A stretch of DNA of 49,920 nucleotides from an uncultured Haliea sp. GTDB lineage: Bacteria > Pseudomonadota > Gammaproteobacteria > Pseudomonadales > Halieaceae. The translations under genes and the position numbers were made by a program. Every line of letters begins with the position of its first letter. Positions within the stretch are counted from its first letter, which is position 1. The notes beneath the pieces were generated by a model, which saw only the letters and a program-made list of their open reading frames with translations, did not search any database and was not told where the DNA came from. The stretch lies in assembly GCA_947258585.1 (NCBI GenBank), contig CAMYIZ010000063.1:1-49920 (forward strand). Direction: 5' to 3'. Shown here one piece after another: positions 1 to 49,920 of the stretch.

Positions 1-420
1 GTTCATAGAGGGTAACTTCGTCCATCGCCTAAAATAGAAAAAGGAATGATGGATGAACCATACCCAAGATGGGAGGGGAACACTACGTTTCCACACGATT
101 CGGGGAAGACCCATGCATATACAGTATCTTAGCCACGCCATAGCGAAACCCCAAGAATCGCGTTACATCAAATGCGACCACCCTGCGCGGGGGAGATCAG
201 GCCCGAGGGGCAGGTTCTCCCTCAGGCAACACTCCACGCCTTCATTCCGGGCCTGATCATGCTGGTCCAGGTGGTACCGCAGCTACAGTCCTGGTTCGCG
301 AGCTGAACACCGCGTCGATTTGCGCACTGGGCCACAGTATCGGCCGGCAGCGGGCGCCACTGGTGGTCCTGTTGGTGTAGGATTGTGGGAAGTCACAGTT
401 AATTTGGTGGTTCCAATATC
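1..420. other. Upstream non-coding region with no convincing gene
   Basis: No ORF here has a good start, ribosome binding site or recognisable product. The stretch lies before the amidotransferase gene and should contain its promoter, but I see no clear -35/-10 or -24/-12 pair. It contains a perfect 11-bp inverted repeat, listed separately. At the extreme left a reverse-strand ATG (25-23) opens a reading frame of only eight codons before the window ends, so a divergent gene may start there; this cannot be decided. Confidence 0.5.
195..258. repeat. Perfect 11-bp inverted repeat
   Basis: GATCAGGCCCG at 195-205 pairs exactly with CGGGCCTGATC at 248-258, separated by 42 bases. No T-run follows the second arm, so it is not a typical intrinsic terminator. 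It could be an mRNA or DNA structure, or the remains of a repeat. It lies about 160 bp before the amidotransferase start. Confidence 0.5.
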
Positions 421-2328
421 ATGTGCGGCATCGCCGGCATCTTCGACCTGACCGGACAGCGCGAGCCCGACCGCGAACTGCTGGCGGCCATGAACCAGAC
501 CCAGTTCCACCGCGGCCCGGACGAGGGCGGCCTGCACACGGAGCCGGGTGTGGGCCTGGCACACCGGCGCCTGTCCATCATCGACCTCGCCAGCGGCCAG
601 CAACCCATGTTCAGCGCGGACGGCAATCTCTGCGTCAGCTACAACGGCGAGATCTACAATTTCCGGGAACTGATGCAGGAACTGCGGGGCCTGGGTTACG
701 AGTTCCGCACCCACTGCGACACCGAAGTCATCCTCTACGCCTGGCAGGAATGGGGCGCAGCCTGCGTCGAGCGCTTCCGCGGCATGTTCGCCTTCGGCCT
801 CTACGACCGGGCCGCCCGCAGCCTGTTCCTGGCCCGGGACCGCTTCGGCATCAAGCCCCTGTTCTACAGCGTGCTCCCGGACGGCCAGCTGATCTTCGGC
901 TCGGAGCTGAAGGTGCTCAAGGCCCATCCGCAACTGTCGCGGCAGCTGGAGCCCCGGGCGGTGGAGGACTACTTCGCCCTGGGCTATGTGCCGGAACCGA
1001 AAACCATCTACCGGGATGTCTACAAGCTGCGCCCGGGCCACACCCTGTTATGCAAACAGGGCGAACCGGTGCCGGCGCAGCAGCAGTACTGGGATATCCC
1101 TTTCTCCCCGGTGGCGGTGGCCAGCGAGGCGGACCTGCAGGCAGAGCTGCTGGCGCGCCTGCGCGAGGCGGTGCAGGTGCGGCTGGTGGCGGAGGTGCCC
1201 CTGGGCGCCTTCCTCTCCGGCGGGGTGGATTCCAGCGCCGTGGTGGCGATGATGGCCCAGCTGCAGAGCGAGCCGGTCAACACCTGCGCCATCGGCTTTG
1301 ATGTTCCGGAGTACAACGAAACCGAATTCGCGGCGATGGTGGCGGAGCGCTACTACACCAATCACTTCCAGGAGACGGTCAGCAGCGAGGACTTCGGCCT
1401 GCTGGACGAACTGGCGGCGCTCTACGACGAACCCTACGCCGACAGCTCCGCCATTCCCACCTACCGGGTGTGCCAGCTGGCCAAGCAGCGGGTGACCGTG
1501 GCCCTGTCCGGCGACGGTGGCGATGAACACTTTGCCGGCTACCGCCGCTACCGCTGGCACATGAACGAGGAGCGCCTGCGCCAGGCCCTGCCCCTGGGGC
1601 TGCGCCGGCCGCTGTTTGGCGCCCTGGGCCGGCTGTACCCGAAGGCAGACTGGGCACCGCGCATGTTCCGGGCCAAGACCACCTTCCAGGCCCTGGCCCG
1701 CAACTCGGTGCAGGCCTATTTGCACTCGGTGTCCATCTGCAGCGACGAGCAGCGGGCGGGCCTGTTCAGCGACGCCTTCAAGCGCGAGTTGCAGGGCTAT
1801 TCCGTGCACAGCGTGTTCGACGAGCACGCCTCCAACAGCCCGACCGACGATCCCCTGTCCCTGATCCAGTACCTGGACATGAAAACCTACCTGGTGGGCG
1901 ACATCCTCACCAAGGTCGACCGCGCCAGCATGGCCCACGCCCTGGAAGTGCGGGTGCCATTCCTCGACCACCCGTTCACGGAGTGGGTGTCCGGCCTGCC
2001 GCCGGCATGGAAGCTGCGCGGGCAGGAGGGCAAGTACCTGTTGAAGAAGTCCCTGGAGCCCCACCTGCCCCACGACGTGCTGTACCGGGACAAGATGGGC
2101 TTCGGGGTACCGCTGGCCAAATGGTTCCGCGGCCCACTCAAGCAGCGCCTGCGCCAGGACCTGCTGGAAAGCGGCGGGCTGGCGGCCACCGGTCTGTTCA
2201 ACCAGGAGTACCTGGAAAAACTGGTGAATGAGCATCAGTCCGGTGTACGGGATCACAGCGCGCCCCTGTGGACCCTGCTGATGTTCCAGGCCACCGTGCG
2301 CGATGACCAGTTCACGGTCAGTGGGTGA
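421..2328 (+). CDS. Exosortase A system amidotransferase (asparagine synthase family)
   Basis: A 635-residue glutamine-hydrolysing asparagine-synthase-like enzyme. It starts MCGIAGIF, so Cys2 is the class II glutaminase nucleophile, and HRGPDEGG follows near residue 30. The synthetase domain has the ATP-pyrophosphatase loop SGGVDSSAV near residue 266 and SGDGGDEHFAGYRRYR near 360. Length and sequence fit the XrtA/PEP-CTERM amidotransferase 1 family (TIGR03108-like). That family is expected to amidate a carboxyl group, probably on a polysaccharide sugar or precursor in the cytoplasm; the substrate is unknown. The ATG at 421 is fixed by the need for Cys at position 2. The next gene starts 11 bp downstream, so the two are probably co-transcribed. 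Substrate assignment is inference; the family call is firm. Confidence 0.93.
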   Translation: MCGIAGIFDLTGQREPDRELLAAMNQTQFHRGPDEGGLHTEPGVGLAHRRLSIIDLASGQQPMFSADGNLCVSYNGEIYNFRELMQELRGLGYEFRTHCDTEVILYAWQEWGAACVERFRGMFAFGLYDRAARSLFLARDRFGIKPLFYSVLPDGQLIFGSELKVLKAHPQLSRQLEPRAVEDYFALGYVPEPKTIYRDVYKLRPGHTLLCKQGEPVPAQQQYWDIPFSPVAVASEADLQAELLARLREAVQVRLVAEVPLGAFLSGGVDSSAVVAMMAQLQSEPVNTCAIGFDVPEYNETEFAAMVAERYYTNHFQETVSSEDFGLLDELAALYDEPYADSSAIPTYRVCQLAKQRVTVALSGDGGDEHFAGYRRYRWHMNEERLRQALPLGLRRPLFGALGRLYPKADWAPRMFRAKTTFQALARNSVQAYLHSVSICSDEQRAGLFSDAFKRELQGYSVHSVFDEHASNSPTDDPLSLIQYLDMKTYLVGDILTKVDRASMAHALEVRVPFLDHPFTEWVSGLPPAWKLRGQEGKYLLKKSLEPHLPHDVLYRDKMGFGVPLAKWFRGPLKQRLRQDLLESGGLAATGLFNQEYLEKLVNEHQSGVRDHSAPLWTLLMFQATVRDDQFTVSG

Positions 2329-2339
2329 GTATCGCGATC

Positions 2340-3545
2340 ATGCGCATCCTGCATATCCTCGACCACTCCATTCCCCTGCACAGCGGTTATACCTTCCGCA
2401 GCGCCAATATCCTGCGCCAGCAGCGCGCCCTGGGCTGGCACACCGCCCATGTCACCGGGCTCAAGCAGGGCCCCTGCGCGCAGCCCGAAGAAACGGTAGA
2501 TGGTCTGCACTTCTACCGCACCGCCCCCAGCGCCAATCCCCTGTTCCGCCTGCCCGGCCTGGACCAGTGGGATGTGGTGCGCACCCTGGCCCGGCGCATC
2601 GAGGAAGTCGCCGCAGTGGAAAAGCCGGCTATCCTCCACGCCCACTCCCCGGCGCTGAACGGCCTGGCCGCCCTGCGCGCCGGCTGCAAGTTGGGCCTGC
2701 CGGTCGTGTATGAGTGCCGCGCGTTCTGGGAGGACGCCGCGGTGGACCACGGCACCAGCCGCGAAGGGGGCCCGCGCTATCGCCTGACCCGGGCCATGGA
2801 AACCCGGGTGTTCGAACAGGCGGACGCGGTCACCACCATCTGCGAGGGTCTGCGGGCCGAGATCGCCAGCCGCGGTATCGCCGCCGACAAGATCACTGTC
2901 ATCCCCAACGCGGTGGATACGGACAGCTTCACCTTCGGCGCCCCCGCCAAAGCCGAGCTACAGCAGCAACTCGGCCTGACCGGCAAGACCGTGCTGGGCT
3001 TTATCGGCTCCTACTACGCCTACGAGGGCATTCCCCTGCTGCTGCAGGCCCTGCCGGCGTTGCTGCGCCAGCACCCGGAGCTGCGCCTGCTGCTGGTGGG
3101 CGGCGGCCCCCAGGAGGCGGAAATCAGGGCAACCATTGCGAAACTGGAATTACAGGACGCGGTCATCCTCACTGGCCGGGTACCCCACGAGCAGGTGCAG
3201 GACTACTACAACCTGGTGGACATCTTCGCCTACCCGCGCCTGCCCATGCGCCTAACGGACCTGGTAACGCCGCTGAAGCCGCTGGAGGCCATGGCCCAGG
3301 GCCGGCTGGTAGTGGCCTCGGATGTGGGCGGGCACAGGGAGCTGATCCGCCACGGCGATACCGGCATGCTGTTTGCGGCCGGCGATGCAGACGCGCTGGC
3401 GGCGGCGGTGAACGATCTACTGGCGCGCCGGGACGAGTGGCAGGCCATGCGCGAGCGGGGGAGAGCCTTTGTGGAGCGGGAGCGGACCTGGCGGACAAGT
3501 GTGGATAGATACGAGAAGGTGTATTCTCAGGTAAAGGTGGTTTGA
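2340..3545 (+). CDS. Exosortase A-associated glycosyltransferase (GT4, TIGR04063-like)
   Basis: A GT4-type glycosyltransferase of about 401 residues. It begins MRILHILDHSIPLHSGYTFR, characteristic of the PEP-CTERM/exosortase A-associated Daro_2409-type family. An N-terminal Rossmann domain is followed by the C-terminal nucleotide-sugar domain, with the donor-site region PLKPLEAMAQG and VASDVGGHREL near residues 310-335. It should add a sugar to the lipid-linked exopolysaccharide precursor at the cytoplasmic face. A GTG at 2325 would overlap the previous stop codon, but I prefer ATG 2340 because family proteins start at MRIL and GGGTGAG lies about 10 nt upstream. It follows the amidotransferase directly, the usual pairing in XrtA loci. 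Confidence 0.9.
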   Translation: MRILHILDHSIPLHSGYTFRSANILRQQRALGWHTAHVTGLKQGPCAQPEETVDGLHFYRTAPSANPLFRLPGLDQWDVVRTLARRIEEVAAVEKPAILHAHSPALNGLAALRAGCKLGLPVVYECRAFWEDAAVDHGTSREGGPRYRLTRAMETRVFEQADAVTTICEGLRAEIASRGIAADKITVIPNAVDTDSFTFGAPAKAELQQQLGLTGKTVLGFIGSYYAYEGIPLLLQALPALLRQHPELRLLLVGGGPQEAEIRATIAKLELQDAVILTGRVPHEQVQDYYNLVDIFAYPRLPMRLTDLVTPLKPLEAMAQGRLVVASDVGGHRELIRHGDTGMLFAAGDADALAAAVNDLLARRDEWQAMRERGRAFVERERTWRTSVDRYEKVYSQVKVV

Positions 3546-3588
3546 ACAGGGTTTTTCATGCAGGTCCAAAGAGGCGTAGCGGAGAGTC

Positions 3589-4266
3589 ATGAATAAGCAC
3601 TTTTTATCAGTACTGCTGGTTTCGGCCTTGTCACAGCTGGGGGCTGCTGCCTCTCATGCTCAAGGGAATGCACCCTGGGTTGGCACGACCTTCAGTGGTG
3701 TGCAATGTTCCGGGAATAGTCAGGGTTTCGGGCCTTTTGATTATCTCAGTAGATCATCGCTGGGCGATAAATTGAACATTGTAGAAAGTCATCACTTTAC
3801 CCACGAGGTTGAACAATTGGTGAGGGGGAAGTCTGGCCCCATAGCCGGTGATATCGACTACACACTGCGCGCATGGCCGAACCACCACCGGGCGTTGAAT
3901 GCCATGATGCGCTACCAGAATGCCCAAAGCCGCAAGTGGGAGCATGCACCGGGCCTGGCTGGTGTCCCCCCCGTCGAATGCTATTTCCAGCGGGCGATAA
4001 ACTTCAGCCCCAAGGATGGGACGGTAAGAATGTTGTTCGCGATGCATCTGCAGAAAAACCAGCAATTGGACCGCGCCGATATCATGTACGAGGAGGCATT
4101 GGACCTCGAGCCCCGCAACATTCAACTGCAGTACAACTTTGCATTACTCCTTATTGAAAAGCATGAGTATGAACGAGCCAGGAAGTTGGCGATAGATATT
4201 TATGCTGCCGGCTTTCCGCTGATGGGGTTGCAGAAAAAACTTCGCCGGCAGGGGTTTTGGCCATAA
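3589..4266 (+). CDS. Secreted TPR-repeat protein of unknown function
   Basis: A 225-residue protein with a Sec signal peptide (hydrophobic residues about 5-23, cleavage near SHA|QGN). The mature part has GPFDY, a DYTLRAWPNHHRALNAM segment and a C-terminal pair of TPR-like helices around residues 140-210 (YEEALDLEPRNIQLQYN). Proteins with this arrangement occur beside polysaccharide loci and are annotated only as tetratricopeptide-repeat proteins. It is probably periplasmic, where the TPR part could scaffold export or assembly proteins; that role is inference. GGAGAG lies just before ATG 3589. It is 43 bp after the glycosyltransferase, so the same transcript may include it. It converges with the reverse-strand block that follows. 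Confidence 0.8.
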   Translation: MNKHFLSVLLVSALSQLGAAASHAQGNAPWVGTTFSGVQCSGNSQGFGPFDYLSRSSLGDKLNIVESHHFTHEVEQLVRGKSGPIAGDIDYTLRAWPNHHRALNAMMRYQNAQSRKWEHAPGLAGVPPVECYFQRAINFSPKDGTVRMLFAMHLQKNQQLDRADIMYEEALDLEPRNIQLQYNFALLLIEKHEYERARKLAIDIYAAGFPLMGLQKKLRRQGFWP

Positions 4267-4319
4267 AAGATAATTATGCGTGATAGTGCCGGGTCATACG
4301 AAAATGTTCTAAAGCCATA

Positions 4320-5009
4320 TTAGCTGTCTGATCTGCTGCGGTTGGATGCGCAACCTACAATGATGTATTGAAAAGCTAGAAACTCTCTGATTATTGGAAG
4401 CGCGAATCTGTGTGCGAACCGGTTTTTGTCTGAAGGCGCTTCCACAATTCGGTAGTTGACTTTAATTTTACTAATGTCCATGCCAGCATTATCAAATAAT
4501 TCGATGATGTTCTTTTTGGTAAAAAAGCGGAGGTGCGTTCTATCGTGAATACCTCTGTCACGATATGGCCAATATCCCTTGAATACTAGGTTAAAGATTG
4601 TGTCAATATGTCTGACATTTGGTATCGAAGCTATAACAATACCATCATGAGTCAAGTAATCCTTGGCGCGGGTCAAGACATTCCATGGGTCTGGCACATG
4701 CTCCAAGACGTCTGCAAAGATGATCACATCAAACCGACTGTTCCCCAACAAGCCATTTGTGAGAATTTGATCTGCATCTCCTACGAAGACCTCATCCAGT
4801 TGATTCCTTGCAATCTCAGCCATTTCAGGGGCCATCTCTATGCCGGTCACATGAACCGTAGAACGAGCTTTGATGCTTTTGCCTAGCTCACCGGTTGCGC
4901 AACCTACATCTAGCACTTTGAGAACACTCGAAGGAATCAGCTGAAGAATGTCCGGCCTGGGTCCAATATAAGAAGGGTTAAGAAAGAGTTCCTTTGGTGA
5001 TTTATCCAT
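4320..5009 (-). CDS. SAM-dependent methyltransferase (class I)
   Basis: A 229-residue methyltransferase with motif I VLDVGCATGELGKS and the downstream acidic region DVIIFADVLEHVPDPW, typical of small sugar or lipid methyltransferases in O-antigen and capsule loci. An in-frame ATG 11 codons further upstream exists, but ATG 5009 has AAAGGA seven bases before it and is preferred. It is the last gene of the reverse-strand polysaccharide block, and its sequence is distinctly AT-richer than the flanking loci. It may methylate a sugar of the repeat unit or cap the chain; the substrate cannot be read from the sequence. Confidence 0.85.
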   Translation of the reverse strand: MDKSPKELFLNPSYIGPRPDILQLIPSSVLKVLDVGCATGELGKSIKARSTVHVTGIEMAPEMAEIARNQLDEVFVGDADQILTNGLLGNSRFDVIIFADVLEHVPDPWNVLTRAKDYLTHDGIVIASIPNVRHIDTIFNLVFKGYWPYRDRGIHDRTHLRFFTKKNIIELFDNAGMDISKIKVNYRIVEAPSDKNRFAHRFALPIIREFLAFQYIIVGCASNRSRSDS

Positions 5010-5055
5010 TGCTGATTCCTTTGGCGAATTCGGTGCTCGCATGTATCAATTTAGC

Positions 5056-6015
5056 CTAATTAGGGAAATCCAATGGTCCATTGAGTTCGATCCAATGGGG
5101 TCCCTGCATTTTCGAGATATGTCTGTGGCGGCGTATTGAGGTAAGTATAAATAAGATATCGGTTATGGCGCCGAGTAATGCTAGGATGTTCAAAGGGTAT
5201 CGCTCGACGATTGCGGCTCGAATCAGCTTAACCACATTGATGGCAGATAGTTCGATAATCGCTCTGAAAAAATATCCGTCGTATGATTTGAGAAACAGTA
5301 TCATAGTAGATCTTTCTCTGTTTCGTACCTTCCGGATATATTGCATCCGGCTACCTCTTTTCTCAATATCTTCATTCGAGCGAAAATGCGTTATTCGGGC
5401 TTTAGGTACTATGCCAACTTTAAAACCGTTCCGTTTTGCGCGAATGAGTAGATCATCGTCCTCCCCATACATGAAAAACAGCGGATCAAAGCCGCCGGTT
5501 TCCTCGAGTAATTGTCGAGAAACAAGCCAAGCCGCTGCGTTGACAGCGGGTATTTCATATACGTCATGTGTGGCTCCAATATAGGAGTCAAAGAGAAATG
5601 GTGTGTTGGATTGAGCCAAATAGGTCACTAAGAAATTTTTGTCGAAGTTGTTACCCTCTGAATTAAGGTGTATTGGGCTTATGACTCCGTAATCCGCATG
5701 GTCTATAAGGGCCTTCTGCAGTGTGGTGAGGCAGGATCGTTCAAGGGTTGCATCCTGGTTCAGCAGAAATACTGACTCTGCACCATTTGATAAAGCAACG
5801 CTGATTCCTATGTTGTTTGCCCGGCCAAACCCGATATTTTTTTCAAGCCGTATAATATGAATATGCCTGTCTTCTGGAATTTCGGAAACGGTTTCGTCAG
5901 TAGAGCCATTATCAACAACGATTATTTGGGGCTTCTCGTCGCTCCCAAGTAAGCTGTTCACGCAGTTTTTAATGAGTCGTTCGCCGTTAAATGAAACGAT
6001 AATTACGTGCATCAT
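5056..6015 (-). CDS. Glycosyltransferase family 2
   Basis: A 319-residue GT2 enzyme. HVIIVSFNGERLIKNC at the N-terminus and VVDNGSTDETV form the nucleotide-binding part of a GT-A fold. FLLNQDATL supplies the metal-binding region, and GGFDPLFFMYGEDDDLLIRA carries the acceptor-side ED(D) residues. The C-terminus is hydrophobic and may anchor it at the membrane. This subgroup resembles rhamnosyltransferase-like GT2 enzymes of O-antigen clusters, but the sugar is unknown. Two tandem ATGs (6015 and 6012) are possible starts behind GAGG. It lies between the methyltransferase and the flippase on the same strand, in AT-richer DNA (some stretches near 35% GC). Confidence 0.88.
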   Translation of the reverse strand: MMHVIIVSFNGERLIKNCVNSLLGSDEKPQIIVVDNGSTDETVSEIPEDRHIHIIRLEKNIGFGRANNIGISVALSNGAESVFLLNQDATLERSCLTTLQKALIDHADYGVISPIHLNSEGNNFDKNFLVTYLAQSNTPFLFDSYIGATHDVYEIPAVNAAAWLVSRQLLEETGGFDPLFFMYGEDDDLLIRAKRNGFKVGIVPKARITHFRSNEDIEKRGSRMQYIRKVRNRERSTMILFLKSYDGYFFRAIIELSAINVVKLIRAAIVERYPLNILALLGAITDILFILTSIRRHRHISKMQGPHWIELNGPLDFPN

Positions 6016-6070
6016 TCTCGCCTCATTGAAGGAATATATTGAAGGTCATATTCTAGGTCTCCGATTGGAA

Positions 6071-7543
6071 TCAATCACTTTTTCTAGTTAGTAAGCCTAG
6101 ATTGCGTATAAGGCTTTGAAAGGCCTGGTCCCTTTGCACCGGATGATCCAAAAATATGATTCCAAAGATCCATGCGACGCCGGAGGTTACTGCCGCTAGG
6201 AGGAGTATTCCTAAGATGGAAGTAGGGCTTTCAGGTGAAGTGTTTAGCGCGGCAATTATGGAAGGTATTGTTAATGTTATTAAGGTTAGTTTGGCACTGT
6301 CCATTAGCCCCTTGCCAAGTGATAAAAAATTGGTCGGTATGCATTTATGCTTCGCAAAGTAAATGGTGGGTACGGCCGTCGCCGTTGAGATAAGAAACGC
6401 GATGGCACAAGCGTACAGGGACTCAAACAGGATGGCGGCTCCTATTATCAGAATGGCTCGAAATGGCTGCAGGAATAGATCAGCTCTTGTCGCCAGTTCG
6501 ATTCGACCAACTGCAATGACAGCATTCAATGCAAGATTAGAAGTAGCGGCAAAGGCGCCTGCAAGACAGAAAACTGGGACGAGATGAGCTGCTTCAGCCC
6601 ATTGTGTTCCGAACATTAGTCGAATAAGTTGGTCGGCATACAGAGCGGCAAAGCCATAAAAAGGCCAAGCGAAGGCGGTGACGTTGGTTACACTGCGAAC
6701 GTATTGCGCGTCTACTGATTCACCGTCACGGTGGGCCTGGGCAAAGGCTGGGTACATTACGACACGAACAGCTGCCATGATGTCTCGGTGGAAAAGGTTC
6801 ATAAGTCCTTGTGCCCGACTTATCATGGCCACAGGCGCAAAGCCAAGTATGCGCCCCAGGGCCAGGTCATTGATGTCCATGGAAATGGTCGTCACTATGC
6901 TGGCCGCGGAGCTTTGGGTGCCAAACTTTAGAATCACACGCCACTCCGTCAAGCTGGGAAGGAGCAGCTTGCGATCAGTGCGAGCGATCCAGGCCAAGGT
7001 TCCAGTCATCAGGTTAGAGGCCACCGCACCGAAAGCCATACTGTTTGGACCGTGTCCTGCGTAGGCGAGGCTAACGCTGACCGAAAAGCCCGTGATTGCA
7101 GCGGTAACTCCCACCGCTGCCAGACGCTTGAACATCATGCTTCGGCGCAAGAGCGAGAGTGATATTGAGCAGAATGGGAGTACCAGGAAATTGATCGCGC
7201 TAATGCGCATTGTCTTCACTAGTCGTTCGTCTGCATAGAATTCGCCGGCCAAGGGCGCGGCTAGAAACACAATGAGGAAGAGCGTACATCCCATCAAAAG
7301 TGCAAAGCCAAAAGCAGTACGGATATGTGCTTCGGAAAGGTTCCTCTCCTGAATCAGAAAGTTGCCTATGCCGAAGTCCCGCATTACCTGGGCGATGCCG
7401 ATTACCGCGAGGCTAACGGAGTAAATTCCGATTTCCTCTGGAGTTAAAAGACGCGCGAGTAGCATCGCGCCTGTCAAGCTAATCCCAATTAGCAGGAAGC
7501 GCTCGTTTAGCGAGAAGAACAGCCCCCGACGTATGTTGCTCAT
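6071..7543 (-). CDS. Polysaccharide flippase (Wzx/MOP family)
   Basis: A 490-residue multi-pass membrane protein, predicted 12-14 helices, of the lipopolysaccharide biosynthesis flippase type. The N-terminal region (ERFLLIGISLTGAMLLARLL, then PEEIGIYSVSLAV) is characteristic of the polysaccharide-synthesis/MATE-like superfamily. It should move undecaprenyl-linked repeat units across the inner membrane for the O-ligase/polymerase encoded at 9670-10956. It lies between GT2 genes, the usual place in a Wzx/Wzy-type cluster. The basic C-terminal tail is expected to be cytoplasmic. No defects are visible. Confidence 0.88.
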   Translation of the reverse strand: MSNIRRGLFFSLNERFLLIGISLTGAMLLARLLTPEEIGIYSVSLAVIGIAQVMRDFGIGNFLIQERNLSEAHIRTAFGFALLMGCTLFLIVFLAAPLAGEFYADERLVKTMRISAINFLVLPFCSISLSLLRRSMMFKRLAAVGVTAAITGFSVSVSLAYAGHGPNSMAFGAVASNLMTGTLAWIARTDRKLLLPSLTEWRVILKFGTQSSAASIVTTISMDINDLALGRILGFAPVAMISRAQGLMNLFHRDIMAAVRVVMYPAFAQAHRDGESVDAQYVRSVTNVTAFAWPFYGFAALYADQLIRLMFGTQWAEAAHLVPVFCLAGAFAATSNLALNAVIAVGRIELATRADLFLQPFRAILIIGAAILFESLYACAIAFLISTATAVPTIYFAKHKCIPTNFLSLGKGLMDSAKLTLITLTIPSIIAALNTSPESPTSILGILLLAAVTSGVAWIFGIIFLDHPVQRDQAFQSLIRNLGLLTRKSD

Positions 7544-7651
7544 GGTTGGCGAGGTTCAGTTAACAAGCTTTATTCCTGGTCTTCATCTTTCAATCACCTT
7601 AGTTTCGAGTCTGATATGAAGTGCGCCTTTGTAAAGCTTTACCGGGTTGAG

Positions 7652-8590
7652 TTAATCCGAAGGTATTGATGATCTGAGCCCCAGTGCGGCATTCAAACGC
7701 CACTTGGCCGCCTGAAAATAGTTGTGTTCTCTTTGATTCTGGTAGGATAGGTCCAAAGCGACGTTTTTTAGCTTTTCGCGAAGTTTCCTGTTGTCACGAA
7801 AATCCTGGTTCCTGCTCAGCATGCTGAGTGCGGCGTGCCGCCAGCGTAGCGTTCTGGTGTAGCTGCGTGTTGAATTTGATTCGTGGGTGCGTATTACCGC
7901 TACCACGGTCGGTACGAAGACAAAGCTGAATCTTTGTGCGAGGCGAAGGTAGAGATGCAGATCTTGTTGCAGCAAAAAAGTTTCATCGAAGCCGTGAACA
8001 CTACGTACGCAGGCGGTCTTGATAATGGAACTAATTGTGTTAACAAGCGCCACATCGAGAAAGACGTCTAGTGTGTCATTGAATTTGACTGGATGGCCGC
8101 TTTCAAAAGAATTACCCACGTACTCTAGACTGCGTGGGCGCGCCCTGAAAAAACTCGATTCTGTGATGCTTCCATTGGCGTCGCATCGTGCCAGATCGCC
8201 ACCTATCCATGCAGCCTCAGGGTACAAATCTAGTGCTTTTAATCTGCTCCCTATGCTGTTCTCTGTGAGGATGTCGTCGGCGTCCAGAAACGCTAGCCAT
8301 TCTCCCCTTGCTTCTGAAATGCCAAGATTTCTTGCGGCTGCCGGACCTCTTTGGCCTGTGTTCTGAAGAACACGAACGTTCTTCATTTGGCTTATCGTGT
8401 TTAATGCATCGAGAGTGTAAGGGTCGTCGCTGTGATCATCTATAACGATAACTTCCAGCGATACAGTCACGCTTTCCTGTTGGAGAGCAGAGTTTATGCA
8501 GTCGTGAATGTAGTGGCCCGCATTAAAGCACGGGACAATAATGCTGACATCAGGTTTAATGCTTTTGGTTTTTAACATACTGATCTGCAT
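7652..8590 (-). CDS. Glycosyltransferase family 2
   Basis: A 312-residue GT2 glycosyltransferase. VSIIVPCFNAGHYIHDCI and VIVIDDHSDD mark the nucleotide-binding half, and GEWLAFLDADDILTENS contains the DxD-type motif. The C-terminal third has no obvious membrane segment. It is expected to use a nucleotide sugar to extend the lipid-linked repeat unit. The start at 8590 is the first ATG; a second in-frame ATG lies four codons later. It is 27 bp downstream of the preceding GT4 gene on the same strand. About 108 bp without a gene separate it from the flippase. Confidence 0.87.
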   Translation of the reverse strand: MQISMLKTKSIKPDVSIIVPCFNAGHYIHDCINSALQQESVTVSLEVIVIDDHSDDPYTLDALNTISQMKNVRVLQNTGQRGPAAARNLGISEARGEWLAFLDADDILTENSIGSRLKALDLYPEAAWIGGDLARCDANGSITESSFFRARPRSLEYVGNSFESGHPVKFNDTLDVFLDVALVNTISSIIKTACVRSVHGFDETFLLQQDLHLYLRLAQRFSFVFVPTVVAVIRTHESNSTRSYTRTLRWRHAALSMLSRNQDFRDNRKLREKLKNVALDLSYQNQREHNYFQAAKWRLNAALGLRSSIPSD

Positions 8591-8617
8591 TTGCTTGTTT
8601 CTTGAAAAGTCTGAGTT

Positions 8618-9673
8618 TCATTGTGTGGTTTGGCTTGGCGTCATTGGTTTCACTGAGTTATAGATCTCCTTTAGTCGCTTCGCACATGCTGCCCATGTTA
8701 ACTCAGTTACCTGTTGTCTAAGTGTGCCAGCGGCTACGGGTGCTCCGAGTAAGGCAGATGCATAACTGGCAATTGCCTTTACATCGTTGGGTGCCACCTC
8801 GCTCAAGACATCGGGATCTGTGAGCATGTCGAGGCTGTGGTTGCGGGTGATGATGACGGGGCAATCTGCGGCCAATGCCTCAAGCGCGGAAATGGGTTGT
8901 ACCTCAGCTTGACTTGGCAGTACGAACATAGAGGCTCCTGCGTACGCGGAAGCCAGAGCTGGGTCGTCGTTGTCGAGCATCCCCAGGTATTGGAACCATT
9001 CGCCACCGAATTGTTGCATGTCATGCAGGTAACCCTTGTACTCCTCTGTGCAGGGACCAATCACCACAAACTGCAGCTTACCCTTTAATGCCCGCAGTGC
9101 AGTCATTTGATTTTTGTAGGGGCTCACAGAGGCAATGTTGAGTGCATACGGGCCAGTGATTCCAAATCGCTGCCGGAAGGCATTCTCATTAGCATCGAAG
9201 AAAGTTTGCTTGATACCGTTTGGCACTACGTACAGCTTGTCTTCAGGGACTCCGTAGCCATCGATTAACATGTCCCGCTCAGCTCGCCCGAGTGCAACTA
9301 TGGCGTTTGCACCTGAAAGCCCGATATGAATATCCTGGTGGTTGGTCTTGAGTGACCAGCCAGACAGGCGAGAGGCGATATTCGAAATGACATTGGCTCG
9401 ACGTTCATCACCTCGGGTCCACGGCGGCTGCAATACGGTGGATAGCACAATGGGAAGCCCCACACTCCGCGCTTGCTCGATAATCCTGTGATTGCCGTTG
9501 ATGGCCGAGAAAACGTGGGCAATGTCGAAATCAGCCAGCTTGTGCTTGCTGTAGTCGAACAGTACGGCGTCGATACCGGCTTCCTGCAGCGCCCTTGTGG
9601 TTTCCACCACTTGGATTTGTAGTCCGCCAACCCGTTGAAACAGCATCGGGTAGTAGAGCATTGCGATTTTCAT
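8618..9673 (-). CDS. Glycosyltransferase family 4
   Basis: A 351-residue GT4 enzyme beginning MKIAMLYYPMLFQRVGGLQI. The glycine-rich GGLQ loop is typical of GT-B folds, and the C-terminal donor domain carries FVLPSQAEVQPISALEALA. The reading frame is open much further upstream, but that extension overlaps the O-ligase gene out of frame. ATG 9673 overlaps that gene's TGA stop as ATGA, which indicates translational coupling and fixes the start. The sugar is unknown. Composition is intermediate between the GC-rich ligase gene and the AT-richer genes downstream. Confidence 0.88.
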   Translation of the reverse strand: MKIAMLYYPMLFQRVGGLQIQVVETTRALQEAGIDAVLFDYSKHKLADFDIAHVFSAINGNHRIIEQARSVGLPIVLSTVLQPPWTRGDERRANVISNIASRLSGWSLKTNHQDIHIGLSGANAIVALGRAERDMLIDGYGVPEDKLYVVPNGIKQTFFDANENAFRQRFGITGPYALNIASVSPYKNQMTALRALKGKLQFVVIGPCTEEYKGYLHDMQQFGGEWFQYLGMLDNDDPALASAYAGASMFVLPSQAEVQPISALEALAADCPVIITRNHSLDMLTDPDVLSEVAPNDVKAIASYASALLGAPVAAGTLRQQVTELTWAACAKRLKEIYNSVKPMTPSQTTQ

Positions 9674-10956
9674 GACGGCCTCCCCGCTGGTACCCTCGGG
9701 TCCGAGCCAACCGTCTCCCATGATCGTCGTAGCACCCACTGTCTCGTCAGTACTATCATCACCATAATGTTGTAGGGAAGGTCGAAGTAAGGCATGGATA
9801 GAAAGGCCCCTCCCACCAGATAGCCTATCAGGCTTACCTTCGCCATTGCGCTCAAGTCTCCGGCCCATTTTGTCTCGGGCTGCTCCGCGCTTTCTTTCTG
9901 TAGCTTGTTTGCGGTTGTGTAGGATGTGATCCAGATCATCAGGAACAGGATAAGCCCTACGAAGCCGTGGTTCCCCAGGATCTGAAAGTAAATGCTGTGC
10001 GCGGCGCGTATGATGGTTTCCCAGCGCCCGTAGAGATCGTAGTAATACTGGTGCTGGTAGCTCATGCCCGCGCCAAAGAAGTTGGTGGTCGCAACGTCCC
10101 AGGCGACGTACCAGGCATTGATCCTTCCCATCGCGGAGGCATCCTCCTGGAATTCCTGGATGGTCGCCATTCGTACCCACCAGTGTTCCGGCATCATTGG
10201 CAGCAGGGCGAGGGCGACGACTATTAACAATAACGTAATAAGACCCTTGCGGGAGCTGTGCCACCAGAATGCCGCGCCCATCGCGCCGAGTGCGAGGAGG
10301 GCCCCTCGTGAATGACTGCCCAAGGCCGCAGCGACCGTCAATAGCATCACAATACTCATGCCATGCCGCATCCATCGTTTCGGTAATTGAATCTGTAGGA
10401 AGTGCAGCATTGGAACGGTAACGATGGCCGCCAGGGCGAAATGATTATTGTCCTCGATAAAACTCCCCGCTGGCCCCCATACTCGATAGTTGCCCGCGTT
10501 AAGCAAGGTGAAAAGCCCTCCTTTGCTTGCCAGCAAGGCCAGGGAGCCAATAGTGACCCAGACATAGGCCATGATATGGAGCTTGCTGTGTAGCAACATC
10601 AGCGTCACGAACGTCATGAGATAGATCTTCATGACGCGGTCCCACATGGCGTAATCGCCAGACGGATCAAACCCGAACAGCCAGGACAGTGTGATCCAGA
10701 TAAAGAACAGCAATAACCACCACACTGGCGCTCCCTGGAACGGGGAGCGGCGTTCTTTGGTGAATAGTAATCCCAGTAGTACGGTAACTCCGGCGATCAT
10801 GGCGACGGGCGCTGAGAACGCAAATCCCCACGAGTACCGGTGTGGATTCATGATCGAAATCCAGGTCCAGTTCATGACGCCCACCCACGGGCGTCTTAGG
10901 GCGATCAACCCGAGCACGACGACGATGGTGATGACGAAAAGGTCACGTAGTGGCAT
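9670..10956 (-). CDS. O-glycosylation ligase/polymerase, exosortase A-associated (Wzy-like)
   Basis: A 428-residue membrane protein with about ten or more hydrophobic helices. The N-terminal pattern RPWVGVMNWTWISIMNPHR and the central FIEDNNHFALA match the exosortase A-associated putative O-glycosylation ligase family (TIGR03097-like), a branch of the O-antigen ligase/polymerase superfamily. It would polymerise repeat units or transfer a glycan on the periplasmic side. It is the first gene of the reverse-strand block, so its promoter should lie in 10957-11177, which also has to drive the divergent sulfotransferase. Its 3' end overlaps the next gene by 4 bp. Family assignment is from remembered motifs. 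Confidence 0.85.
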   Translation of the reverse strand: MPLRDLFVITIVVVLGLIALRRPWVGVMNWTWISIMNPHRYSWGFAFSAPVAMIAGVTVLLGLLFTKERRSPFQGAPVWWLLLFFIWITLSWLFGFDPSGDYAMWDRVMKIYLMTFVTLMLLHSKLHIMAYVWVTIGSLALLASKGGLFTLLNAGNYRVWGPAGSFIEDNNHFALAAIVTVPMLHFLQIQLPKRWMRHGMSIVMLLTVAAALGSHSRGALLALGAMGAAFWWHSSRKGLITLLLIVVALALLPMMPEHWWVRMATIQEFQEDASAMGRINAWYVAWDVATTNFFGAGMSYQHQYYYDLYGRWETIIRAAHSIYFQILGNHGFVGLILFLMIWITSYTTANKLQKESAEQPETKWAGDLSAMAKVSLIGYLVGGAFLSMPYFDLPYNIMVMIVLTRQWVLRRSWETVGSDPRVPAGRPS

Positions 10957-11177
10957 GGCATTTATCGGGCAATGTTGGGCGGCTCAACAAGTAAGTGAAA
11001 TTAGTGCTACCTACTGCGCATCATAGCCGAGTTCTCTTACACGGTGGGGTATAACCTGCCCGGAGTGTGTGCCGGTTGGCAGAAATTTGCGGGGTAGAGC
11101 CGCTGTGCTCGCTTCATGCTTTGCGGCAGCCCCGAAAGCTGTAGAATGTATTCCGAATTCGCTGCAATGCATCGTCT

Positions 11178-12146
11178 ATGGGAAACCGGGGTCAATTATT
11201 GTTGCTGTTTGGGATGCCGCGTTCCGGAACAACCTGGCTCGGCAAACTGTTTGATGCACACCGCCAAACTGCGTATTTGCATGAGCCAGACAGTGTGTCG
11301 CCTAACAGGGAGTGGGGGCTGCTCCTCGCCCCAGGGGCGTCGGATTGCGAGTTTGTGCGCGGGCAGGTACAGCAATGGCTCTCGGCAAACAGTGACAAGA
11401 TAATTGCCTCGCGCCCCTTTTTCCCTAAGGACTACTGCAATCTAGCGAGTTGGTTAGTGTTTCTGGCAACTGCCTCTGGCGCCAAGGTGGTGGGCAAGCT
11501 CGGGCGGCCCGGGCTGTTGAAGCCTCTGCGCCCACAAGCGGACAGAGCCGCGGTGACAGTATGGAAGTCAATAGAGTCGCTTGGCCGTATGGCTGAGATA
11601 AATCGCTGCGTGGGTTCGAAGAGCATCCATATACTACGGCATCCTTGTGGGCATATAGCGTCTACTCTCAAAGGGCAGGATGGGGGCCTTTTTGATGGCC
11701 ATCTCCCGGTATGGGAGGACTGGGAGCTCTACGATAAGCTCATTGAGCAGAGTGGTGATTCCCGCTTCTCCACTGCTGCATTGCGTAACATGACGATAGA
11801 GGAGCGCTTGGTGGTTCGCTGGGGTGTTATGAACGATTACGCCTTAAAGTGGGGGCGGCAGGACGCCAATAACAAAATCATACTCTACGAGGATCTGTGT
11901 GCCCGACCCGCAGAGGTCTTTCGGGAGGTGCTCCAGCATGCGGGACTGCTACCCGATGAGCAGTCACTTGACTACCTCCGTTCATCTACCTCTGCCGATG
12001 ATTTGGCCTATTACAGTAAACAGAAAGTGCCTCTTTTGGCCGCGTACCGTTGGAAGCAGCAGCTACCGCCCGATGTTCAAAAGAGGATTATGGACATGTC
12101 GAGCCTGTTCGATGCGGGTAGCTACTATCGGGATGCAATCTGCTAG
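11178..12146 (+). CDS. Sulfotransferase family protein
   Basis: A 322-residue cytosolic sulfotransferase-like enzyme. Close to the N-terminus, LLLFGMPRSGTTWLGKLF is the 5'-phosphosulfate-binding loop that grips PAPS. SIHILRHPCGHIAS near residue 150 corresponds to the 3'-phosphate-binding strand and helix. In a polysaccharide locus it most likely transfers sulfate to a sugar hydroxyl, giving a sulfated exopolysaccharide; the acceptor is inference. It is transcribed divergently from the O-ligase block. Its stop shares the palindromic CTAG with the stop of the convergent glycosyltransferase gene (both TAG). The start at 11178 gives the normal MxNRGQLLLLFGMPRSG spacing but has a weak ribosome binding site. 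Confidence 0.87.
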   Translation: MGNRGQLLLLFGMPRSGTTWLGKLFDAHRQTAYLHEPDSVSPNREWGLLLAPGASDCEFVRGQVQQWLSANSDKIIASRPFFPKDYCNLASWLVFLATASGAKVVGKLGRPGLLKPLRPQADRAAVTVWKSIESLGRMAEINRCVGSKSIHILRHPCGHIASTLKGQDGGLFDGHLPVWEDWELYDKLIEQSGDSRFSTAALRNMTIEERLVVRWGVMNDYALKWGRQDANNKIILYEDLCARPAEVFREVLQHAGLLPDEQSLDYLRSSTSADDLAYYSKQKVPLLAAYRWKQQLPPDVQKRIMDMSSLFDAGSYYRDAIC

Positions 12147-13348
12147 GCACCAGTGGAAGCTTTATCCGGACCCGAGATACTCGTGAATAACCGGTTCAGA
12201 AGGGCACAGGTATCGTCCCAGTTGAAGCCCTCGGCATAAATCCGCGTGGCTTCACGCTGTGGAAGTGAGGCATGGAGCTTTCTGATGGCGGCGGCAATCG
12301 CTGGTGAGGTGCGCTCTTTGATAAGCAGCCCCGCAGCGGGACTTTTTACCACCTCCGGGGTCCCCCAGACTGCTGTGGCCGCTACCGGGGTGCCGCAAGC
12401 CATTGATTCCAGTAACACATTTGCCCAGCCCTCGCTGCTTGACGCCAGTACGAGAATGTCCGCGCAGGCGTAGATCCTCGCCAGTTCTTGCTGGTTCTGG
12501 TTGCCCAAGAACAGAACCCTGTCCTGAAGCTGAGCCTGCTGTACCTGGCTTCGCAGCGCCGCTTCCGCCTCACCCTCGCCGACCAGCAGCAAGGTCGCAC
12601 CGGGTAGCTCTTCCAGCGCCTCGATCACCAGGTGCTGGCCCTTGAGCTCTATCAGGTTGCCGACGCACAGCAGCACCAACCCTTCCGGCAGGCCCAGCTT
12701 GCGTCGCTGCGCGCTTCGCTCGGTTTCGGACAGCGGCGTGAACAGTTCCAAGTCCACGCCGTTGCGGAGTACGTGGAAGTTCTCTTGCGCTGGCGCCAAC
12801 CGCCGCATTTCCTCGGTGAGCGCCTGGCAGACCCCGATGCAGGCATTCGCTGCTTCCAGGGCCCGCCGGATCAGCCTGCGGGGCAGCCTGAATCGGGGCA
12901 GAAGGGTGATGTCGCTGCCCCGGGCGGTAATCGTTACTGGCACCTTGAGCTCCCGGGCCAGCCAGGTGGCCGCCACACCATCAGGGTAAACATAGTGGGC
13001 ATCGACGAGATCAAACTGCTGACCCTGCCGGGCCAGTGTCTTGCTCAACCTTTTAATAGCCCGGTGGTACAGGTATGGCTGGATATACATGCCGATTCCT
13101 GGAAGCATGAGGTACCTGGGGTGGTGGATGGTGATCCCGGCACGCTGTTCTTCGGGGCTGATCTCGCTGAATTTGCGGTAGCGGCTGAATAGGTGGCCTG
13201 CCAGCGGGAAGTACGGAACAGGTGCCATGACGCTGATTGTGTGCTCGGGGTGGCGGGCCAGAAAGTGTTTGAGTCGGTTTTCAATGAATATGCCGTGTCT
13301 GGGTTGCTTGGCGTTGGGATACAGAGAAGTGACTGTCAGGATATTCAT
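12143..13348 (-). CDS. Glycosyltransferase family 4
   Basis: A 401-residue GT4 enzyme starting MNILTVTSLYPNAKQPRHG, the usual start of WaaB/RfaB-like exopolysaccharide glycosyltransferases. ITARGSDITLLPRF lies in the acceptor half; VGNLIELKGQHLVIEAL and the donor-site region SSSEGWANVLLESMACGTPV lie in the C-terminal half. The frame extends 23 codons further upstream without family similarity, so ATG 13348 is preferred. It is divergent from the next GT4 gene (129 bp between starts) and converges with the sulfotransferase gene, sharing 4 bp. The sugar is unknown. Confidence 0.9.
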   Translation of the reverse strand: MNILTVTSLYPNAKQPRHGIFIENRLKHFLARHPEHTISVMAPVPYFPLAGHLFSRYRKFSEISPEEQRAGITIHHPRYLMLPGIGMYIQPYLYHRAIKRLSKTLARQGQQFDLVDAHYVYPDGVAATWLARELKVPVTITARGSDITLLPRFRLPRRLIRRALEAANACIGVCQALTEEMRRLAPAQENFHVLRNGVDLELFTPLSETERSAQRRKLGLPEGLVLLCVGNLIELKGQHLVIEALEELPGATLLLVGEGEAEAALRSQVQQAQLQDRVLFLGNQNQQELARIYACADILVLASSSEGWANVLLESMACGTPVAATAVWGTPEVVKSPAAGLLIKERTSPAIAAAIRKLHASLPQREATRIYAEGFNWDDTCALLNRLFTSISGPDKASTGA

Positions 13349-13477
13349 TGCGGGTCCGCTGGTTGAGAAAGACCATTGATTGCATTTGCGACTGGGGTCA
13401 CAGATGAAGCCGAGCACTGGTGTACTGTACCTGCAATCACGGCTACCATCAGCATTTGTGAATTCACCCTGGAAATC

Positions 13478-14734
13478 ATGGCCAAATCAATACTTTACAT
13501 CGCCTACCACTTCCCGCCGATCCAGGTGAGCAGCGGTGTCCACCGCACGGTGGCCTTCGCCCGCAGCCTGGTGGCGGAGGGCTGGCAGGTGTCGGTTTTG
13601 ACGGTCAGCGAGGCGGCGTATCCCGAACGCAGCGAAAGTGGACGGCGGCTGGTGCCAGAGGGCGTACGGGTGATCAGGGCCTTCGCCCGTGATACCACCC
13701 GGTATCTGTCCTTTCGCGGCAGGTATTTCGACTGGATGGCCGCGCCGGACAAATGGCACAGCTGGATTCTCGGTGGTCTCTGGTCAGGCCTGCGGGAAAT
13801 CCGTCGCCGTCGCCCCGCGGTCATCGTTTCCACCTACCCCGTCGCCTCGGCCCATGTCATCGCCTACTTGCTGCACCGCATTACCGGGATTCCCTGGGTA
13901 GCCGACTTCCGCGACCCCATGTTGCAGGAGGACTACCCGCCCACCCGCGCCCAGCGCAGGGCCTTTGCCTGGGTGGAGCGCCGGGCGGTGCTTGGCAGCG
14001 CCCGGGTGCTGTTTACCAGCCCCGGCGCGCTGGCCCTGTACCGGGAGCGCTACCCGGAGGTGCCTGCAGAGCGCTGGGTACTGGTGCCCAACGGCTTTGA
14101 CGAGGCCCTGTTTGAGCTGTCCAACGCGGATACCGACAGTCCGGGCGAGCAGGGCAGCCGCCGCATCCTGCTGCACTCTGGTACGGTGTATCCGGATGAG
14201 CGGGATCCGCGGCCGCTGTTCCAGGCCCTGGCGGAGTTGCAGGCGGAAGACCCGGCACTGGTTGCACGCTGGCGTGTCCTGCTGCGAGCCACGGGGCACG
14301 ACCACCTCTTCGCGCCTATGCTGCAGGAACTGGGCATCCAGGACCTGGTTGAGCTCGCCCCGGGGGTTGATTATGTCGCCGCCCTGGACGAAATGCTCGG
14401 CGCGGATGCGCTGTTGCTGCTGCAGGCGGCCAACTGCAATTTCCAGACACCGGCGAAGGCCTATGAGTACATTCGGGCCCGGCGTCCCGTACTCGCCCTT
14501 ACGGACCCCGGCGGTGACACCGCGGCCCTGGTACAGCAGGCGGGTGTGGGAGAGGTGGCGCCCCTGGACGACCCCGCAGCGATCAAGGCTGCCTTGCGTC
14601 GATTCCTGTCCAGGGTGGAAATGGAGGATTTCGCGTTTGCGCCGGTGGAGGAACTCATGCGCTGGTCGCGCCAGCACCAGGCCCGGGGCTTTGTGCGGGT
14701 GCTGGACGATGTGGTTGCGGAGCAGGCAGGCTGA
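13478..14734 (+). CDS. Glycosyltransferase (GT4-like, exopolysaccharide locus)
   Basis: A 418-residue GT-B glycosyltransferase starting MAKSILYIAYHFPPIQVSSG, the sequence typical of a subgroup with YxFPP near the N-terminus. VSTYPVASAHVIAYLL and VADFRDPM follow in the N-terminal domain, and the donor half has FQTPAKAYEYIRARRP near residue 330. A longer open frame (from 13376) adds 34 residues unlike the family; ATG 13478 is the natural start. Its TGA overlaps the ATG of the next gene (TGATG), so it heads a tightly coupled operon running to about 20309: amidotransferase-like enzyme, deacetylase, GNAT-like protein, ACP and hydrolase. Confidence 0.87.
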   Translation: MAKSILYIAYHFPPIQVSSGVHRTVAFARSLVAEGWQVSVLTVSEAAYPERSESGRRLVPEGVRVIRAFARDTTRYLSFRGRYFDWMAAPDKWHSWILGGLWSGLREIRRRRPAVIVSTYPVASAHVIAYLLHRITGIPWVADFRDPMLQEDYPPTRAQRRAFAWVERRAVLGSARVLFTSPGALALYRERYPEVPAERWVLVPNGFDEALFELSNADTDSPGEQGSRRILLHSGTVYPDERDPRPLFQALAELQAEDPALVARWRVLLRATGHDHLFAPMLQELGIQDLVELAPGVDYVAALDEMLGADALLLLQAANCNFQTPAKAYEYIRARRPVLALTDPGGDTAALVQQAGVGEVAPLDDPAAIKAALRRFLSRVEMEDFAFAPVEELMRWSRQHQARGFVRVLDDVVAEQAG

Positions 14735-16527
14735 TGACTACGTCCTTTCCTGAAGTGGATCCTTGCTGGTCGCTGCCGTCCGCGGGCGCTGGGGGTGACG
14801 GGACCGTGCTGGTACTGGAGGCCAGCGCAGCGGCGCCGCGGCAATTGCATCTCTGCAGCGCATCTCTATGGCAGTGTGCCCAGGGTGCGCGCTGGATTGT
14901 CTTCATCATCGGCCGCCCGCGTCCGTTGGGCCAGGATGCTGTTGAGGGCGGCGTGGCGGAGTGGCTGCTGCAGCAGGTCGAACGCGATCCGGAAGGGTTC
15001 TACGCCGGGCTGGCGGGCTTTTTTGCCGCGGTGCTTCTGGACCGGCAGTCGGGGGAACTCCGGCTGTACACGGACCATGTTGGCAGTGTGCCCCTGAACC
15101 TGTACTGCGACGGGGATCGCTGGTGGGTCTCGGATTCGCTCCGGCAGCTGGAGGCCGCGCTGCCGCCGGAAGCGCTGCGGGTTTCCCCCCAGGCAATCTA
15201 TGACTACTGCTTTCACCACTGTATTCCTTCCCCCCGCACCATTTACGAGGGAGTAGTGCGCCTGCCTCCGGGCAGCGAGTTGCGGCTGACCGCGAGCGGC
15301 GCCACGCACAATCGCAACCTGTTCCGCCCGTCCTACGCCTGTAGCGACGAGAGTCCAGAGATGCTGGCGCAGCGCTGTCGCGAAGTGATTGGCGAGGCGG
15401 TACGCCGCAATGCAGGGCCGGATACGGGCGCTTTCCTCAGCGGTGGCCTGGACAGCTCGACGGTGGCGGGTCTATTGGCGGGTCTGCAGCCCGGGGCGCC
15501 AACCTTCTCCATTGGCTTCGATGCCCCGGGCTACGATGAAACCGCCTATGCGCGGATTACCGCGGAACATTTCGCGACGCGGCATCAGGTTCACTATCTG
15601 CAACCCGATGAAATTGCGGCCCATTTCGAGGAGGTGGCAGCCTGGTTCGATCAGCCCTTTGGCAACTCCTCGGCCCTGGCAGCCTACGTCTGTGCCGATC
15701 AGGCCCGTCAGCAGGGCATTGCCACGCTGCTGGCGGGCGACGGCGGGGACGAGATTTTCGCCGGCAACGAGCGCTACGCCAAGCAGAAGACCTTTGAGCT
15801 GTGGGGCAAGGTGCCGGCAGGACTGCAGCAGGGCCTGTCGGCAATGCTGGCGGGCCCGCTGGGCGGCCTGCCGCTGCTGCGCAAGGGCCGGAGTTATGCT
15901 GAGCAGGCGGCTATTCCCCTGCCGGACCGGCTGGATACCTATAACTACCTGTCCCGCTTCCAGGCGGCGGACATGTTCCTGCCCGGGTTCCTCGCCGGGG
16001 TGGATACCGGCGCTCCCCGCCGGGCCAAGCGTGACCGTTTCGCCGCCTGCCCCGTGGAGGACCCGGTGGAGCGCATGATGTACCTGGACTGGAAGTTCAC
16101 CCTCGCGGACAACGACCTGGTGAAGGTGTCGAACATGTGCGCGAAAGCCGGTGTCGAGGTGCGCTACCCGCTGTTCGAGAAGGAGGTGGTGGAATTTAGT
16201 TGCACCGTGCCGGCGCGAGTGAAGCTGCCGCGCGGGCGGCTGCGGGACTTCTACAAACGCAGCTTCCGGGGTTTCCTGCCCGAGCAGACCCTGCGCAAGT
16301 CCAAGCATGGCTTCGGCCTGCCCTTCGGAGTCTGGATGCGTGAGCACCCCGCCCTGCAGGAAATTACCGCCAGCGCATTGGCGGGGCTGAAGCGGCGGGA
16401 GATTTTCCGTCCGGACTTCATTGATACCGCCCTGGAGCACCACCGAACCGGCCACGCCGGCTACTACGGCGAGCTGATTTGGGTCATGGTGGTGCTGGAG
16501 CTCTGGCTGCAGAGCAGGGGGCGCTGA
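14734..16527 (+). CDS. Asparagine-synthase-like protein lacking the glutaminase cysteine
   Basis: A 597-residue homologue of asparagine synthase. The synthetase half looks intact: FLSGGLDSSTVAGLL near residue 234 and LLAGDGGDEIFAGNERY near residue 332 bind ATP and activate a carboxylate. The N-terminal half keeps the general class II fold pattern (FFAAVLLDRQSGELRLYTDH, then VSDSLRQLEA) but begins MTTSFPEVDP. There is no Cys at position 2 and no recognisable HRGPD segment. It therefore should not hydrolyse glutamine in the normal way and may use free ammonia, another amine, or act on its own substrate as beta-lactam-synthetase-type relatives do. Starts coupled to the previous gene; 2 bp separate it from the next. 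Clearly different from the intact paralogue at 421. Confidence 0.85.
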   Translation: MTTSFPEVDPCWSLPSAGAGGDGTVLVLEASAAAPRQLHLCSASLWQCAQGARWIVFIIGRPRPLGQDAVEGGVAEWLLQQVERDPEGFYAGLAGFFAAVLLDRQSGELRLYTDHVGSVPLNLYCDGDRWWVSDSLRQLEAALPPEALRVSPQAIYDYCFHHCIPSPRTIYEGVVRLPPGSELRLTASGATHNRNLFRPSYACSDESPEMLAQRCREVIGEAVRRNAGPDTGAFLSGGLDSSTVAGLLAGLQPGAPTFSIGFDAPGYDETAYARITAEHFATRHQVHYLQPDEIAAHFEEVAAWFDQPFGNSSALAAYVCADQARQQGIATLLAGDGGDEIFAGNERYAKQKTFELWGKVPAGLQQGLSAMLAGPLGGLPLLRKGRSYAEQAAIPLPDRLDTYNYLSRFQAADMFLPGFLAGVDTGAPRRAKRDRFAACPVEDPVERMMYLDWKFTLADNDLVKVSNMCAKAGVEVRYPLFEKEVVEFSCTVPARVKLPRGRLRDFYKRSFRGFLPEQTLRKSKHGFGLPFGVWMREHPALQEITASALAGLKRREIFRPDFIDTALEHHRTGHAGYYGELIWVMVVLELWLQSRGR

Positions 16528-16529
16528 CG

Positions 16530-17471
16530 ATGCTGGGCTACGGCATGTCTCTTGCCGGGCGCTGGGCCGCCCGAGGCAAGCTGTCCATCCTCATCTACCA
16601 CCAGGTGCTGGAGGCATTTGACCCCCTGCGGCCCTCGGAGCCGGTGGCGGAGCGGTTCGACTGGCAGATGGCTCTGCTGGCCCGTCATTTCACGCCCCTG
16701 TCGCTGTCCGACGCGCTGGCTCAGCTTCAGGCGGGGAGCCTGCCCCCCAATGCGGTCTGCGTCACCTTTGATGACGGCTACGCCAACAACCTCACGGTGG
16801 CCCAGCCAATCCTGCAGCGGCACGGCATTCCCGCGACCGTCTACGTGGCGACCGCGTTCAGCGACGGCGCCAATATGTGGAATGACCGGGTGCTGCACCT
16901 GTTTGCCGACAGCGATCGGGCGCGGCTGAAGCTGGGGCAGGCGTCCGTCGATCTGGGAGACTGGAACAGCCGGCGGCAGCTGGCCCAGCGTTGCCTGGAC
17001 GAGCTGAAGTACCTCCCCTGGCAGGAGCGTACGGCGCGGGTCGATGCGCTTTATCGACTGAACGAGATCGCCGAACAGCCACCCCTGATGCTGACCCCTG
17101 AGCAAGTGCAAGCACTTACTAACCTTGGGGTCGAGGTCGGCGCTCACACGGTTCATCACCCCATTCTCAAGCAACTGGCTGCCGCCGAGCAGCGGGGGGA
17201 GATCGAGCAGAGCAGGGCGCAGCTGGAAGCCTGGACGGGTCGCCCGGTGCGTCACTTTGCCTATCCCAACGGGCGCCTGGGCCGGGATCTGGATCAGCAG
17301 ACCCAGCAGCAGGTCCGGGAGGCCGGTTTCGAATCCGCGGTCATCACCAATCCCGGCGTTGCGGTGGCTGGTACCTCGCCCTGGTTGCTGCCCCGCTTTA
17401 CGCCCTGGGACCGGGTGCCGTGGCGGTTCCAGGCGCGCCTGTTGCGCAATCAGCTGGTGCCGACGGCGTGA
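16530..17471 (+). CDS. Polysaccharide deacetylase family protein
   Basis: A 313-residue NodB-homology protein. SILIYHQVL near residue 18 opens the barrel. VCVTFDDGYANN near residue 80 gives the catalytic base and metal-binding Asp pair, and GAHTVHHPIL near residue 204 gives the two metal-binding His. It probably removes N-acetyl groups from amino sugars of the exopolysaccharide, perhaps before the adjacent enzymes modify the freed amine; the coupling to the amidotransferase is inference. No signal peptide is evident, which suggests a cytoplasmic or membrane-associated enzyme acting on a precursor. ATG 16530 lies 2 bp after the previous stop. It is not an obvious member of the XrtA-specific deacetylase family, whose N-terminus differs. 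Confidence 0.87.
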   Translation: MLGYGMSLAGRWAARGKLSILIYHQVLEAFDPLRPSEPVAERFDWQMALLARHFTPLSLSDALAQLQAGSLPPNAVCVTFDDGYANNLTVAQPILQRHGIPATVYVATAFSDGANMWNDRVLHLFADSDRARLKLGQASVDLGDWNSRRQLAQRCLDELKYLPWQERTARVDALYRLNEIAEQPPLMLTPEQVQALTNLGVEVGAHTVHHPILKQLAAAEQRGEIEQSRAQLEAWTGRPVRHFAYPNGRLGRDLDQQTQQQVREAGFESAVITNPGVAVAGTSPWLLPRFTPWDRVPWRFQARLLRNQLVPTA

Positions 17472-18178
17472 TATCCGGGTGGAGCGCAAGGGTGCGCGCA
17501 CTGCGGCGTGAATACGGGTTGCGGGTGGCACTGGGGCTGGCGGTGGACAGGCTGTTGCGCCGTATTTCCGGCCAGCGCTGTGGCCTGTACTGGTACCAGT
17601 TCTACCAGCAGCCGGTGAGCGACCAGTCTCTGGTTCGGGAAGACCCAAGCCTGAGCTACCTGTGGCTGGACCAGCACGAGCCGATTCTGGAGCAGATACC
17701 GCGCCCGGTGGCGAATCTGCGGGCGCGCTTCGAGCAGGAGGTGAAGTGTCTGGCGGTATTGAAGCAGGAGGAGCTGATTGCCTGTGCCTGGTTTGGTTAT
17801 GGCCGGTTTCACGAGGACGAGGTGCGCTGCGTGTACCAACTGCCCGCCAATGCGGTGTGGGACTTTGATGTCTATGTCACGCCTCGCTACCGCCTGGGGC
17901 GCACGTTTGCCCGCACCTGGCAGGCGGCCAATGCACAGCTGGCCAGAGAAGGCGTTGCTCACAGCTTCAGTCGGATTTCCGCCTACAACCGGCACTCCAT
18001 TCTGTCCCATCAACGGCTGGGCGCGGTGCAGGTAGGCGCGGCGCTGTTTCTTCGGCTGGGCCCGCTGCAGCTCATGTGCAGTAATCTTGCGCCCTGGGTG
18101 TCGCTGACGCTGGGTTCTGCCCACGCGCCAGAGCTGGATTTCGGTCGCTTCGTTTGCGCGCCCGTTTCCCGATGTTAA
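17468..18178 (+). CDS. GNAT-like acyltransferase
   Basis: A 236-residue protein. The C-terminal half has FDVYVTPRYRLGRTFARTW, resembling the acyl-CoA-binding loop region of GNAT proteins, followed by a helix and SAYNRHSILSHQRLGA, typical of the end of a GNAT domain. It may re-acylate the amino group exposed by the adjacent deacetylase, or modify another locus product; the substrate is unknown. GTG 17468 overlaps the deacetylase TGA (GTGA), so translational coupling supports this start over the upstream in-frame ATG at 17420. The final residues have no known motif. Confidence 0.7.
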   Translation: MISGWSARVRALRREYGLRVALGLAVDRLLRRISGQRCGLYWYQFYQQPVSDQSLVREDPSLSYLWLDQHEPILEQIPRPVANLRARFEQEVKCLAVLKQEELIACAWFGYGRFHEDEVRCVYQLPANAVWDFDVYVTPRYRLGRTFARTWQAANAQLAREGVAHSFSRISAYNRHSILSHQRLGAVQVGAALFLRLGPLQLMCSNLAPWVSLTLGSAHAPELDFGRFVCAPVSRC

Positions 18179-18248
18179 GATCAGGCGTTGTTTACGTTCC
18201 CCTCCCGGCCCACGGTCGCCGATCTCTTTGATAAGGAAAACACTCGCC

Positions 18249-18497
18249 ATGCTGTCCCTGGACGAACTGAAAAGCATCATTGCCGACATCCTGCAGATCC
18301 CCGGCCGTCTCGATGGCCTCGGCCGTGACGATACCCTGCTGGGTGGCATACCGGAGTTCGATTCCATGGCAGTGGTCTCGGTGTTGACCACGGTTGAGGA
18401 TCACTACGGCATCACCGTCGATGACGATGAAATCAGTGCGGAGGACTTCGAGACCTTCGGTGCCCTGCTGGATCTGCTCAACGCCAAGGCGGCCTGA
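18249..18497 (+). CDS. Acyl carrier protein
   Basis: An 82-residue acidic four-helix carrier protein. EFDSMAVVSVL contains the phosphopantetheine-attachment Ser (Ser39), and the family spacing of helix II is kept. It is a dedicated ACP, as found in XrtA/PEP-CTERM loci beside alpha/beta hydrolases and acyl ligases, rather than the fatty-acid synthase ACP, which would sit in a fab cluster. ATG 18249 has AAGGAAAA about 8 nt upstream; a TTG seven codons earlier is less likely. The next gene is the fused hydrolase, 33 bp away. It may carry an acyl or aminoacyl group handled by the hydrolases or by the LuxI-like acyltransferases; that is inference. Confidence 0.9.
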   Translation: MLSLDELKSIIADILQIPGRLDGLGRDDTLLGGIPEFDSMAVVSVLTTVEDHYGITVDDDEISAEDFETFGALLDLLNAKAA

Positions 18498-18530
18498 TCT
18501 CGGTTTGCCGCGAGCCCCGTATTTCCGCTG

Positions 18531-20309
18531 ATGAGCCTGCTGCGTACCGGCTACCTCGATAGTCCCGCGGGCGGGCTGCATCTCACGCTCTACCTCCCAG
18601 AAGGCCAGGCCAGCTCTCGCTGGATCCTGCACGTGCCCGCGTTTGGGGAGGAGATGAACAAGTCCCGGCATGTGGTGGCGGCACAGGCACGCCGTTTGGC
18701 GGACTGTGGTGCCGCTGTGATTATCCCCGACCTGACCGGCACCGGTGACAGTGCCGGCACCCTGGACCAGGCGGATTGGGCCACCTGGCGGGATGACCTG
18801 GAACGGGTGGCAACCTGGGCCGAATCCCGGGGGGCCAGTGCCCTGGTGCTGTGGGGCCTGCGCCTTGGCTGCCTGCTGGCGGCGGATACGGTCAGCTGCC
18901 TGTCCCTACCAGTGGTGGCACTCTGGTGCTGGCAGCCGGTGCCTTCCGGCAAGCAGCATATCAACCAGTTCCTGCGCCTTCGGGCTGTGGCCGGTCTGAC
19001 CGCGGGCGAGGGTGAATCGGTGGCACAACTGCGCTCCGCGCTGGCACAGGAGGGTTCGCTGGAGGTGGCCGGTTACCCCCTGGGGGAGCCACTTGTCGCC
19101 TCCATCGAGGGGCGGGAACTGTCGTCCATCGAGTTGCCGGTCGGTTTGCCGGTTCGGTTGGCAGAGGTGGCCAAGGACATTTCACGGCCGCTCACCCCGG
19201 TTGCGAGCCGCCAATTGGACGCCTGGAACGCGGCCGGGGTTGCCGCCCATGGGTCGGTGGTCGGCGGGGACCCCTTCTGGATCACCCAGGAACTGGGGTT
19301 TGCGCCAGAGCTGCTGGAGCGCACGGTCTGCTGGTGGCGGGAACTGCAATCCCCCGACGGGGACGAGAGGGCAACATCAGGACCCGCTGAGGCCGCGGGG
19401 AAACTGTCGGCGCAAGCTGCGAGCGGATGGCGTACCGTGGTTTTCGACTGCGCTGAGTCGCGTCTTGCGGGTATTGTGCACGGCGCAGATACACGCTCCG
19501 CGCTGGGCGTGGTCATCGTGGTGGGCGGGCCCCAGTACCGGGTGGGCAGCCACCGCCAGTTTGTCTCCCTCGCCGAGGGGTTTGCCGGCGCGGGTTTCCC
19601 GACCCTGCGTTTTGACTACCGCGGCATGGGGGATAGCGAGGGCGAACTGGCGGGCTTTACCGGCGTGGATGAGGATATTCGCTGTGCGATCGACGCACTG
19701 CAGGCCCAGTGTCCGGGTGTCGAGCGGGTACTTCTGTGGGGGCTGTGCGACGCTGCTACTGCAGCTGTGGCCTATGCCCACCAAGACCCGCGTGTGGCGG
19801 GCCTGATGCTGGCCAATCCCTGGGTCTACAGCCCGCAGGGTCAGGCCAAAACGTATCTGAGGCGCTACTACCTGCAGCGCCTGTTGAGTCGCGATTTCTG
19901 GGCCAAGGTGTTGTCCGGCAGGTTTGCGCTGGGGGATTCACTGCGATCCTTGCGTCGGATGTTGCGCACGGCCGGTGGGGGGCGTGACAGGGCTGATGTT
20001 CCCTCTGCACCGCCAGCGGTGGACTCCCCGGTGGCGACACCCACAGCGCCGGCGGTGGATCTGGCGCAGCATTTTGCCACCAGCCTGGCGCGGTTTCGGG
20101 GGCGGCGCCTGCTGCTGATCAGCGGCAGGGACCTCACCGCCGCCGAGTTTGTGGCGGCAGGCCAGGCCAACAGGGCACTGCGCAGGCAACTCGCAGCCGC
20201 TGAAACCGCCCTCATCACCCAGCCGGCGGCAGACCACACTTTCTCCACCTCTGCGGCGACCCGGGAGATGGAGCAGGCCTGTGTGAAGTTTGCGCAGAGC
20301 CTGCCCTGA
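18531..20309 (+). CDS. Fused exosortase A-associated hydrolases 2 and 1
   Basis: A 592-residue protein with two alpha/beta hydrolase modules. Residues about 1-270 resemble exosortase system hydrolase 2 (TIGR03101-like): HVPAFGEEMNKSRH, PDLTGTGDSAGT, and elbow LWGLRLGCLLA with Arg at the nucleophile position. Residues about 300-592 resemble hydrolase 1 (TIGR03100-like): FDYRGMGDSEG, elbow LWGLCDAATAA with Cys at the nucleophile position, and ADHTFS near the end holding the catalytic His. In other XrtA loci these are two separate neighbouring genes; here one reading frame covers both with a short linker. A Pro/Ala-rich insertion lies near residues 490-515. They may release or transfer acyl groups from the adjacent ACP; this is inference. 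Confidence 0.82.
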   Translation: MSLLRTGYLDSPAGGLHLTLYLPEGQASSRWILHVPAFGEEMNKSRHVVAAQARRLADCGAAVIIPDLTGTGDSAGTLDQADWATWRDDLERVATWAESRGASALVLWGLRLGCLLAADTVSCLSLPVVALWCWQPVPSGKQHINQFLRLRAVAGLTAGEGESVAQLRSALAQEGSLEVAGYPLGEPLVASIEGRELSSIELPVGLPVRLAEVAKDISRPLTPVASRQLDAWNAAGVAAHGSVVGGDPFWITQELGFAPELLERTVCWWRELQSPDGDERATSGPAEAAGKLSAQAASGWRTVVFDCAESRLAGIVHGADTRSALGVVIVVGGPQYRVGSHRQFVSLAEGFAGAGFPTLRFDYRGMGDSEGELAGFTGVDEDIRCAIDALQAQCPGVERVLLWGLCDAATAAVAYAHQDPRVAGLMLANPWVYSPQGQAKTYLRRYYLQRLLSRDFWAKVLSGRFALGDSLRSLRRMLRTAGGGRDRADVPSAPPAVDSPVATPTAPAVDLAQHFATSLARFRGRRLLLISGRDLTAAEFVAAGQANRALRRQLAAAETALITQPAADHTFSTSAATREMEQACVKFAQSLP

Positions 20310-20354
20310 GGGCGGTTTTTAGTGCAACAAAAAAGGTCTACCGAAATTGGGGGT

Positions 20355-20376
20355 ACCCAAATTGGGTAATATTACC
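20355..20376. promoter_or_regulatory. Two overlapping palindromes before the LuxI-like acyltransferase gene
   Basis: ACCCAA-A-TTGGGT (20355-20367) is a 13-bp dyad, and GGTAATATTACC (20365-20376) is a perfect 12-bp palindrome. They overlap by three bases and lie 92-113 bp before ATG 20468 in an unusually AT-rich spacer. A further AAATTGGG copy lies at 20344-20351. This looks like an operator for dimeric regulators. A terminator is less likely because no T-run follows. Confidence 0.45.
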
Positions 20377-20467
20377 TAGAATAGGCACGCCGGTGCAGGA
20401 TGCGATGGCACATGACATTCATCTTGCACATCGGCGGCGTTCTTCGCCCCAGGGGTAAACGGTTCCA

Positions 20468-21106
20468 ATGAGTATTCTCCAGCAGTTCCCGCAGGCAGCC
20501 TATTTCAGCACACGCCGGGTTCAGGCCGGTGTGGAGCTGGAGGCGATCTTCGGGCTGCGCTATCAGGTTTACTGCGAGGAGCGAGGTTTTCTCCCCCGCG
20601 AAAGGTATCCGCAGCAGCAGGAATCCGACGAATTCGACCACCAGGCCGTGCATTTTGCCGCCTTTGATCAGGATGGTCAGGTGGCGGCGGCCGTGCGACT
20701 GGTCATGCCGGTGGCAGACCGCGGATTACCATGCCAGCAGCACTGCGACCTGTTCGACGATGTGGCCAAGCCACCCCCGGCGCTGAGCGTGGAGGTGTCG
20801 CGGCTGGTCCTGAACAAGCACCACAGGACCCCCCCCGGTGGCGGTTGCGTGGGCACAGTGGTGCTCGGCCTGTACCGGGAAATGTACCAGTTCAGCAGGC
20901 AGTCGGGGATCAGCCACTGGTATGCTGCCATGGAAAAGCCCCTGGCGAGGCTGCTGGCCCGTTATGGCTTCAGGTTCGACCTGGCGGGCCCGGAGTCGGA
21001 CTACTATGGTCCGGTGTCTGCCTACCTTGCCGACTTAAGCGTGCTGGAACGTCGGCTCGCAAAGGAAAGTCCCGCGCTTCACAAGTGGTTTTCCTGTAGC
21101 TGGTGA
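20468..21106 (+). CDS. PEP-CTERM/exosortase system acyltransferase (LuxI-like)
   Basis: A 212-residue member of the putative PEP-CTERM/exosortase-associated acyltransferase family (TIGR03694-like), distantly related to N-acylhomoserine lactone synthases. Recognisable segments are EAIFGLRYQVYCEERGFLP, DEFDHQAVHFAAFD and VEVSRLVLNKHHR, the last resembling the LuxI core, and YAAMEKPLARLLARYGF. Members of this family occur only with exosortase systems; their product is unknown but is expected to be an acylated small molecule or lipid. Its 3' end overlaps the convergent VanZ/O-ligase-like gene by 28 bp. A second paralogue lies at 26183. Palindromes upstream suggest specific control. Confidence 0.85.
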   Translation: MSILQQFPQAAYFSTRRVQAGVELEAIFGLRYQVYCEERGFLPRERYPQQQESDEFDHQAVHFAAFDQDGQVAAAVRLVMPVADRGLPCQQHCDLFDDVAKPPPALSVEVSRLVLNKHHRTPPGGGCVGTVVLGLYREMYQFSRQSGISHWYAAMEKPLARLLARYGFRFDLAGPESDYYGPVSAYLADLSVLERRLAKESPALHKWFSCSW

Positions 21107-24100
21107 GTTCCGGCCAGTCGTGTCGGGCGCGGCTGCCCACTGCTGATGCCCACCCAGGCCAGCAGTAACAGCAACAGCAGGAAGCGCGGTTCGTCGATGA
21201 GTGTGTTCAGGCTGCCCGACACGCCGTAGGCCGCCAGTGCTGCAACCGCAACCGCCGCGACCGGGTTGCCGGCCCAGGCGGCGCGCGTTCCCGTCAGAAG
21301 CGCCAGGGTCAACAGCACGATCCACGTGAGAACCCCAAACCACCCCTGCTCCAGGAGCACCGCTACTGGCAGGCTATGCACGTGGTAGGGCGGGTCGATA
21401 TCGGTGGACATCCACCAGTTGTCGAAGCCGCGGTTGAAATCGCCATTGGTCAGCAGCTCGCGCCCCTCGGCATCCAGCAGTGAGATATCGGTGACGTCGA
21501 TCGCCACGTCCCCGGACGGCGTGTGCAGCGCCAGCTTTACGGGTCGCCAGTGCGGCGCATACGCCAGCGGGGTCAGGTCCAGTGTCGCGCTGGCGCTGTG
21601 CCAGGCCAGCACGGCGTCATCGGTGGGGAAGGCGGTTACGGCGCAGGCGGCCGAAGTCAGCATCCACTTCTCGCAGAGGCTGACGGTAAGCCTGGCGCCG
21701 GGGGCGCTCGCCCGCATCCGCAGCGCCAGCGTCACGCTCTCCAGGCCACTGACGGACACGATCTGATCCAGGTAGGTGGGTGTCCCGGCAACCATGCGGA
21801 GGAACGTTGCCGGATCCTCCGCGCGGCTGGCTTCGGCGTCCACAACAAGTAGCCGCGCAGCGCGCGTGTCTTCGCGGCTCAACCAGTAGTGCTGGTCGGG
21901 GAAGCGCCCCAGGCCAATGCCGAACAGCGCCTGCGTCCAGGAACCGTTGCGCAGCGCCAGCGCGTTCCGCCAGTGTGTGGTGCGAACCTCGAGGTCGCGT
22001 TCCCAGCGGGCCAGCCGTTCCTGCGCATACTCGCCGCGCAGTACGGGCACCGTAGCTGCGCCGATCCCGACCAGCAGCGCCAGCACCACCAGCACCGTCG
22101 GCCCGTGCCGGCCCCGCGCTCGCAGCGCCAGGACTGCCCACACCAGTAGCGCCAGCGCCAGTGCTGCATAGCCGTTGCGGGAAAAGGTCAGCATCATCGC
22201 GAAGCCGCCCGCCACCAGCAGCACGGCAGCAGCCATGCGCAAGGCAATCGACCGTGCGGCAATCGCGGCCTGCGCCGCTACCGGCATGGCGATGGCGATA
22301 TAGCACTCGACGAAGGCGCCTCCCCGGTGCATCGCCGAGAACGGGCCGGTGACCCGGTAATCGACCCCCCAGTCACCGAAACCCACGAAGGCCCAGCGCT
22401 CCCACAGCACCCACGCCACGACACCGGCAAGGCCCGCCAGGGTGCCGCGGGCAAACAGGGCAGGGGCAGCGTAGCCGGCTGAATCCAGCCGGCGCCACAA
22501 GCCCGTCAGCAGCACCGCCCAGAGCAACCCCTTGGCGATACGCAGGGCATTGTAGGGACTGTGATAGCTGGCGAGTGCGTTGGCATCGGGCCAGCCGCCC
22601 GACCACACGCCGATCGAGGCACTCAGCACCAGGCTGGCGGTGACCAGGCCGACCCCCAGCATCCACTGCGAGGAGTGCGGCACTGCGGGTGATGGCGTTC
22701 GCGCCCACGCCATCGCCAGGACCAGCACCAGCAGCAGGTCGAATTCGTCCCACAGGCCCCGGCCGGTCCACGAGGCCAGGTCGAAAAGCGGCAGGGCCGC
22801 CATCAGCCACAGCGGCGCCAGCGCCGGTCGCCAGGCCACCGTCAATGCCGCGCCGGTCACGAGCAGCGTGGTCGGCACTACGTAGGGGGGTGCGCTGAGG
22901 AGCTGCCAGCCCAGGGCCAGTGCCGCCAGCAGCCACAACCCGGGGGAGCCTAACTGTGTTGTGGCCTTCTCGTGCGCCTGTTGCCTGCGCGGGGGCACCT
23001 CTGCCGAGTCCAGGGTCGCGGCTGGCTGCCCGGCGCGCTCGATCGCCCAAGCCACCAGCGCTGCGGTGAGGGCCGCGATGCCGAGATTGGTGGGGTCCGG
23101 CCGCAGCCCCTCCAGGAACAGCTTGCCAGCCTCAATCACCGTGCACAGTACCAAAGCGACCAGCGCGGCGGTGAAAGGGGAGGTGCGCCTTGCCCATGCC
23201 CAGAGACCCACAGGAGCGTAGCTGAACGCCACGCTGGTCAGGCTCATCAGGGCGACCGCTTCGGAGGTGAAGTAGTGGTAGTAGAACGGCTGCCAGCGCA
23301 GTCTGGCCAGGGTATCAATGGCCTCCTCGGGGCCGCCCCAGGGGTGCCCCAGCCACCCGTTGACGCCGAACAGCAGGAGAAGATATGGCAGGAATATCCA
23401 GGGCGCCGCGCGGGCGACAACAGCCCGTGCGCGCGCGGAGTTCCAGGCGTCGCGCCGCGTCCACAGGGCGGCGCCAAGTACGAACCCGCCGGCGCGCGCC
23501 AGCACCGAGGCGCCCTGGGTGGTGCCGGTGGCGATGCACAATTGTGCCAGCTCGATTGCCAGGCCCACTCCAAGCCCCAGGGCAAGGGCCGCCTGCCAGC
23601 CTGCCGCAGGGCGACGCGTCGCCAGCAGGGCACCGAGAGGCGCGGCGAGCAGCAGCTCGATCGCCAGCCGCACCGCGGTCAACAGTGGCCGGTCGGCGGC
23701 GCCGGCAAGCCACCATCCCCAGCGGTCGGATGCCAGCTTCTCGGCGAATTCCGCAGATGAGATCAGCAAGTCGTAGGGGAACAGGCTGTAAGCGAAATAG
23801 GCTATCGCGTAGAGGGTCAGCGCGTGGTCGTGCAGCCAGTGGGACCCCGCCTGCTGCAACGGGCGCCAGCGCGCGCGCCAGGCAATGGCGGCAATTGCTA
23901 CGCCGGCGCCGACCACGCTGCCGATGGCCTCGGCGACAAGGTCGTTCTGCGACACCGTGCGGGCCGGGAAATAGAGCTGGGTGTACTCGACCGTTACCGC
24001 CAGTACCCAGGCGGCAGCGACTGCCAAAAACACCGCGCCTGGTCGCCACCAGCCGCGCTGCAGCAGCGCCAGCGCACCAAGGAATCCCAGCGGTGCGTAG

Positions 24101-24291
24101 AGCACGCCGTTGGCGATCCAGTCGGCGCGGGAGGCGACACCGAGATTCAGGAACGGGATTTGCTGGAACCGCGCCCACGCCTCGTCGGCGGGGAGCGGCC
24201 GGTAGTCGAGGGGCACGAGGCTGCCATAGACCACAAACAGGGCATAGAGCGCCCACCAGCGACTGATTGTCCATGACGTCCTGTTTGTCAT
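21079..24291 (-). CDS. Giant VanZ-like and O-antigen-ligase-like membrane protein
   Basis: A 1070-residue multi-domain membrane protein. Residues about 10-120 are VanZ-like (LYALFVVYGSLVPLDYRPL). Residues about 150-285 look like a second copy (YAIAYFAYSLFPYDLL) and about 300-410 like a third (WQPFYYHYFTSEAVAL, then LRPDPTNLGIAAL). The next region to about residue 745 is an O-antigen ligase/polymerase-like helix bundle with GPFSAMHRGGAFVECYIAI, followed by a roughly 200-residue non-membrane segment with a beta-rich look and final helices. It probably handles polysaccharide or lipid-linked glycan in the inner membrane; the exact role is unknown. ATG 24291 follows GAGGGGCC. It is 72 bp downstream of the small secreted protein gene. 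Confidence 0.8.
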   Translation of the reverse strand: MTNRTSWTISRWWALYALFVVYGSLVPLDYRPLPADEAWARFQQIPFLNLGVASRADWIANGVLYAPLGFLGALALLQRGWWRPGAVFLAVAAAWVLAVTVEYTQLYFPARTVSQNDLVAEAIGSVVGAGVAIAAIAWRARWRPLQQAGSHWLHDHALTLYAIAYFAYSLFPYDLLISSAEFAEKLASDRWGWWLAGAADRPLLTAVRLAIELLLAAPLGALLATRRPAAGWQAALALGLGVGLAIELAQLCIATGTTQGASVLARAGGFVLGAALWTRRDAWNSARARAVVARAAPWIFLPYLLLLFGVNGWLGHPWGGPEEAIDTLARLRWQPFYYHYFTSEAVALMSLTSVAFSYAPVGLWAWARRTSPFTAALVALVLCTVIEAGKLFLEGLRPDPTNLGIAALTAALVAWAIERAGQPAATLDSAEVPPRRQQAHEKATTQLGSPGLWLLAALALGWQLLSAPPYVVPTTLLVTGAALTVAWRPALAPLWLMAALPLFDLASWTGRGLWDEFDLLLVLVLAMAWARTPSPAVPHSSQWMLGVGLVTASLVLSASIGVWSGGWPDANALASYHSPYNALRIAKGLLWAVLLTGLWRRLDSAGYAAPALFARGTLAGLAGVVAWVLWERWAFVGFGDWGVDYRVTGPFSAMHRGGAFVECYIAIAMPVAAQAAIAARSIALRMAAAVLLVAGGFAMMLTFSRNGYAALALALLVWAVLALRARGRHGPTVLVVLALLVGIGAATVPVLRGEYAQERLARWERDLEVRTTHWRNALALRNGSWTQALFGIGLGRFPDQHYWLSREDTRAARLLVVDAEASRAEDPATFLRMVAGTPTYLDQIVSVSGLESVTLALRMRASAPGARLTVSLCEKWMLTSAACAVTAFPTDDAVLAWHSASATLDLTPLAYAPHWRPVKLALHTPSGDVAIDVTDISLLDAEGRELLTNGDFNRGFDNWWMSTDIDPPYHVHSLPVAVLLEQGWFGVLTWIVLLTLALLTGTRAAWAGNPVAAVAVAALAAYGVSGSLNTLIDEPRFLLLLLLLAWVGISSGQPRPTRLAGTHQLQENHL

Positions 24292-24363
24292 GGCCCCTCG
24301 ATCATTAACAGCCTCTTGCGTTCTGCCGGCACCTCACAGGGCCGGGTTCATCGGGGTAACGCC

Positions 24364-24810
24364 TCAGGGGCAGGCGACCTGGCCGGCTACCAGTGACCCA
24401 GCGATGTCTCGACCACCGTACGGCGTACCACAGAACCGGATAGTCGCTCCATTCTGGCAAACCTCGTAGGAATAAACACCGCCGCTGCCGTAATTGTAGA
24501 TGACACGGGAGCTACTCCCGGTGCCGGAGGTGGACCAGGTACCAACGGTTGCGGTCGGGTCGGTTGGATGACCTGGGCCCCTTTTATAGTCAATCAAATT
24601 GCCGCCAGCGGTGGTGTTTCCTTGATGGAATTCCTGCCAGCGCTCTGTGCCCACCATGGCGCAGGCGGTTTTGCCGCCCAACAGGGTTGCTACGGTAGCG
24701 GCGGGCTGGACTCGCGACCCCGGTCCGCAGGAACAGCTGCCCTGGGCCTGGACGGAACCCGAGAGCACAATCAGGATTGGTGCAGTGGCGAGTAAGAGAG
24801 CTGCTTTCAT
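24364..24810 (-). CDS. Small secreted protein of unknown function
   Basis: A 148-residue protein with a clear signal peptide (MKAALLLATAPILIVLSGSVQAQG, cleavage near VQAQ). The mature part begins with a Cys-rich CSCGPGS and contains further Cys near its middle and end, suggesting disulfide bonds in the periplasm or outside the cell. I do not recognise the family. The repeated Gly/Ser/Thr and aromatic pattern in the C-terminal half could be a small beta-structured domain. ATG 24810 has AGAGG nearby, and TATACT 47-52 bp upstream of the ATG could be a -10 box. It precedes the VanZ/O-ligase-like gene on the same strand. Confidence 0.7.
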   Translation of the reverse strand: MKAALLLATAPILIVLSGSVQAQGSCSCGPGSRVQPAATVATLLGGKTACAMVGTERWQEFHQGNTTAGGNLIDYKRGPGHPTDPTATVGTWSTSGTGSSSRVIYNYGSGGVYSYEVCQNGATIRFCGTPYGGRDIAGSLVAGQVACP

Positions 24811-24913
24811 GGCTTGGGCCTCTGGAAAACACGTGTCTGGAGTATAGGACGCATTTATTGCCGTGGACAGTTGCCGTGGTTGTGGATGTCCGCTGAAGTT
24901 GTGACGCCCCCCA

Positions 24914-24941
24914 TAAAAAAGCCCGGCAAAAGGCCGGGCTT
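24914..24941 (-). terminator. Intrinsic terminator of the first PEP-CTERM gene
   Basis: On the reverse strand, AAGCCCGGC pairs with GCCGGGCTT around a five-base loop (9-bp GC-rich stem), followed by a run of T. It lies 26 bp after the PEP-CTERM stop codon and so should end a single-gene transcript started at the sigma-54 promoter. Confidence 0.85.
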
Positions 24942-24966
24942 CCTGAATTAAGGCGTAGTGCCCGGA

Positions 24967-25839
24967 TTAGCTGCGACGCAGGCGGCGGCTGAAGCCGAGG
25001 CCCGCGAGAGCCAGCCCCATCAGGGCCAGGGTGCCGGGGGTGGGGATCGCTTCGGCGGACACCTGCCCGACCGCTTTAACCGTCCAGTCCAGATCGCTTG
25101 CCGCGCCGTTGACGTCGTCGAAAGTCGTGGTCAGGAACAGGTCAGCACTGCCACCCAGGAACCCGTTGGTGTCCAGTTGTGAGGCGATGGATCCGCCCGT
25201 AACTGAAAGGTAACCCGAACCCTGGCCCGCAACCGTGTTGGAGTCGAAGGTGGATACGTAGGTTGCGGTGGGCACGCCAGCAGAGGCCCCGGGCACAAAG
25301 TCGGCACTCAGCCACAGGGAGTCCCCGGCACCGGGAATGTCGGTGTAGCTGCTGAGACCGGTTCTACCGGCGGGGCCGGCCGTGGGGTCGTAGTCATCGG
25401 CGGACTCGTAAACCAGGATGCTGCCACCCTGCGAAAAGGCGGTCGTGATGTCTGTTGTCAAGCCGACCAGACGCTCTACGGTGAAATCTTCCAGACCGAA
25501 GAACATGCCGATCAGGTAGCCATCAGTGCCTTTGGTGAACAGGGTGTCTCCGGTGGAGATGTTGGAGATGTTGCTGATGGAGAATATACCCCAGGTGTCC
25601 TCAGAGCCGACGGCGCCGGGTGAGGGGAATGCGGCAGCTGCATCGCATGTGGCTACCGTGTTGCAGGCGATACCACTGGCAGTTGGATCCCCACCGACGG
25701 TGTAGCCGAAGGTGCCTGCGTCGTAGGCATCAAAGGATATCTTGATGTCGCCGGCAGTGATCACAAAGGCGTTTGCGATACTGCTGGCTCCCAAAGCAAT
25801 AGAGGCGGCGAAGCCAAGTACAAAGTTGCGTAAGGTCAT
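24967..25839 (-). CDS. PEP-CTERM domain protein (exosortase substrate)
   Basis: A 290-residue secreted protein. The signal peptide is about residues 1-24 (FAASIALGASSIANA). The C-terminus is a PEP-CTERM sorting signal: IPTPGTLALMGLALAGLGFS followed by RRLRRS, that is a Pro-rich motif (PTP in place of PEP), a hydrophobic helix and a basic tail. The middle is a Gly/Asp/Ser/Thr-rich extracellular-type sequence without a recognised domain. Exosortase is expected to cleave near the PTP motif, and the product may be glycosylated and become part of the extracellular matrix. ATG 25839 follows GAGGAG. It is a monocistronic unit with a sigma-54 promoter, an upstream activator-like site and a terminator. 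Confidence 0.92.
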   Translation of the reverse strand: MTLRNFVLGFAASIALGASSIANAFVITAGDIKISFDAYDAGTFGYTVGGDPTASGIACNTVATCDAAAAFPSPGAVGSEDTWGIFSISNISNISTGDTLFTKGTDGYLIGMFFGLEDFTVERLVGLTTDITTAFSQGGSILVYESADDYDPTAGPAGRTGLSSYTDIPGAGDSLWLSADFVPGASAGVPTATYVSTFDSNTVAGQGSGYLSVTGGSIASQLDTNGFLGGSADLFLTTTFDDVNGAASDLDWTVKAVGQVSAEAIPTPGTLALMGLALAGLGFSRRLRRS

Positions 25840-25885
25840 TGTTCTTACTCCTCAAAAGGTGGTGCAAACTCGTCACGGTTAATAA

Positions 25886-25901
25886 AGCACGCTTCGTGCC
25901 A
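25886..25901 (-). promoter_or_regulatory. Sigma-54 (-24/-12) promoter of PEP-CTERM gene 1
   Basis: The reverse strand reads TGGCACG-AAGC-GTGCT. The -24 block is identical to the RpoN consensus, and the GG and GC dinucleotides are correctly ten bases apart; the -12 block deviates only in its first base. The inferred start of transcription near 25875 gives a leader of about 36 nt with GAGGAG before the ATG. Confidence 0.8.
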
Positions 25902-25987
25902 AAGTTGGCGGAGTTGACGTAACTATATGATTTATAGAGCCTGAAGCGCTTCTGCGCCGCCGCAATGGAGAGCTGCGAAGCCGTTAG

Positions 25988-26006
25988 TGTAAAAAAATCC
26001 GACAAT
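25988..26006 (-). promoter_or_regulatory. Putative activator site of PEP-CTERM gene 1 (shared motif)
   Basis: In the direction of the PEP-CTERM gene this reads ATTGTCGGATTTTTTTACA. It lies 86 bp upstream of the -24/-12 element. The same 19-base motif, with 15-16 identities, precedes the other two sigma-54 promoters of this window. That position suits a bacterial enhancer-binding protein. It could also affect the divergent acyltransferase gene at 26183. Confidence 0.65.
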
Positions 26007-26182
26007 CTATGGCGCTCTAGGGCGGCGATGAACCGGCGCTCCCGACATGTTGCAAATGACGCTGGCTGGTTGGGGACCGCTTTCTCAACCCCCGGGGTTC
26101 AGGCTGCTTTGGTAGGCTAACCGGCAACGTGAAACATGCTATGCTTCCCCACGAGATAAGAAAGACTCCCAGGGGAACGTGA

Positions 26183-26914
26183 ATGGATTCTGACGGCGCG
26201 GCATCGCTGCGAGCTCTCGCCAAGTACTTCTCCCTGCACTCCTACGAGCAGGGCAGTGACGGTCCCGAGCTCAATGAGCTTTATGCCCTGCGCTACCAGA
26301 TCTACTGCCTGGAGTGCCATTTCCTCAACGAGGCGCGCTACCCCGACGGGCTGGAGATCGATGATTACGACCAGCGCTCCGCCCACTTTGCCGCCACCAA
26401 CGCAGATGGAGTGGTGGCGGGCACAGCTCGCCTGGTGCTGCCTGCAGCCGGTGAGCCGTTTCCCTTCATTGATCACTGCCCGCCGTTCCCGGATTTCAAG
26501 CCGCCACCGGCAGCGGAGTCCGGGGAGGTTTCGCGGCTGGCGGTGAAGCGGGAGTACCGGCGCCGGGCGGGTGACACGCTGTGGGGCATCAACCAGTCCC
26601 ACCTCAAGGGGCCGTCGGCGCCGGATGAATCCCCCCGCGGCGAGAAGCGGGTGAATGCCCCCCTGCTGGTCTTGGGGCTGTACCGGCAGATCTACCGCTT
26701 CAGCTGCGAAAACGGCATCCGCTACTGGTATGCCGCCATGGAAAAGGGGCTGGCGCGGGTGCTGCGGATCTATGGCTTCGATTTCACCCCCATCGGCCCC
26801 GAAAGCGACTACTACGGGCCCGTGACCCCTTACCTGGGTGACCTGCGCAAACTTGAGCGGGAGCTGGAGGCCTCCAACCCGGCCCTGATGTGGTGGTTCC
26901 GCAGCGGTCCCTGA
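26183..26914 (+). CDS. PEP-CTERM/exosortase system acyltransferase (second copy)
   Basis: A 243-residue paralogue of the gene at 20468. It shares the YALRYQIYCLECHFL, DYDQRSAHFAAT, EVSRLAVKREYRR and YAAMEKGLARVLRIYGF segments, the last followed by PIGPESDYYGPV. It is the more typical length for the PEP-CTERM/exosortase-associated acyltransferase family (TIGR03694-like) and carries an extra loop around residues 130-155 absent from the shorter copy. The fold is LuxI-like; acyl donor and product are unknown. It lies 28 bp before the adenylate-forming ligase gene, so the two probably form an operon that may supply an acyl group to the transporter genes downstream. ATG 26183 has AGGGGAA upstream. 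Confidence 0.88.
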   Translation: MDSDGAASLRALAKYFSLHSYEQGSDGPELNELYALRYQIYCLECHFLNEARYPDGLEIDDYDQRSAHFAATNADGVVAGTARLVLPAAGEPFPFIDHCPPFPDFKPPPAAESGEVSRLAVKREYRRRAGDTLWGINQSHLKGPSAPDESPRGEKRVNAPLLVLGLYRQIYRFSCENGIRYWYAAMEKGLARVLRIYGFDFTPIGPESDYYGPVTPYLGDLRKLERELEASNPALMWWFRSGP

Positions 26915-26942
26915 TACAGAAGCTGGCGAGTTGCCCTGACTG

Positions 26943-28355
26943 ATGCCGTCCCTGAACCGAATCAAGCGCGCCCTGTTGCTGGCCATGCTGGCACGGCAGA
27001 CGCCGGAAAAACTCGTGGCCCTGGCCCGCAAGCGCCTGCCTCGGGTCTTCGCGCGCGCTGCAAGGCAGTCTCCCGCTTATCGCGCATTGCTGGCGGAGGC
27101 GGGCGTGGAGCCGGCGACCTGCCGCACCGGGGAGGCCGTGTTGGCGCGGGCCCCGGTACTGACCAAGGCCGACCTGTTCGAACGCTTCCCCGTCCATGAG
27201 TTACTGGTGCGCGAGGTAGACCCGGCCCGCCTCGGCGGCGTCCTCACCAGTTCCGGCCACGGCGGCAGCAACTTTGCCTTCGGTGTCAGCACCCGGCGGC
27301 AGTTGCAGCTGGCCCCGGATGACATCGACCTGGGCCTGCAGCAGGCCTTCGGCATCGACCAGCGCTCGACCCTGCTGGTGAACTGCTTGCCCATGGGGGT
27401 GTTCTTTACTTCCAACACGGTCTGTGTGGCCAATGTCAGCGTGCGCGAGGACATGGCCTTCGCCATCCTCAACCAGGCCGGCCCCCTGTTTGAACAGGCC
27501 ATCCTCTGTACCGACCCGCTGTTCTGCAAGCGCCTGCTGGACTACGCCCGGGTGCAGCGCTTCGACTGGTCGCGCCTGCGCATGAACGTGGTCCTGGGCG
27601 AGGAGATGTTCTCCGAGGACTATCGCAGCTATCTGGCGGCCGCGCTGGGTGTGCCGCTGGATGCCCCGGGTGGCAGCCTGATCGGCAGTTCCATGGGGGT
27701 GGGGGAGCTGGGCCTGAACCTGTTCTTCGAAACCTCCGAGACCATCGCCCTGCGCCGCGCCTGGCACCGGCAGGACCCGGACCAGCTGCTGCCCTCGTTC
27801 TTTTGCTTCAACCCCCTGCGCAGCTATGTGGAGGTGCTGGAGCCGGATGCGGATGGGGTGGGGGACCTGGTGATCACCATGCTCGATGTCCAGGCGCCGA
27901 TCCCGATGATTCGCTATCGCACCGGGGACCGCGCCCGCTGGCTGACCGACGCGGACCGCGAACCGCTGGATACCGGCGGCCGCGCGGCCCTGGCGGCGCT
28001 GCCCTTTCCCACGGTGGCGGTACTGGGGCGGGAGCGGGACCGGATCGACCCTCACTGGCACGTGGATCACTTCAAGGCCCTGCTGTACCGGCGCCCGGCG
28101 CTGGCGGACCAGCTGTCCGGCGCCTTCCGGGTGCTGCGCCACGGGGACGGCCTGCGCCTGGATGTGCAACTGGGGCTGGCGGCCACCCAGTCGCCCGAGG
28201 CCGTGGCGGCGGAGCTGACAGCGCTGGTCGCGGCGTCGGCCGCGCGCCGCAGTGCGCCGGTCCCGGAGCTGTGCTGCTTTCATTACGGGGAGTTTCCCCA
28301 CGGCATGGGGCTGGACTATGAACGCAAGTTCCGCTATTTCCCGGAGCCCCGGTGA
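26943..28355 (+). CDS. Adenylate-forming ligase (F390-synthetase/phenylacetate-CoA-ligase-like)
   Basis: A 470-residue enzyme of the acyl-adenylate-forming superfamily, in the branch annotated as coenzyme F390 synthetase-related or phenylacetate-CoA-ligase-like. TSSGHGGSNFAFG near residue 100 is the phosphate-binding loop, and PMIRYRTGDRARW near residue 322 is the conserved ATP-contacting Arg-Thr-Gly-Asp motif. It would activate a carboxylic acid as AMP ester and pass it to CoA, a carrier protein or an amine; the substrate is unknown. It follows the LuxI-like acyltransferase by 28 bp, and its stop overlaps the GTG start of the first permease (GTGA). The N-terminal region (residues 1-60) is helical and basic. 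Confidence 0.8.
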   Translation: MPSLNRIKRALLLAMLARQTPEKLVALARKRLPRVFARAARQSPAYRALLAEAGVEPATCRTGEAVLARAPVLTKADLFERFPVHELLVREVDPARLGGVLTSSGHGGSNFAFGVSTRRQLQLAPDDIDLGLQQAFGIDQRSTLLVNCLPMGVFFTSNTVCVANVSVREDMAFAILNQAGPLFEQAILCTDPLFCKRLLDYARVQRFDWSRLRMNVVLGEEMFSEDYRSYLAAALGVPLDAPGGSLIGSSMGVGELGLNLFFETSETIALRRAWHRQDPDQLLPSFFCFNPLRSYVEVLEPDADGVGDLVITMLDVQAPIPMIRYRTGDRARWLTDADREPLDTGGRAALAALPFPTVAVLGRERDRIDPHWHVDHFKALLYRRPALADQLSGAFRVLRHGDGLRLDVQLGLAATQSPEAVAAELTALVAASAARRSAPVPELCCFHYGEFPHGMGLDYERKFRYFPEPR

Positions 28356-29581
28356 GCGTCTCGGCCCTGTTGATGTCCGTGCTGCTGGCCCTGCGCAACC
28401 TGCGCCGGCAGTTCCGTCGCAGCCTCACGGCCCTGCTGTCCATCGGTTTCGGGGTGGCGGCGCTGCTGGTGGCCACGGGTTTCAACGAGGCCATGTTCGA
28501 GGAGTTTCGGGAGGCCACCATCCGCTCCCAGTATGGCCACGTGCAGGTGAGCCGCCCGGGTTTCCAGGACCGGGGGCGCAGTGACCCCTGGGCCTATCTG
28601 CTGCCCGCGGAGGTGGCGGTGGATCCCTCCCTGCTGCCAGCGGGCGCGACGGTAGCGCCGCGGCTGCTGCTGAACGGGCTGGTCAGTTATGGCGAGGTGA
28701 CCCTGCCGTTCATGAGCGAGGGCATCGACCCGGCGCGGGACATGCTGGACGACCGTTCCCTGCGCATGGAGCAGGGTCGGCGCCTGGATGCGACCGGCGA
28801 GCGCCAGGTGGTGCTGGGGGAGGGCCTGGCGACGCAGCTGGAGGTGGCGGTGGGCCAGTCGGTGGTGCTGTTGGCCAATACCCCTGACGGCCAGCTGGGC
28901 GCGGCGGAGGCGGAGGTGGTCGGCATCTTCAGCTCTTTCAGCCAGGAGTTTGACGACGCCGCGCTGCTGATGCCCATCGGACTCGCCCGCGACCTGGCCA
29001 AGGTGGAGGGCGCCCATGCCTGGCTGGTGTTCCTGGAGGATACCGGAGACACCGACGCCGCCCTGGTCCCGCTGCGGGCTGCCCTGCCCGGCGACGACTT
29101 CGATGTCCAGCCCTGGCATGCCCTGGCCGAGTTCTACGCCCGCGCTTCGGCCCTGTTCCAGCAGCAGTTGGATCTGGTCAAGGCCATCGTGGTGTTCATC
29201 ATCCTGCTGGGCATCGGCAATACCATGATGATGAGCGTGCTGGAGCGCACCGGGGAGATCGGCACGGTGATGGCCCTGGGCAACAAGCGGGCGTCAGTGC
29301 TGCGGGGCTTCCTGATCGAGGGTGCCCTGCTGGGGTTGCTGGGTGCGGTGCTGGGGGTGCTGGTGGCGCTGGGGCTGGGTCAGCTGCTGGCCCTGGCGCA
29401 GATCGAGATGCCGCCGCCGCCCACCTTTGCCCGCAGCTACCACGCGGCCCTGTTGATCACGCCGGCCATGCTGCTGGAGACCGTGCTCATTGCCTGCGTA
29501 ACGACGACCCTGGCGTCCCTCTACCCCGCCTGGCGCGCCTCGCGCATGGTTATCGTGGAGGCCATCCGCCATGCGCGCTGA
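28352..29581 (+). CDS. ABC transporter permease (FtsX/MacB type), first copy
   Basis: A 409-residue inner-membrane permease. An N-terminal helix (LALRNLRRQFRRSLTALLS, then a hydrophobic stretch) is followed by a periplasmic MacB-like core of about 200 residues. Three C-terminal helices make up an FtsX domain, with NTMMMSVLERTGEIGTVMAL as the typical cytoplasmic coupling segment. Such permeases act by mechanotransmission in lipoprotein release (LolCE) or export across the outer membrane (MacB). The GTG at 28352 overlaps the previous stop; an ATG at 28373 is an alternative. It pairs with the permease at 29593 and the ATPase at 31696. Confidence 0.88.
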   Translation: MSVSALLMSVLLALRNLRRQFRRSLTALLSIGFGVAALLVATGFNEAMFEEFREATIRSQYGHVQVSRPGFQDRGRSDPWAYLLPAEVAVDPSLLPAGATVAPRLLLNGLVSYGEVTLPFMSEGIDPARDMLDDRSLRMEQGRRLDATGERQVVLGEGLATQLEVAVGQSVVLLANTPDGQLGAAEAEVVGIFSSFSQEFDDAALLMPIGLARDLAKVEGAHAWLVFLEDTGDTDAALVPLRAALPGDDFDVQPWHALAEFYARASALFQQQLDLVKAIVVFIILLGIGNTMMMSVLERTGEIGTVMALGNKRASVLRGFLIEGALLGLLGAVLGVLVALGLGQLLALAQIEMPPPPTFARSYHAALLITPAMLLETVLIACVTTTLASLYPAWRASRMVIVEAIRHAR

Positions 29582-29592
29582 GGTCGCTGCTC

Positions 29593-30813
29593 ATGCGTGA
29601 ACTGCTCCGGCTCGCCGCCCGCAATGTCCTGCGCCACCGGGGCCGTTCCCTGATGACCCTGTTCGGCATTGCCTTCGGCGTGGTAGCCCTGGTCCTCGCC
29701 GGGGGCTTTATCAAGGACACCGTCGACGAGCTGGGCGAGTCCATGATCCACTCCCAGTCCGGTCACCTGCAGATCAGTCGCACCGGTTACCGGGAGGAGG
29801 GCAGCCGCGAGCCGGCGACGTTCCTGATCCGCGAGCCGGAAGCCCTGCGCGCGGAGCTGGCGGCCCTGCCGGCGGTGGACGAGGTGCTGCTGCGCACCGC
29901 ATTCTCCGGCCTGTTGAACAACGGCCGCACCGACTGGGCGATCATGGGGGAGGGGGTGGAGCCCGCGGCCGAGGTGCGCCTGGGCACCTATATCAACATC
30001 TCGGAGGGCCGCCAGCTGGCGGAATCCGACCCCTTTGGCATGCTGCTGGGGGCCGGGGTGGCGCAGGCCCTTGACCTGGCGCCCGGGGACTGGGTCAACC
30101 TGCTGACCAACACCACCGATGGCGCGGTCAACGTGCTGGAGTTCCAGGTAGTCGGCATCTTCCAGACCTTCTCCAAGGACTACGACGCCCGCGCCGTCCG
30201 CATTCCCCTGCCCGCGGCCCAGGAGCTGCTGGGGGACGACGGTGTGCACCTGGCGGTGCTGCGGCTGCAGCGCACCGATGCCACCGCCGCGGTCAAGCGT
30301 GCGGCAGAGGCTGCGCTGGCGGGGCGCGGCTTCGAGGTGCTGGACTGGCAGCGCCTGAACCCCTTTTACCGCCAGACGGTGGAACTGTACCAGCAGCAGT
30401 TCGGCTTCCTGGTGCTGGTGATCCTGTTGATGGTGACGTTGAGCGTCGGCAACACCATCAACATGAATGTCTACGAGCGGGCCGCGGAGTTCGGCACCAT
30501 GCAAGCCTGCGGTGCACCGCGGCGGGAGATCTTCCGCCTGATCCTGCTGGAGAGTGCCCTGCTGGGCGTGGCGGGCGCCACCCTCGGCGTCATCGCCGGC
30601 AACGGCCTGGCGCTGCTGATTTCCTGGATCGGCATCCCCATGCCGCCGCCGCCCAACTCCGACATCGCCTACATCGCCCTGATCCGTCTGGCCTGGTGGA
30701 TTACCGGGGTCGCCTTCCTGATTGGGGTGCTGGCGCCCGTTGTCGCCGCCCTGCGGCCCGCCCGGCGGGCGGCCCGGGCGGATATCGCGGAGTCCTTGCG
30801 GCAGGCGGTGTGA
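29593..30813 (+). CDS. ABC transporter permease (FtsX/MacB type), second copy
   Basis: A 406-residue permease with the same plan: N-terminal helix (LAARNVLRHRGRSLMTLFGI), periplasmic core, and FtsX segment VGNTINMNVYERAAEFGTMQ before the last helices. With the 28352 gene it can form a LolC/LolE-like heterodimer. It starts 11 bp after the first permease and its stop codon (TGA) is directly adjacent to the stop of the reverse-strand LolA-like gene, with no spacer. Its sequence differs enough from the first permease to be an old duplication. Confidence 0.88.
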   Translation: MRELLRLAARNVLRHRGRSLMTLFGIAFGVVALVLAGGFIKDTVDELGESMIHSQSGHLQISRTGYREEGSREPATFLIREPEALRAELAALPAVDEVLLRTAFSGLLNNGRTDWAIMGEGVEPAAEVRLGTYINISEGRQLAESDPFGMLLGAGVAQALDLAPGDWVNLLTNTTDGAVNVLEFQVVGIFQTFSKDYDARAVRIPLPAAQELLGDDGVHLAVLRLQRTDATAAVKRAAEAALAGRGFEVLDWQRLNPFYRQTVELYQQQFGFLVLVILLMVTLSVGNTINMNVYERAAEFGTMQACGAPRREIFRLILLESALLGVAGATLGVIAGNGLALLISWIGIPMPPPPNSDIAYIALIRLAWWITGVAFLIGVLAPVVAALRPARRAARADIAESLRQAV

Positions 30814-31650
30814 TTACAAGCGCCGCAGGTACTGCTGGGTAAACATTCTCTCCGGCAGCTCCTTCACTTCCATCGTGGTGTACTCTAGAACGGAGTAATC
30901 CCCCTCCTTGAGGGCGTCCTCCAGTACCAGGCGGGTGGGGCGCAGGCGGCCCGCGAGTTCCCGGAAGTTCTCGTAGCGGCTGGTCTTCAACAGGCGCCCG
31001 GAGACGGCGTAGAACTCTGCCTTGAGCGGCCGGTCATCCGCGACTGCCACCCAGTAGCGCACCTTGGCGTAGGTGACGCCGCGCCCTGCGGCGGTCAAAT
31101 CCAGCACCCAGGCCTCCTCGCCATCCACCTGTTCCGTCCCCGCCAGTTCGGCGCTGTAGTCGCCGGCGAAGTTGGCCCGGGCCAGGTCACCGTTGGCCAC
31201 CTGGCCGGTCAGGCGCTGGGACAGGGACAGGCGCACAGGCTGGGACACGGTGGGCATGAAGATCCACAGGTCGCGGCCGCGCATCAGCAGGGCCTGGCCG
31301 CGCTCCGAGGCGGGGGATTCGGTGAGCACGATGGTGTTTTCATTGCCACGTGACATGACCTTGTACTCCCGCACATCCCCGGGCTTGCCGTCGCTGTGGT
31401 TGGTGACGGTAATGAAGGTTTCGAAGCTCTCCCTCGGGAAGCGAATCGCGTCTGCGCGCTTGACCAGCGCCGCGGCGTCCACGCTGGCCGGATCCTGCGT
31501 GTCGGCTTCCTGTTGTATCGTGTCAGCGGTGTCCTTGGTGTCTGCCGATGTGTCCGCCGCGTGGGCCGGTCCACTGGCCAGCAGGGCCGCCAGCAGCACC
31601 CACCCCAAAATGGTCAAAACGTCGGTATTCTCGGGAAATGGCTTGATCAT
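30814..31650 (-). CDS. LolA-like outer membrane lipoprotein-sorting protein
   Basis: A 278-residue secreted protein with signal peptide (VLTILGWVLLAALLASGPAHA, cleavage near residue 31). The mature part matches the LolA-like outer-membrane-lipoprotein-sorting family: SFETFITVTNHSDGKP, DLWIFMPTVSQPVRLSLSQR, FAGDYSAEL and YAKVRYWV lie in an 11-stranded half-barrel pattern. Such proteins carry lipids or lipoproteins through the periplasm. It sits on the opposite strand between the second permease and the ATPase gene. The start at 31650 is 46 bp from the ATPase start, so a divergent promoter region is shared. A poorly conserved Asp/Thr-rich stretch follows the signal peptide. Confidence 0.85.
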   Translation of the reverse strand: MIKPFPENTDVLTILGWVLLAALLASGPAHAADTSADTKDTADTIQQEADTQDPASVDAAALVKRADAIRFPRESFETFITVTNHSDGKPGDVREYKVMSRGNENTIVLTESPASERGQALLMRGRDLWIFMPTVSQPVRLSLSQRLTGQVANGDLARANFAGDYSAELAGTEQVDGEEAWVLDLTAAGRGVTYAKVRYWVAVADDRPLKAEFYAVSGRLLKTSRYENFRELAGRLRPTRLVLEDALKEGDYSVLEYTTMEVKELPERMFTQQYLRRL

Positions 31651-31695
31651 GGGTATATCCTGTGGCGAAGACCAACAACATTCTGGCGCTGCACG

Positions 31696-32412
31696 ATGGC
31701 GATTGTAAAGGTAGAACACGTCTGCAAACGGTACCCGCTGGGCGATCAGGTGGTCGAGGCTCTGCGCGATGTCTCGCTGGAGATCGAGGCGGGCGCCTTC
31801 CTGGCGATCGCCGGCCCCTCCGGCAGCGGCAAGTCGACCCTGCTCAACATCATCGGCTGTATCGACAATCCCAGCGAGGGCCGGGTGTTCATCGAGGGCC
31901 AGGACGTGTCCGGCAGAACCCCGGACCAGCTCGCGGACGTGCGCGCCCGCACCCTCGGTTTTATCTTCCAGAATTTCAACTTGCTGCCGGTGCTGTCCGC
32001 CCGGGAGAATGTCGATTACCCCCTGCTGCAACTGCCGGAGCTCAGCCGCGCCGAGCGCCGGGAACGGGTCGATCACTACCTGGACCTGGTCGGCCTCGGT
32101 CGCTTCGCCAGCCATCGCCCCAACCAGCTGTCCGGCGGCCAGCGCCAGCGGGTGGCGATCGCCCGGGCCCTGGCCACCCATTCGCGGGTGGTGCTGGCGG
32201 ACGAGCCCACCGCCAACCTCGACCGGGAGACCGGTCGCGGCATTCTGGAGCTGATGCAACACATCAACCGCAGCGCGGGCACCACCTTTATCTTTTCCAC
32301 CCATGACCAGCATGTGATGGAGATGGCTGACCGCCTGGTGCACATGGAAGACGGCCGCATCCGGGCGCTGGAAGACAACCCTGCTGCCGCCGAGACGGCC
32401 GAGGCCACGTAG
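31696..32412 (+). CDS. ABC transporter ATPase (LolD/MacB type)
   Basis: A 238-residue nucleotide-binding subunit. Walker A GPSGSGKST is near residue 40, the signature LSGGQRQR near 145, and Walker B VVLADEP with the catalytic Glu near 165; TANLD and STHDQHV (switch His) follow. The overall pattern is that of LolD/MacB-type ATPases that power FtsX-like permeases. It starts 46 bp from the divergent LolA-like gene and its stop TAG overlaps the GTG of the next gene by one base. It should work with the two permeases at 28352 and 29593. The ribosome binding site is weak. Confidence 0.93.
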   Translation: MAIVKVEHVCKRYPLGDQVVEALRDVSLEIEAGAFLAIAGPSGSGKSTLLNIIGCIDNPSEGRVFIEGQDVSGRTPDQLADVRARTLGFIFQNFNLLPVLSARENVDYPLLQLPELSRAERRERVDHYLDLVGLGRFASHRPNQLSGGQRQRVAIARALATHSRVVLADEPTANLDRETGRGILELMQHINRSAGTTFIFSTHDQHVMEMADRLVHMEDGRIRALEDNPAAAETAEAT

Positions 32413-34181
32413 TGAAAGCCCGGCGCATGCGCTCCAGCAGTGCGCTGCAGTCGCTGCTGCTGGCGCTGTTGCTGGCACTGCCGGCTGCATCGCCGGCGCT
32501 GGCCTTGATTGATGCGGAGCTGCGGGTGGGCCGCGAACCAGGCCGGACCCGGGTGGTGGTGGATCTCAGCGAGCCGGCCACCTACCACGTGTTCAGCCTC
32601 AGCAATCCGGCGCGCGTGGTGATTGATCTCTGGAATACCCGGCTGGCGGGCCCGGTGCCGCCGGACCTGTTCGCGGCCACCCCGGTTGCCCGCCTGCGCA
32701 CCGGTCCGCGCGAGGATGCCGGCCTGCGCCTGGTGCTCGACCTGGCGCAGCAGGATATTCGCCAGGAGACCTTCGTCCTCGATCCCAATGGCAGCGGCGG
32801 CGGGTATCGCCTGGTCGTGGACCTCTACCATGAGCCGGTGGCGGGCGCAGACCGGCGCGAGGTGGCCGCTGCGGCCACTGAACCGGCGCACAACCGTCTT
32901 GCCGCCAGGGAGCCGGCGCGTTCGATATCGCGCCCCGTCCGTTCGCCACCTGACCCGGCGTCTGCGGCGCTGCCCGATGGCCGGGCGGCCCCGGCCGTCA
33001 GCGACCTCCGTCTGGGGGGCTACGGTGAGCTGGCTGCAGCCTGGAACACCGCCGCCCCTGAGCACTGGTCAAAGCTGCGGGCGCGGCTGGAACTGGGCCT
33101 GACGGGGCGGTTGGACTGGGGCGCCCGCTTCAAGCTGAGCGGGCGGATGGAAGGTGACGGCGCCTACAGTGTGGAGGATGACTTCTACCCCGCAGCGGTG
33201 CGCCGTGACCAGCGCAGCGATTTCTCCGTGCGCGAGGCCTACCTGGACATCGGCGCCGGCGACTGGGAGTTCCGCCTGGGCCGCCAGCACGTGGTGTGGG
33301 GAGAAATGGTGGGCCTGTTCCTGGCGGATGTGGTGTCCGCGCGGGATACCCGCGAATTCTTCCTGGAGGAATTCGAGACCATGCGCATTCCCCAGTGGGC
33401 CGTGCGCGCCGAACACTTTGCCGGCGCTGCACACCTGGAGCTGCTGTGGGTCCCGGTCCCCAGCTACGATGAGATCGGCAAGCCCGGCGCCGACTTCTAC
33501 CCCTTTCCCGTTCCCGCAGGCACTCCGGTGCGGGAGGTCACGCCCAGCCGCAGCAAGGTCTCGAATCATGGACTCGGTGGGCGCCTTTCCTATCTGGTGA
33601 ATGGCTGGGACCTGTCCGGCTTTTACTACCAGAGCACCGATGTAGCGCCGACCCTGTACCGTACCGGGGGTGGGCTGGAGCTGCGCCATGATCGCATCCG
33701 CCAGGTCGGTGCCACGTTCTCCAAGGACTGGCTGGACTTTGTGTTGAAGGGAGAGGCGGTGTATAGCAGCGGCCGTCGCTTCCTGTCCCAGGACCCCGCC
33801 GCGCGCTTTGGGTTGCAGGACAGCGATGCCGTGGACTACGTGCTGGGGATCATGGTTCCGAGAGGCGACTGGCGTTTTGATGCCCAGCTCTACGGCCGGC
33901 ATGTCTTCGACCACGACCCCGCAATGGGCTTCGACGCCGATGAGACCGGTTTGACCCTGCTGCTGAACCGCCGCTTCGGTGACCGCGTGGAAGCGGAAAT
34001 TCTTTACCTGTCGGGCCTCAACCGCAGCGACTGGTCCCTGCAGCCCAGTGTCACCTGGAACCTCACCCAGGCCTGGCGCCTGCAGTTCGGCGCCGACCTC
34101 TTTGGCGGCAGTGAGATCGGCCTGTTCGGCCAGTACGACGACGGCGACCGCGTGTTCCTGGAACTGCGCCGCTGGTTTTAG
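32412..34181 (+). CDS. AMIN-domain plus DUF1302-type outer membrane protein
   Basis: A 589-residue exported protein. A signal peptide (LLLALLLALPAASPALA) precedes an AMIN domain at residues about 36-140 (RTRVVVDLSEPATYHVF, then NPARVVIDLW), a fold that binds the envelope. A Pro/Ala-rich linker follows. From about residue 200 to the end it is a beta-barrel of the DUF1302 type (GGYGELAAAWN, DFSVREAYLDIGAGDWEFRL, GRQHVVWGE) ending in FLELRRWF with a C-terminal Phe. It is likely the outer-membrane component of the transport set beside it. A GTG start at 32412 overlaps the ATPase stop; an ATG five codons later is possible. Confidence 0.8.
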   Translation: MKARRMRSSSALQSLLLALLLALPAASPALALIDAELRVGREPGRTRVVVDLSEPATYHVFSLSNPARVVIDLWNTRLAGPVPPDLFAATPVARLRTGPREDAGLRLVLDLAQQDIRQETFVLDPNGSGGGYRLVVDLYHEPVAGADRREVAAAATEPAHNRLAAREPARSISRPVRSPPDPASAALPDGRAAPAVSDLRLGGYGELAAAWNTAAPEHWSKLRARLELGLTGRLDWGARFKLSGRMEGDGAYSVEDDFYPAAVRRDQRSDFSVREAYLDIGAGDWEFRLGRQHVVWGEMVGLFLADVVSARDTREFFLEEFETMRIPQWAVRAEHFAGAAHLELLWVPVPSYDEIGKPGADFYPFPVPAGTPVREVTPSRSKVSNHGLGGRLSYLVNGWDLSGFYYQSTDVAPTLYRTGGGLELRHDRIRQVGATFSKDWLDFVLKGEAVYSSGRRFLSQDPAARFGLQDSDAVDYVLGIMVPRGDWRFDAQLYGRHVFDHDPAMGFDADETGLTLLLNRRFGDRVEAEILYLSGLNRSDWSLQPSVTWNLTQAWRLQFGADLFGGSEIGLFGQYDDGDRVFLELRRWF

Positions 34182-34193
34182 GCAGGAGCCCGG

Positions 34194-34229
34194 GCCGGGC
34201 AATCTGCCCGGCGGAAGAAACCTCCGCCG
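34194..34229 (+). other. Two overlapping, mutually exclusive hairpins
   Basis: GCCGGGCA-ATC-TGCCCGGC (34194-34212) and CGGCGGA-AGAAACC-TCCGCCG (34209-34229) share the bases CGGC at 34209-34212, so only one can form at a time. They lie just after the DUF1302 stop codon. No T-run follows, so neither is a standard intrinsic terminator. They could be an mRNA 3'-end stabiliser or a read-through control before the TPR lipoprotein gene. Confidence 0.4.
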
Positions 34230-34354
34230 CGCGCTCCATTCTCCCCCCTCCAAGCCGCCGAAATTGTGAGCCAGTCCCGCTTTTCGTCTTGGCGCTGACG
34301 CTCGCCTGCCGTAGAGTGAGCGGTGCGATTTCAGATCTTGGAGGCAAAACCACA

Positions 34355-36934
34355 ATGCGCTGCTCCTGCCGCAAGGCTTTGCTGTTCTTTTTTGTCCTGG
34401 CCCTGGCGGGCTGCTCGCGTTCGCTCCCCCCCGAGGAGTTGTTGCAAAGAGCTGAGCTTGCGCTTGAGCAGGGCCGTTTGAACGCTGCAGTGATTGATAT
34501 CAAATCGGCGCTGCAACAGCTTCCCTCTGATGACAGGGGCCGTCGCCTGCTCGGCGAGGTATATCTGCACCAGCGGCTGTTCGCAGAGGCGGCAGCGGAA
34601 TTCGAGCGCTCGTTGGGGACGACGGCCGACCCCGCAGTAGCGGCACTTTATGCGGAAGCCTTGAACAGCAGCGGTCAGCCGCAGAAAGTCATCGACCTCC
34701 ACAGCGAAGGCTTTTTCGATTTTGCGCTACTTGAACCTGCTTTTGTCGCAGTCCTGGCGAAATCACAAATTCTGCTGGGAGACACCTTCGAGGCGGAGAA
34801 CACGCTGGCGCAGGCGCTGGCGCTGGATGCGACCCATCCCGAGGTTCGTCTGGCGGAGGCCATCTTTGCCGTCAATCACCAGCGCGACCTGGAACGGGGA
34901 GCACAGATTCTGGGGCTGCTCACCGAAGAGCACCCCGAGTTTGACGAAGCCTGGAGCTTTTATGGTGCGCTGTTGGCGCGACAGGGTGATTTGGTAGCGG
35001 CCGAGAGTGCCTATGGTCGCGCCTCGGCGATCAATCCCTCCCGCATGAGCGATCGTCTTATGCGGGTCAACCTGTTGCTGGAACTCACCCGGTTCGAGGA
35101 TGCGGACGCGGAACTGCGTCTCCTCGAAGAGCGCATACCCGACCATCCGGGACTCCACTACGCGCGGGGACGGCTGCTATTCATCCAGGACCAGCCGGCT
35201 GTCGCACTGGAAGCATTGCAGAAAGTTCTGGCGGTTGCGCCCGACCATGTACCCAGCCTCTACCTGGCCGGCGCTGCCAATTTCAATCAGGGTAACCTGG
35301 CTACAGCAGAACGCCAGTTGTCCCGGTTTGTCGCCGCGCAGCCTTCCCATCTCAACGGCCGCCAGCTGTTGGCGGGCGTTCTGCTACAACTCAATGAGCC
35401 CAAGCGCTCTGCAACGATCGCTCGCGGCATACTCGAGGAGCAACCGATGAACCTCCCCACCATGAATATCCTCGCACTGGCACTTGCCGCCCAGGGTATG
35501 CACGCCGCCAGTGCAGAGATCTTCGAAGACATCGCCGCTCAGGCACCGGACTATGCGGTAACGCGGATGCAGCTGGGTACCGAACTCATGCGCGCGGGTG
35601 AAACGGCGCGGGGTATCGCGGAGTTACAGGCTGCACTGGTGCTGGAACCTGCGAGCAGCGATATCCGCGGGCGTCTGGTGCAGGCGCACCTGGTGCAGGG
35701 CGAAGATGACGAGGCCCTGGCCCTGGCCATGGAAGGTCTGGAACAGTCGCCCGACGACCTGAAGGCGCTGCTCAATCTGGCTGCGGTGCACGCCCGGCGC
35801 GGGGAGGTACAGGCGATGCTCGAGGTCCTCGACCGGGGCATGGATGCGCACCCCGACGCGCTGGAGCCGCGGTTGGTGATGGCGCGCTACCACGCCAGAC
35901 ATGGCGGGCAGCCGGGCGATGCACTGGACCTGTTGAACGACGTACCGGAAGCGCAGCGAGACGATCCGCGGATCCTCGAGGTCATGGTGTATGCCTACCT
36001 TCGCATTGGTGAGCCCGGCGCCGCGCTGGAATCCGCCCGCAAGCTGGCGGCGCAACTGCCTGACAATGTGGTCGCCCTGAGACTGCTGGCCCGGGCGGAG
36101 CGAGCGAATGACGATCCCGCGGCCTCCGAGAGACACCTGCGTCGGGCCCTGGAACTGCAACCGGAGGATTTCGAGAGCCGCAAGCTCCTGGTGGAGGCGC
36201 TGCTGATCCAGAACAAGCTGCGGGAAGCGGACGAGGCGGTGCAGGCGTTTCCCCCCGGCGCCCTGCCGGAGGCGCAGGTCAACCTGACGCGCGGGCGGAT
36301 TGCCGCAACGCTGGGGGATGTGGAGACCGGTGAGCGTCTGTTGCGCCAGGCCTGGGCGCAGGCGCCTGCCAGTAACACGGCGCGCCTGCTGGCTTCAGTG
36401 CTGTGGGCGCAACCGGGCAAGCGCAACGAAGCGATTGAGCTGCTGGAGGGCTGGCTGGCGCGTGCCCCTGAAGACGCTGCCGTGCAGCAGCAGCTGGGCT
36501 CCTACCATGTGCTCGAGGGTAACGATGCCCGGGCGCTGCCGCTGTTTGAGGCGCTGCTGGAGCGCAGGCCCGACGATGTGGTGGCGATGAATAATATCGC
36601 CTGGTTGCTGCGCAAATCGGAGCCCGGGCGCGCCCTGAGATTGGGCCGCGCTGCGCTGGTCGCGGCCCCGGACAGTCCGGCGGTGCAGGATACCGTCGCC
36701 ATGGTATTGCTGGAGCAGGGTGAGCACGGTGAGGCGCTGGCTCTCAATGAGCGGGCCCTGGCGGCGGCGCCGCAGTCGCCCGACATGCGCTTTCATCGCG
36801 CCCAGATCCTGGTGGCAGCGGGGGACGTCCCTGCGGCGATCGAAATCCTGCAGGATCTGGCCTCGGGGCCTGACTTCGCGGGCAAGGCTGAAGCCGGGGC
36901 GTTCCTGGCGGGGCTTCAGGCGGGGTCGAGGTGA
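34355..36934 (+). CDS. TPR-repeat lipoprotein of the PEP-CTERM system (PrsT-like), first copy
   Basis: An 859-residue lipoprotein. The signal peptide ends in lipobox LALAGC, so Cys20 is the acylated residue. The mature part is almost all tetratricopeptide repeats, starting with PEELLQRAELALEQGRLNAA and continuing to the C-terminus, as in the PEP-CTERM system TPR lipoprotein family (TIGR02917-like). The family is thought to serve exopolysaccharide export or assembly in the periplasm or on the outer membrane, as a protein scaffold; the exact partner is unknown. ATG 34355 has GGAGG upstream and gives the normal signal peptide, while the upstream frame does not. It is followed by the sigma-54-controlled Tat operon. 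A shorter paralogue is at 41651. Confidence 0.88.
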   Translation: MRCSCRKALLFFFVLALAGCSRSLPPEELLQRAELALEQGRLNAAVIDIKSALQQLPSDDRGRRLLGEVYLHQRLFAEAAAEFERSLGTTADPAVAALYAEALNSSGQPQKVIDLHSEGFFDFALLEPAFVAVLAKSQILLGDTFEAENTLAQALALDATHPEVRLAEAIFAVNHQRDLERGAQILGLLTEEHPEFDEAWSFYGALLARQGDLVAAESAYGRASAINPSRMSDRLMRVNLLLELTRFEDADAELRLLEERIPDHPGLHYARGRLLFIQDQPAVALEALQKVLAVAPDHVPSLYLAGAANFNQGNLATAERQLSRFVAAQPSHLNGRQLLAGVLLQLNEPKRSATIARGILEEQPMNLPTMNILALALAAQGMHAASAEIFEDIAAQAPDYAVTRMQLGTELMRAGETARGIAELQAALVLEPASSDIRGRLVQAHLVQGEDDEALALAMEGLEQSPDDLKALLNLAAVHARRGEVQAMLEVLDRGMDAHPDALEPRLVMARYHARHGGQPGDALDLLNDVPEAQRDDPRILEVMVYAYLRIGEPGAALESARKLAAQLPDNVVALRLLARAERANDDPAASERHLRRALELQPEDFESRKLLVEALLIQNKLREADEAVQAFPPGALPEAQVNLTRGRIAATLGDVETGERLLRQAWAQAPASNTARLLASVLWAQPGKRNEAIELLEGWLARAPEDAAVQQQLGSYHVLEGNDARALPLFEALLERRPDDVVAMNNIAWLLRKSEPGRALRLGRAALVAAPDSPAVQDTVAMVLLEQGEHGEALALNERALAAAPQSPDMRFHRAQILVAAGDVPAAIEILQDLASGPDFAGKAEAGAFLAGLQAGSR

Positions 36935-37015
36935 GGACAACCTGATGGCGGGGAGCGTGCAGGCGACTGTCATGTGGCCCGCTGGCGAAGGAGGGGATTT
37001 CCTGCCACACTGGCA

Positions 37016-37034
37016 AGTGTTGGAAATTTTTACA
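37016..37034 (+). promoter_or_regulatory. Putative activator site of the Tat/HPr-rel-A operon (shared motif)
   Basis: Reads AGTGTTGGAAATTTTTACA, 74 bp upstream of the -24/-12 element. It keeps the TGT-N11-ACA frame, the GG and the T-run of the motifs before both PEP-CTERM genes (15 of 19 bases equal to the copy at 25988-26006). A palindrome TGCCA-CAC-TGGCA lies just before it (37003-37015). Confidence 0.55.
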
Positions 37035-37108
37035 GAGTTGCATTGGGTTTGGCACGCGAGGGGTTGAATCTTAGGGAAATTTCATAAAAAACAGTAAGCT
37101 ACGTTTTT

Positions 37109-37124
37109 TGGTGTGAAATTTGCT
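37109..37124 (+). promoter_or_regulatory. Sigma-54 (-24/-12) promoter of the Tat/HPr-rel-A operon
   Basis: Reads TGGTGTGAAATTTGCT: the GG and GC dinucleotides are ten bases apart and the TTGCT box matches RpoN consensus; the -24 block is TGGTGTG rather than TGGCACG. The inferred start near 37135 gives a leader of about 39 nt to ATG 37174. Confidence 0.75.
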
Positions 37125-37173
37125 TTAAGTTGACATGTGTCGTGGAATCGGTCGCAAGGGCAAGAGATCTTGT

Positions 37174-37860
37174 ATGGATATGGAAAAGATGACTGACAGG
37201 CAATCCAGGGAGGCGGGGCCTGTGGATTCAGCCGCTGAGCGCCCAGATGGCCAGCTGTCACGCCGCCGCTTTACCGGCGCGGGTCTTGCAGCGCCGGTCA
37301 TTCTTTCACTGGCGAGTCGACCAGCGTTTGGCGCCATCTGCACGCCCTCCGGCTTTGTGTCCTACTCCCCCAATAATCCCTCGGGTGTCCGCCACGTGGT
37401 TGATGGTTGCGGTGGCTTGAGCCCGGGTGCCTGGAAAAACCCCTATGCGGGCAATGGCGATGGATCTTTCCGGGACTGGTTGGCTGCGGGGTATTTGCCC
37501 AACGACCCTGACGAGCAGCCACCTAACGCCGGAGCTGGTAACAATACAAGCGGCATAAGGCGTTATAAGCGGGACAACCCGGGCCCTTATGTCCCGACGT
37601 TGTTCACCGATGCCTTTGGCGGCTACGGCCCGTCGGGCCTGTCGATGCACGATGTGTTGCTCGACCTGCCGGGCTCCCTTGAATTTCATGCCGCCGCGAC
37701 CTTGTTGAATGCCGCTTCTGGTATTCCCGGTTACATGTCACCTTCAACGGTCATCAACCTTTACATCGCCTCGTTTACCGGCACCTACAGTTCCGGTGGT
37801 ACCACCATCGACATGTCCACTTTCGATCTCAAGGCCTTCTTTGAGCAGACCTACCACTAA
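37174..37860 (+). CDS. Tat-exported protein at the head of an HPr-rel-A-type operon
   Basis: A 228-residue protein with a twin-arginine signal: SRRRFTGAGLAAPVI at residues 29-43 and cleavage near AFG-A at residue 54. The mature part has only two early Cys (56 and 79), the second in CGGLSPGAWKNPY, a motif that resembles proteins found near PEP-CTERM and HPr-rel-A genes; the rest is Gly/Ser/Pro-rich without a known domain. I infer that it is the protein acted on by the following three gene products. An upstream ATG at 37135 coincides with the predicted transcription start, so ATG 37174 (leader about 39 nt) is the better choice. No catalytic motif is seen. Confidence 0.75.
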   Translation: MDMEKMTDRQSREAGPVDSAAERPDGQLSRRRFTGAGLAAPVILSLASRPAFGAICTPSGFVSYSPNNPSGVRHVVDGCGGLSPGAWKNPYAGNGDGSFRDWLAAGYLPNDPDEQPPNAGAGNNTSGIRRYKRDNPGPYVPTLFTDAFGGYGPSGLSMHDVLLDLPGSLEFHAAATLLNAASGIPGYMSPSTVINLYIASFTGTYSSGGTTIDMSTFDLKAFFEQTYH

Positions 37861-37866
37861 GTAGTA

Positions 37867-38166
37867 ATGGCGGGCGCCGGCAGGCGGTGGCAAGTCAGGT
37901 CCATTGCTACTTGCCATCTGCATACATTCCCCGAAGGCATCGTACTCCTGAATACCGCCGACAAACGGTCATGCTATCTGCCGGGGCTGGCGGGAGCTGT
38001 GTTTGCTCTGCTCTTACAGTCACCCGCGGGCCTTGACGAAGCCGCCATCCTGAGTGCCCTGCAACCGGCAATAAGCAATGGGTCGGGCACTGCAATGTGT
38101 CCGGACGAGCTCGGTGTCGCGCTGTCAGCGCTAGAAGCCCAGCGTCTTATTGGCGAGGTCGCGTGA
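37867..38166 (+). CDS. PqqD-family protein of the HPr-rel-A system
   Basis: A 99-residue protein resembling PqqD-type peptide-binding chaperones (EGIVLLNTADKRSCYLPGLAGAVF is typical of the strand-turn-strand core, followed by helices with a DEAAILSAL segment). In the HPr-rel-A gene set such a protein is named the PqqD-family component (TIGR04353-like). PqqD-like folds present peptide substrates to modifying enzymes; that role here is inference. It starts 6 bp after the Tat protein gene and its TGA overlaps the GTG start of the HprK-related gene (GTGA). The ribosome binding site is weak. Confidence 0.75.
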   Translation: MAGAGRRWQVRSIATCHLHTFPEGIVLLNTADKRSCYLPGLAGAVFALLLQSPAGLDEAAILSALQPAISNGSGTAMCPDELGVALSALEAQRLIGEVA

Positions 38167-39074
38167 AAATTGCCGATATGCCGCAGGCGGACCTGGAATC
38201 ACGGCTGCGGTCCCGGGGGCTGGTGTTTGGAGCGGGGCGGTTTTCTGTCAGGCTCATAAGCAGGCTTGAAAGCGTTGCCCAAGGAATCAGTCTGGTCTAT
38301 GGGGATTACGAAACCGTGGACTCGGATTTCGCCGATTTCACTGTTCGTGTGCGGCGCGCGGGGGGGCTGCACCGGATAGTGCGTCCCCAGGCGGAATTTT
38401 CACTGGATGGCGCCAAGCCTTTTTCACCTCTGCCCCTGGCTCATGCCTTTCCACTTCTCGAGTGGGGGCTCAACTGGTGTGTCAGCAATCATTGCCATCA
38501 GTATCTGATCGTTCACGCTGCGGTAGTAGAGAAGCACGGGCGTGCGCTGATCCTGCCCGGCGCACCCGGTTCGGGCAAGAGTACCTTGTGTGCGCTATTG
38601 ACCGGACGTGGAGGCTGGCGACTGCTTTCAGACGAGTTGACGCTGATTGATCCTGTGAATGGCAGCGTTCACGCCAACCCGCGCCCGGTGAGCCTGAAGA
38701 ACGAGTCCATCGATATCGTCAGGCGCGAGCTTCCCGGCGCGGTCCTCAGTCCTCCGGTCACCGATACCTTGAAGGGCACCGTCTCGCATCTGCAGCCGGC
38801 AGCGGACAGTGTCTCGCGGGCTCACGAGCCGGCAGCGCCCGCGCTTGTCGTATTCCCCCGCTTCACTGATGGCAGTTCCGCGGAACTCCTGCCGCTCCCC
38901 AAAGGCGAGGCCTTCATCCGCATGGCCGACAACGCCTTCAACTATTCGATCCTCGGACTTGCCGGTTTCCGGGCCCTCGCCGCGCTGCTGGACCAGAGTG
39001 ACTGCTACGAGTATCCCAACGGCGGCGACGTCCAGCACGCCCTGGCCACCATGGACGCGCTGGTGGCGCCATGA
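38163..39074 (+). CDS. HprK-related kinase A (HPr-rel-A system)
   Basis: A 303-residue protein related to the C-terminal kinase domain of HPr kinase/phosphorylase. GAPGSGKSTLCALL near residue 133 is the P-loop, and LLSDELTLIDP provides the typical Asp-Glu pair. The N-terminal segment (KIADMPQADLESRLRSRGLVF) matches the HprK-related kinase A family (TIGR04352-like). No HPr or PTS gene lies nearby, so its target is probably not HPr; the Tat-exported protein or an unknown peptide is a possible substrate. GTG 38163 overlaps the PqqD stop and fits the family start; its ATGA end couples to the nucleotidyltransferase gene. Confidence 0.83.
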   Translation: MKIADMPQADLESRLRSRGLVFGAGRFSVRLISRLESVAQGISLVYGDYETVDSDFADFTVRVRRAGGLHRIVRPQAEFSLDGAKPFSPLPLAHAFPLLEWGLNWCVSNHCHQYLIVHAAVVEKHGRALILPGAPGSGKSTLCALLTGRGGWRLLSDELTLIDPVNGSVHANPRPVSLKNESIDIVRRELPGAVLSPPVTDTLKGTVSHLQPAADSVSRAHEPAAPALVVFPRFTDGSSAELLPLPKGEAFIRMADNAFNYSILGLAGFRALAALLDQSDCYEYPNGGDVQHALATMDALVAP

Positions 39075-40180
39075 CTGCGCCACTCGATGCCCTGCGGTTT
39101 CCGCTGCGCTCCGTGCTGCTTAATCCCGCGGTGGTTACGGACTTTGACCTGGCCCGCTGGGACCTGCTCCTGCAGCAGGCCCGGGGCGCCGGCCTGCTGG
39201 CCCGGGTGGCGGCGTTGCTGGAGGAAGGCGGGCTTGGGGAGCGGGTGCCGGAGGCCATGCGCTGGCACCTGGACAGCGCGCTGGTGGTCTACCGCGCGCA
39301 CTGCGAGGATATCCGCCTGGAGGTCGGGCACATTGCCCGCGCCCTGCAGTCCATCGGCGTGCGTCCCGTGCTGCTGAAGGGGGCGGCCTACCTGGCGGCG
39401 GGTGATCGGGCCCGCCTCGGGCGCCTGTTCAGCGACGTGGATATTTTCGTGCCGCGCGAGCGCATCGAGACGGTAGAGCAGGTGCTGCGCTGGCAGGGGT
39501 GGTCGGGGGAGGAGTTGAGCGCCTACGACCAGGCCTACTACCGGCGCTGGATGCACGAAATCCCGCCGCTGATGCACGGCGGCCGGGGTATCGCCCTGGA
39601 TGTGCACCACAACCTGCTGCCGCTGACGTCCCGCCTCAGGCTCGACGCCGCGGCGCTGGCTGCGGCGGTGGTACCGTCGGAGATCCCGGGCGTGGATACC
39701 CTGGCGCCCGCCGATCGCGTGTTGCACAGCGCCGCGCATCTGCTGCTTGAAGGCGAATTTGACAACGCCTTTCGCGACCTGTCGGACCTCTACCTCATGA
39801 TTACCGACATGCGCGCCGCCGACCCGGGCTTTGAGGAGTTACTGGTGGCGCGCGCGGAGCAGCTGGGGCTGGGCCGTATCCTGTACTACGCGATGCGCTA
39901 CCTTGCCCTGCTGCTTGATCTGGAGCTGTCGGCGCCGGCGGCGGCTCGGCTGGCTGCCAGCGCTCCCGTCGCGCCCCTGCGCTGGCTGATGGACCAGCTG
40001 TTCCCGAGCGCCCTGCTGCCGGTGGGGGTGACGGGCGCGGGCGGCTGGCCGGCACTGGCCCGGTTCGCCCTCTACCTGCGCTCGCACTACCTCAAGATGC
40101 CAGTGCCGCTGCTGCTGCGCCACCTGTGGCACAAGGCGGTGATCACACCCTTCGAGTACCGCGAAGGGGACCCGGCCTGA
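39071..40180 (+). CDS. Nucleotidyltransferase family protein (HPr-rel-A system)
   Basis: A 369-residue protein of the uncharacterised nucleotidyltransferase family (PF14907-like). RLFSDVDIFVPRE near residue 118 carries the Asp-x-Asp pair of the polymerase-beta fold, preceded by VLLKGAAYL with the helix-forming Gly region. A long helical C-terminus follows. It may nucleotidylate a protein or sugar; nothing in the sequence shows the substrate. Its ATG overlaps the kinase stop by four bases (ATGA). As last gene of the Tat/PqqD/HprK-like set it likely belongs to the same sigma-54 transcript. It occurs next to HprK-related genes in other genomes, from memory. Confidence 0.8.
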   Translation: MTAPLDALRFPLRSVLLNPAVVTDFDLARWDLLLQQARGAGLLARVAALLEEGGLGERVPEAMRWHLDSALVVYRAHCEDIRLEVGHIARALQSIGVRPVLLKGAAYLAAGDRARLGRLFSDVDIFVPRERIETVEQVLRWQGWSGEELSAYDQAYYRRWMHEIPPLMHGGRGIALDVHHNLLPLTSRLRLDAAALAAAVVPSEIPGVDTLAPADRVLHSAAHLLLEGEFDNAFRDLSDLYLMITDMRAADPGFEELLVARAEQLGLGRILYYAMRYLALLLDLELSAPAAARLAASAPVAPLRWLMDQLFPSALLPVGVTGAGGWPALARFALYLRSHYLKMPVPLLLRHLWHKAVITPFEYREGDPA

Positions 40181-40219
40181 CTCAGCTGCGCGGGACTTTG
40201 GTCGTTGCCCGGCTGGTCG

Positions 40220-40417
40220 TCAGCCCCTTGTCGTCATCGCATGTAGCTTGGCGAAGCAGCCCATGGCGAGCAGCGCGATGCCACCCAGCAGCCACATCCT
40301 GAGCTCGGTGCCCAGCAGGTAGTAACTGCCCGCAAAGCGCAGCACCACCGCCAGCACACAGACCAGCACCCCGACCGTGCCCAGGGCTGTACCGATTCCA
40401 TCCACCGCCTGTTTCAT
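40220..40417 (-). CDS. Small two-helix membrane protein
   Basis: A 65-residue protein with two hydrophobic helices (about residues 8-28 and 40-57) and a short, mildly basic C-terminus. The reverse-strand start codon has GAGGTG five bases before it, which supports expression. No family is recognised. It faces the nucleotidyltransferase gene tail-to-tail (39 bp apart) and lies 79 bp before the start side of the galE 3' end, so it is an independent small unit. It could be a modulator of a nearby membrane complex, but no function should be assumed. Confidence 0.55.
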   Translation of the reverse strand: MKQAVDGIGTALGTVGVLVCVLAVVLRFAGSYYLLGTELRMWLLGGIALLAMGCFAKLHAMTTRG

Positions 40418-40496
40418 AGCACACCTCGATTGTTGTTATGGCCCAAGTATCGGCCCGCCCCGCGGCGAAAGCAATATGGCACGGCCGGAGCCAGGG

Positions 40497-41486
40497 CTAG
40501 CGTCGCCATGCCCCGGCGCGCTGCTCCCACTGCCAGGCGTGGCGGACGATGGTGTCGAGATCCGCGTACTGTGGCGCCCACCCCAGCTGGCCGCGGGCCA
40601 GCGCCGGGTCCGCGACCAGGGTATCCGGGTCCCCGGGCCGCCGCTCGCTGGTGATCACCGCAATGTCGCGTCCGGTGATGCGGCGGGCGGTATCGATTAC
40701 CTGCTGCACCGAGAAGCCAGTCCCGTTGCCGAGATTGAAGGACGCGCCGGTCGGCGATGAGGCCAGAAAATCCAGCGCCAGCTGATGGGCCGTGCACAGG
40801 TCCACAACATGAACGTAGTCCCTGATACAGGTGCCATCCGCCGTCGCGTAGTCAGTCCCGAACACCGTGATCGCCTCCCGGTGGCCCGAGGCTGCCTGCA
40901 GTACCAGGGGAATGAGGTGCGTTTCCGGTAGATGGCGCTCGCCGAGGCTGCCGTCGGGCTGGGCTCCCGCCGCGTTGAAATAGCGCAGGCACACCGAGCG
41001 CAGGCCATAGGCCCGCTCGAAGTCCGCGAGAATTTGCTCCACCATCAGCTTGCTGTGGCCGTAGGGGCTGAGCGGCTGCTTGGGGTGGGCTTCGTCAATG
41101 GGGGAATACACCGGGTTGCCGAAGATGGCCGCGCTGGACGAGAAGACAAAGGAGGAAATGCCGTGAGCGACCATGCGCTCCAGCAGCACCAGGGTGTGGC
41201 AGAGGTTGTTGCGGTAATACTTTGCGGGCGCAGTGACGGATTCCCCGACCTGGATGTCGGAGGCCATGTGAATGACATGCCTGATACTGCCCGCCGCGAA
41301 CAGGCGATCCAGTAGGGCGGTGTCCGACATCTCCCCGACCACCAGCTCCGCCCGGCTGTCCACCGCGTCCCGATAACCCGACTGCAGGTTGTCGAGCACC
41401 ACAACCCGGTAGCCTGCGTCACACAACACTCTTGTCATGTGTGACCCGATATAGCCTGCGCCACCGACAATCAGGACGGCGCTCAT
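40497..41486 (-). CDS. galE: UDP-glucose 4-epimerase
   Basis: A 329-residue short-chain dehydrogenase-type epimerase. GGAGYIGSH at residues 8-16 is the NAD-binding loop, and SPYGHSK near residue 147 holds the catalytic Tyr and Lys; the sugar-binding VCLRYFNAAGAQPDG follows. It interconverts UDP-glucose and UDP-galactose, supplying UDP-galactose for the exopolysaccharide. It is 165 bp from the divergent TPR lipoprotein gene, so both promoters lie in the shared interval. No operon partner follows it on the same strand except the small membrane protein downstream. Confidence 0.93.
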   Translation of the reverse strand: MSAVLIVGGAGYIGSHMTRVLCDAGYRVVVLDNLQSGYRDAVDSRAELVVGEMSDTALLDRLFAAGSIRHVIHMASDIQVGESVTAPAKYYRNNLCHTLVLLERMVAHGISSFVFSSSAAIFGNPVYSPIDEAHPKQPLSPYGHSKLMVEQILADFERAYGLRSVCLRYFNAAGAQPDGSLGERHLPETHLIPLVLQAASGHREAITVFGTDYATADGTCIRDYVHVVDLCTAHQLALDFLASSPTGASFNLGNGTGFSVQQVIDTARRITGRDIAVITSERRPGDPDTLVADPALARGQLGWAPQYADLDTIVRHAWQWEQRAGAWRR

Positions 41487-41650
41487 GCGTCAACTTCCAC
41501 GGCAGTCTCCTTCCCGGCAAAAGCCCTAGCTTACCGGGTCCCCGGGGTCAGGTCTCGCATTCCGGGGCGGGATGGCGCAGGCCTGTATCGGAGTGCCCAT
41601 GCTGCTACTACAATGAAGACCGTGGCCCACCAATTCCAGGCGTCAGGCGT

Positions 41651-43855
41651 ATGCATTCAAGCTTACCGGTATATGTTGGATCTCTTGTGTTGCTGTCCTG
41701 GGTGGTTGCATGCTCGCCATCCCCGGCGCCCGAACAGCTGCTGGCGCGCGCCAGCCAGGCACTGGAGGCAGGCGATCTCAATGCCGCGGTGATTGACGCC
41801 AAGTCGGTGTTGCAGCAGGACGCGGAGAGCGCCGAAGGGCGCTACCTGCTCGGCGCTGCCTATTACCGCCAGCGCAATATGGAAGCCGCCGCCGCGGAGC
41901 TTGAACGCGCATTTGCCCTGCGGCCGGACCCGGCGGTGGCGGCGCTCTATGCGCAAGCGCTGGTCACTCTCGGTGAGTCGGCGCGCCTGGTAGAGATGCA
42001 CGAGGCGGGAGAATTCGACCATGCGCTGGGCAGCGTGGACTTTGTGGCGACTCTGGCGCGAGCCCAGGCCCTCAGTGGCGACACCTTCACTGCCGAACAG
42101 ACGCTGGCGACTGCTCGCAGCCTGGACAGTGAGAGCCCGGCGCTGATGCTGGCCGAGGCGGTATTCACGCTGCGGCATACAGCTGACCTGGCGCAGGCAA
42201 CGACGGTGCTGGAGGCGCTTGTCCAGCGCTACCCGGAGCATGAGGACGGCTTGAGTCTGCTGGGTTCCGTATCATTGACCCGCGGTGATATGCAGCGTGC
42301 GGAAGCGGTTCTGGGGCGGGCGCTGGCGCTGAATCCAAACCGCACCGGGGACAGGTTGTTGCTGGTCAATCTCCTGCTCGACCGGGAGGCGACCGGTCAG
42401 GCCACCGACCTGCTCGAGCCGGTTGCCGTGGCGGCACCGCGGCACCCCGGTGTCCTCTATGCCCGGGCCCGCTTGCTGCTGCTGCAGGACCAGGCACGGG
42501 CCGCGCTGGAAGTGCTCCAGCAGCTGTTGGCCGCGTCCCCGAATCATCATCCCAGTCTGTACCTGGCAGGCGTTGCCAACGTTCGCGAGGGCAATCTCTC
42601 CACTGCCCGGCTGCAGCTGTCACAGTTTCTCAGCGTCCAGCCGCAGCATGTGAATGCCCGCCTGTTAAAGGCGAGCGTGCATCTGCAGCTCGGCGAGCAG
42701 GACCAGGCGCGGGTGATCGCCCGGGAGATCCTGGCGGAATACCCCGACAATATGCCGGCCAGGCAGGTCCTTGCCGCCAGTGCACGGGAACCGTCGCCGG
42801 GAGCCCCGGCCTTGCAGGAGGCCCGGGCTGCGCTGCAGCGGGACAATCCGGAGGAGGCACGGGAACACTTTGTCCGCGCCCTGGAGCTGGACCCGATGTT
42901 GCAGCCGGCGCGTGAAGGCCTGACAGCGCTGGCGCTGGATGGCGGCGACTTTGCCGCGGCCGTGGCCACGATTCAGGAGGGCCTGCGCCTGCAGCCGGAC
43001 AAGCTGCAGTGGCTGCTGCGCCTGGCGGCGGTGCATGCGCAGGCGGGCAATCTCGATGCCATGGCGGGTTTGCTGCAGCAGGCGGTGGCTGTACACCCAT
43101 CCGCTGCGGAACCGCGGCTGGTGCTGGCGCGCTATCGTCTGCAACAGGGTGAGCCGGACGCGGCGGTAGCGCTGTTGACGCAGATTCCCGATCACCCCCG
43201 CGTATTGTTGTTGCTCGGCCAGATCGAGCAGGCGCGAAACGCCCCCGGGGCCGCCGAGGATTACCTGCGCCGGGCGCTGGAGCTGGAACCTGAACATATG
43301 GATGCTCGCCAGTTGCTGGTGGCGACGCTCTTGCAGCAGGGCAAGACGGCGCAGGCGGTGGACTTGATGGAGTCCTGGCTGGACACGCTGCCGGATGATA
43401 TCCCGACCCTGCACCAGGTGGGTGCCTACTACCTCGCCCGGGGCCGGAATGAAGAAGCCCGCACGCTGTATGAACGCCTGCATGTCCTGGCACCGGACGA
43501 CGCCGTGGTGCTGAACAATCTGGCCTGGCTACACGGCGACAGCGATCCGGAGCGGGCACTGTCACTGGTCGAGCGGGCTTTACAGTTGGCGCCTGATCAT
43601 GCGGGTATTCTCGATACCCAGGCGATGATCCTGTTGCGGCAGGGAAAGCTGGAGCAGGCCCTGGCCGTGAACCGGCAGAGTATTGATGCCAGCCCCGGGG
43701 AGCCGGCCTACCGGATGCACCGGGCCCGGATTCTCGCGGCGAGGGGAGACAGCGATGCCGCTGCGGATGTCCTCGTGGAGCTGTTGGCGAGCAACAGCGA
43801 ATTCGACCAGCGGGAGGAAGCCGAAATTTTGCTGCGGGAGCTGCGGGACAGGTAG
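41651..43855 (+). CDS. TPR-repeat lipoprotein (PrsT-like), second copy
   Basis: A 734-residue paralogue of the gene at 34355. A short signal peptide ends in VVAC (lipid-modified Cys21). The first repeats (PEQLLARASQALEAGDLNAA, then IDAKSVLQQ and DPAVAALYAQAL) align closely with the first copy; TPR motifs continue to the end. The N-terminal frame is open 73 codons further upstream without similarity, so ATG 41651, at the normal distance before the lipobox, is chosen. It is about 125 residues shorter than the first copy. It converges with the second PEP-CTERM gene across a strong bidirectional terminator. Function as for the paralogue: probable exopolysaccharide assembly scaffold. Confidence 0.85.
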   Translation: MHSSLPVYVGSLVLLSWVVACSPSPAPEQLLARASQALEAGDLNAAVIDAKSVLQQDAESAEGRYLLGAAYYRQRNMEAAAAELERAFALRPDPAVAALYAQALVTLGESARLVEMHEAGEFDHALGSVDFVATLARAQALSGDTFTAEQTLATARSLDSESPALMLAEAVFTLRHTADLAQATTVLEALVQRYPEHEDGLSLLGSVSLTRGDMQRAEAVLGRALALNPNRTGDRLLLVNLLLDREATGQATDLLEPVAVAAPRHPGVLYARARLLLLQDQARAALEVLQQLLAASPNHHPSLYLAGVANVREGNLSTARLQLSQFLSVQPQHVNARLLKASVHLQLGEQDQARVIAREILAEYPDNMPARQVLAASAREPSPGAPALQEARAALQRDNPEEAREHFVRALELDPMLQPAREGLTALALDGGDFAAAVATIQEGLRLQPDKLQWLLRLAAVHAQAGNLDAMAGLLQQAVAVHPSAAEPRLVLARYRLQQGEPDAAVALLTQIPDHPRVLLLLGQIEQARNAPGAAEDYLRRALELEPEHMDARQLLVATLLQQGKTAQAVDLMESWLDTLPDDIPTLHQVGAYYLARGRNEEARTLYERLHVLAPDDAVVLNNLAWLHGDSDPERALSLVERALQLAPDHAGILDTQAMILLRQGKLEQALAVNRQSIDASPGEPAYRMHRARILAARGDSDAAADVLVELLASNSEFDQREEAEILLRELRDR

Positions 43856-43938
43856 GTGGCCCTGATGCCCTGTTTGCACATCAGCGGGGCAGGCCCTACT
43901 TCGTGTGGCGGCAACCTCATCGGCAGTGGCTGCCCCCT

Positions 43939-43974
43939 AAAAACAAAACCCCGCTATAGCGGGGTTTTGTTTTT
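43939..43974. terminator. Bidirectional intrinsic terminator
   Basis: AAAACAAAACCCCGC and GCGGGGTTTTGTTTT form a near-perfect inverted repeat around TATA: a GC-rich inner stem flanked by A and T runs, effective in both directions. It separates the convergent TPR lipoprotein gene and the second PEP-CTERM gene. Confidence 0.9.
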
Positions 43975-43983
43975 GCGATCGAT

Positions 43984-45018
43984 TCAGCTGGCGGTGGGTC
44001 GCCGCACCGTTCGCAGGAGCAGCAAACCGGCGCCCAGCAGCAACAGGGTCCCGGGTACGGGCACCGTGGTGATGTCCCCGTCGAACTGGTTCGTGATCCA
44101 GACGTACTCGCCGCCGTTGGTGTTGTTCGCCAGGCGCAGGTCCAGGGACAGGATCCAGTCGCTCTCTGCGGTATTGTAGACGTAGTCGTTCAGGGCCTGG
44201 CTGAAGATCGCATTGTCGGCAAAATTGCCCAGGTTGCCGCTGACAAAGTAGCCATCCGGGCTGCAGTCCCCGTCGTTGCCGGCCAGCCCCAGGTCATAGG
44301 CAGCACCGGTGACCTTGTCCACGCAATAGCCGGTAAAGGCACCGACATAGTCCCCGGGGTTGGTCACGAAGTCATACGCGGGGTCGGTGACCAGAACGAG
44401 GTCCGGCTGACCGACCATGCAACCACTGTTTGGCGCAGTGTTGCTGAACTCAAAGCAGGCCTGCTCGACGCCGGAATCGTCGTAGATCCTGACCTGGGCC
44501 CAGGCCTGCAGCCACTGGTTGATGTTGTCCCCTTCCTGGTTGTTGTTGAGCAGGAAGACCAGGTCGCTGCCAAACAGCCAATCGGTCAGTGCCCCGATCT
44601 GGACATCCCAGCTGCCAGTCCTGTCTCCGGTGAAAGTGTTGGTGGGCTCATTGCCGGCGCCCATGACCAGTGCTTCACCGTTGCCGGTGGGAGAGCTGAA
44701 GGGGTTGTCGCCCAGGTCATTCAGAGGTGGGGTATTGTCATTGACTCCACCGCCAGCCGCCGAGGACAGGATGACCACGAGGTCCTGGATCTGACCGGGT
44801 CCGCCGCCAATCTTGTCCAGGTCCGCGGAAGCGGGCTGGCAGCGCGGGTCGGCCTTGCACTTTTCCAGCAGTTCCAGCGAGTACACGGCGAAATCGTTGT
44901 ACTGGATAACGGTGAGCTCATTCGGGGGCGGCAGGAGGTCGGCCCTGGCGCAGAGAGGCAGGGCCAGGGCAAGAGCGACCAGTGCGGGCTTCGGAAGACA
45001 GCGGAAGAAGGTACTCAT
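43984..45018 (-). CDS. PEP-CTERM domain protein (exosortase substrate), second copy
   Basis: A 344-residue secreted protein with signal peptide (about residues 1-27, ALALALPLCARA) and C-terminal sorting signal PVPGTLLLLGAGLLLLRTVR with a basic tail. As in the first PEP-CTERM protein the usual PEP is altered, here to PVP. The body is rich in Asn, Asp and Gly and has scattered Cys; no domain is recognised, but the region with GDNINQWLQAW is distinctive. It is probably sorted by exosortase to the cell surface or matrix. The longer frame from 45099 runs through the sigma-54 promoter, so ATG 45018, with AGGAG at the right distance, is the start. Confidence 0.88.
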   Translation of the reverse strand: MSTFFRCLPKPALVALALALPLCARADLLPPPNELTVIQYNDFAVYSLELLEKCKADPRCQPASADLDKIGGGPGQIQDLVVILSSAAGGGVNDNTPPLNDLGDNPFSSPTGNGEALVMGAGNEPTNTFTGDRTGSWDVQIGALTDWLFGSDLVFLLNNNQEGDNINQWLQAWAQVRIYDDSGVEQACFEFSNTAPNSGCMVGQPDLVLVTDPAYDFVTNPGDYVGAFTGYCVDKVTGAAYDLGLAGNDGDCSPDGYFVSGNLGNFADNAIFSQALNDYVYNTAESDWILSLDLRLANNTNGGEYVWITNQFDGDITTVPVPGTLLLLGAGLLLLRTVRRPTAS

Positions 45019-45061
45019 GATGTGACTCTCCTGACGAGAGAACGAGGCTATGTATACAGGA

Positions 45062-45077
45062 CGCAAATTTTCAGCCA
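45062..45077 (-). promoter_or_regulatory. Sigma-54 (-24/-12) promoter of PEP-CTERM gene 2
   Basis: The reverse strand reads TGGCTGAAAATTTGCG: GG and GC ten bases apart, TGGC and TTGC matching the RpoN consensus. The inferred start near 45051 gives a leader of about 33 nt, and it lies inside the longer open frame, showing that the upstream start codon is not used. Confidence 0.8.
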
Positions 45078-45153
45078 TATCGACAATTATCGATGACAAT
45101 CAATGGGTTAGTGCTCACTCCGGTGCTGTGTCAGGATACGGTAGAGGTGTCAT

Positions 45154-45172
45154 TGTAAAAAAACCTGACAGT
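45154..45172 (-). promoter_or_regulatory. Putative activator site of PEP-CTERM gene 2 (shared motif)
   Basis: In the gene direction it reads ACTGTCAGGTTTTTTTACA, 76 bp upstream of the -24/-12 element. It has 16 of 19 bases in common with the copy before PEP-CTERM gene 1. A second TGTCAGG in inverted orientation lies at 45129-45135, giving a possible dimer-of-dimers arrangement. Confidence 0.65.
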
Positions 45173-45289
45173 AGTTGGTGGGCTCAGGTCGCGGGGCGCC
45201 AAGCCAGATCGCACAGTGCACCGTGGTGCCGAGTGCCACAATGCGCGGCCTGGCCCCGGAAACGGGATTCACGGGGTCTGGCTGTGCGG

Positions 45290-45661
45290 CTACTCCACCA
45301 GCACCCCGACCCGGTACTCCTCCATCATGCCCCAGGCAGTGGGGGAGTGGTCGCGCCCGTAGCCTTTGGTGCGCATGCCCTCGGTTGCTTCCTTGCCGCA
45401 CCAGGGCTCGAGGACGAAGGGCGGCGTCGGGTGGTTGGGCAGGTAGGCGGTCAGATCGTAAACGCCCCCCTCGATGGCCATCCAGCAGTCATCCAGCGTC
45501 GCATGCTCCGCAACCTGCTCCAGGGTGTAGGCGGGCGCAGCGTCTGCCTTGCCGCTGTCGGCTTCGGTCGTTGCCTGCTCCGGCCCCATGGCCTGCAGGG
45601 TGGTGATCGTGGCGATGCTGGACCAGAACGCGACGAACGCGGCGAACACGACTTTTTTCAT
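45290..45661 (-). CDS. Cytochrome b5-like heme-binding protein, secreted
   Basis: A 123-residue protein with a signal peptide or membrane anchor (about residues 1-23) and a cytochrome b5-type domain from about residue 45: YTLEQVAEHATLDDCWMAI, then VYDLTAYLPNHPTPP with a heme-ligand His, and GRDHSPTAW with the second. It is likely a periplasmic electron acceptor. Its ATG overlaps the TGA stop of the reductase by four bases (ATGA), so the two are translationally coupled and likely form a redox pair. The HPGG usual in the family is replaced by HPTP. Confidence 0.8.
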   Translation of the reverse strand: MKKVVFAAFVAFWSSIATITTLQAMGPEQATTEADSGKADAAPAYTLEQVAEHATLDDCWMAIEGGVYDLTAYLPNHPTPPFVLEPWCGKEATEGMRTKGYGRDHSPTAWGMMEEYRVGVLVE

Positions 45662-46974
45662 AGCAGTTCAAACTCCTCGGAATGGATGCGGTCGGCGTCG
45701 ACTCCGGCCCGGGAGACATGCTCCCTGACCAGTTGGTTCAGCGCCAGCGGGCCGCAGATATAGACCTCGCGGCGGGCGAGATCGGGGCAGGCGTTACCCA
45801 GGAAGGCCGCCGTCACCGGGCCCTCCTGGAAGAAGTAGTGGAAGCTCAGGGCAAAGCCCGGGATCTCGGCCGCCAGCTGCCGCAGTTCCTCGGCATAGAC
45901 CGCGCGGCTTTCGTCCTGGACTGCGTAGACGAGATGGATATCACCGTGCTCACCCAGGGCCCGTAGATGGCGCATGCGGGCCAGGAACGGGGTGATGCCG
46001 ACGCCCCCCGCGACCCACAGTTCGGCTGTGCCTACCTTGGCGTCGGGCGGGAAGAAGCAACCGTAGGGCCCCTCCACAGTGACCGGCGTGCCCACGGGAA
46101 TGGTCTGGATTGCGCGGCTGGCATCGCCCAGTGCCTTAATGGCGATACGCAGCTCCGGTTCCAGCGGCGAGGAGGACAGGGTGTAGGGGTGCTCCTCCCG
46201 GTGGCCCGCCGCCAGGCCGGTGTCAAAGGGGGTCAGGTAGACGAAATTGCCGGCGGAGTAGCTCAGGTGGTCCCGGTCCGGTCGCAGGCTCAGCTCGGCG
46301 ACCCCGTCGGCCACCGCGTCCACCCGGGTGACGGTGTAGGGCAGGCGGCCGATACGGCGCGAGAACACCAGGCGCCAGCAGACGGCGCCGACGCCGAGCA
46401 GGGCAAACAGGGACCAGATGACGGTGTCCGTCGGTCCCGGCATGGTGCGGCTGAACAAAAAGGTATGAATCAGGGCCAGGACCACCGCCGGTCCCGCCAG
46501 GGCGTGCACCCGTTTCCAGCGCTCATAGTTGGGCGCGCCGAAGAAGGCAAAGCTGGGCGCCAGGAATACCATCATCAGCAACAGCGCCAGCCAGCCGGCC
46601 CAGGTGGCCCGGTCTGACAGCGGCGGGAACAGGGTGCCGAAGGCCAGCCCCTGGCCCCAGGCCGAGGCGGCAAAGGCGAGCAGTAGCGGGTGCACGAGCA
46701 ACAGCAGCAGGGAGCCGGCGCCCAGCAGGTGGTGGGTGCGCCAGAGCTTGGTGAGGCCGCCAAAGGGCAGGTCGACGCCCGGCACCCGGGCACTCAGGGC
46801 CGCCGCCAGCAACAGCAGGGCGAGGCCGACGACCCCGGCCAGTCGGCCCAGGGTGTTGAGGACGGCGCTCGCCGAGGCGAAGTCCGACGCCCCCAGGCCA
46901 GCCGCGAAGAAGCCGGCCGGCAGCAGCGCCAGCGACCAGATCAGGGCGTGAGCAGTGCGGGGCTTGAGGGCTAT
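45658..46974 (-). CDS. Ferric-reductase-like flavocytochrome with apparent ATA start
   Basis: A membrane flavocytochrome of about 438 residues. WRTHHLLGAGSLLLLLVHPL and VHALAGPAVVLALIHTFLF hold the heme-ligand His of the ferric-reductase domain. HPYTLSSSP binds FAD; VAGGVGITPF and YICGPLALNQL bind NAD(P)H. It would move electrons from NAD(P)H across the membrane, probably to the cytochrome b5-like protein encoded next. The only canonical start (TTG 46812) falls within a membrane helix. In the same frame upstream, AAGGAG lies six bases before ATA 46974, which begins I/M-ALKPRTAHALIWSL, a normal N-terminus with a further helix. No ATG, GTG or TTG lies between. Start therefore uncertain; product call firm. 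Confidence 0.8.
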   Translation of the reverse strand: MALKPRTAHALIWSLALLPAGFFAAGLGASDFASASAVLNTLGRLAGVVGLALLLLAAALSARVPGVDLPFGGLTKLWRTHHLLGAGSLLLLLVHPLLLAFAASAWGQGLAFGTLFPPLSDRATWAGWLALLLMMVFLAPSFAFFGAPNYERWKRVHALAGPAVVLALIHTFLFSRTMPGPTDTVIWSLFALLGVGAVCWRLVFSRRIGRLPYTVTRVDAVADGVAELSLRPDRDHLSYSAGNFVYLTPFDTGLAAGHREEHPYTLSSSPLEPELRIAIKALGDASRAIQTIPVGTPVTVEGPYGCFFPPDAKVGTAELWVAGGVGITPFLARMRHLRALGEHGDIHLVYAVQDESRAVYAEELRQLAAEIPGFALSFHYFFQEGPVTAAFLGNACPDLARREVYICGPLALNQLVREHVSRAGVDADRIHSEEFELL

Positions 46975-47062
46975 GCTGTACTCCTTGCCGGGCTCAGCTG
47001 ATAGTCTGCGGGTGGCTTATTGTAGCCTGAGTGTGGTGCATTGCGAGACCGGAACCCGACCT

Positions 47063-47347
47063 TCACGAGCGACCGAAAAGCCGCAGCAGGCGCAGCCAGA
47101 GTGAAGTTGCGGCCGGCCTGGACGACGGCGGATGTCGATGGGACTCGGGGACGCCGTGTTCCGCGTACCACTGCTCCCACTCATAGGGTGTCAGGGTCTT
47201 GGGTACGTAGTCGGGATCAGTGTGCTCCAGGGCGTGGGCCTGGAGCGAAGTGTCGCCCTCTGGTTCGCTGTCTGCAGTCGCGTCCGAGTCGGTCGGTGAC
47301 GGCCGGTTCAGGGCCTCGCGAATCTTGCGTTGCTGTGGCGTTTCCAT
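47063..47347 (-). CDS. Small conserved protein of unknown function
   Basis: A 94-residue protein. It is acidic in the middle and basic at the C-terminus, with the motif LTPYEWEQWYAEHGVPESH, which looks like a conserved protein segment rather than chance coding. No signal peptide or membrane segment, though the C-terminal RLLRLFGRS could associate with the membrane. Its stop is 88 bp before the reductase start on the same strand. It starts 132 bp from the divergent dinB. The ribosome binding site is weak, and no function can be given. Confidence 0.6.
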   Translation of the reverse strand: METPQQRKIREALNRPSPTDSDATADSEPEGDTSLQAHALEHTDPDYVPKTLTPYEWEQWYAEHGVPESHRHPPSSRPAATSLWLRLLRLFGRS

Positions 47348-47479
47348 TGGCTGTTCACATTGCCTGAGTGTGATCCCTTAGTGTAGCAAACCCGGGCAGG
47401 GGGCCCGCAGGGTCGCCGCCACTCTGCGCCGGGCCCGCCAGACTTGCCGCCCGCAGGCTCCACGCCTACCATTCCAGCC

Positions 47480-48598
47480 ATGCAAATCGAGGTCCCTTCA
47501 GCCCATCGCAAGATCATCCATATCGACATGGATGCGTTCTTTGCCAGTGTCGAGCAGCGGGACAACCCCGCGCTGCGCGGCAAGCCGGTGGCGGTGGGCG
47601 GCTCTGCCCAGCGCGGGGTGGTGGCGGCCGCAAGCTACGAAGCGCGGGTGTTCGGGGTGCGCTCGGCCATGCCCTCGGTGACCGCGAAGCGGCGCTGCCC
47701 GCAGCTGGTGTTCGTGAAGCCGCGCTTCGACGTTTACAAAACCGTGTCGCGGCAGATCCGGGAGGTGTTTGCGCGTTATACGGACCTGATCGAGCCGCTG
47801 TCGCTGGACGAGGCTTACCTGGATGTCACTCGCGACAAACAGGCTGTGGGGAGTGCGATCCGGGTGGCGCGGCGCATCCGCCAGGAGATACTGGCGGAGA
47901 CCGGCCTCACGGCCAGCGCGGGGATCAGCTACAACAAATTCCTGGCCAAGATCGCCTCCGACCAGAACAAGCCCAACGGCCAGTTCGTGGTGCTCCCGCG
48001 GGACGCAGCCGCCTTTATCGCAGGGTTGCCTGCCCGCCGCTTCTACGGCGTTGGGCCGCGCACCGCAGAGCGCATGGCGGGGCTGGGTATCCACACCGGC
48101 GCCGACCTGCGGGCGCAGAGCCTGGGCTTTCTGCAGCAGCACTTCGGCAAATCCGCCGAATACCTGTATCGCGCCAGCCGCGGCGAGGACGAGCGGCCGG
48201 TGCGCCCCGACCGGCAGCGCAAGTCTATCGGTGGCGAGCGCACCTACGCCCGGGATCTGCAGCAGGATGGGGAGCTGGTGGCGGCCCTGGACGACATCAT
48301 TGACCTTGTCTGGGAGCGCATCGTTCGCCAGTCCGCCAGCGGCCGCACCCTGACCCTGAAAATGAAGTACGCGGATTTCCAGCAGATTACCCGGGCGCGC
48401 TCCGTGGACCTGCCCATCATGGCGCGGGCCCAGTTCGCAAACCTGGCCCACGCCATCCTGGCCGGCCTGTTGCCGGTGCCCCGCGGAGTGCGCCTGCTGG
48501 GACTGTCCCTGTCCGGGCTGGAGACGCCAGTGGTCGATGCCGACGCGGCGAGCGCGGTGGGCGAAGCGTCGCCGGCGCAGTATCCCCTGGAGTTCTAG
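47480..48598 (+). CDS. dinB: DNA polymerase IV
   Basis: A 372-residue Y-family DNA polymerase. IDMDAFFASVEQRDNP near the N-terminus gives the metal-binding Asp and the steric-gate Phe; SLDEAYLDVT near residue 105 gives the other acidic residues. AGISYNKFLAKIASDQNKP is the thumb region and RKSIGGERTYARDL marks the little-finger domain. It performs error-prone translesion synthesis. The frame is open 12 codons upstream, but ATG 47480 (MQIEVPSAHRKIIHIDMD) is the natural start. No LexA box is seen before it. The 3' end is partly duplicated downstream. Confidence 0.94.
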   Translation: MQIEVPSAHRKIIHIDMDAFFASVEQRDNPALRGKPVAVGGSAQRGVVAAASYEARVFGVRSAMPSVTAKRRCPQLVFVKPRFDVYKTVSRQIREVFARYTDLIEPLSLDEAYLDVTRDKQAVGSAIRVARRIRQEILAETGLTASAGISYNKFLAKIASDQNKPNGQFVVLPRDAAAFIAGLPARRFYGVGPRTAERMAGLGIHTGADLRAQSLGFLQQHFGKSAEYLYRASRGEDERPVRPDRQRKSIGGERTYARDLQQDGELVAALDDIIDLVWERIVRQSASGRTLTLKMKYADFQQITRARSVDLPIMARAQFANLAHAILAGLLPVPRGVRLLGLSLSGLETPVVDADAASAVGEASPAQYPLEF

Positions 48599-48660
48599 TG
48601 CTGAATGGTGTGCTCCTGCGCGCCCCGGCGCAGTATTCCCTGCAGTTCCAGTTCTGAATG
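48572..48660. repeat. Imperfect direct repeat of the dinB 3' end
   Basis: The 36 bases at 48572-48607, covering the last nine codons of dinB, are repeated at 48625-48660 with four substitutions, a period of 53 bp. The second copy is outside the gene and has lost the stop codon (TAG to CAG). This looks like a local tandem duplication that then diverged. Confidence 0.75.
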
Positions 48661-48861
48661 TAGTGCTTCAGCACGTCCCGGCGAGTGTGTGCCGGAAAGG
48701 TCACTGGTCGACATCGCTGTCTGAATTGCCTTTCTAATCCCGGCAGTTGCACCAATTCATCGGCATGCGGTGATGAAATGGCCGCATGTGTTCTCCCGCG
48801 CGCAGGGTGGTCGCATTTGATGAAACGCGATTCTTGGGGTTTTGCTGCGGCGCGGCTAATA

Positions 48862-48881
48862 TACTGTATATGTATACAGCT
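48862..48881. promoter_or_regulatory. LexA (SOS) box before the DUF222-family gene
   Basis: The core CTGTATATGTATACAG (48864-48879) is CTGT-N8-ACAG, nearly identical to the E. coli LexA consensus; the flanking TA before it also matches. It overlaps TAATAT/TATACT, likely the -10 box, and lies 17-32 bp before ATG 48896, with GGAGG in between. Binding of LexA there should block transcription until DNA damage. Confidence 0.85.
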
Positions 48882-48895
48882 TCGGAGGCTTTGTC

Positions 48896-49909
48896 ATGGG
48901 CATGCCGGCGATTCTGGAAGATGGGCCCCGGCGGCTGAACGGGGCGCAGCTGGGGCAGGCGATCACCCTGCTCTCGGCGCAAATGAATGCCGCGAATCAC
49001 CGGCTGTTGAGGATGATCGCCGAGTTTGATCGTTCTGGTTTTTGGCGCGAGCAGGGCACCGTGCGTTCCTGCGCCCACTGGCTGGTGGCCCACTGCGGCA
49101 TCACCCTGGGTGCCGCGCGGGAGAAGGTGCGGGTGGCGCGGCAGCTGGCCGTGCTGCCGGAGGTCAATGAGGCCTTTTCGGAGGGCGATCTCTCCTACTC
49201 CAAGGTGCGGGCCATCACGCGGGTTGCCACCCCGGAAAACCAGGGCTTTATGGTGCACTTGGCGCAGCAGAATAGCGCCGGGCATCTGGAAAGGCTGGTG
49301 AGCCGGTATGAGCCCGTGGCGGAACCGGGGCTGGAGGGTTTGTTGGACTGCGGGCCGGCGGAGGTAGCCGCGGGCGGGAGTTCGGACGCGGGGGGTGCCG
49401 GTGGTTCAGACGGGGCCGTTGCTGGCGGTATTGCAGATGATCCCGCGGATGATCCGGCTGCGGGTAACGGCCCGCCGGCGCTGGATGCCGAAACCCTGCG
49501 CGAACTGGCTCGCGAGCTCTACTGGTTCCAGGATGAGGATGGCATGTGGATCATTCACGCCAAATTGCCGCCGGAGCAGGGCCTGCTGGTGATGAAGGCC
49601 CTGCAGGCGGTGGCCCGGCCGCTGGAAGAAGAGCGTCAGGAGGAGTGGAAGGCGAAACAGAAGGCGCGCATGCAGGCGGTGGCGCGGAAGCTTCTGCAGC
49701 GTGGGGGAGCAGGGACAGGCGCGGTTGCGGAGCGCGGGGAGCAGCCAATTGATTCTGGTAGGAGCGCCGCGGGCTGGCAGCACCAGGCTGATCGGGGTTC
49801 AGAAAGCAGCATCCGCGAAGCCCTGCCGGACCATCTTGCCTATGCGTGGGCAGAGGAAAAAATTTCCGCGGATATAGTCACTCGGTCCCGCTTTTTTGGT
49901 CTTTACTAG
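48896..49909 (+). CDS. DUF222-family protein, C-terminal HNH region missing
   Basis: A 337-residue protein of the DUF222/HNH-endonuclease family: LNAANHRLLRMIAEFDR-like start, then SCAHWLVAHCGITLGAAREK, then LSYSKVRAITRVA. The middle (about residues 160-200) is Gly/Asp/Ala-rich, followed by ELARELYWFQDEDGMWIIHA and KLPPEQGLLVMKAL as in family members. Full-length relatives go on to an HNH nuclease motif; here the frame ends in ADIVTRSRFFGLY without it, 11 bases before the window edge. The last 15 codons look unlike the family, which suggests truncation by insertion, deletion or frameshift. GGAGG seven bases before ATG 48896; SOS box upstream. Confidence 0.75.
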   Translation: MGMPAILEDGPRRLNGAQLGQAITLLSAQMNAANHRLLRMIAEFDRSGFWREQGTVRSCAHWLVAHCGITLGAAREKVRVARQLAVLPEVNEAFSEGDLSYSKVRAITRVATPENQGFMVHLAQQNSAGHLERLVSRYEPVAEPGLEGLLDCGPAEVAAGGSSDAGGAGGSDGAVAGGIADDPADDPAAGNGPPALDAETLRELARELYWFQDEDGMWIIHAKLPPEQGLLVMKALQAVARPLEEERQEEWKAKQKARMQAVARKLLQRGGAGTGAVAERGEQPIDSGRSAAGWQHQADRGSESSIREALPDHLAYAWAEEKISADIVTRSRFFGLY

Positions 49910-49920
49910 ATCAACTGACA

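Follow-up and report, generated by a model that had tools for sequence, protein, structure and literature searches.

We analysed a 49,920-nt stretch of DNA from an uncultured Haliea sp. (hereafter the window), which corresponds to the whole of contig C63 in a genome of 4.19 Mb and 77 contigs. The window contains two PrsT genes plus other genes of the XrtA/PEP-CTERM system. Both PrsT genes encode TPR proteins on the + strand (34289..36934 and 41432..43855) and match TIGR02917 over its cut-off. The - strand carries a PEP-CTERM protein gene (24967..25839, 290 aa), whose product exceeds the cut-off of PF07589 and stays below those of the NCBIfam PEP-CTERM families, and a PEP-CTERM-like protein gene (43984..45018, from ATG 45018), whose product ends in the C-terminus VPVPGTLLLLGAGLLLLRTVRR, is absent from the PF07589 matches and resembles NCBIfam PEP-CTERM families at this end with scores under their cut-offs. 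Elsewhere in the window, a single frame of 592 aa (18531-20309) matches exosortase A system hydrolase 2 and hydrolase 1 in tandem, as if two usually separate genes had been fused.

On the + strand, the window also holds an HPr-rel-A cassette that encodes, in this order, a Tat-signal protein, a PqqD-like protein, an HprK-related kinase A and a nucleotidyltransferase. Its first gene (37174..37860, from ATG 37174) specifies a secreted protein of 228 aa and is not a PEP-CTERM gene. It is followed by the PqqD-like protein (37867..38166, 99 aa), the positional counterpart of TIGR04353, and by the kinase (38097..39074), which matches TIGR04352 with 359.4 bits (cut-off 200) and whose true start probably lies inside this frame. 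The last gene (39071..40180) encodes a nucleotidyltransferase of the NTP_transf_5 type (159.5 bits, cut-off 31.2). With a kinase over cut-off and a PqqD-like protein beside it, the cassette resembles the HPr-rel-A system as defined by TIGR04352 and TIGR04353.

Each of the two PEP-CTERM genes and the cassette is preceded by the same composite site, which can be read directly from the sequence as an upstream motif (motif 1, the PEP-CTERM box and putative PrsR site) paired with a sigma-54 -24/-12 element. Ahead of the 290-aa PEP-CTERM gene, motif 1 (TGTCGGATTTTTTTACA, 25988..26004, - strand) stands 86 bp from its -24/-12 element (TGGCACGAAGCGTGCT, 25886..25901, - strand). At the cassette, the motif (TGTTGGAAATTTTTACA, 37018..37034, + strand) is separated by 74 bp from the element (TGGTGTGAAATTTGCT, 37109..37124, + strand), and ahead of the second PEP-CTERM gene the motif (TGTCAGGTTTTTTTACA, 45154..45170, - strand) lies 76 bp from the element (TGGCTGAAAATTTGCG, 45062..45077, - strand), spacers being measured from the ACA end of the motif to the T of TGG. 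The motif cores are 17-nt TGT-N11-ACA sequences that end in TTTACA at all three promoters, and every element has the form GG-N10-GC. With the predicted +1 placed 12 positions after the C of the -12 element, the leaders would measure 36 nt (ATG 25839), 39 nt (ATG 37174) and 33 nt (ATG 45018); if the upstream in-frame ATG 37135 were instead the start codon, the cassette transcript would be nearly leaderless. The earlier note on this DNA had described three motif and promoter pairs, with GG and GC ten bases apart, leaders of 33-39 nt and distances of 86, 76 and 74 bp, and each of these statements was reproduced in our measurements.

To quantify these sites, we used a composite score that sums 14 motif positions and 12 sigma-54 positions and allows spacers of 40-100. 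Exactly three sites with a score of at least 20 were found in the window (scores 25, 22 and 22), and candidate sites belonging to the PrsT genes themselves were thus rejected. Across 200 dinucleotide shuffles of the window, the mean was 0.055 sites with a score of at least 20, the maximum was 1 and none reached 22. The scoring consensus was derived partly from the three window sites themselves, and the relatives described below are therefore the more independent test.

The regulators expected for such promoters are encoded in the same genome. PrsR is found on contig C28 (696 bits, cut-off 502.6) and is adjoined by PrsK (763 bits, cut-off 300), so that both lie side by side outside the window, where the earlier note had found neither of them. 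They are followed on C28 by XrtA-type exopolysaccharide genes matching TIGR03027, TIGR03007, TIGR03018 and TIGR03006 over their cut-offs, and by a match to TIGR03015 just under its cut-off. The genome has one copy of rpoN (505.6 bits, cut-off 277.35), and the check for rpoN and a PrsR homologue in the organism thus returned both, each over its cut-off. Ten other stretches of the genome match the PrsR model over its AAA+ part with 200 to 362 bits, below the cut-off.

Next, we searched the rest of the genome for further sites. The exact motif TGTYRGRNNTTTTTACA occurs four times in the 4.19 Mb, three of them in the window. The fourth copy (C30:198850-198866, locus L020) stands ahead of a gene for what by eye is a TIR-like protein; it was rejected as a further promoter since GG-N10-GC is absent 30-130 bp downstream on its strand, and it may be a decayed promoter or a chance occurrence. 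When up to three mismatches were allowed, the motif gave 145 matches in the genome versus 180 for the reversed pattern, and an enrichment of loosely matched motifs was rejected, which places the specificity in a near-exact motif coupled to the -24/-12 element. A genome search for the composite pattern, with N9 between TGG and TGC, returned seven matches, and two for the reversed pattern. Three of the seven are those of the window, those on C76 and C52 look real, and the ones on C6 and at C30:58702 were discarded because no convincing motif 1 accompanies them (C6 yields no score, C30:58702 a score of 19). The site on C76 precedes a PEP-CTERM gene outside the window, and all 3 of the 3 recognised PEP-CTERM genes of the genome carry a composite site when five weaker PF07589 matches, at a level where control genomes match too, are left out. 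The earlier proposals that the arrangement should be uncommon elsewhere in the genome and should recur before other PEP-CTERM genes were therefore borne out for the composite site, which is rare and was found ahead of the C76 gene; for the motif at up to three mismatches, the first of them failed. The presence of PrsR, PrsK and rpoN, together with the rarity of the composite site, supports the further proposal that one activator, perhaps PrsR, would act with sigma-54 at all three promoters.

The site on C52 (1663-1749, - strand, locus L061) is a full composite site with a spacer of 65, situated ahead of a 448-aa gene whose product has a signal peptide and is hydrolase-like by eye. This gene is a possible further regulon member of non-PEP-CTERM type.

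For the relatives, we scored composite sites of at least 21 on the sense strand upstream of HprK_rel_A, with three control regions per locus (upstream antisense, downstream sense and downstream antisense). The samples are the best-scoring loci, not random draws, and four of the loci from named genomes duplicate loci of the family or class samples. Locus L066 of the family genome G010 agrees with that of Kineobactrum sediminis (L192), a species of Halieaceae, at 13 of 13 sampled probes of 100 bases. Among the best 30 of the 34 kinase genomes of the family, the site was present in 24, a number that includes the window's own locus, and the controls gave 3, 0 and 0 sites; six loci lacked it, and of these L078 and L087 are truncated upstream. 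The best 30 of the 42 kinase genomes of the class likewise yielded 24 loci with the site and no control sites (0, 0, 0), rising to 26 of 30 at a score of at least 20, with one of the misses (L119) being a truncated locus. In named genomes, 54 of the best 80 of 372 relatives have the site (controls 0, 7 and 0), and 57 of these 80 have it at a score of at least 20.

The named loci without a site thus number 26 of the best 80 of 372 relatives at a score of at least 21 and 23 at a score of at least 20, and relaxed limits recovered only L185 and L226 of these 23 at the lower score. Five of the misses (L191, L207, L208, L214, L218 or L227) carry the title of Methylococcaceae or presumably belong to them; since several are Methylococcaceae by title, the link between site and cassette is not universal. 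The pairing of promoter and cassette nevertheless covers most of the tested Beta- and Gammaproteobacteria and extends to one member of the Desulfuromonadales, Malonomonas rubra (L219).

Sites in the control regions were inspected individually. Of the seven downstream-sense sites, four precede PEP-CTERM genes, two precede a gene that is lytic-transglycosylase-like by eye and one falls inside a coding frame, and the idea that all of them are noise was rejected. The two sites downstream of the cassette at L174:11016 and L194:10945 lie ahead of the gene with a lytic transglycosylase-like C-terminus, as judged by eye, which makes this gene a candidate further member of the regulon. In the family sample, the spacers of the three antisense sites (L067, L070 and L073) measure 50-51, and these sites could be genuine divergent promoters.

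The gene order behind the promoter was also followed in the relatives. By a rough rule, a Tat-like frame was recognised in 71 of the 80 named loci (best 80 of 372 relatives). Five of these frames (L161, L169, L196, L197 and L204) were judged false or doubtful and dropped, so that 66 remained, even if in the case of L197 the exclusion by the rule was wrong, as a Tat-type frame stands behind its box. No Tat protein was found at the operon start of L092, nor at those of L078 and L087, both of them loci that are truncated upstream. An alignment of 27 of the 66 frames with the window copy (28 sequences) shows invariant positions at an Arg-Arg pair, a Cys, two Ser, a Trp and an Asn. We also observed in this family (37174-37860 and its counterparts in L156-L235) that SPGYWK is frequent and that the middle part is variable. 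Pfam matched 0 of the 28 members, and NCBIfam gave four single-member matches with E values from 0.043 to 0.13, one of which was to a Tat signal. A structure model of the window's protein has a mean pLDDT of 67.5 and is confident in its C-terminal part, with blocks from about residue 141 onwards at 80-95, and a Foldseek search of the PDB with this only partly confident model found no match at E <= 0.001. Counterparts of the PqqD-like protein were extracted from 25 loci, three of which (L183, L184 and L213) were excluded as wrong frames and three more (L167, L189 and L225) for brevity. TIGR04353 matches all 19 aligned counterparts (E <= 0.01); the window's own copy is unmatched.

The distances between motif and promoter are themselves structured. 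A strict version of the composite pattern found 51 sites in 40 of the 370 class genomes and none in reversed form, and these sites were examined together with the 57 HPr-rel-A sites of the named loci (best 80 of 372 relatives), some genomes being possibly common to both sets. Spacers cluster at about 52, 63, 74-75, 85 and 95 bp. The best period was 11.3 bp for the strict sites (coherence 0.71), 10.65 bp for the named HPr-rel-A sites (coherence 0.59) and 11.0 bp for both sets pooled (coherence 0.64); in each case, all of 2000 sets with spacers jittered by at most 6 bp had a lower coherence, in a comparison that ignores kinship. The observation in the earlier note that two of the window's spacers differ by one helical turn hence holds generally, with spacers phased at about 11 bp, which is what a looping activator needs. 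The same spacing of about 11 bp is seen in the loop lengths of the sigma-54 enhancers of Vibrio qrr genes, according to the available part of that study (PMC4740811), although those enhancers serve another activator and other genes, which encode small RNAs.

The occurrence of PrsR follows that of the kinase. Among 120 family genomes, the kinase is over cut-off in 34, PrsR in 40 and both in 33, the one with the kinase and without PrsR being G098. The corresponding numbers among 370 class genomes are 42, 114 and 41, and the only genome with the kinase and without PrsR (G457, locus L106) has no composite site either. Fisher tests of this co-occurrence, which ignore kinship, gave p values of 1.6e-21 in the family and 9.5e-23 in the class. 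PrsR is moreover present in 39 of the 40 genomes with a strict site (the exception being G185) versus 114 of 370 overall. A strict site occurs in just 39 of the 114 genomes that have PrsR, so the strict pattern is insensitive and misses much.

An arrangement of this kind has been described before, as the earlier note had allowed. In the available part of their text, Haft et al. (2006, PMC1569441) report that 99 of 167 proteobacterial PEP-CTERM genes are preceded by a 17-nt motif ending in TTTACA, which a spacer of 32-92 nt (mean 62.8, SD 10.6) separates from a sigma-54 element. Their phylogenetic profile named PrsR, PrsK and PrsT, with PrsR as the likely activator; sigma-54 polymerase requires an AAA+ activator, and PrsR has such an architecture (PMC1569441). 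The sites of the window agree with this PEP-CTERM box regulon in their TTTACA-ending 17-nt motif, as compared with the published text, in spacers of 86, 76 and 74 that fall within 32-92 nt, allowing that the motif borders of the paper may shift by a few bases, in the sigma-54 element and in the presence of PrsR, PrsK and PrsT in the genome (PMC1569441). As to the genes downstream, the one at 24967..25839 has a PEP-CTERM product over cut-off, that at 43984..45018 gives weaker matches and the first cassette gene is of another kind, although the paper has room for sites ahead of other genes. The two PEP-CTERM promoters are thus further examples of the arrangement described in 2006. A similar promoter is that of pepA in Aquincola tertiaricarbonis, a PEP-CTERM gene that is RpoN1-dependent and whose transcript start, located by mapping, is accompanied by -24/-12 motifs and a predicted enhancer upstream (PMC9850573); that study deals with a single PEP-CTERM gene, the cassette is not its subject and the available part of its text makes no mention of Tat.

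The third site is the part that goes beyond the published targets that we found. In the available part of the 2006 paper, a few additional sites before other genes are reported and none is named, whereas in our data one particular non-PEP-CTERM cassette is preceded by the site in different genera; likewise, spacers are given there as mean, SD and range only, whereas here they show helical phasing (PMC1569441). Among the titles and abstracts that our searches of the open-licence literature listed, we found no HPr-rel-A system with a conserved Tat-exported first gene or a PrsR-type promoter, and in the same literature no publication that assigns a role to the cassette.

Taken together, these results make it highly probable that all three promoters are controlled as part of the XrtA/PEP-CTERM system's PrsK/PrsR regulon, with the HPr-rel-A cassette as a widely conserved member. 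The evidence, all of it read from sequence, is that the sites are present and rare, that different genera conserve them ahead of the same genes, that they co-occur with PrsR and that their spacers are helically phased. According to this model, the membrane kinase PrsK would phosphorylate PrsR, an NtrC-type activator, which would bind the TGT-N11-ACA motif and, through DNA looping, contact the sigma-54 RNA polymerase already poised on the -24/-12 element, thereby turning on the two PEP-CTERM genes and the cassette together.

It is conceivable, if less probable than a functional connection, that the cassette is co-regulated only through its nearness to exosortase genes and has no functional link to PEP-CTERM proteins. 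The kinase lies about 5-8 kb from PrsR in many family genomes, and their common location may be a historical legacy; against this, many class genomes keep the site even though PrsR and the kinase are on different contigs or far apart. Much less plausible is that a different sigma-54 activator reads the motif and that PrsR merely travels with the exosortase loci. The ten weaker matches to the AAA+ part of the PrsR model would provide such activators, but the near-constant presence of PrsR in strict-site genomes, the lack of a site in G457 and the choice of PrsR by the phylogenetic profile in the available part of the published study (PMC1569441) all argue for PrsR itself. Finally, a coincidental HPr-rel-A promoter, with only the two PEP-CTERM promoters as real regulon members, could appeal to the T at motif position 4 in place of the usual C and to the in-frame ATG 37135 that would sit almost at +1, yet it is largely refuted by site frequencies before the cassette far above those of the controls in all three samples of best-scoring loci (24/30, 24/30 and 54/80) and by the phasing of the HPr-rel-A spacers, and we consider it extremely improbable.

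Within the PrsK/PrsR regulon, the gene content of the cassette, with a PqqD-type binder, a kinase and a nucleotidyltransferase, suggests that the Tat protein might be modified before export. We therefore propose, as a tentative reading that has somewhat less than an even chance of being right, that HPr-rel-A forms another branch of the PEP-CTERM/exopolysaccharide programme, in which a matrix protein induced by PrsR alongside the exosortase substrates would be modified by its cytoplasmic partners, the PqqD-type peptide binder, the HprK-like kinase and the nucleotidyltransferase, and then exported through Tat. If this is true, PrsK/PrsR would govern two delivery routes to one extracellular matrix, a Tat route for a folded, pre-modified protein and another that relies on exosortase sorting. 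The phased spacers add a quantitative signature of DNA looping to this regulon, and the same promoter before HPr-rel-A would place an orphan modification cassette in the biofilm/exopolysaccharide programme, suggesting a role for it.
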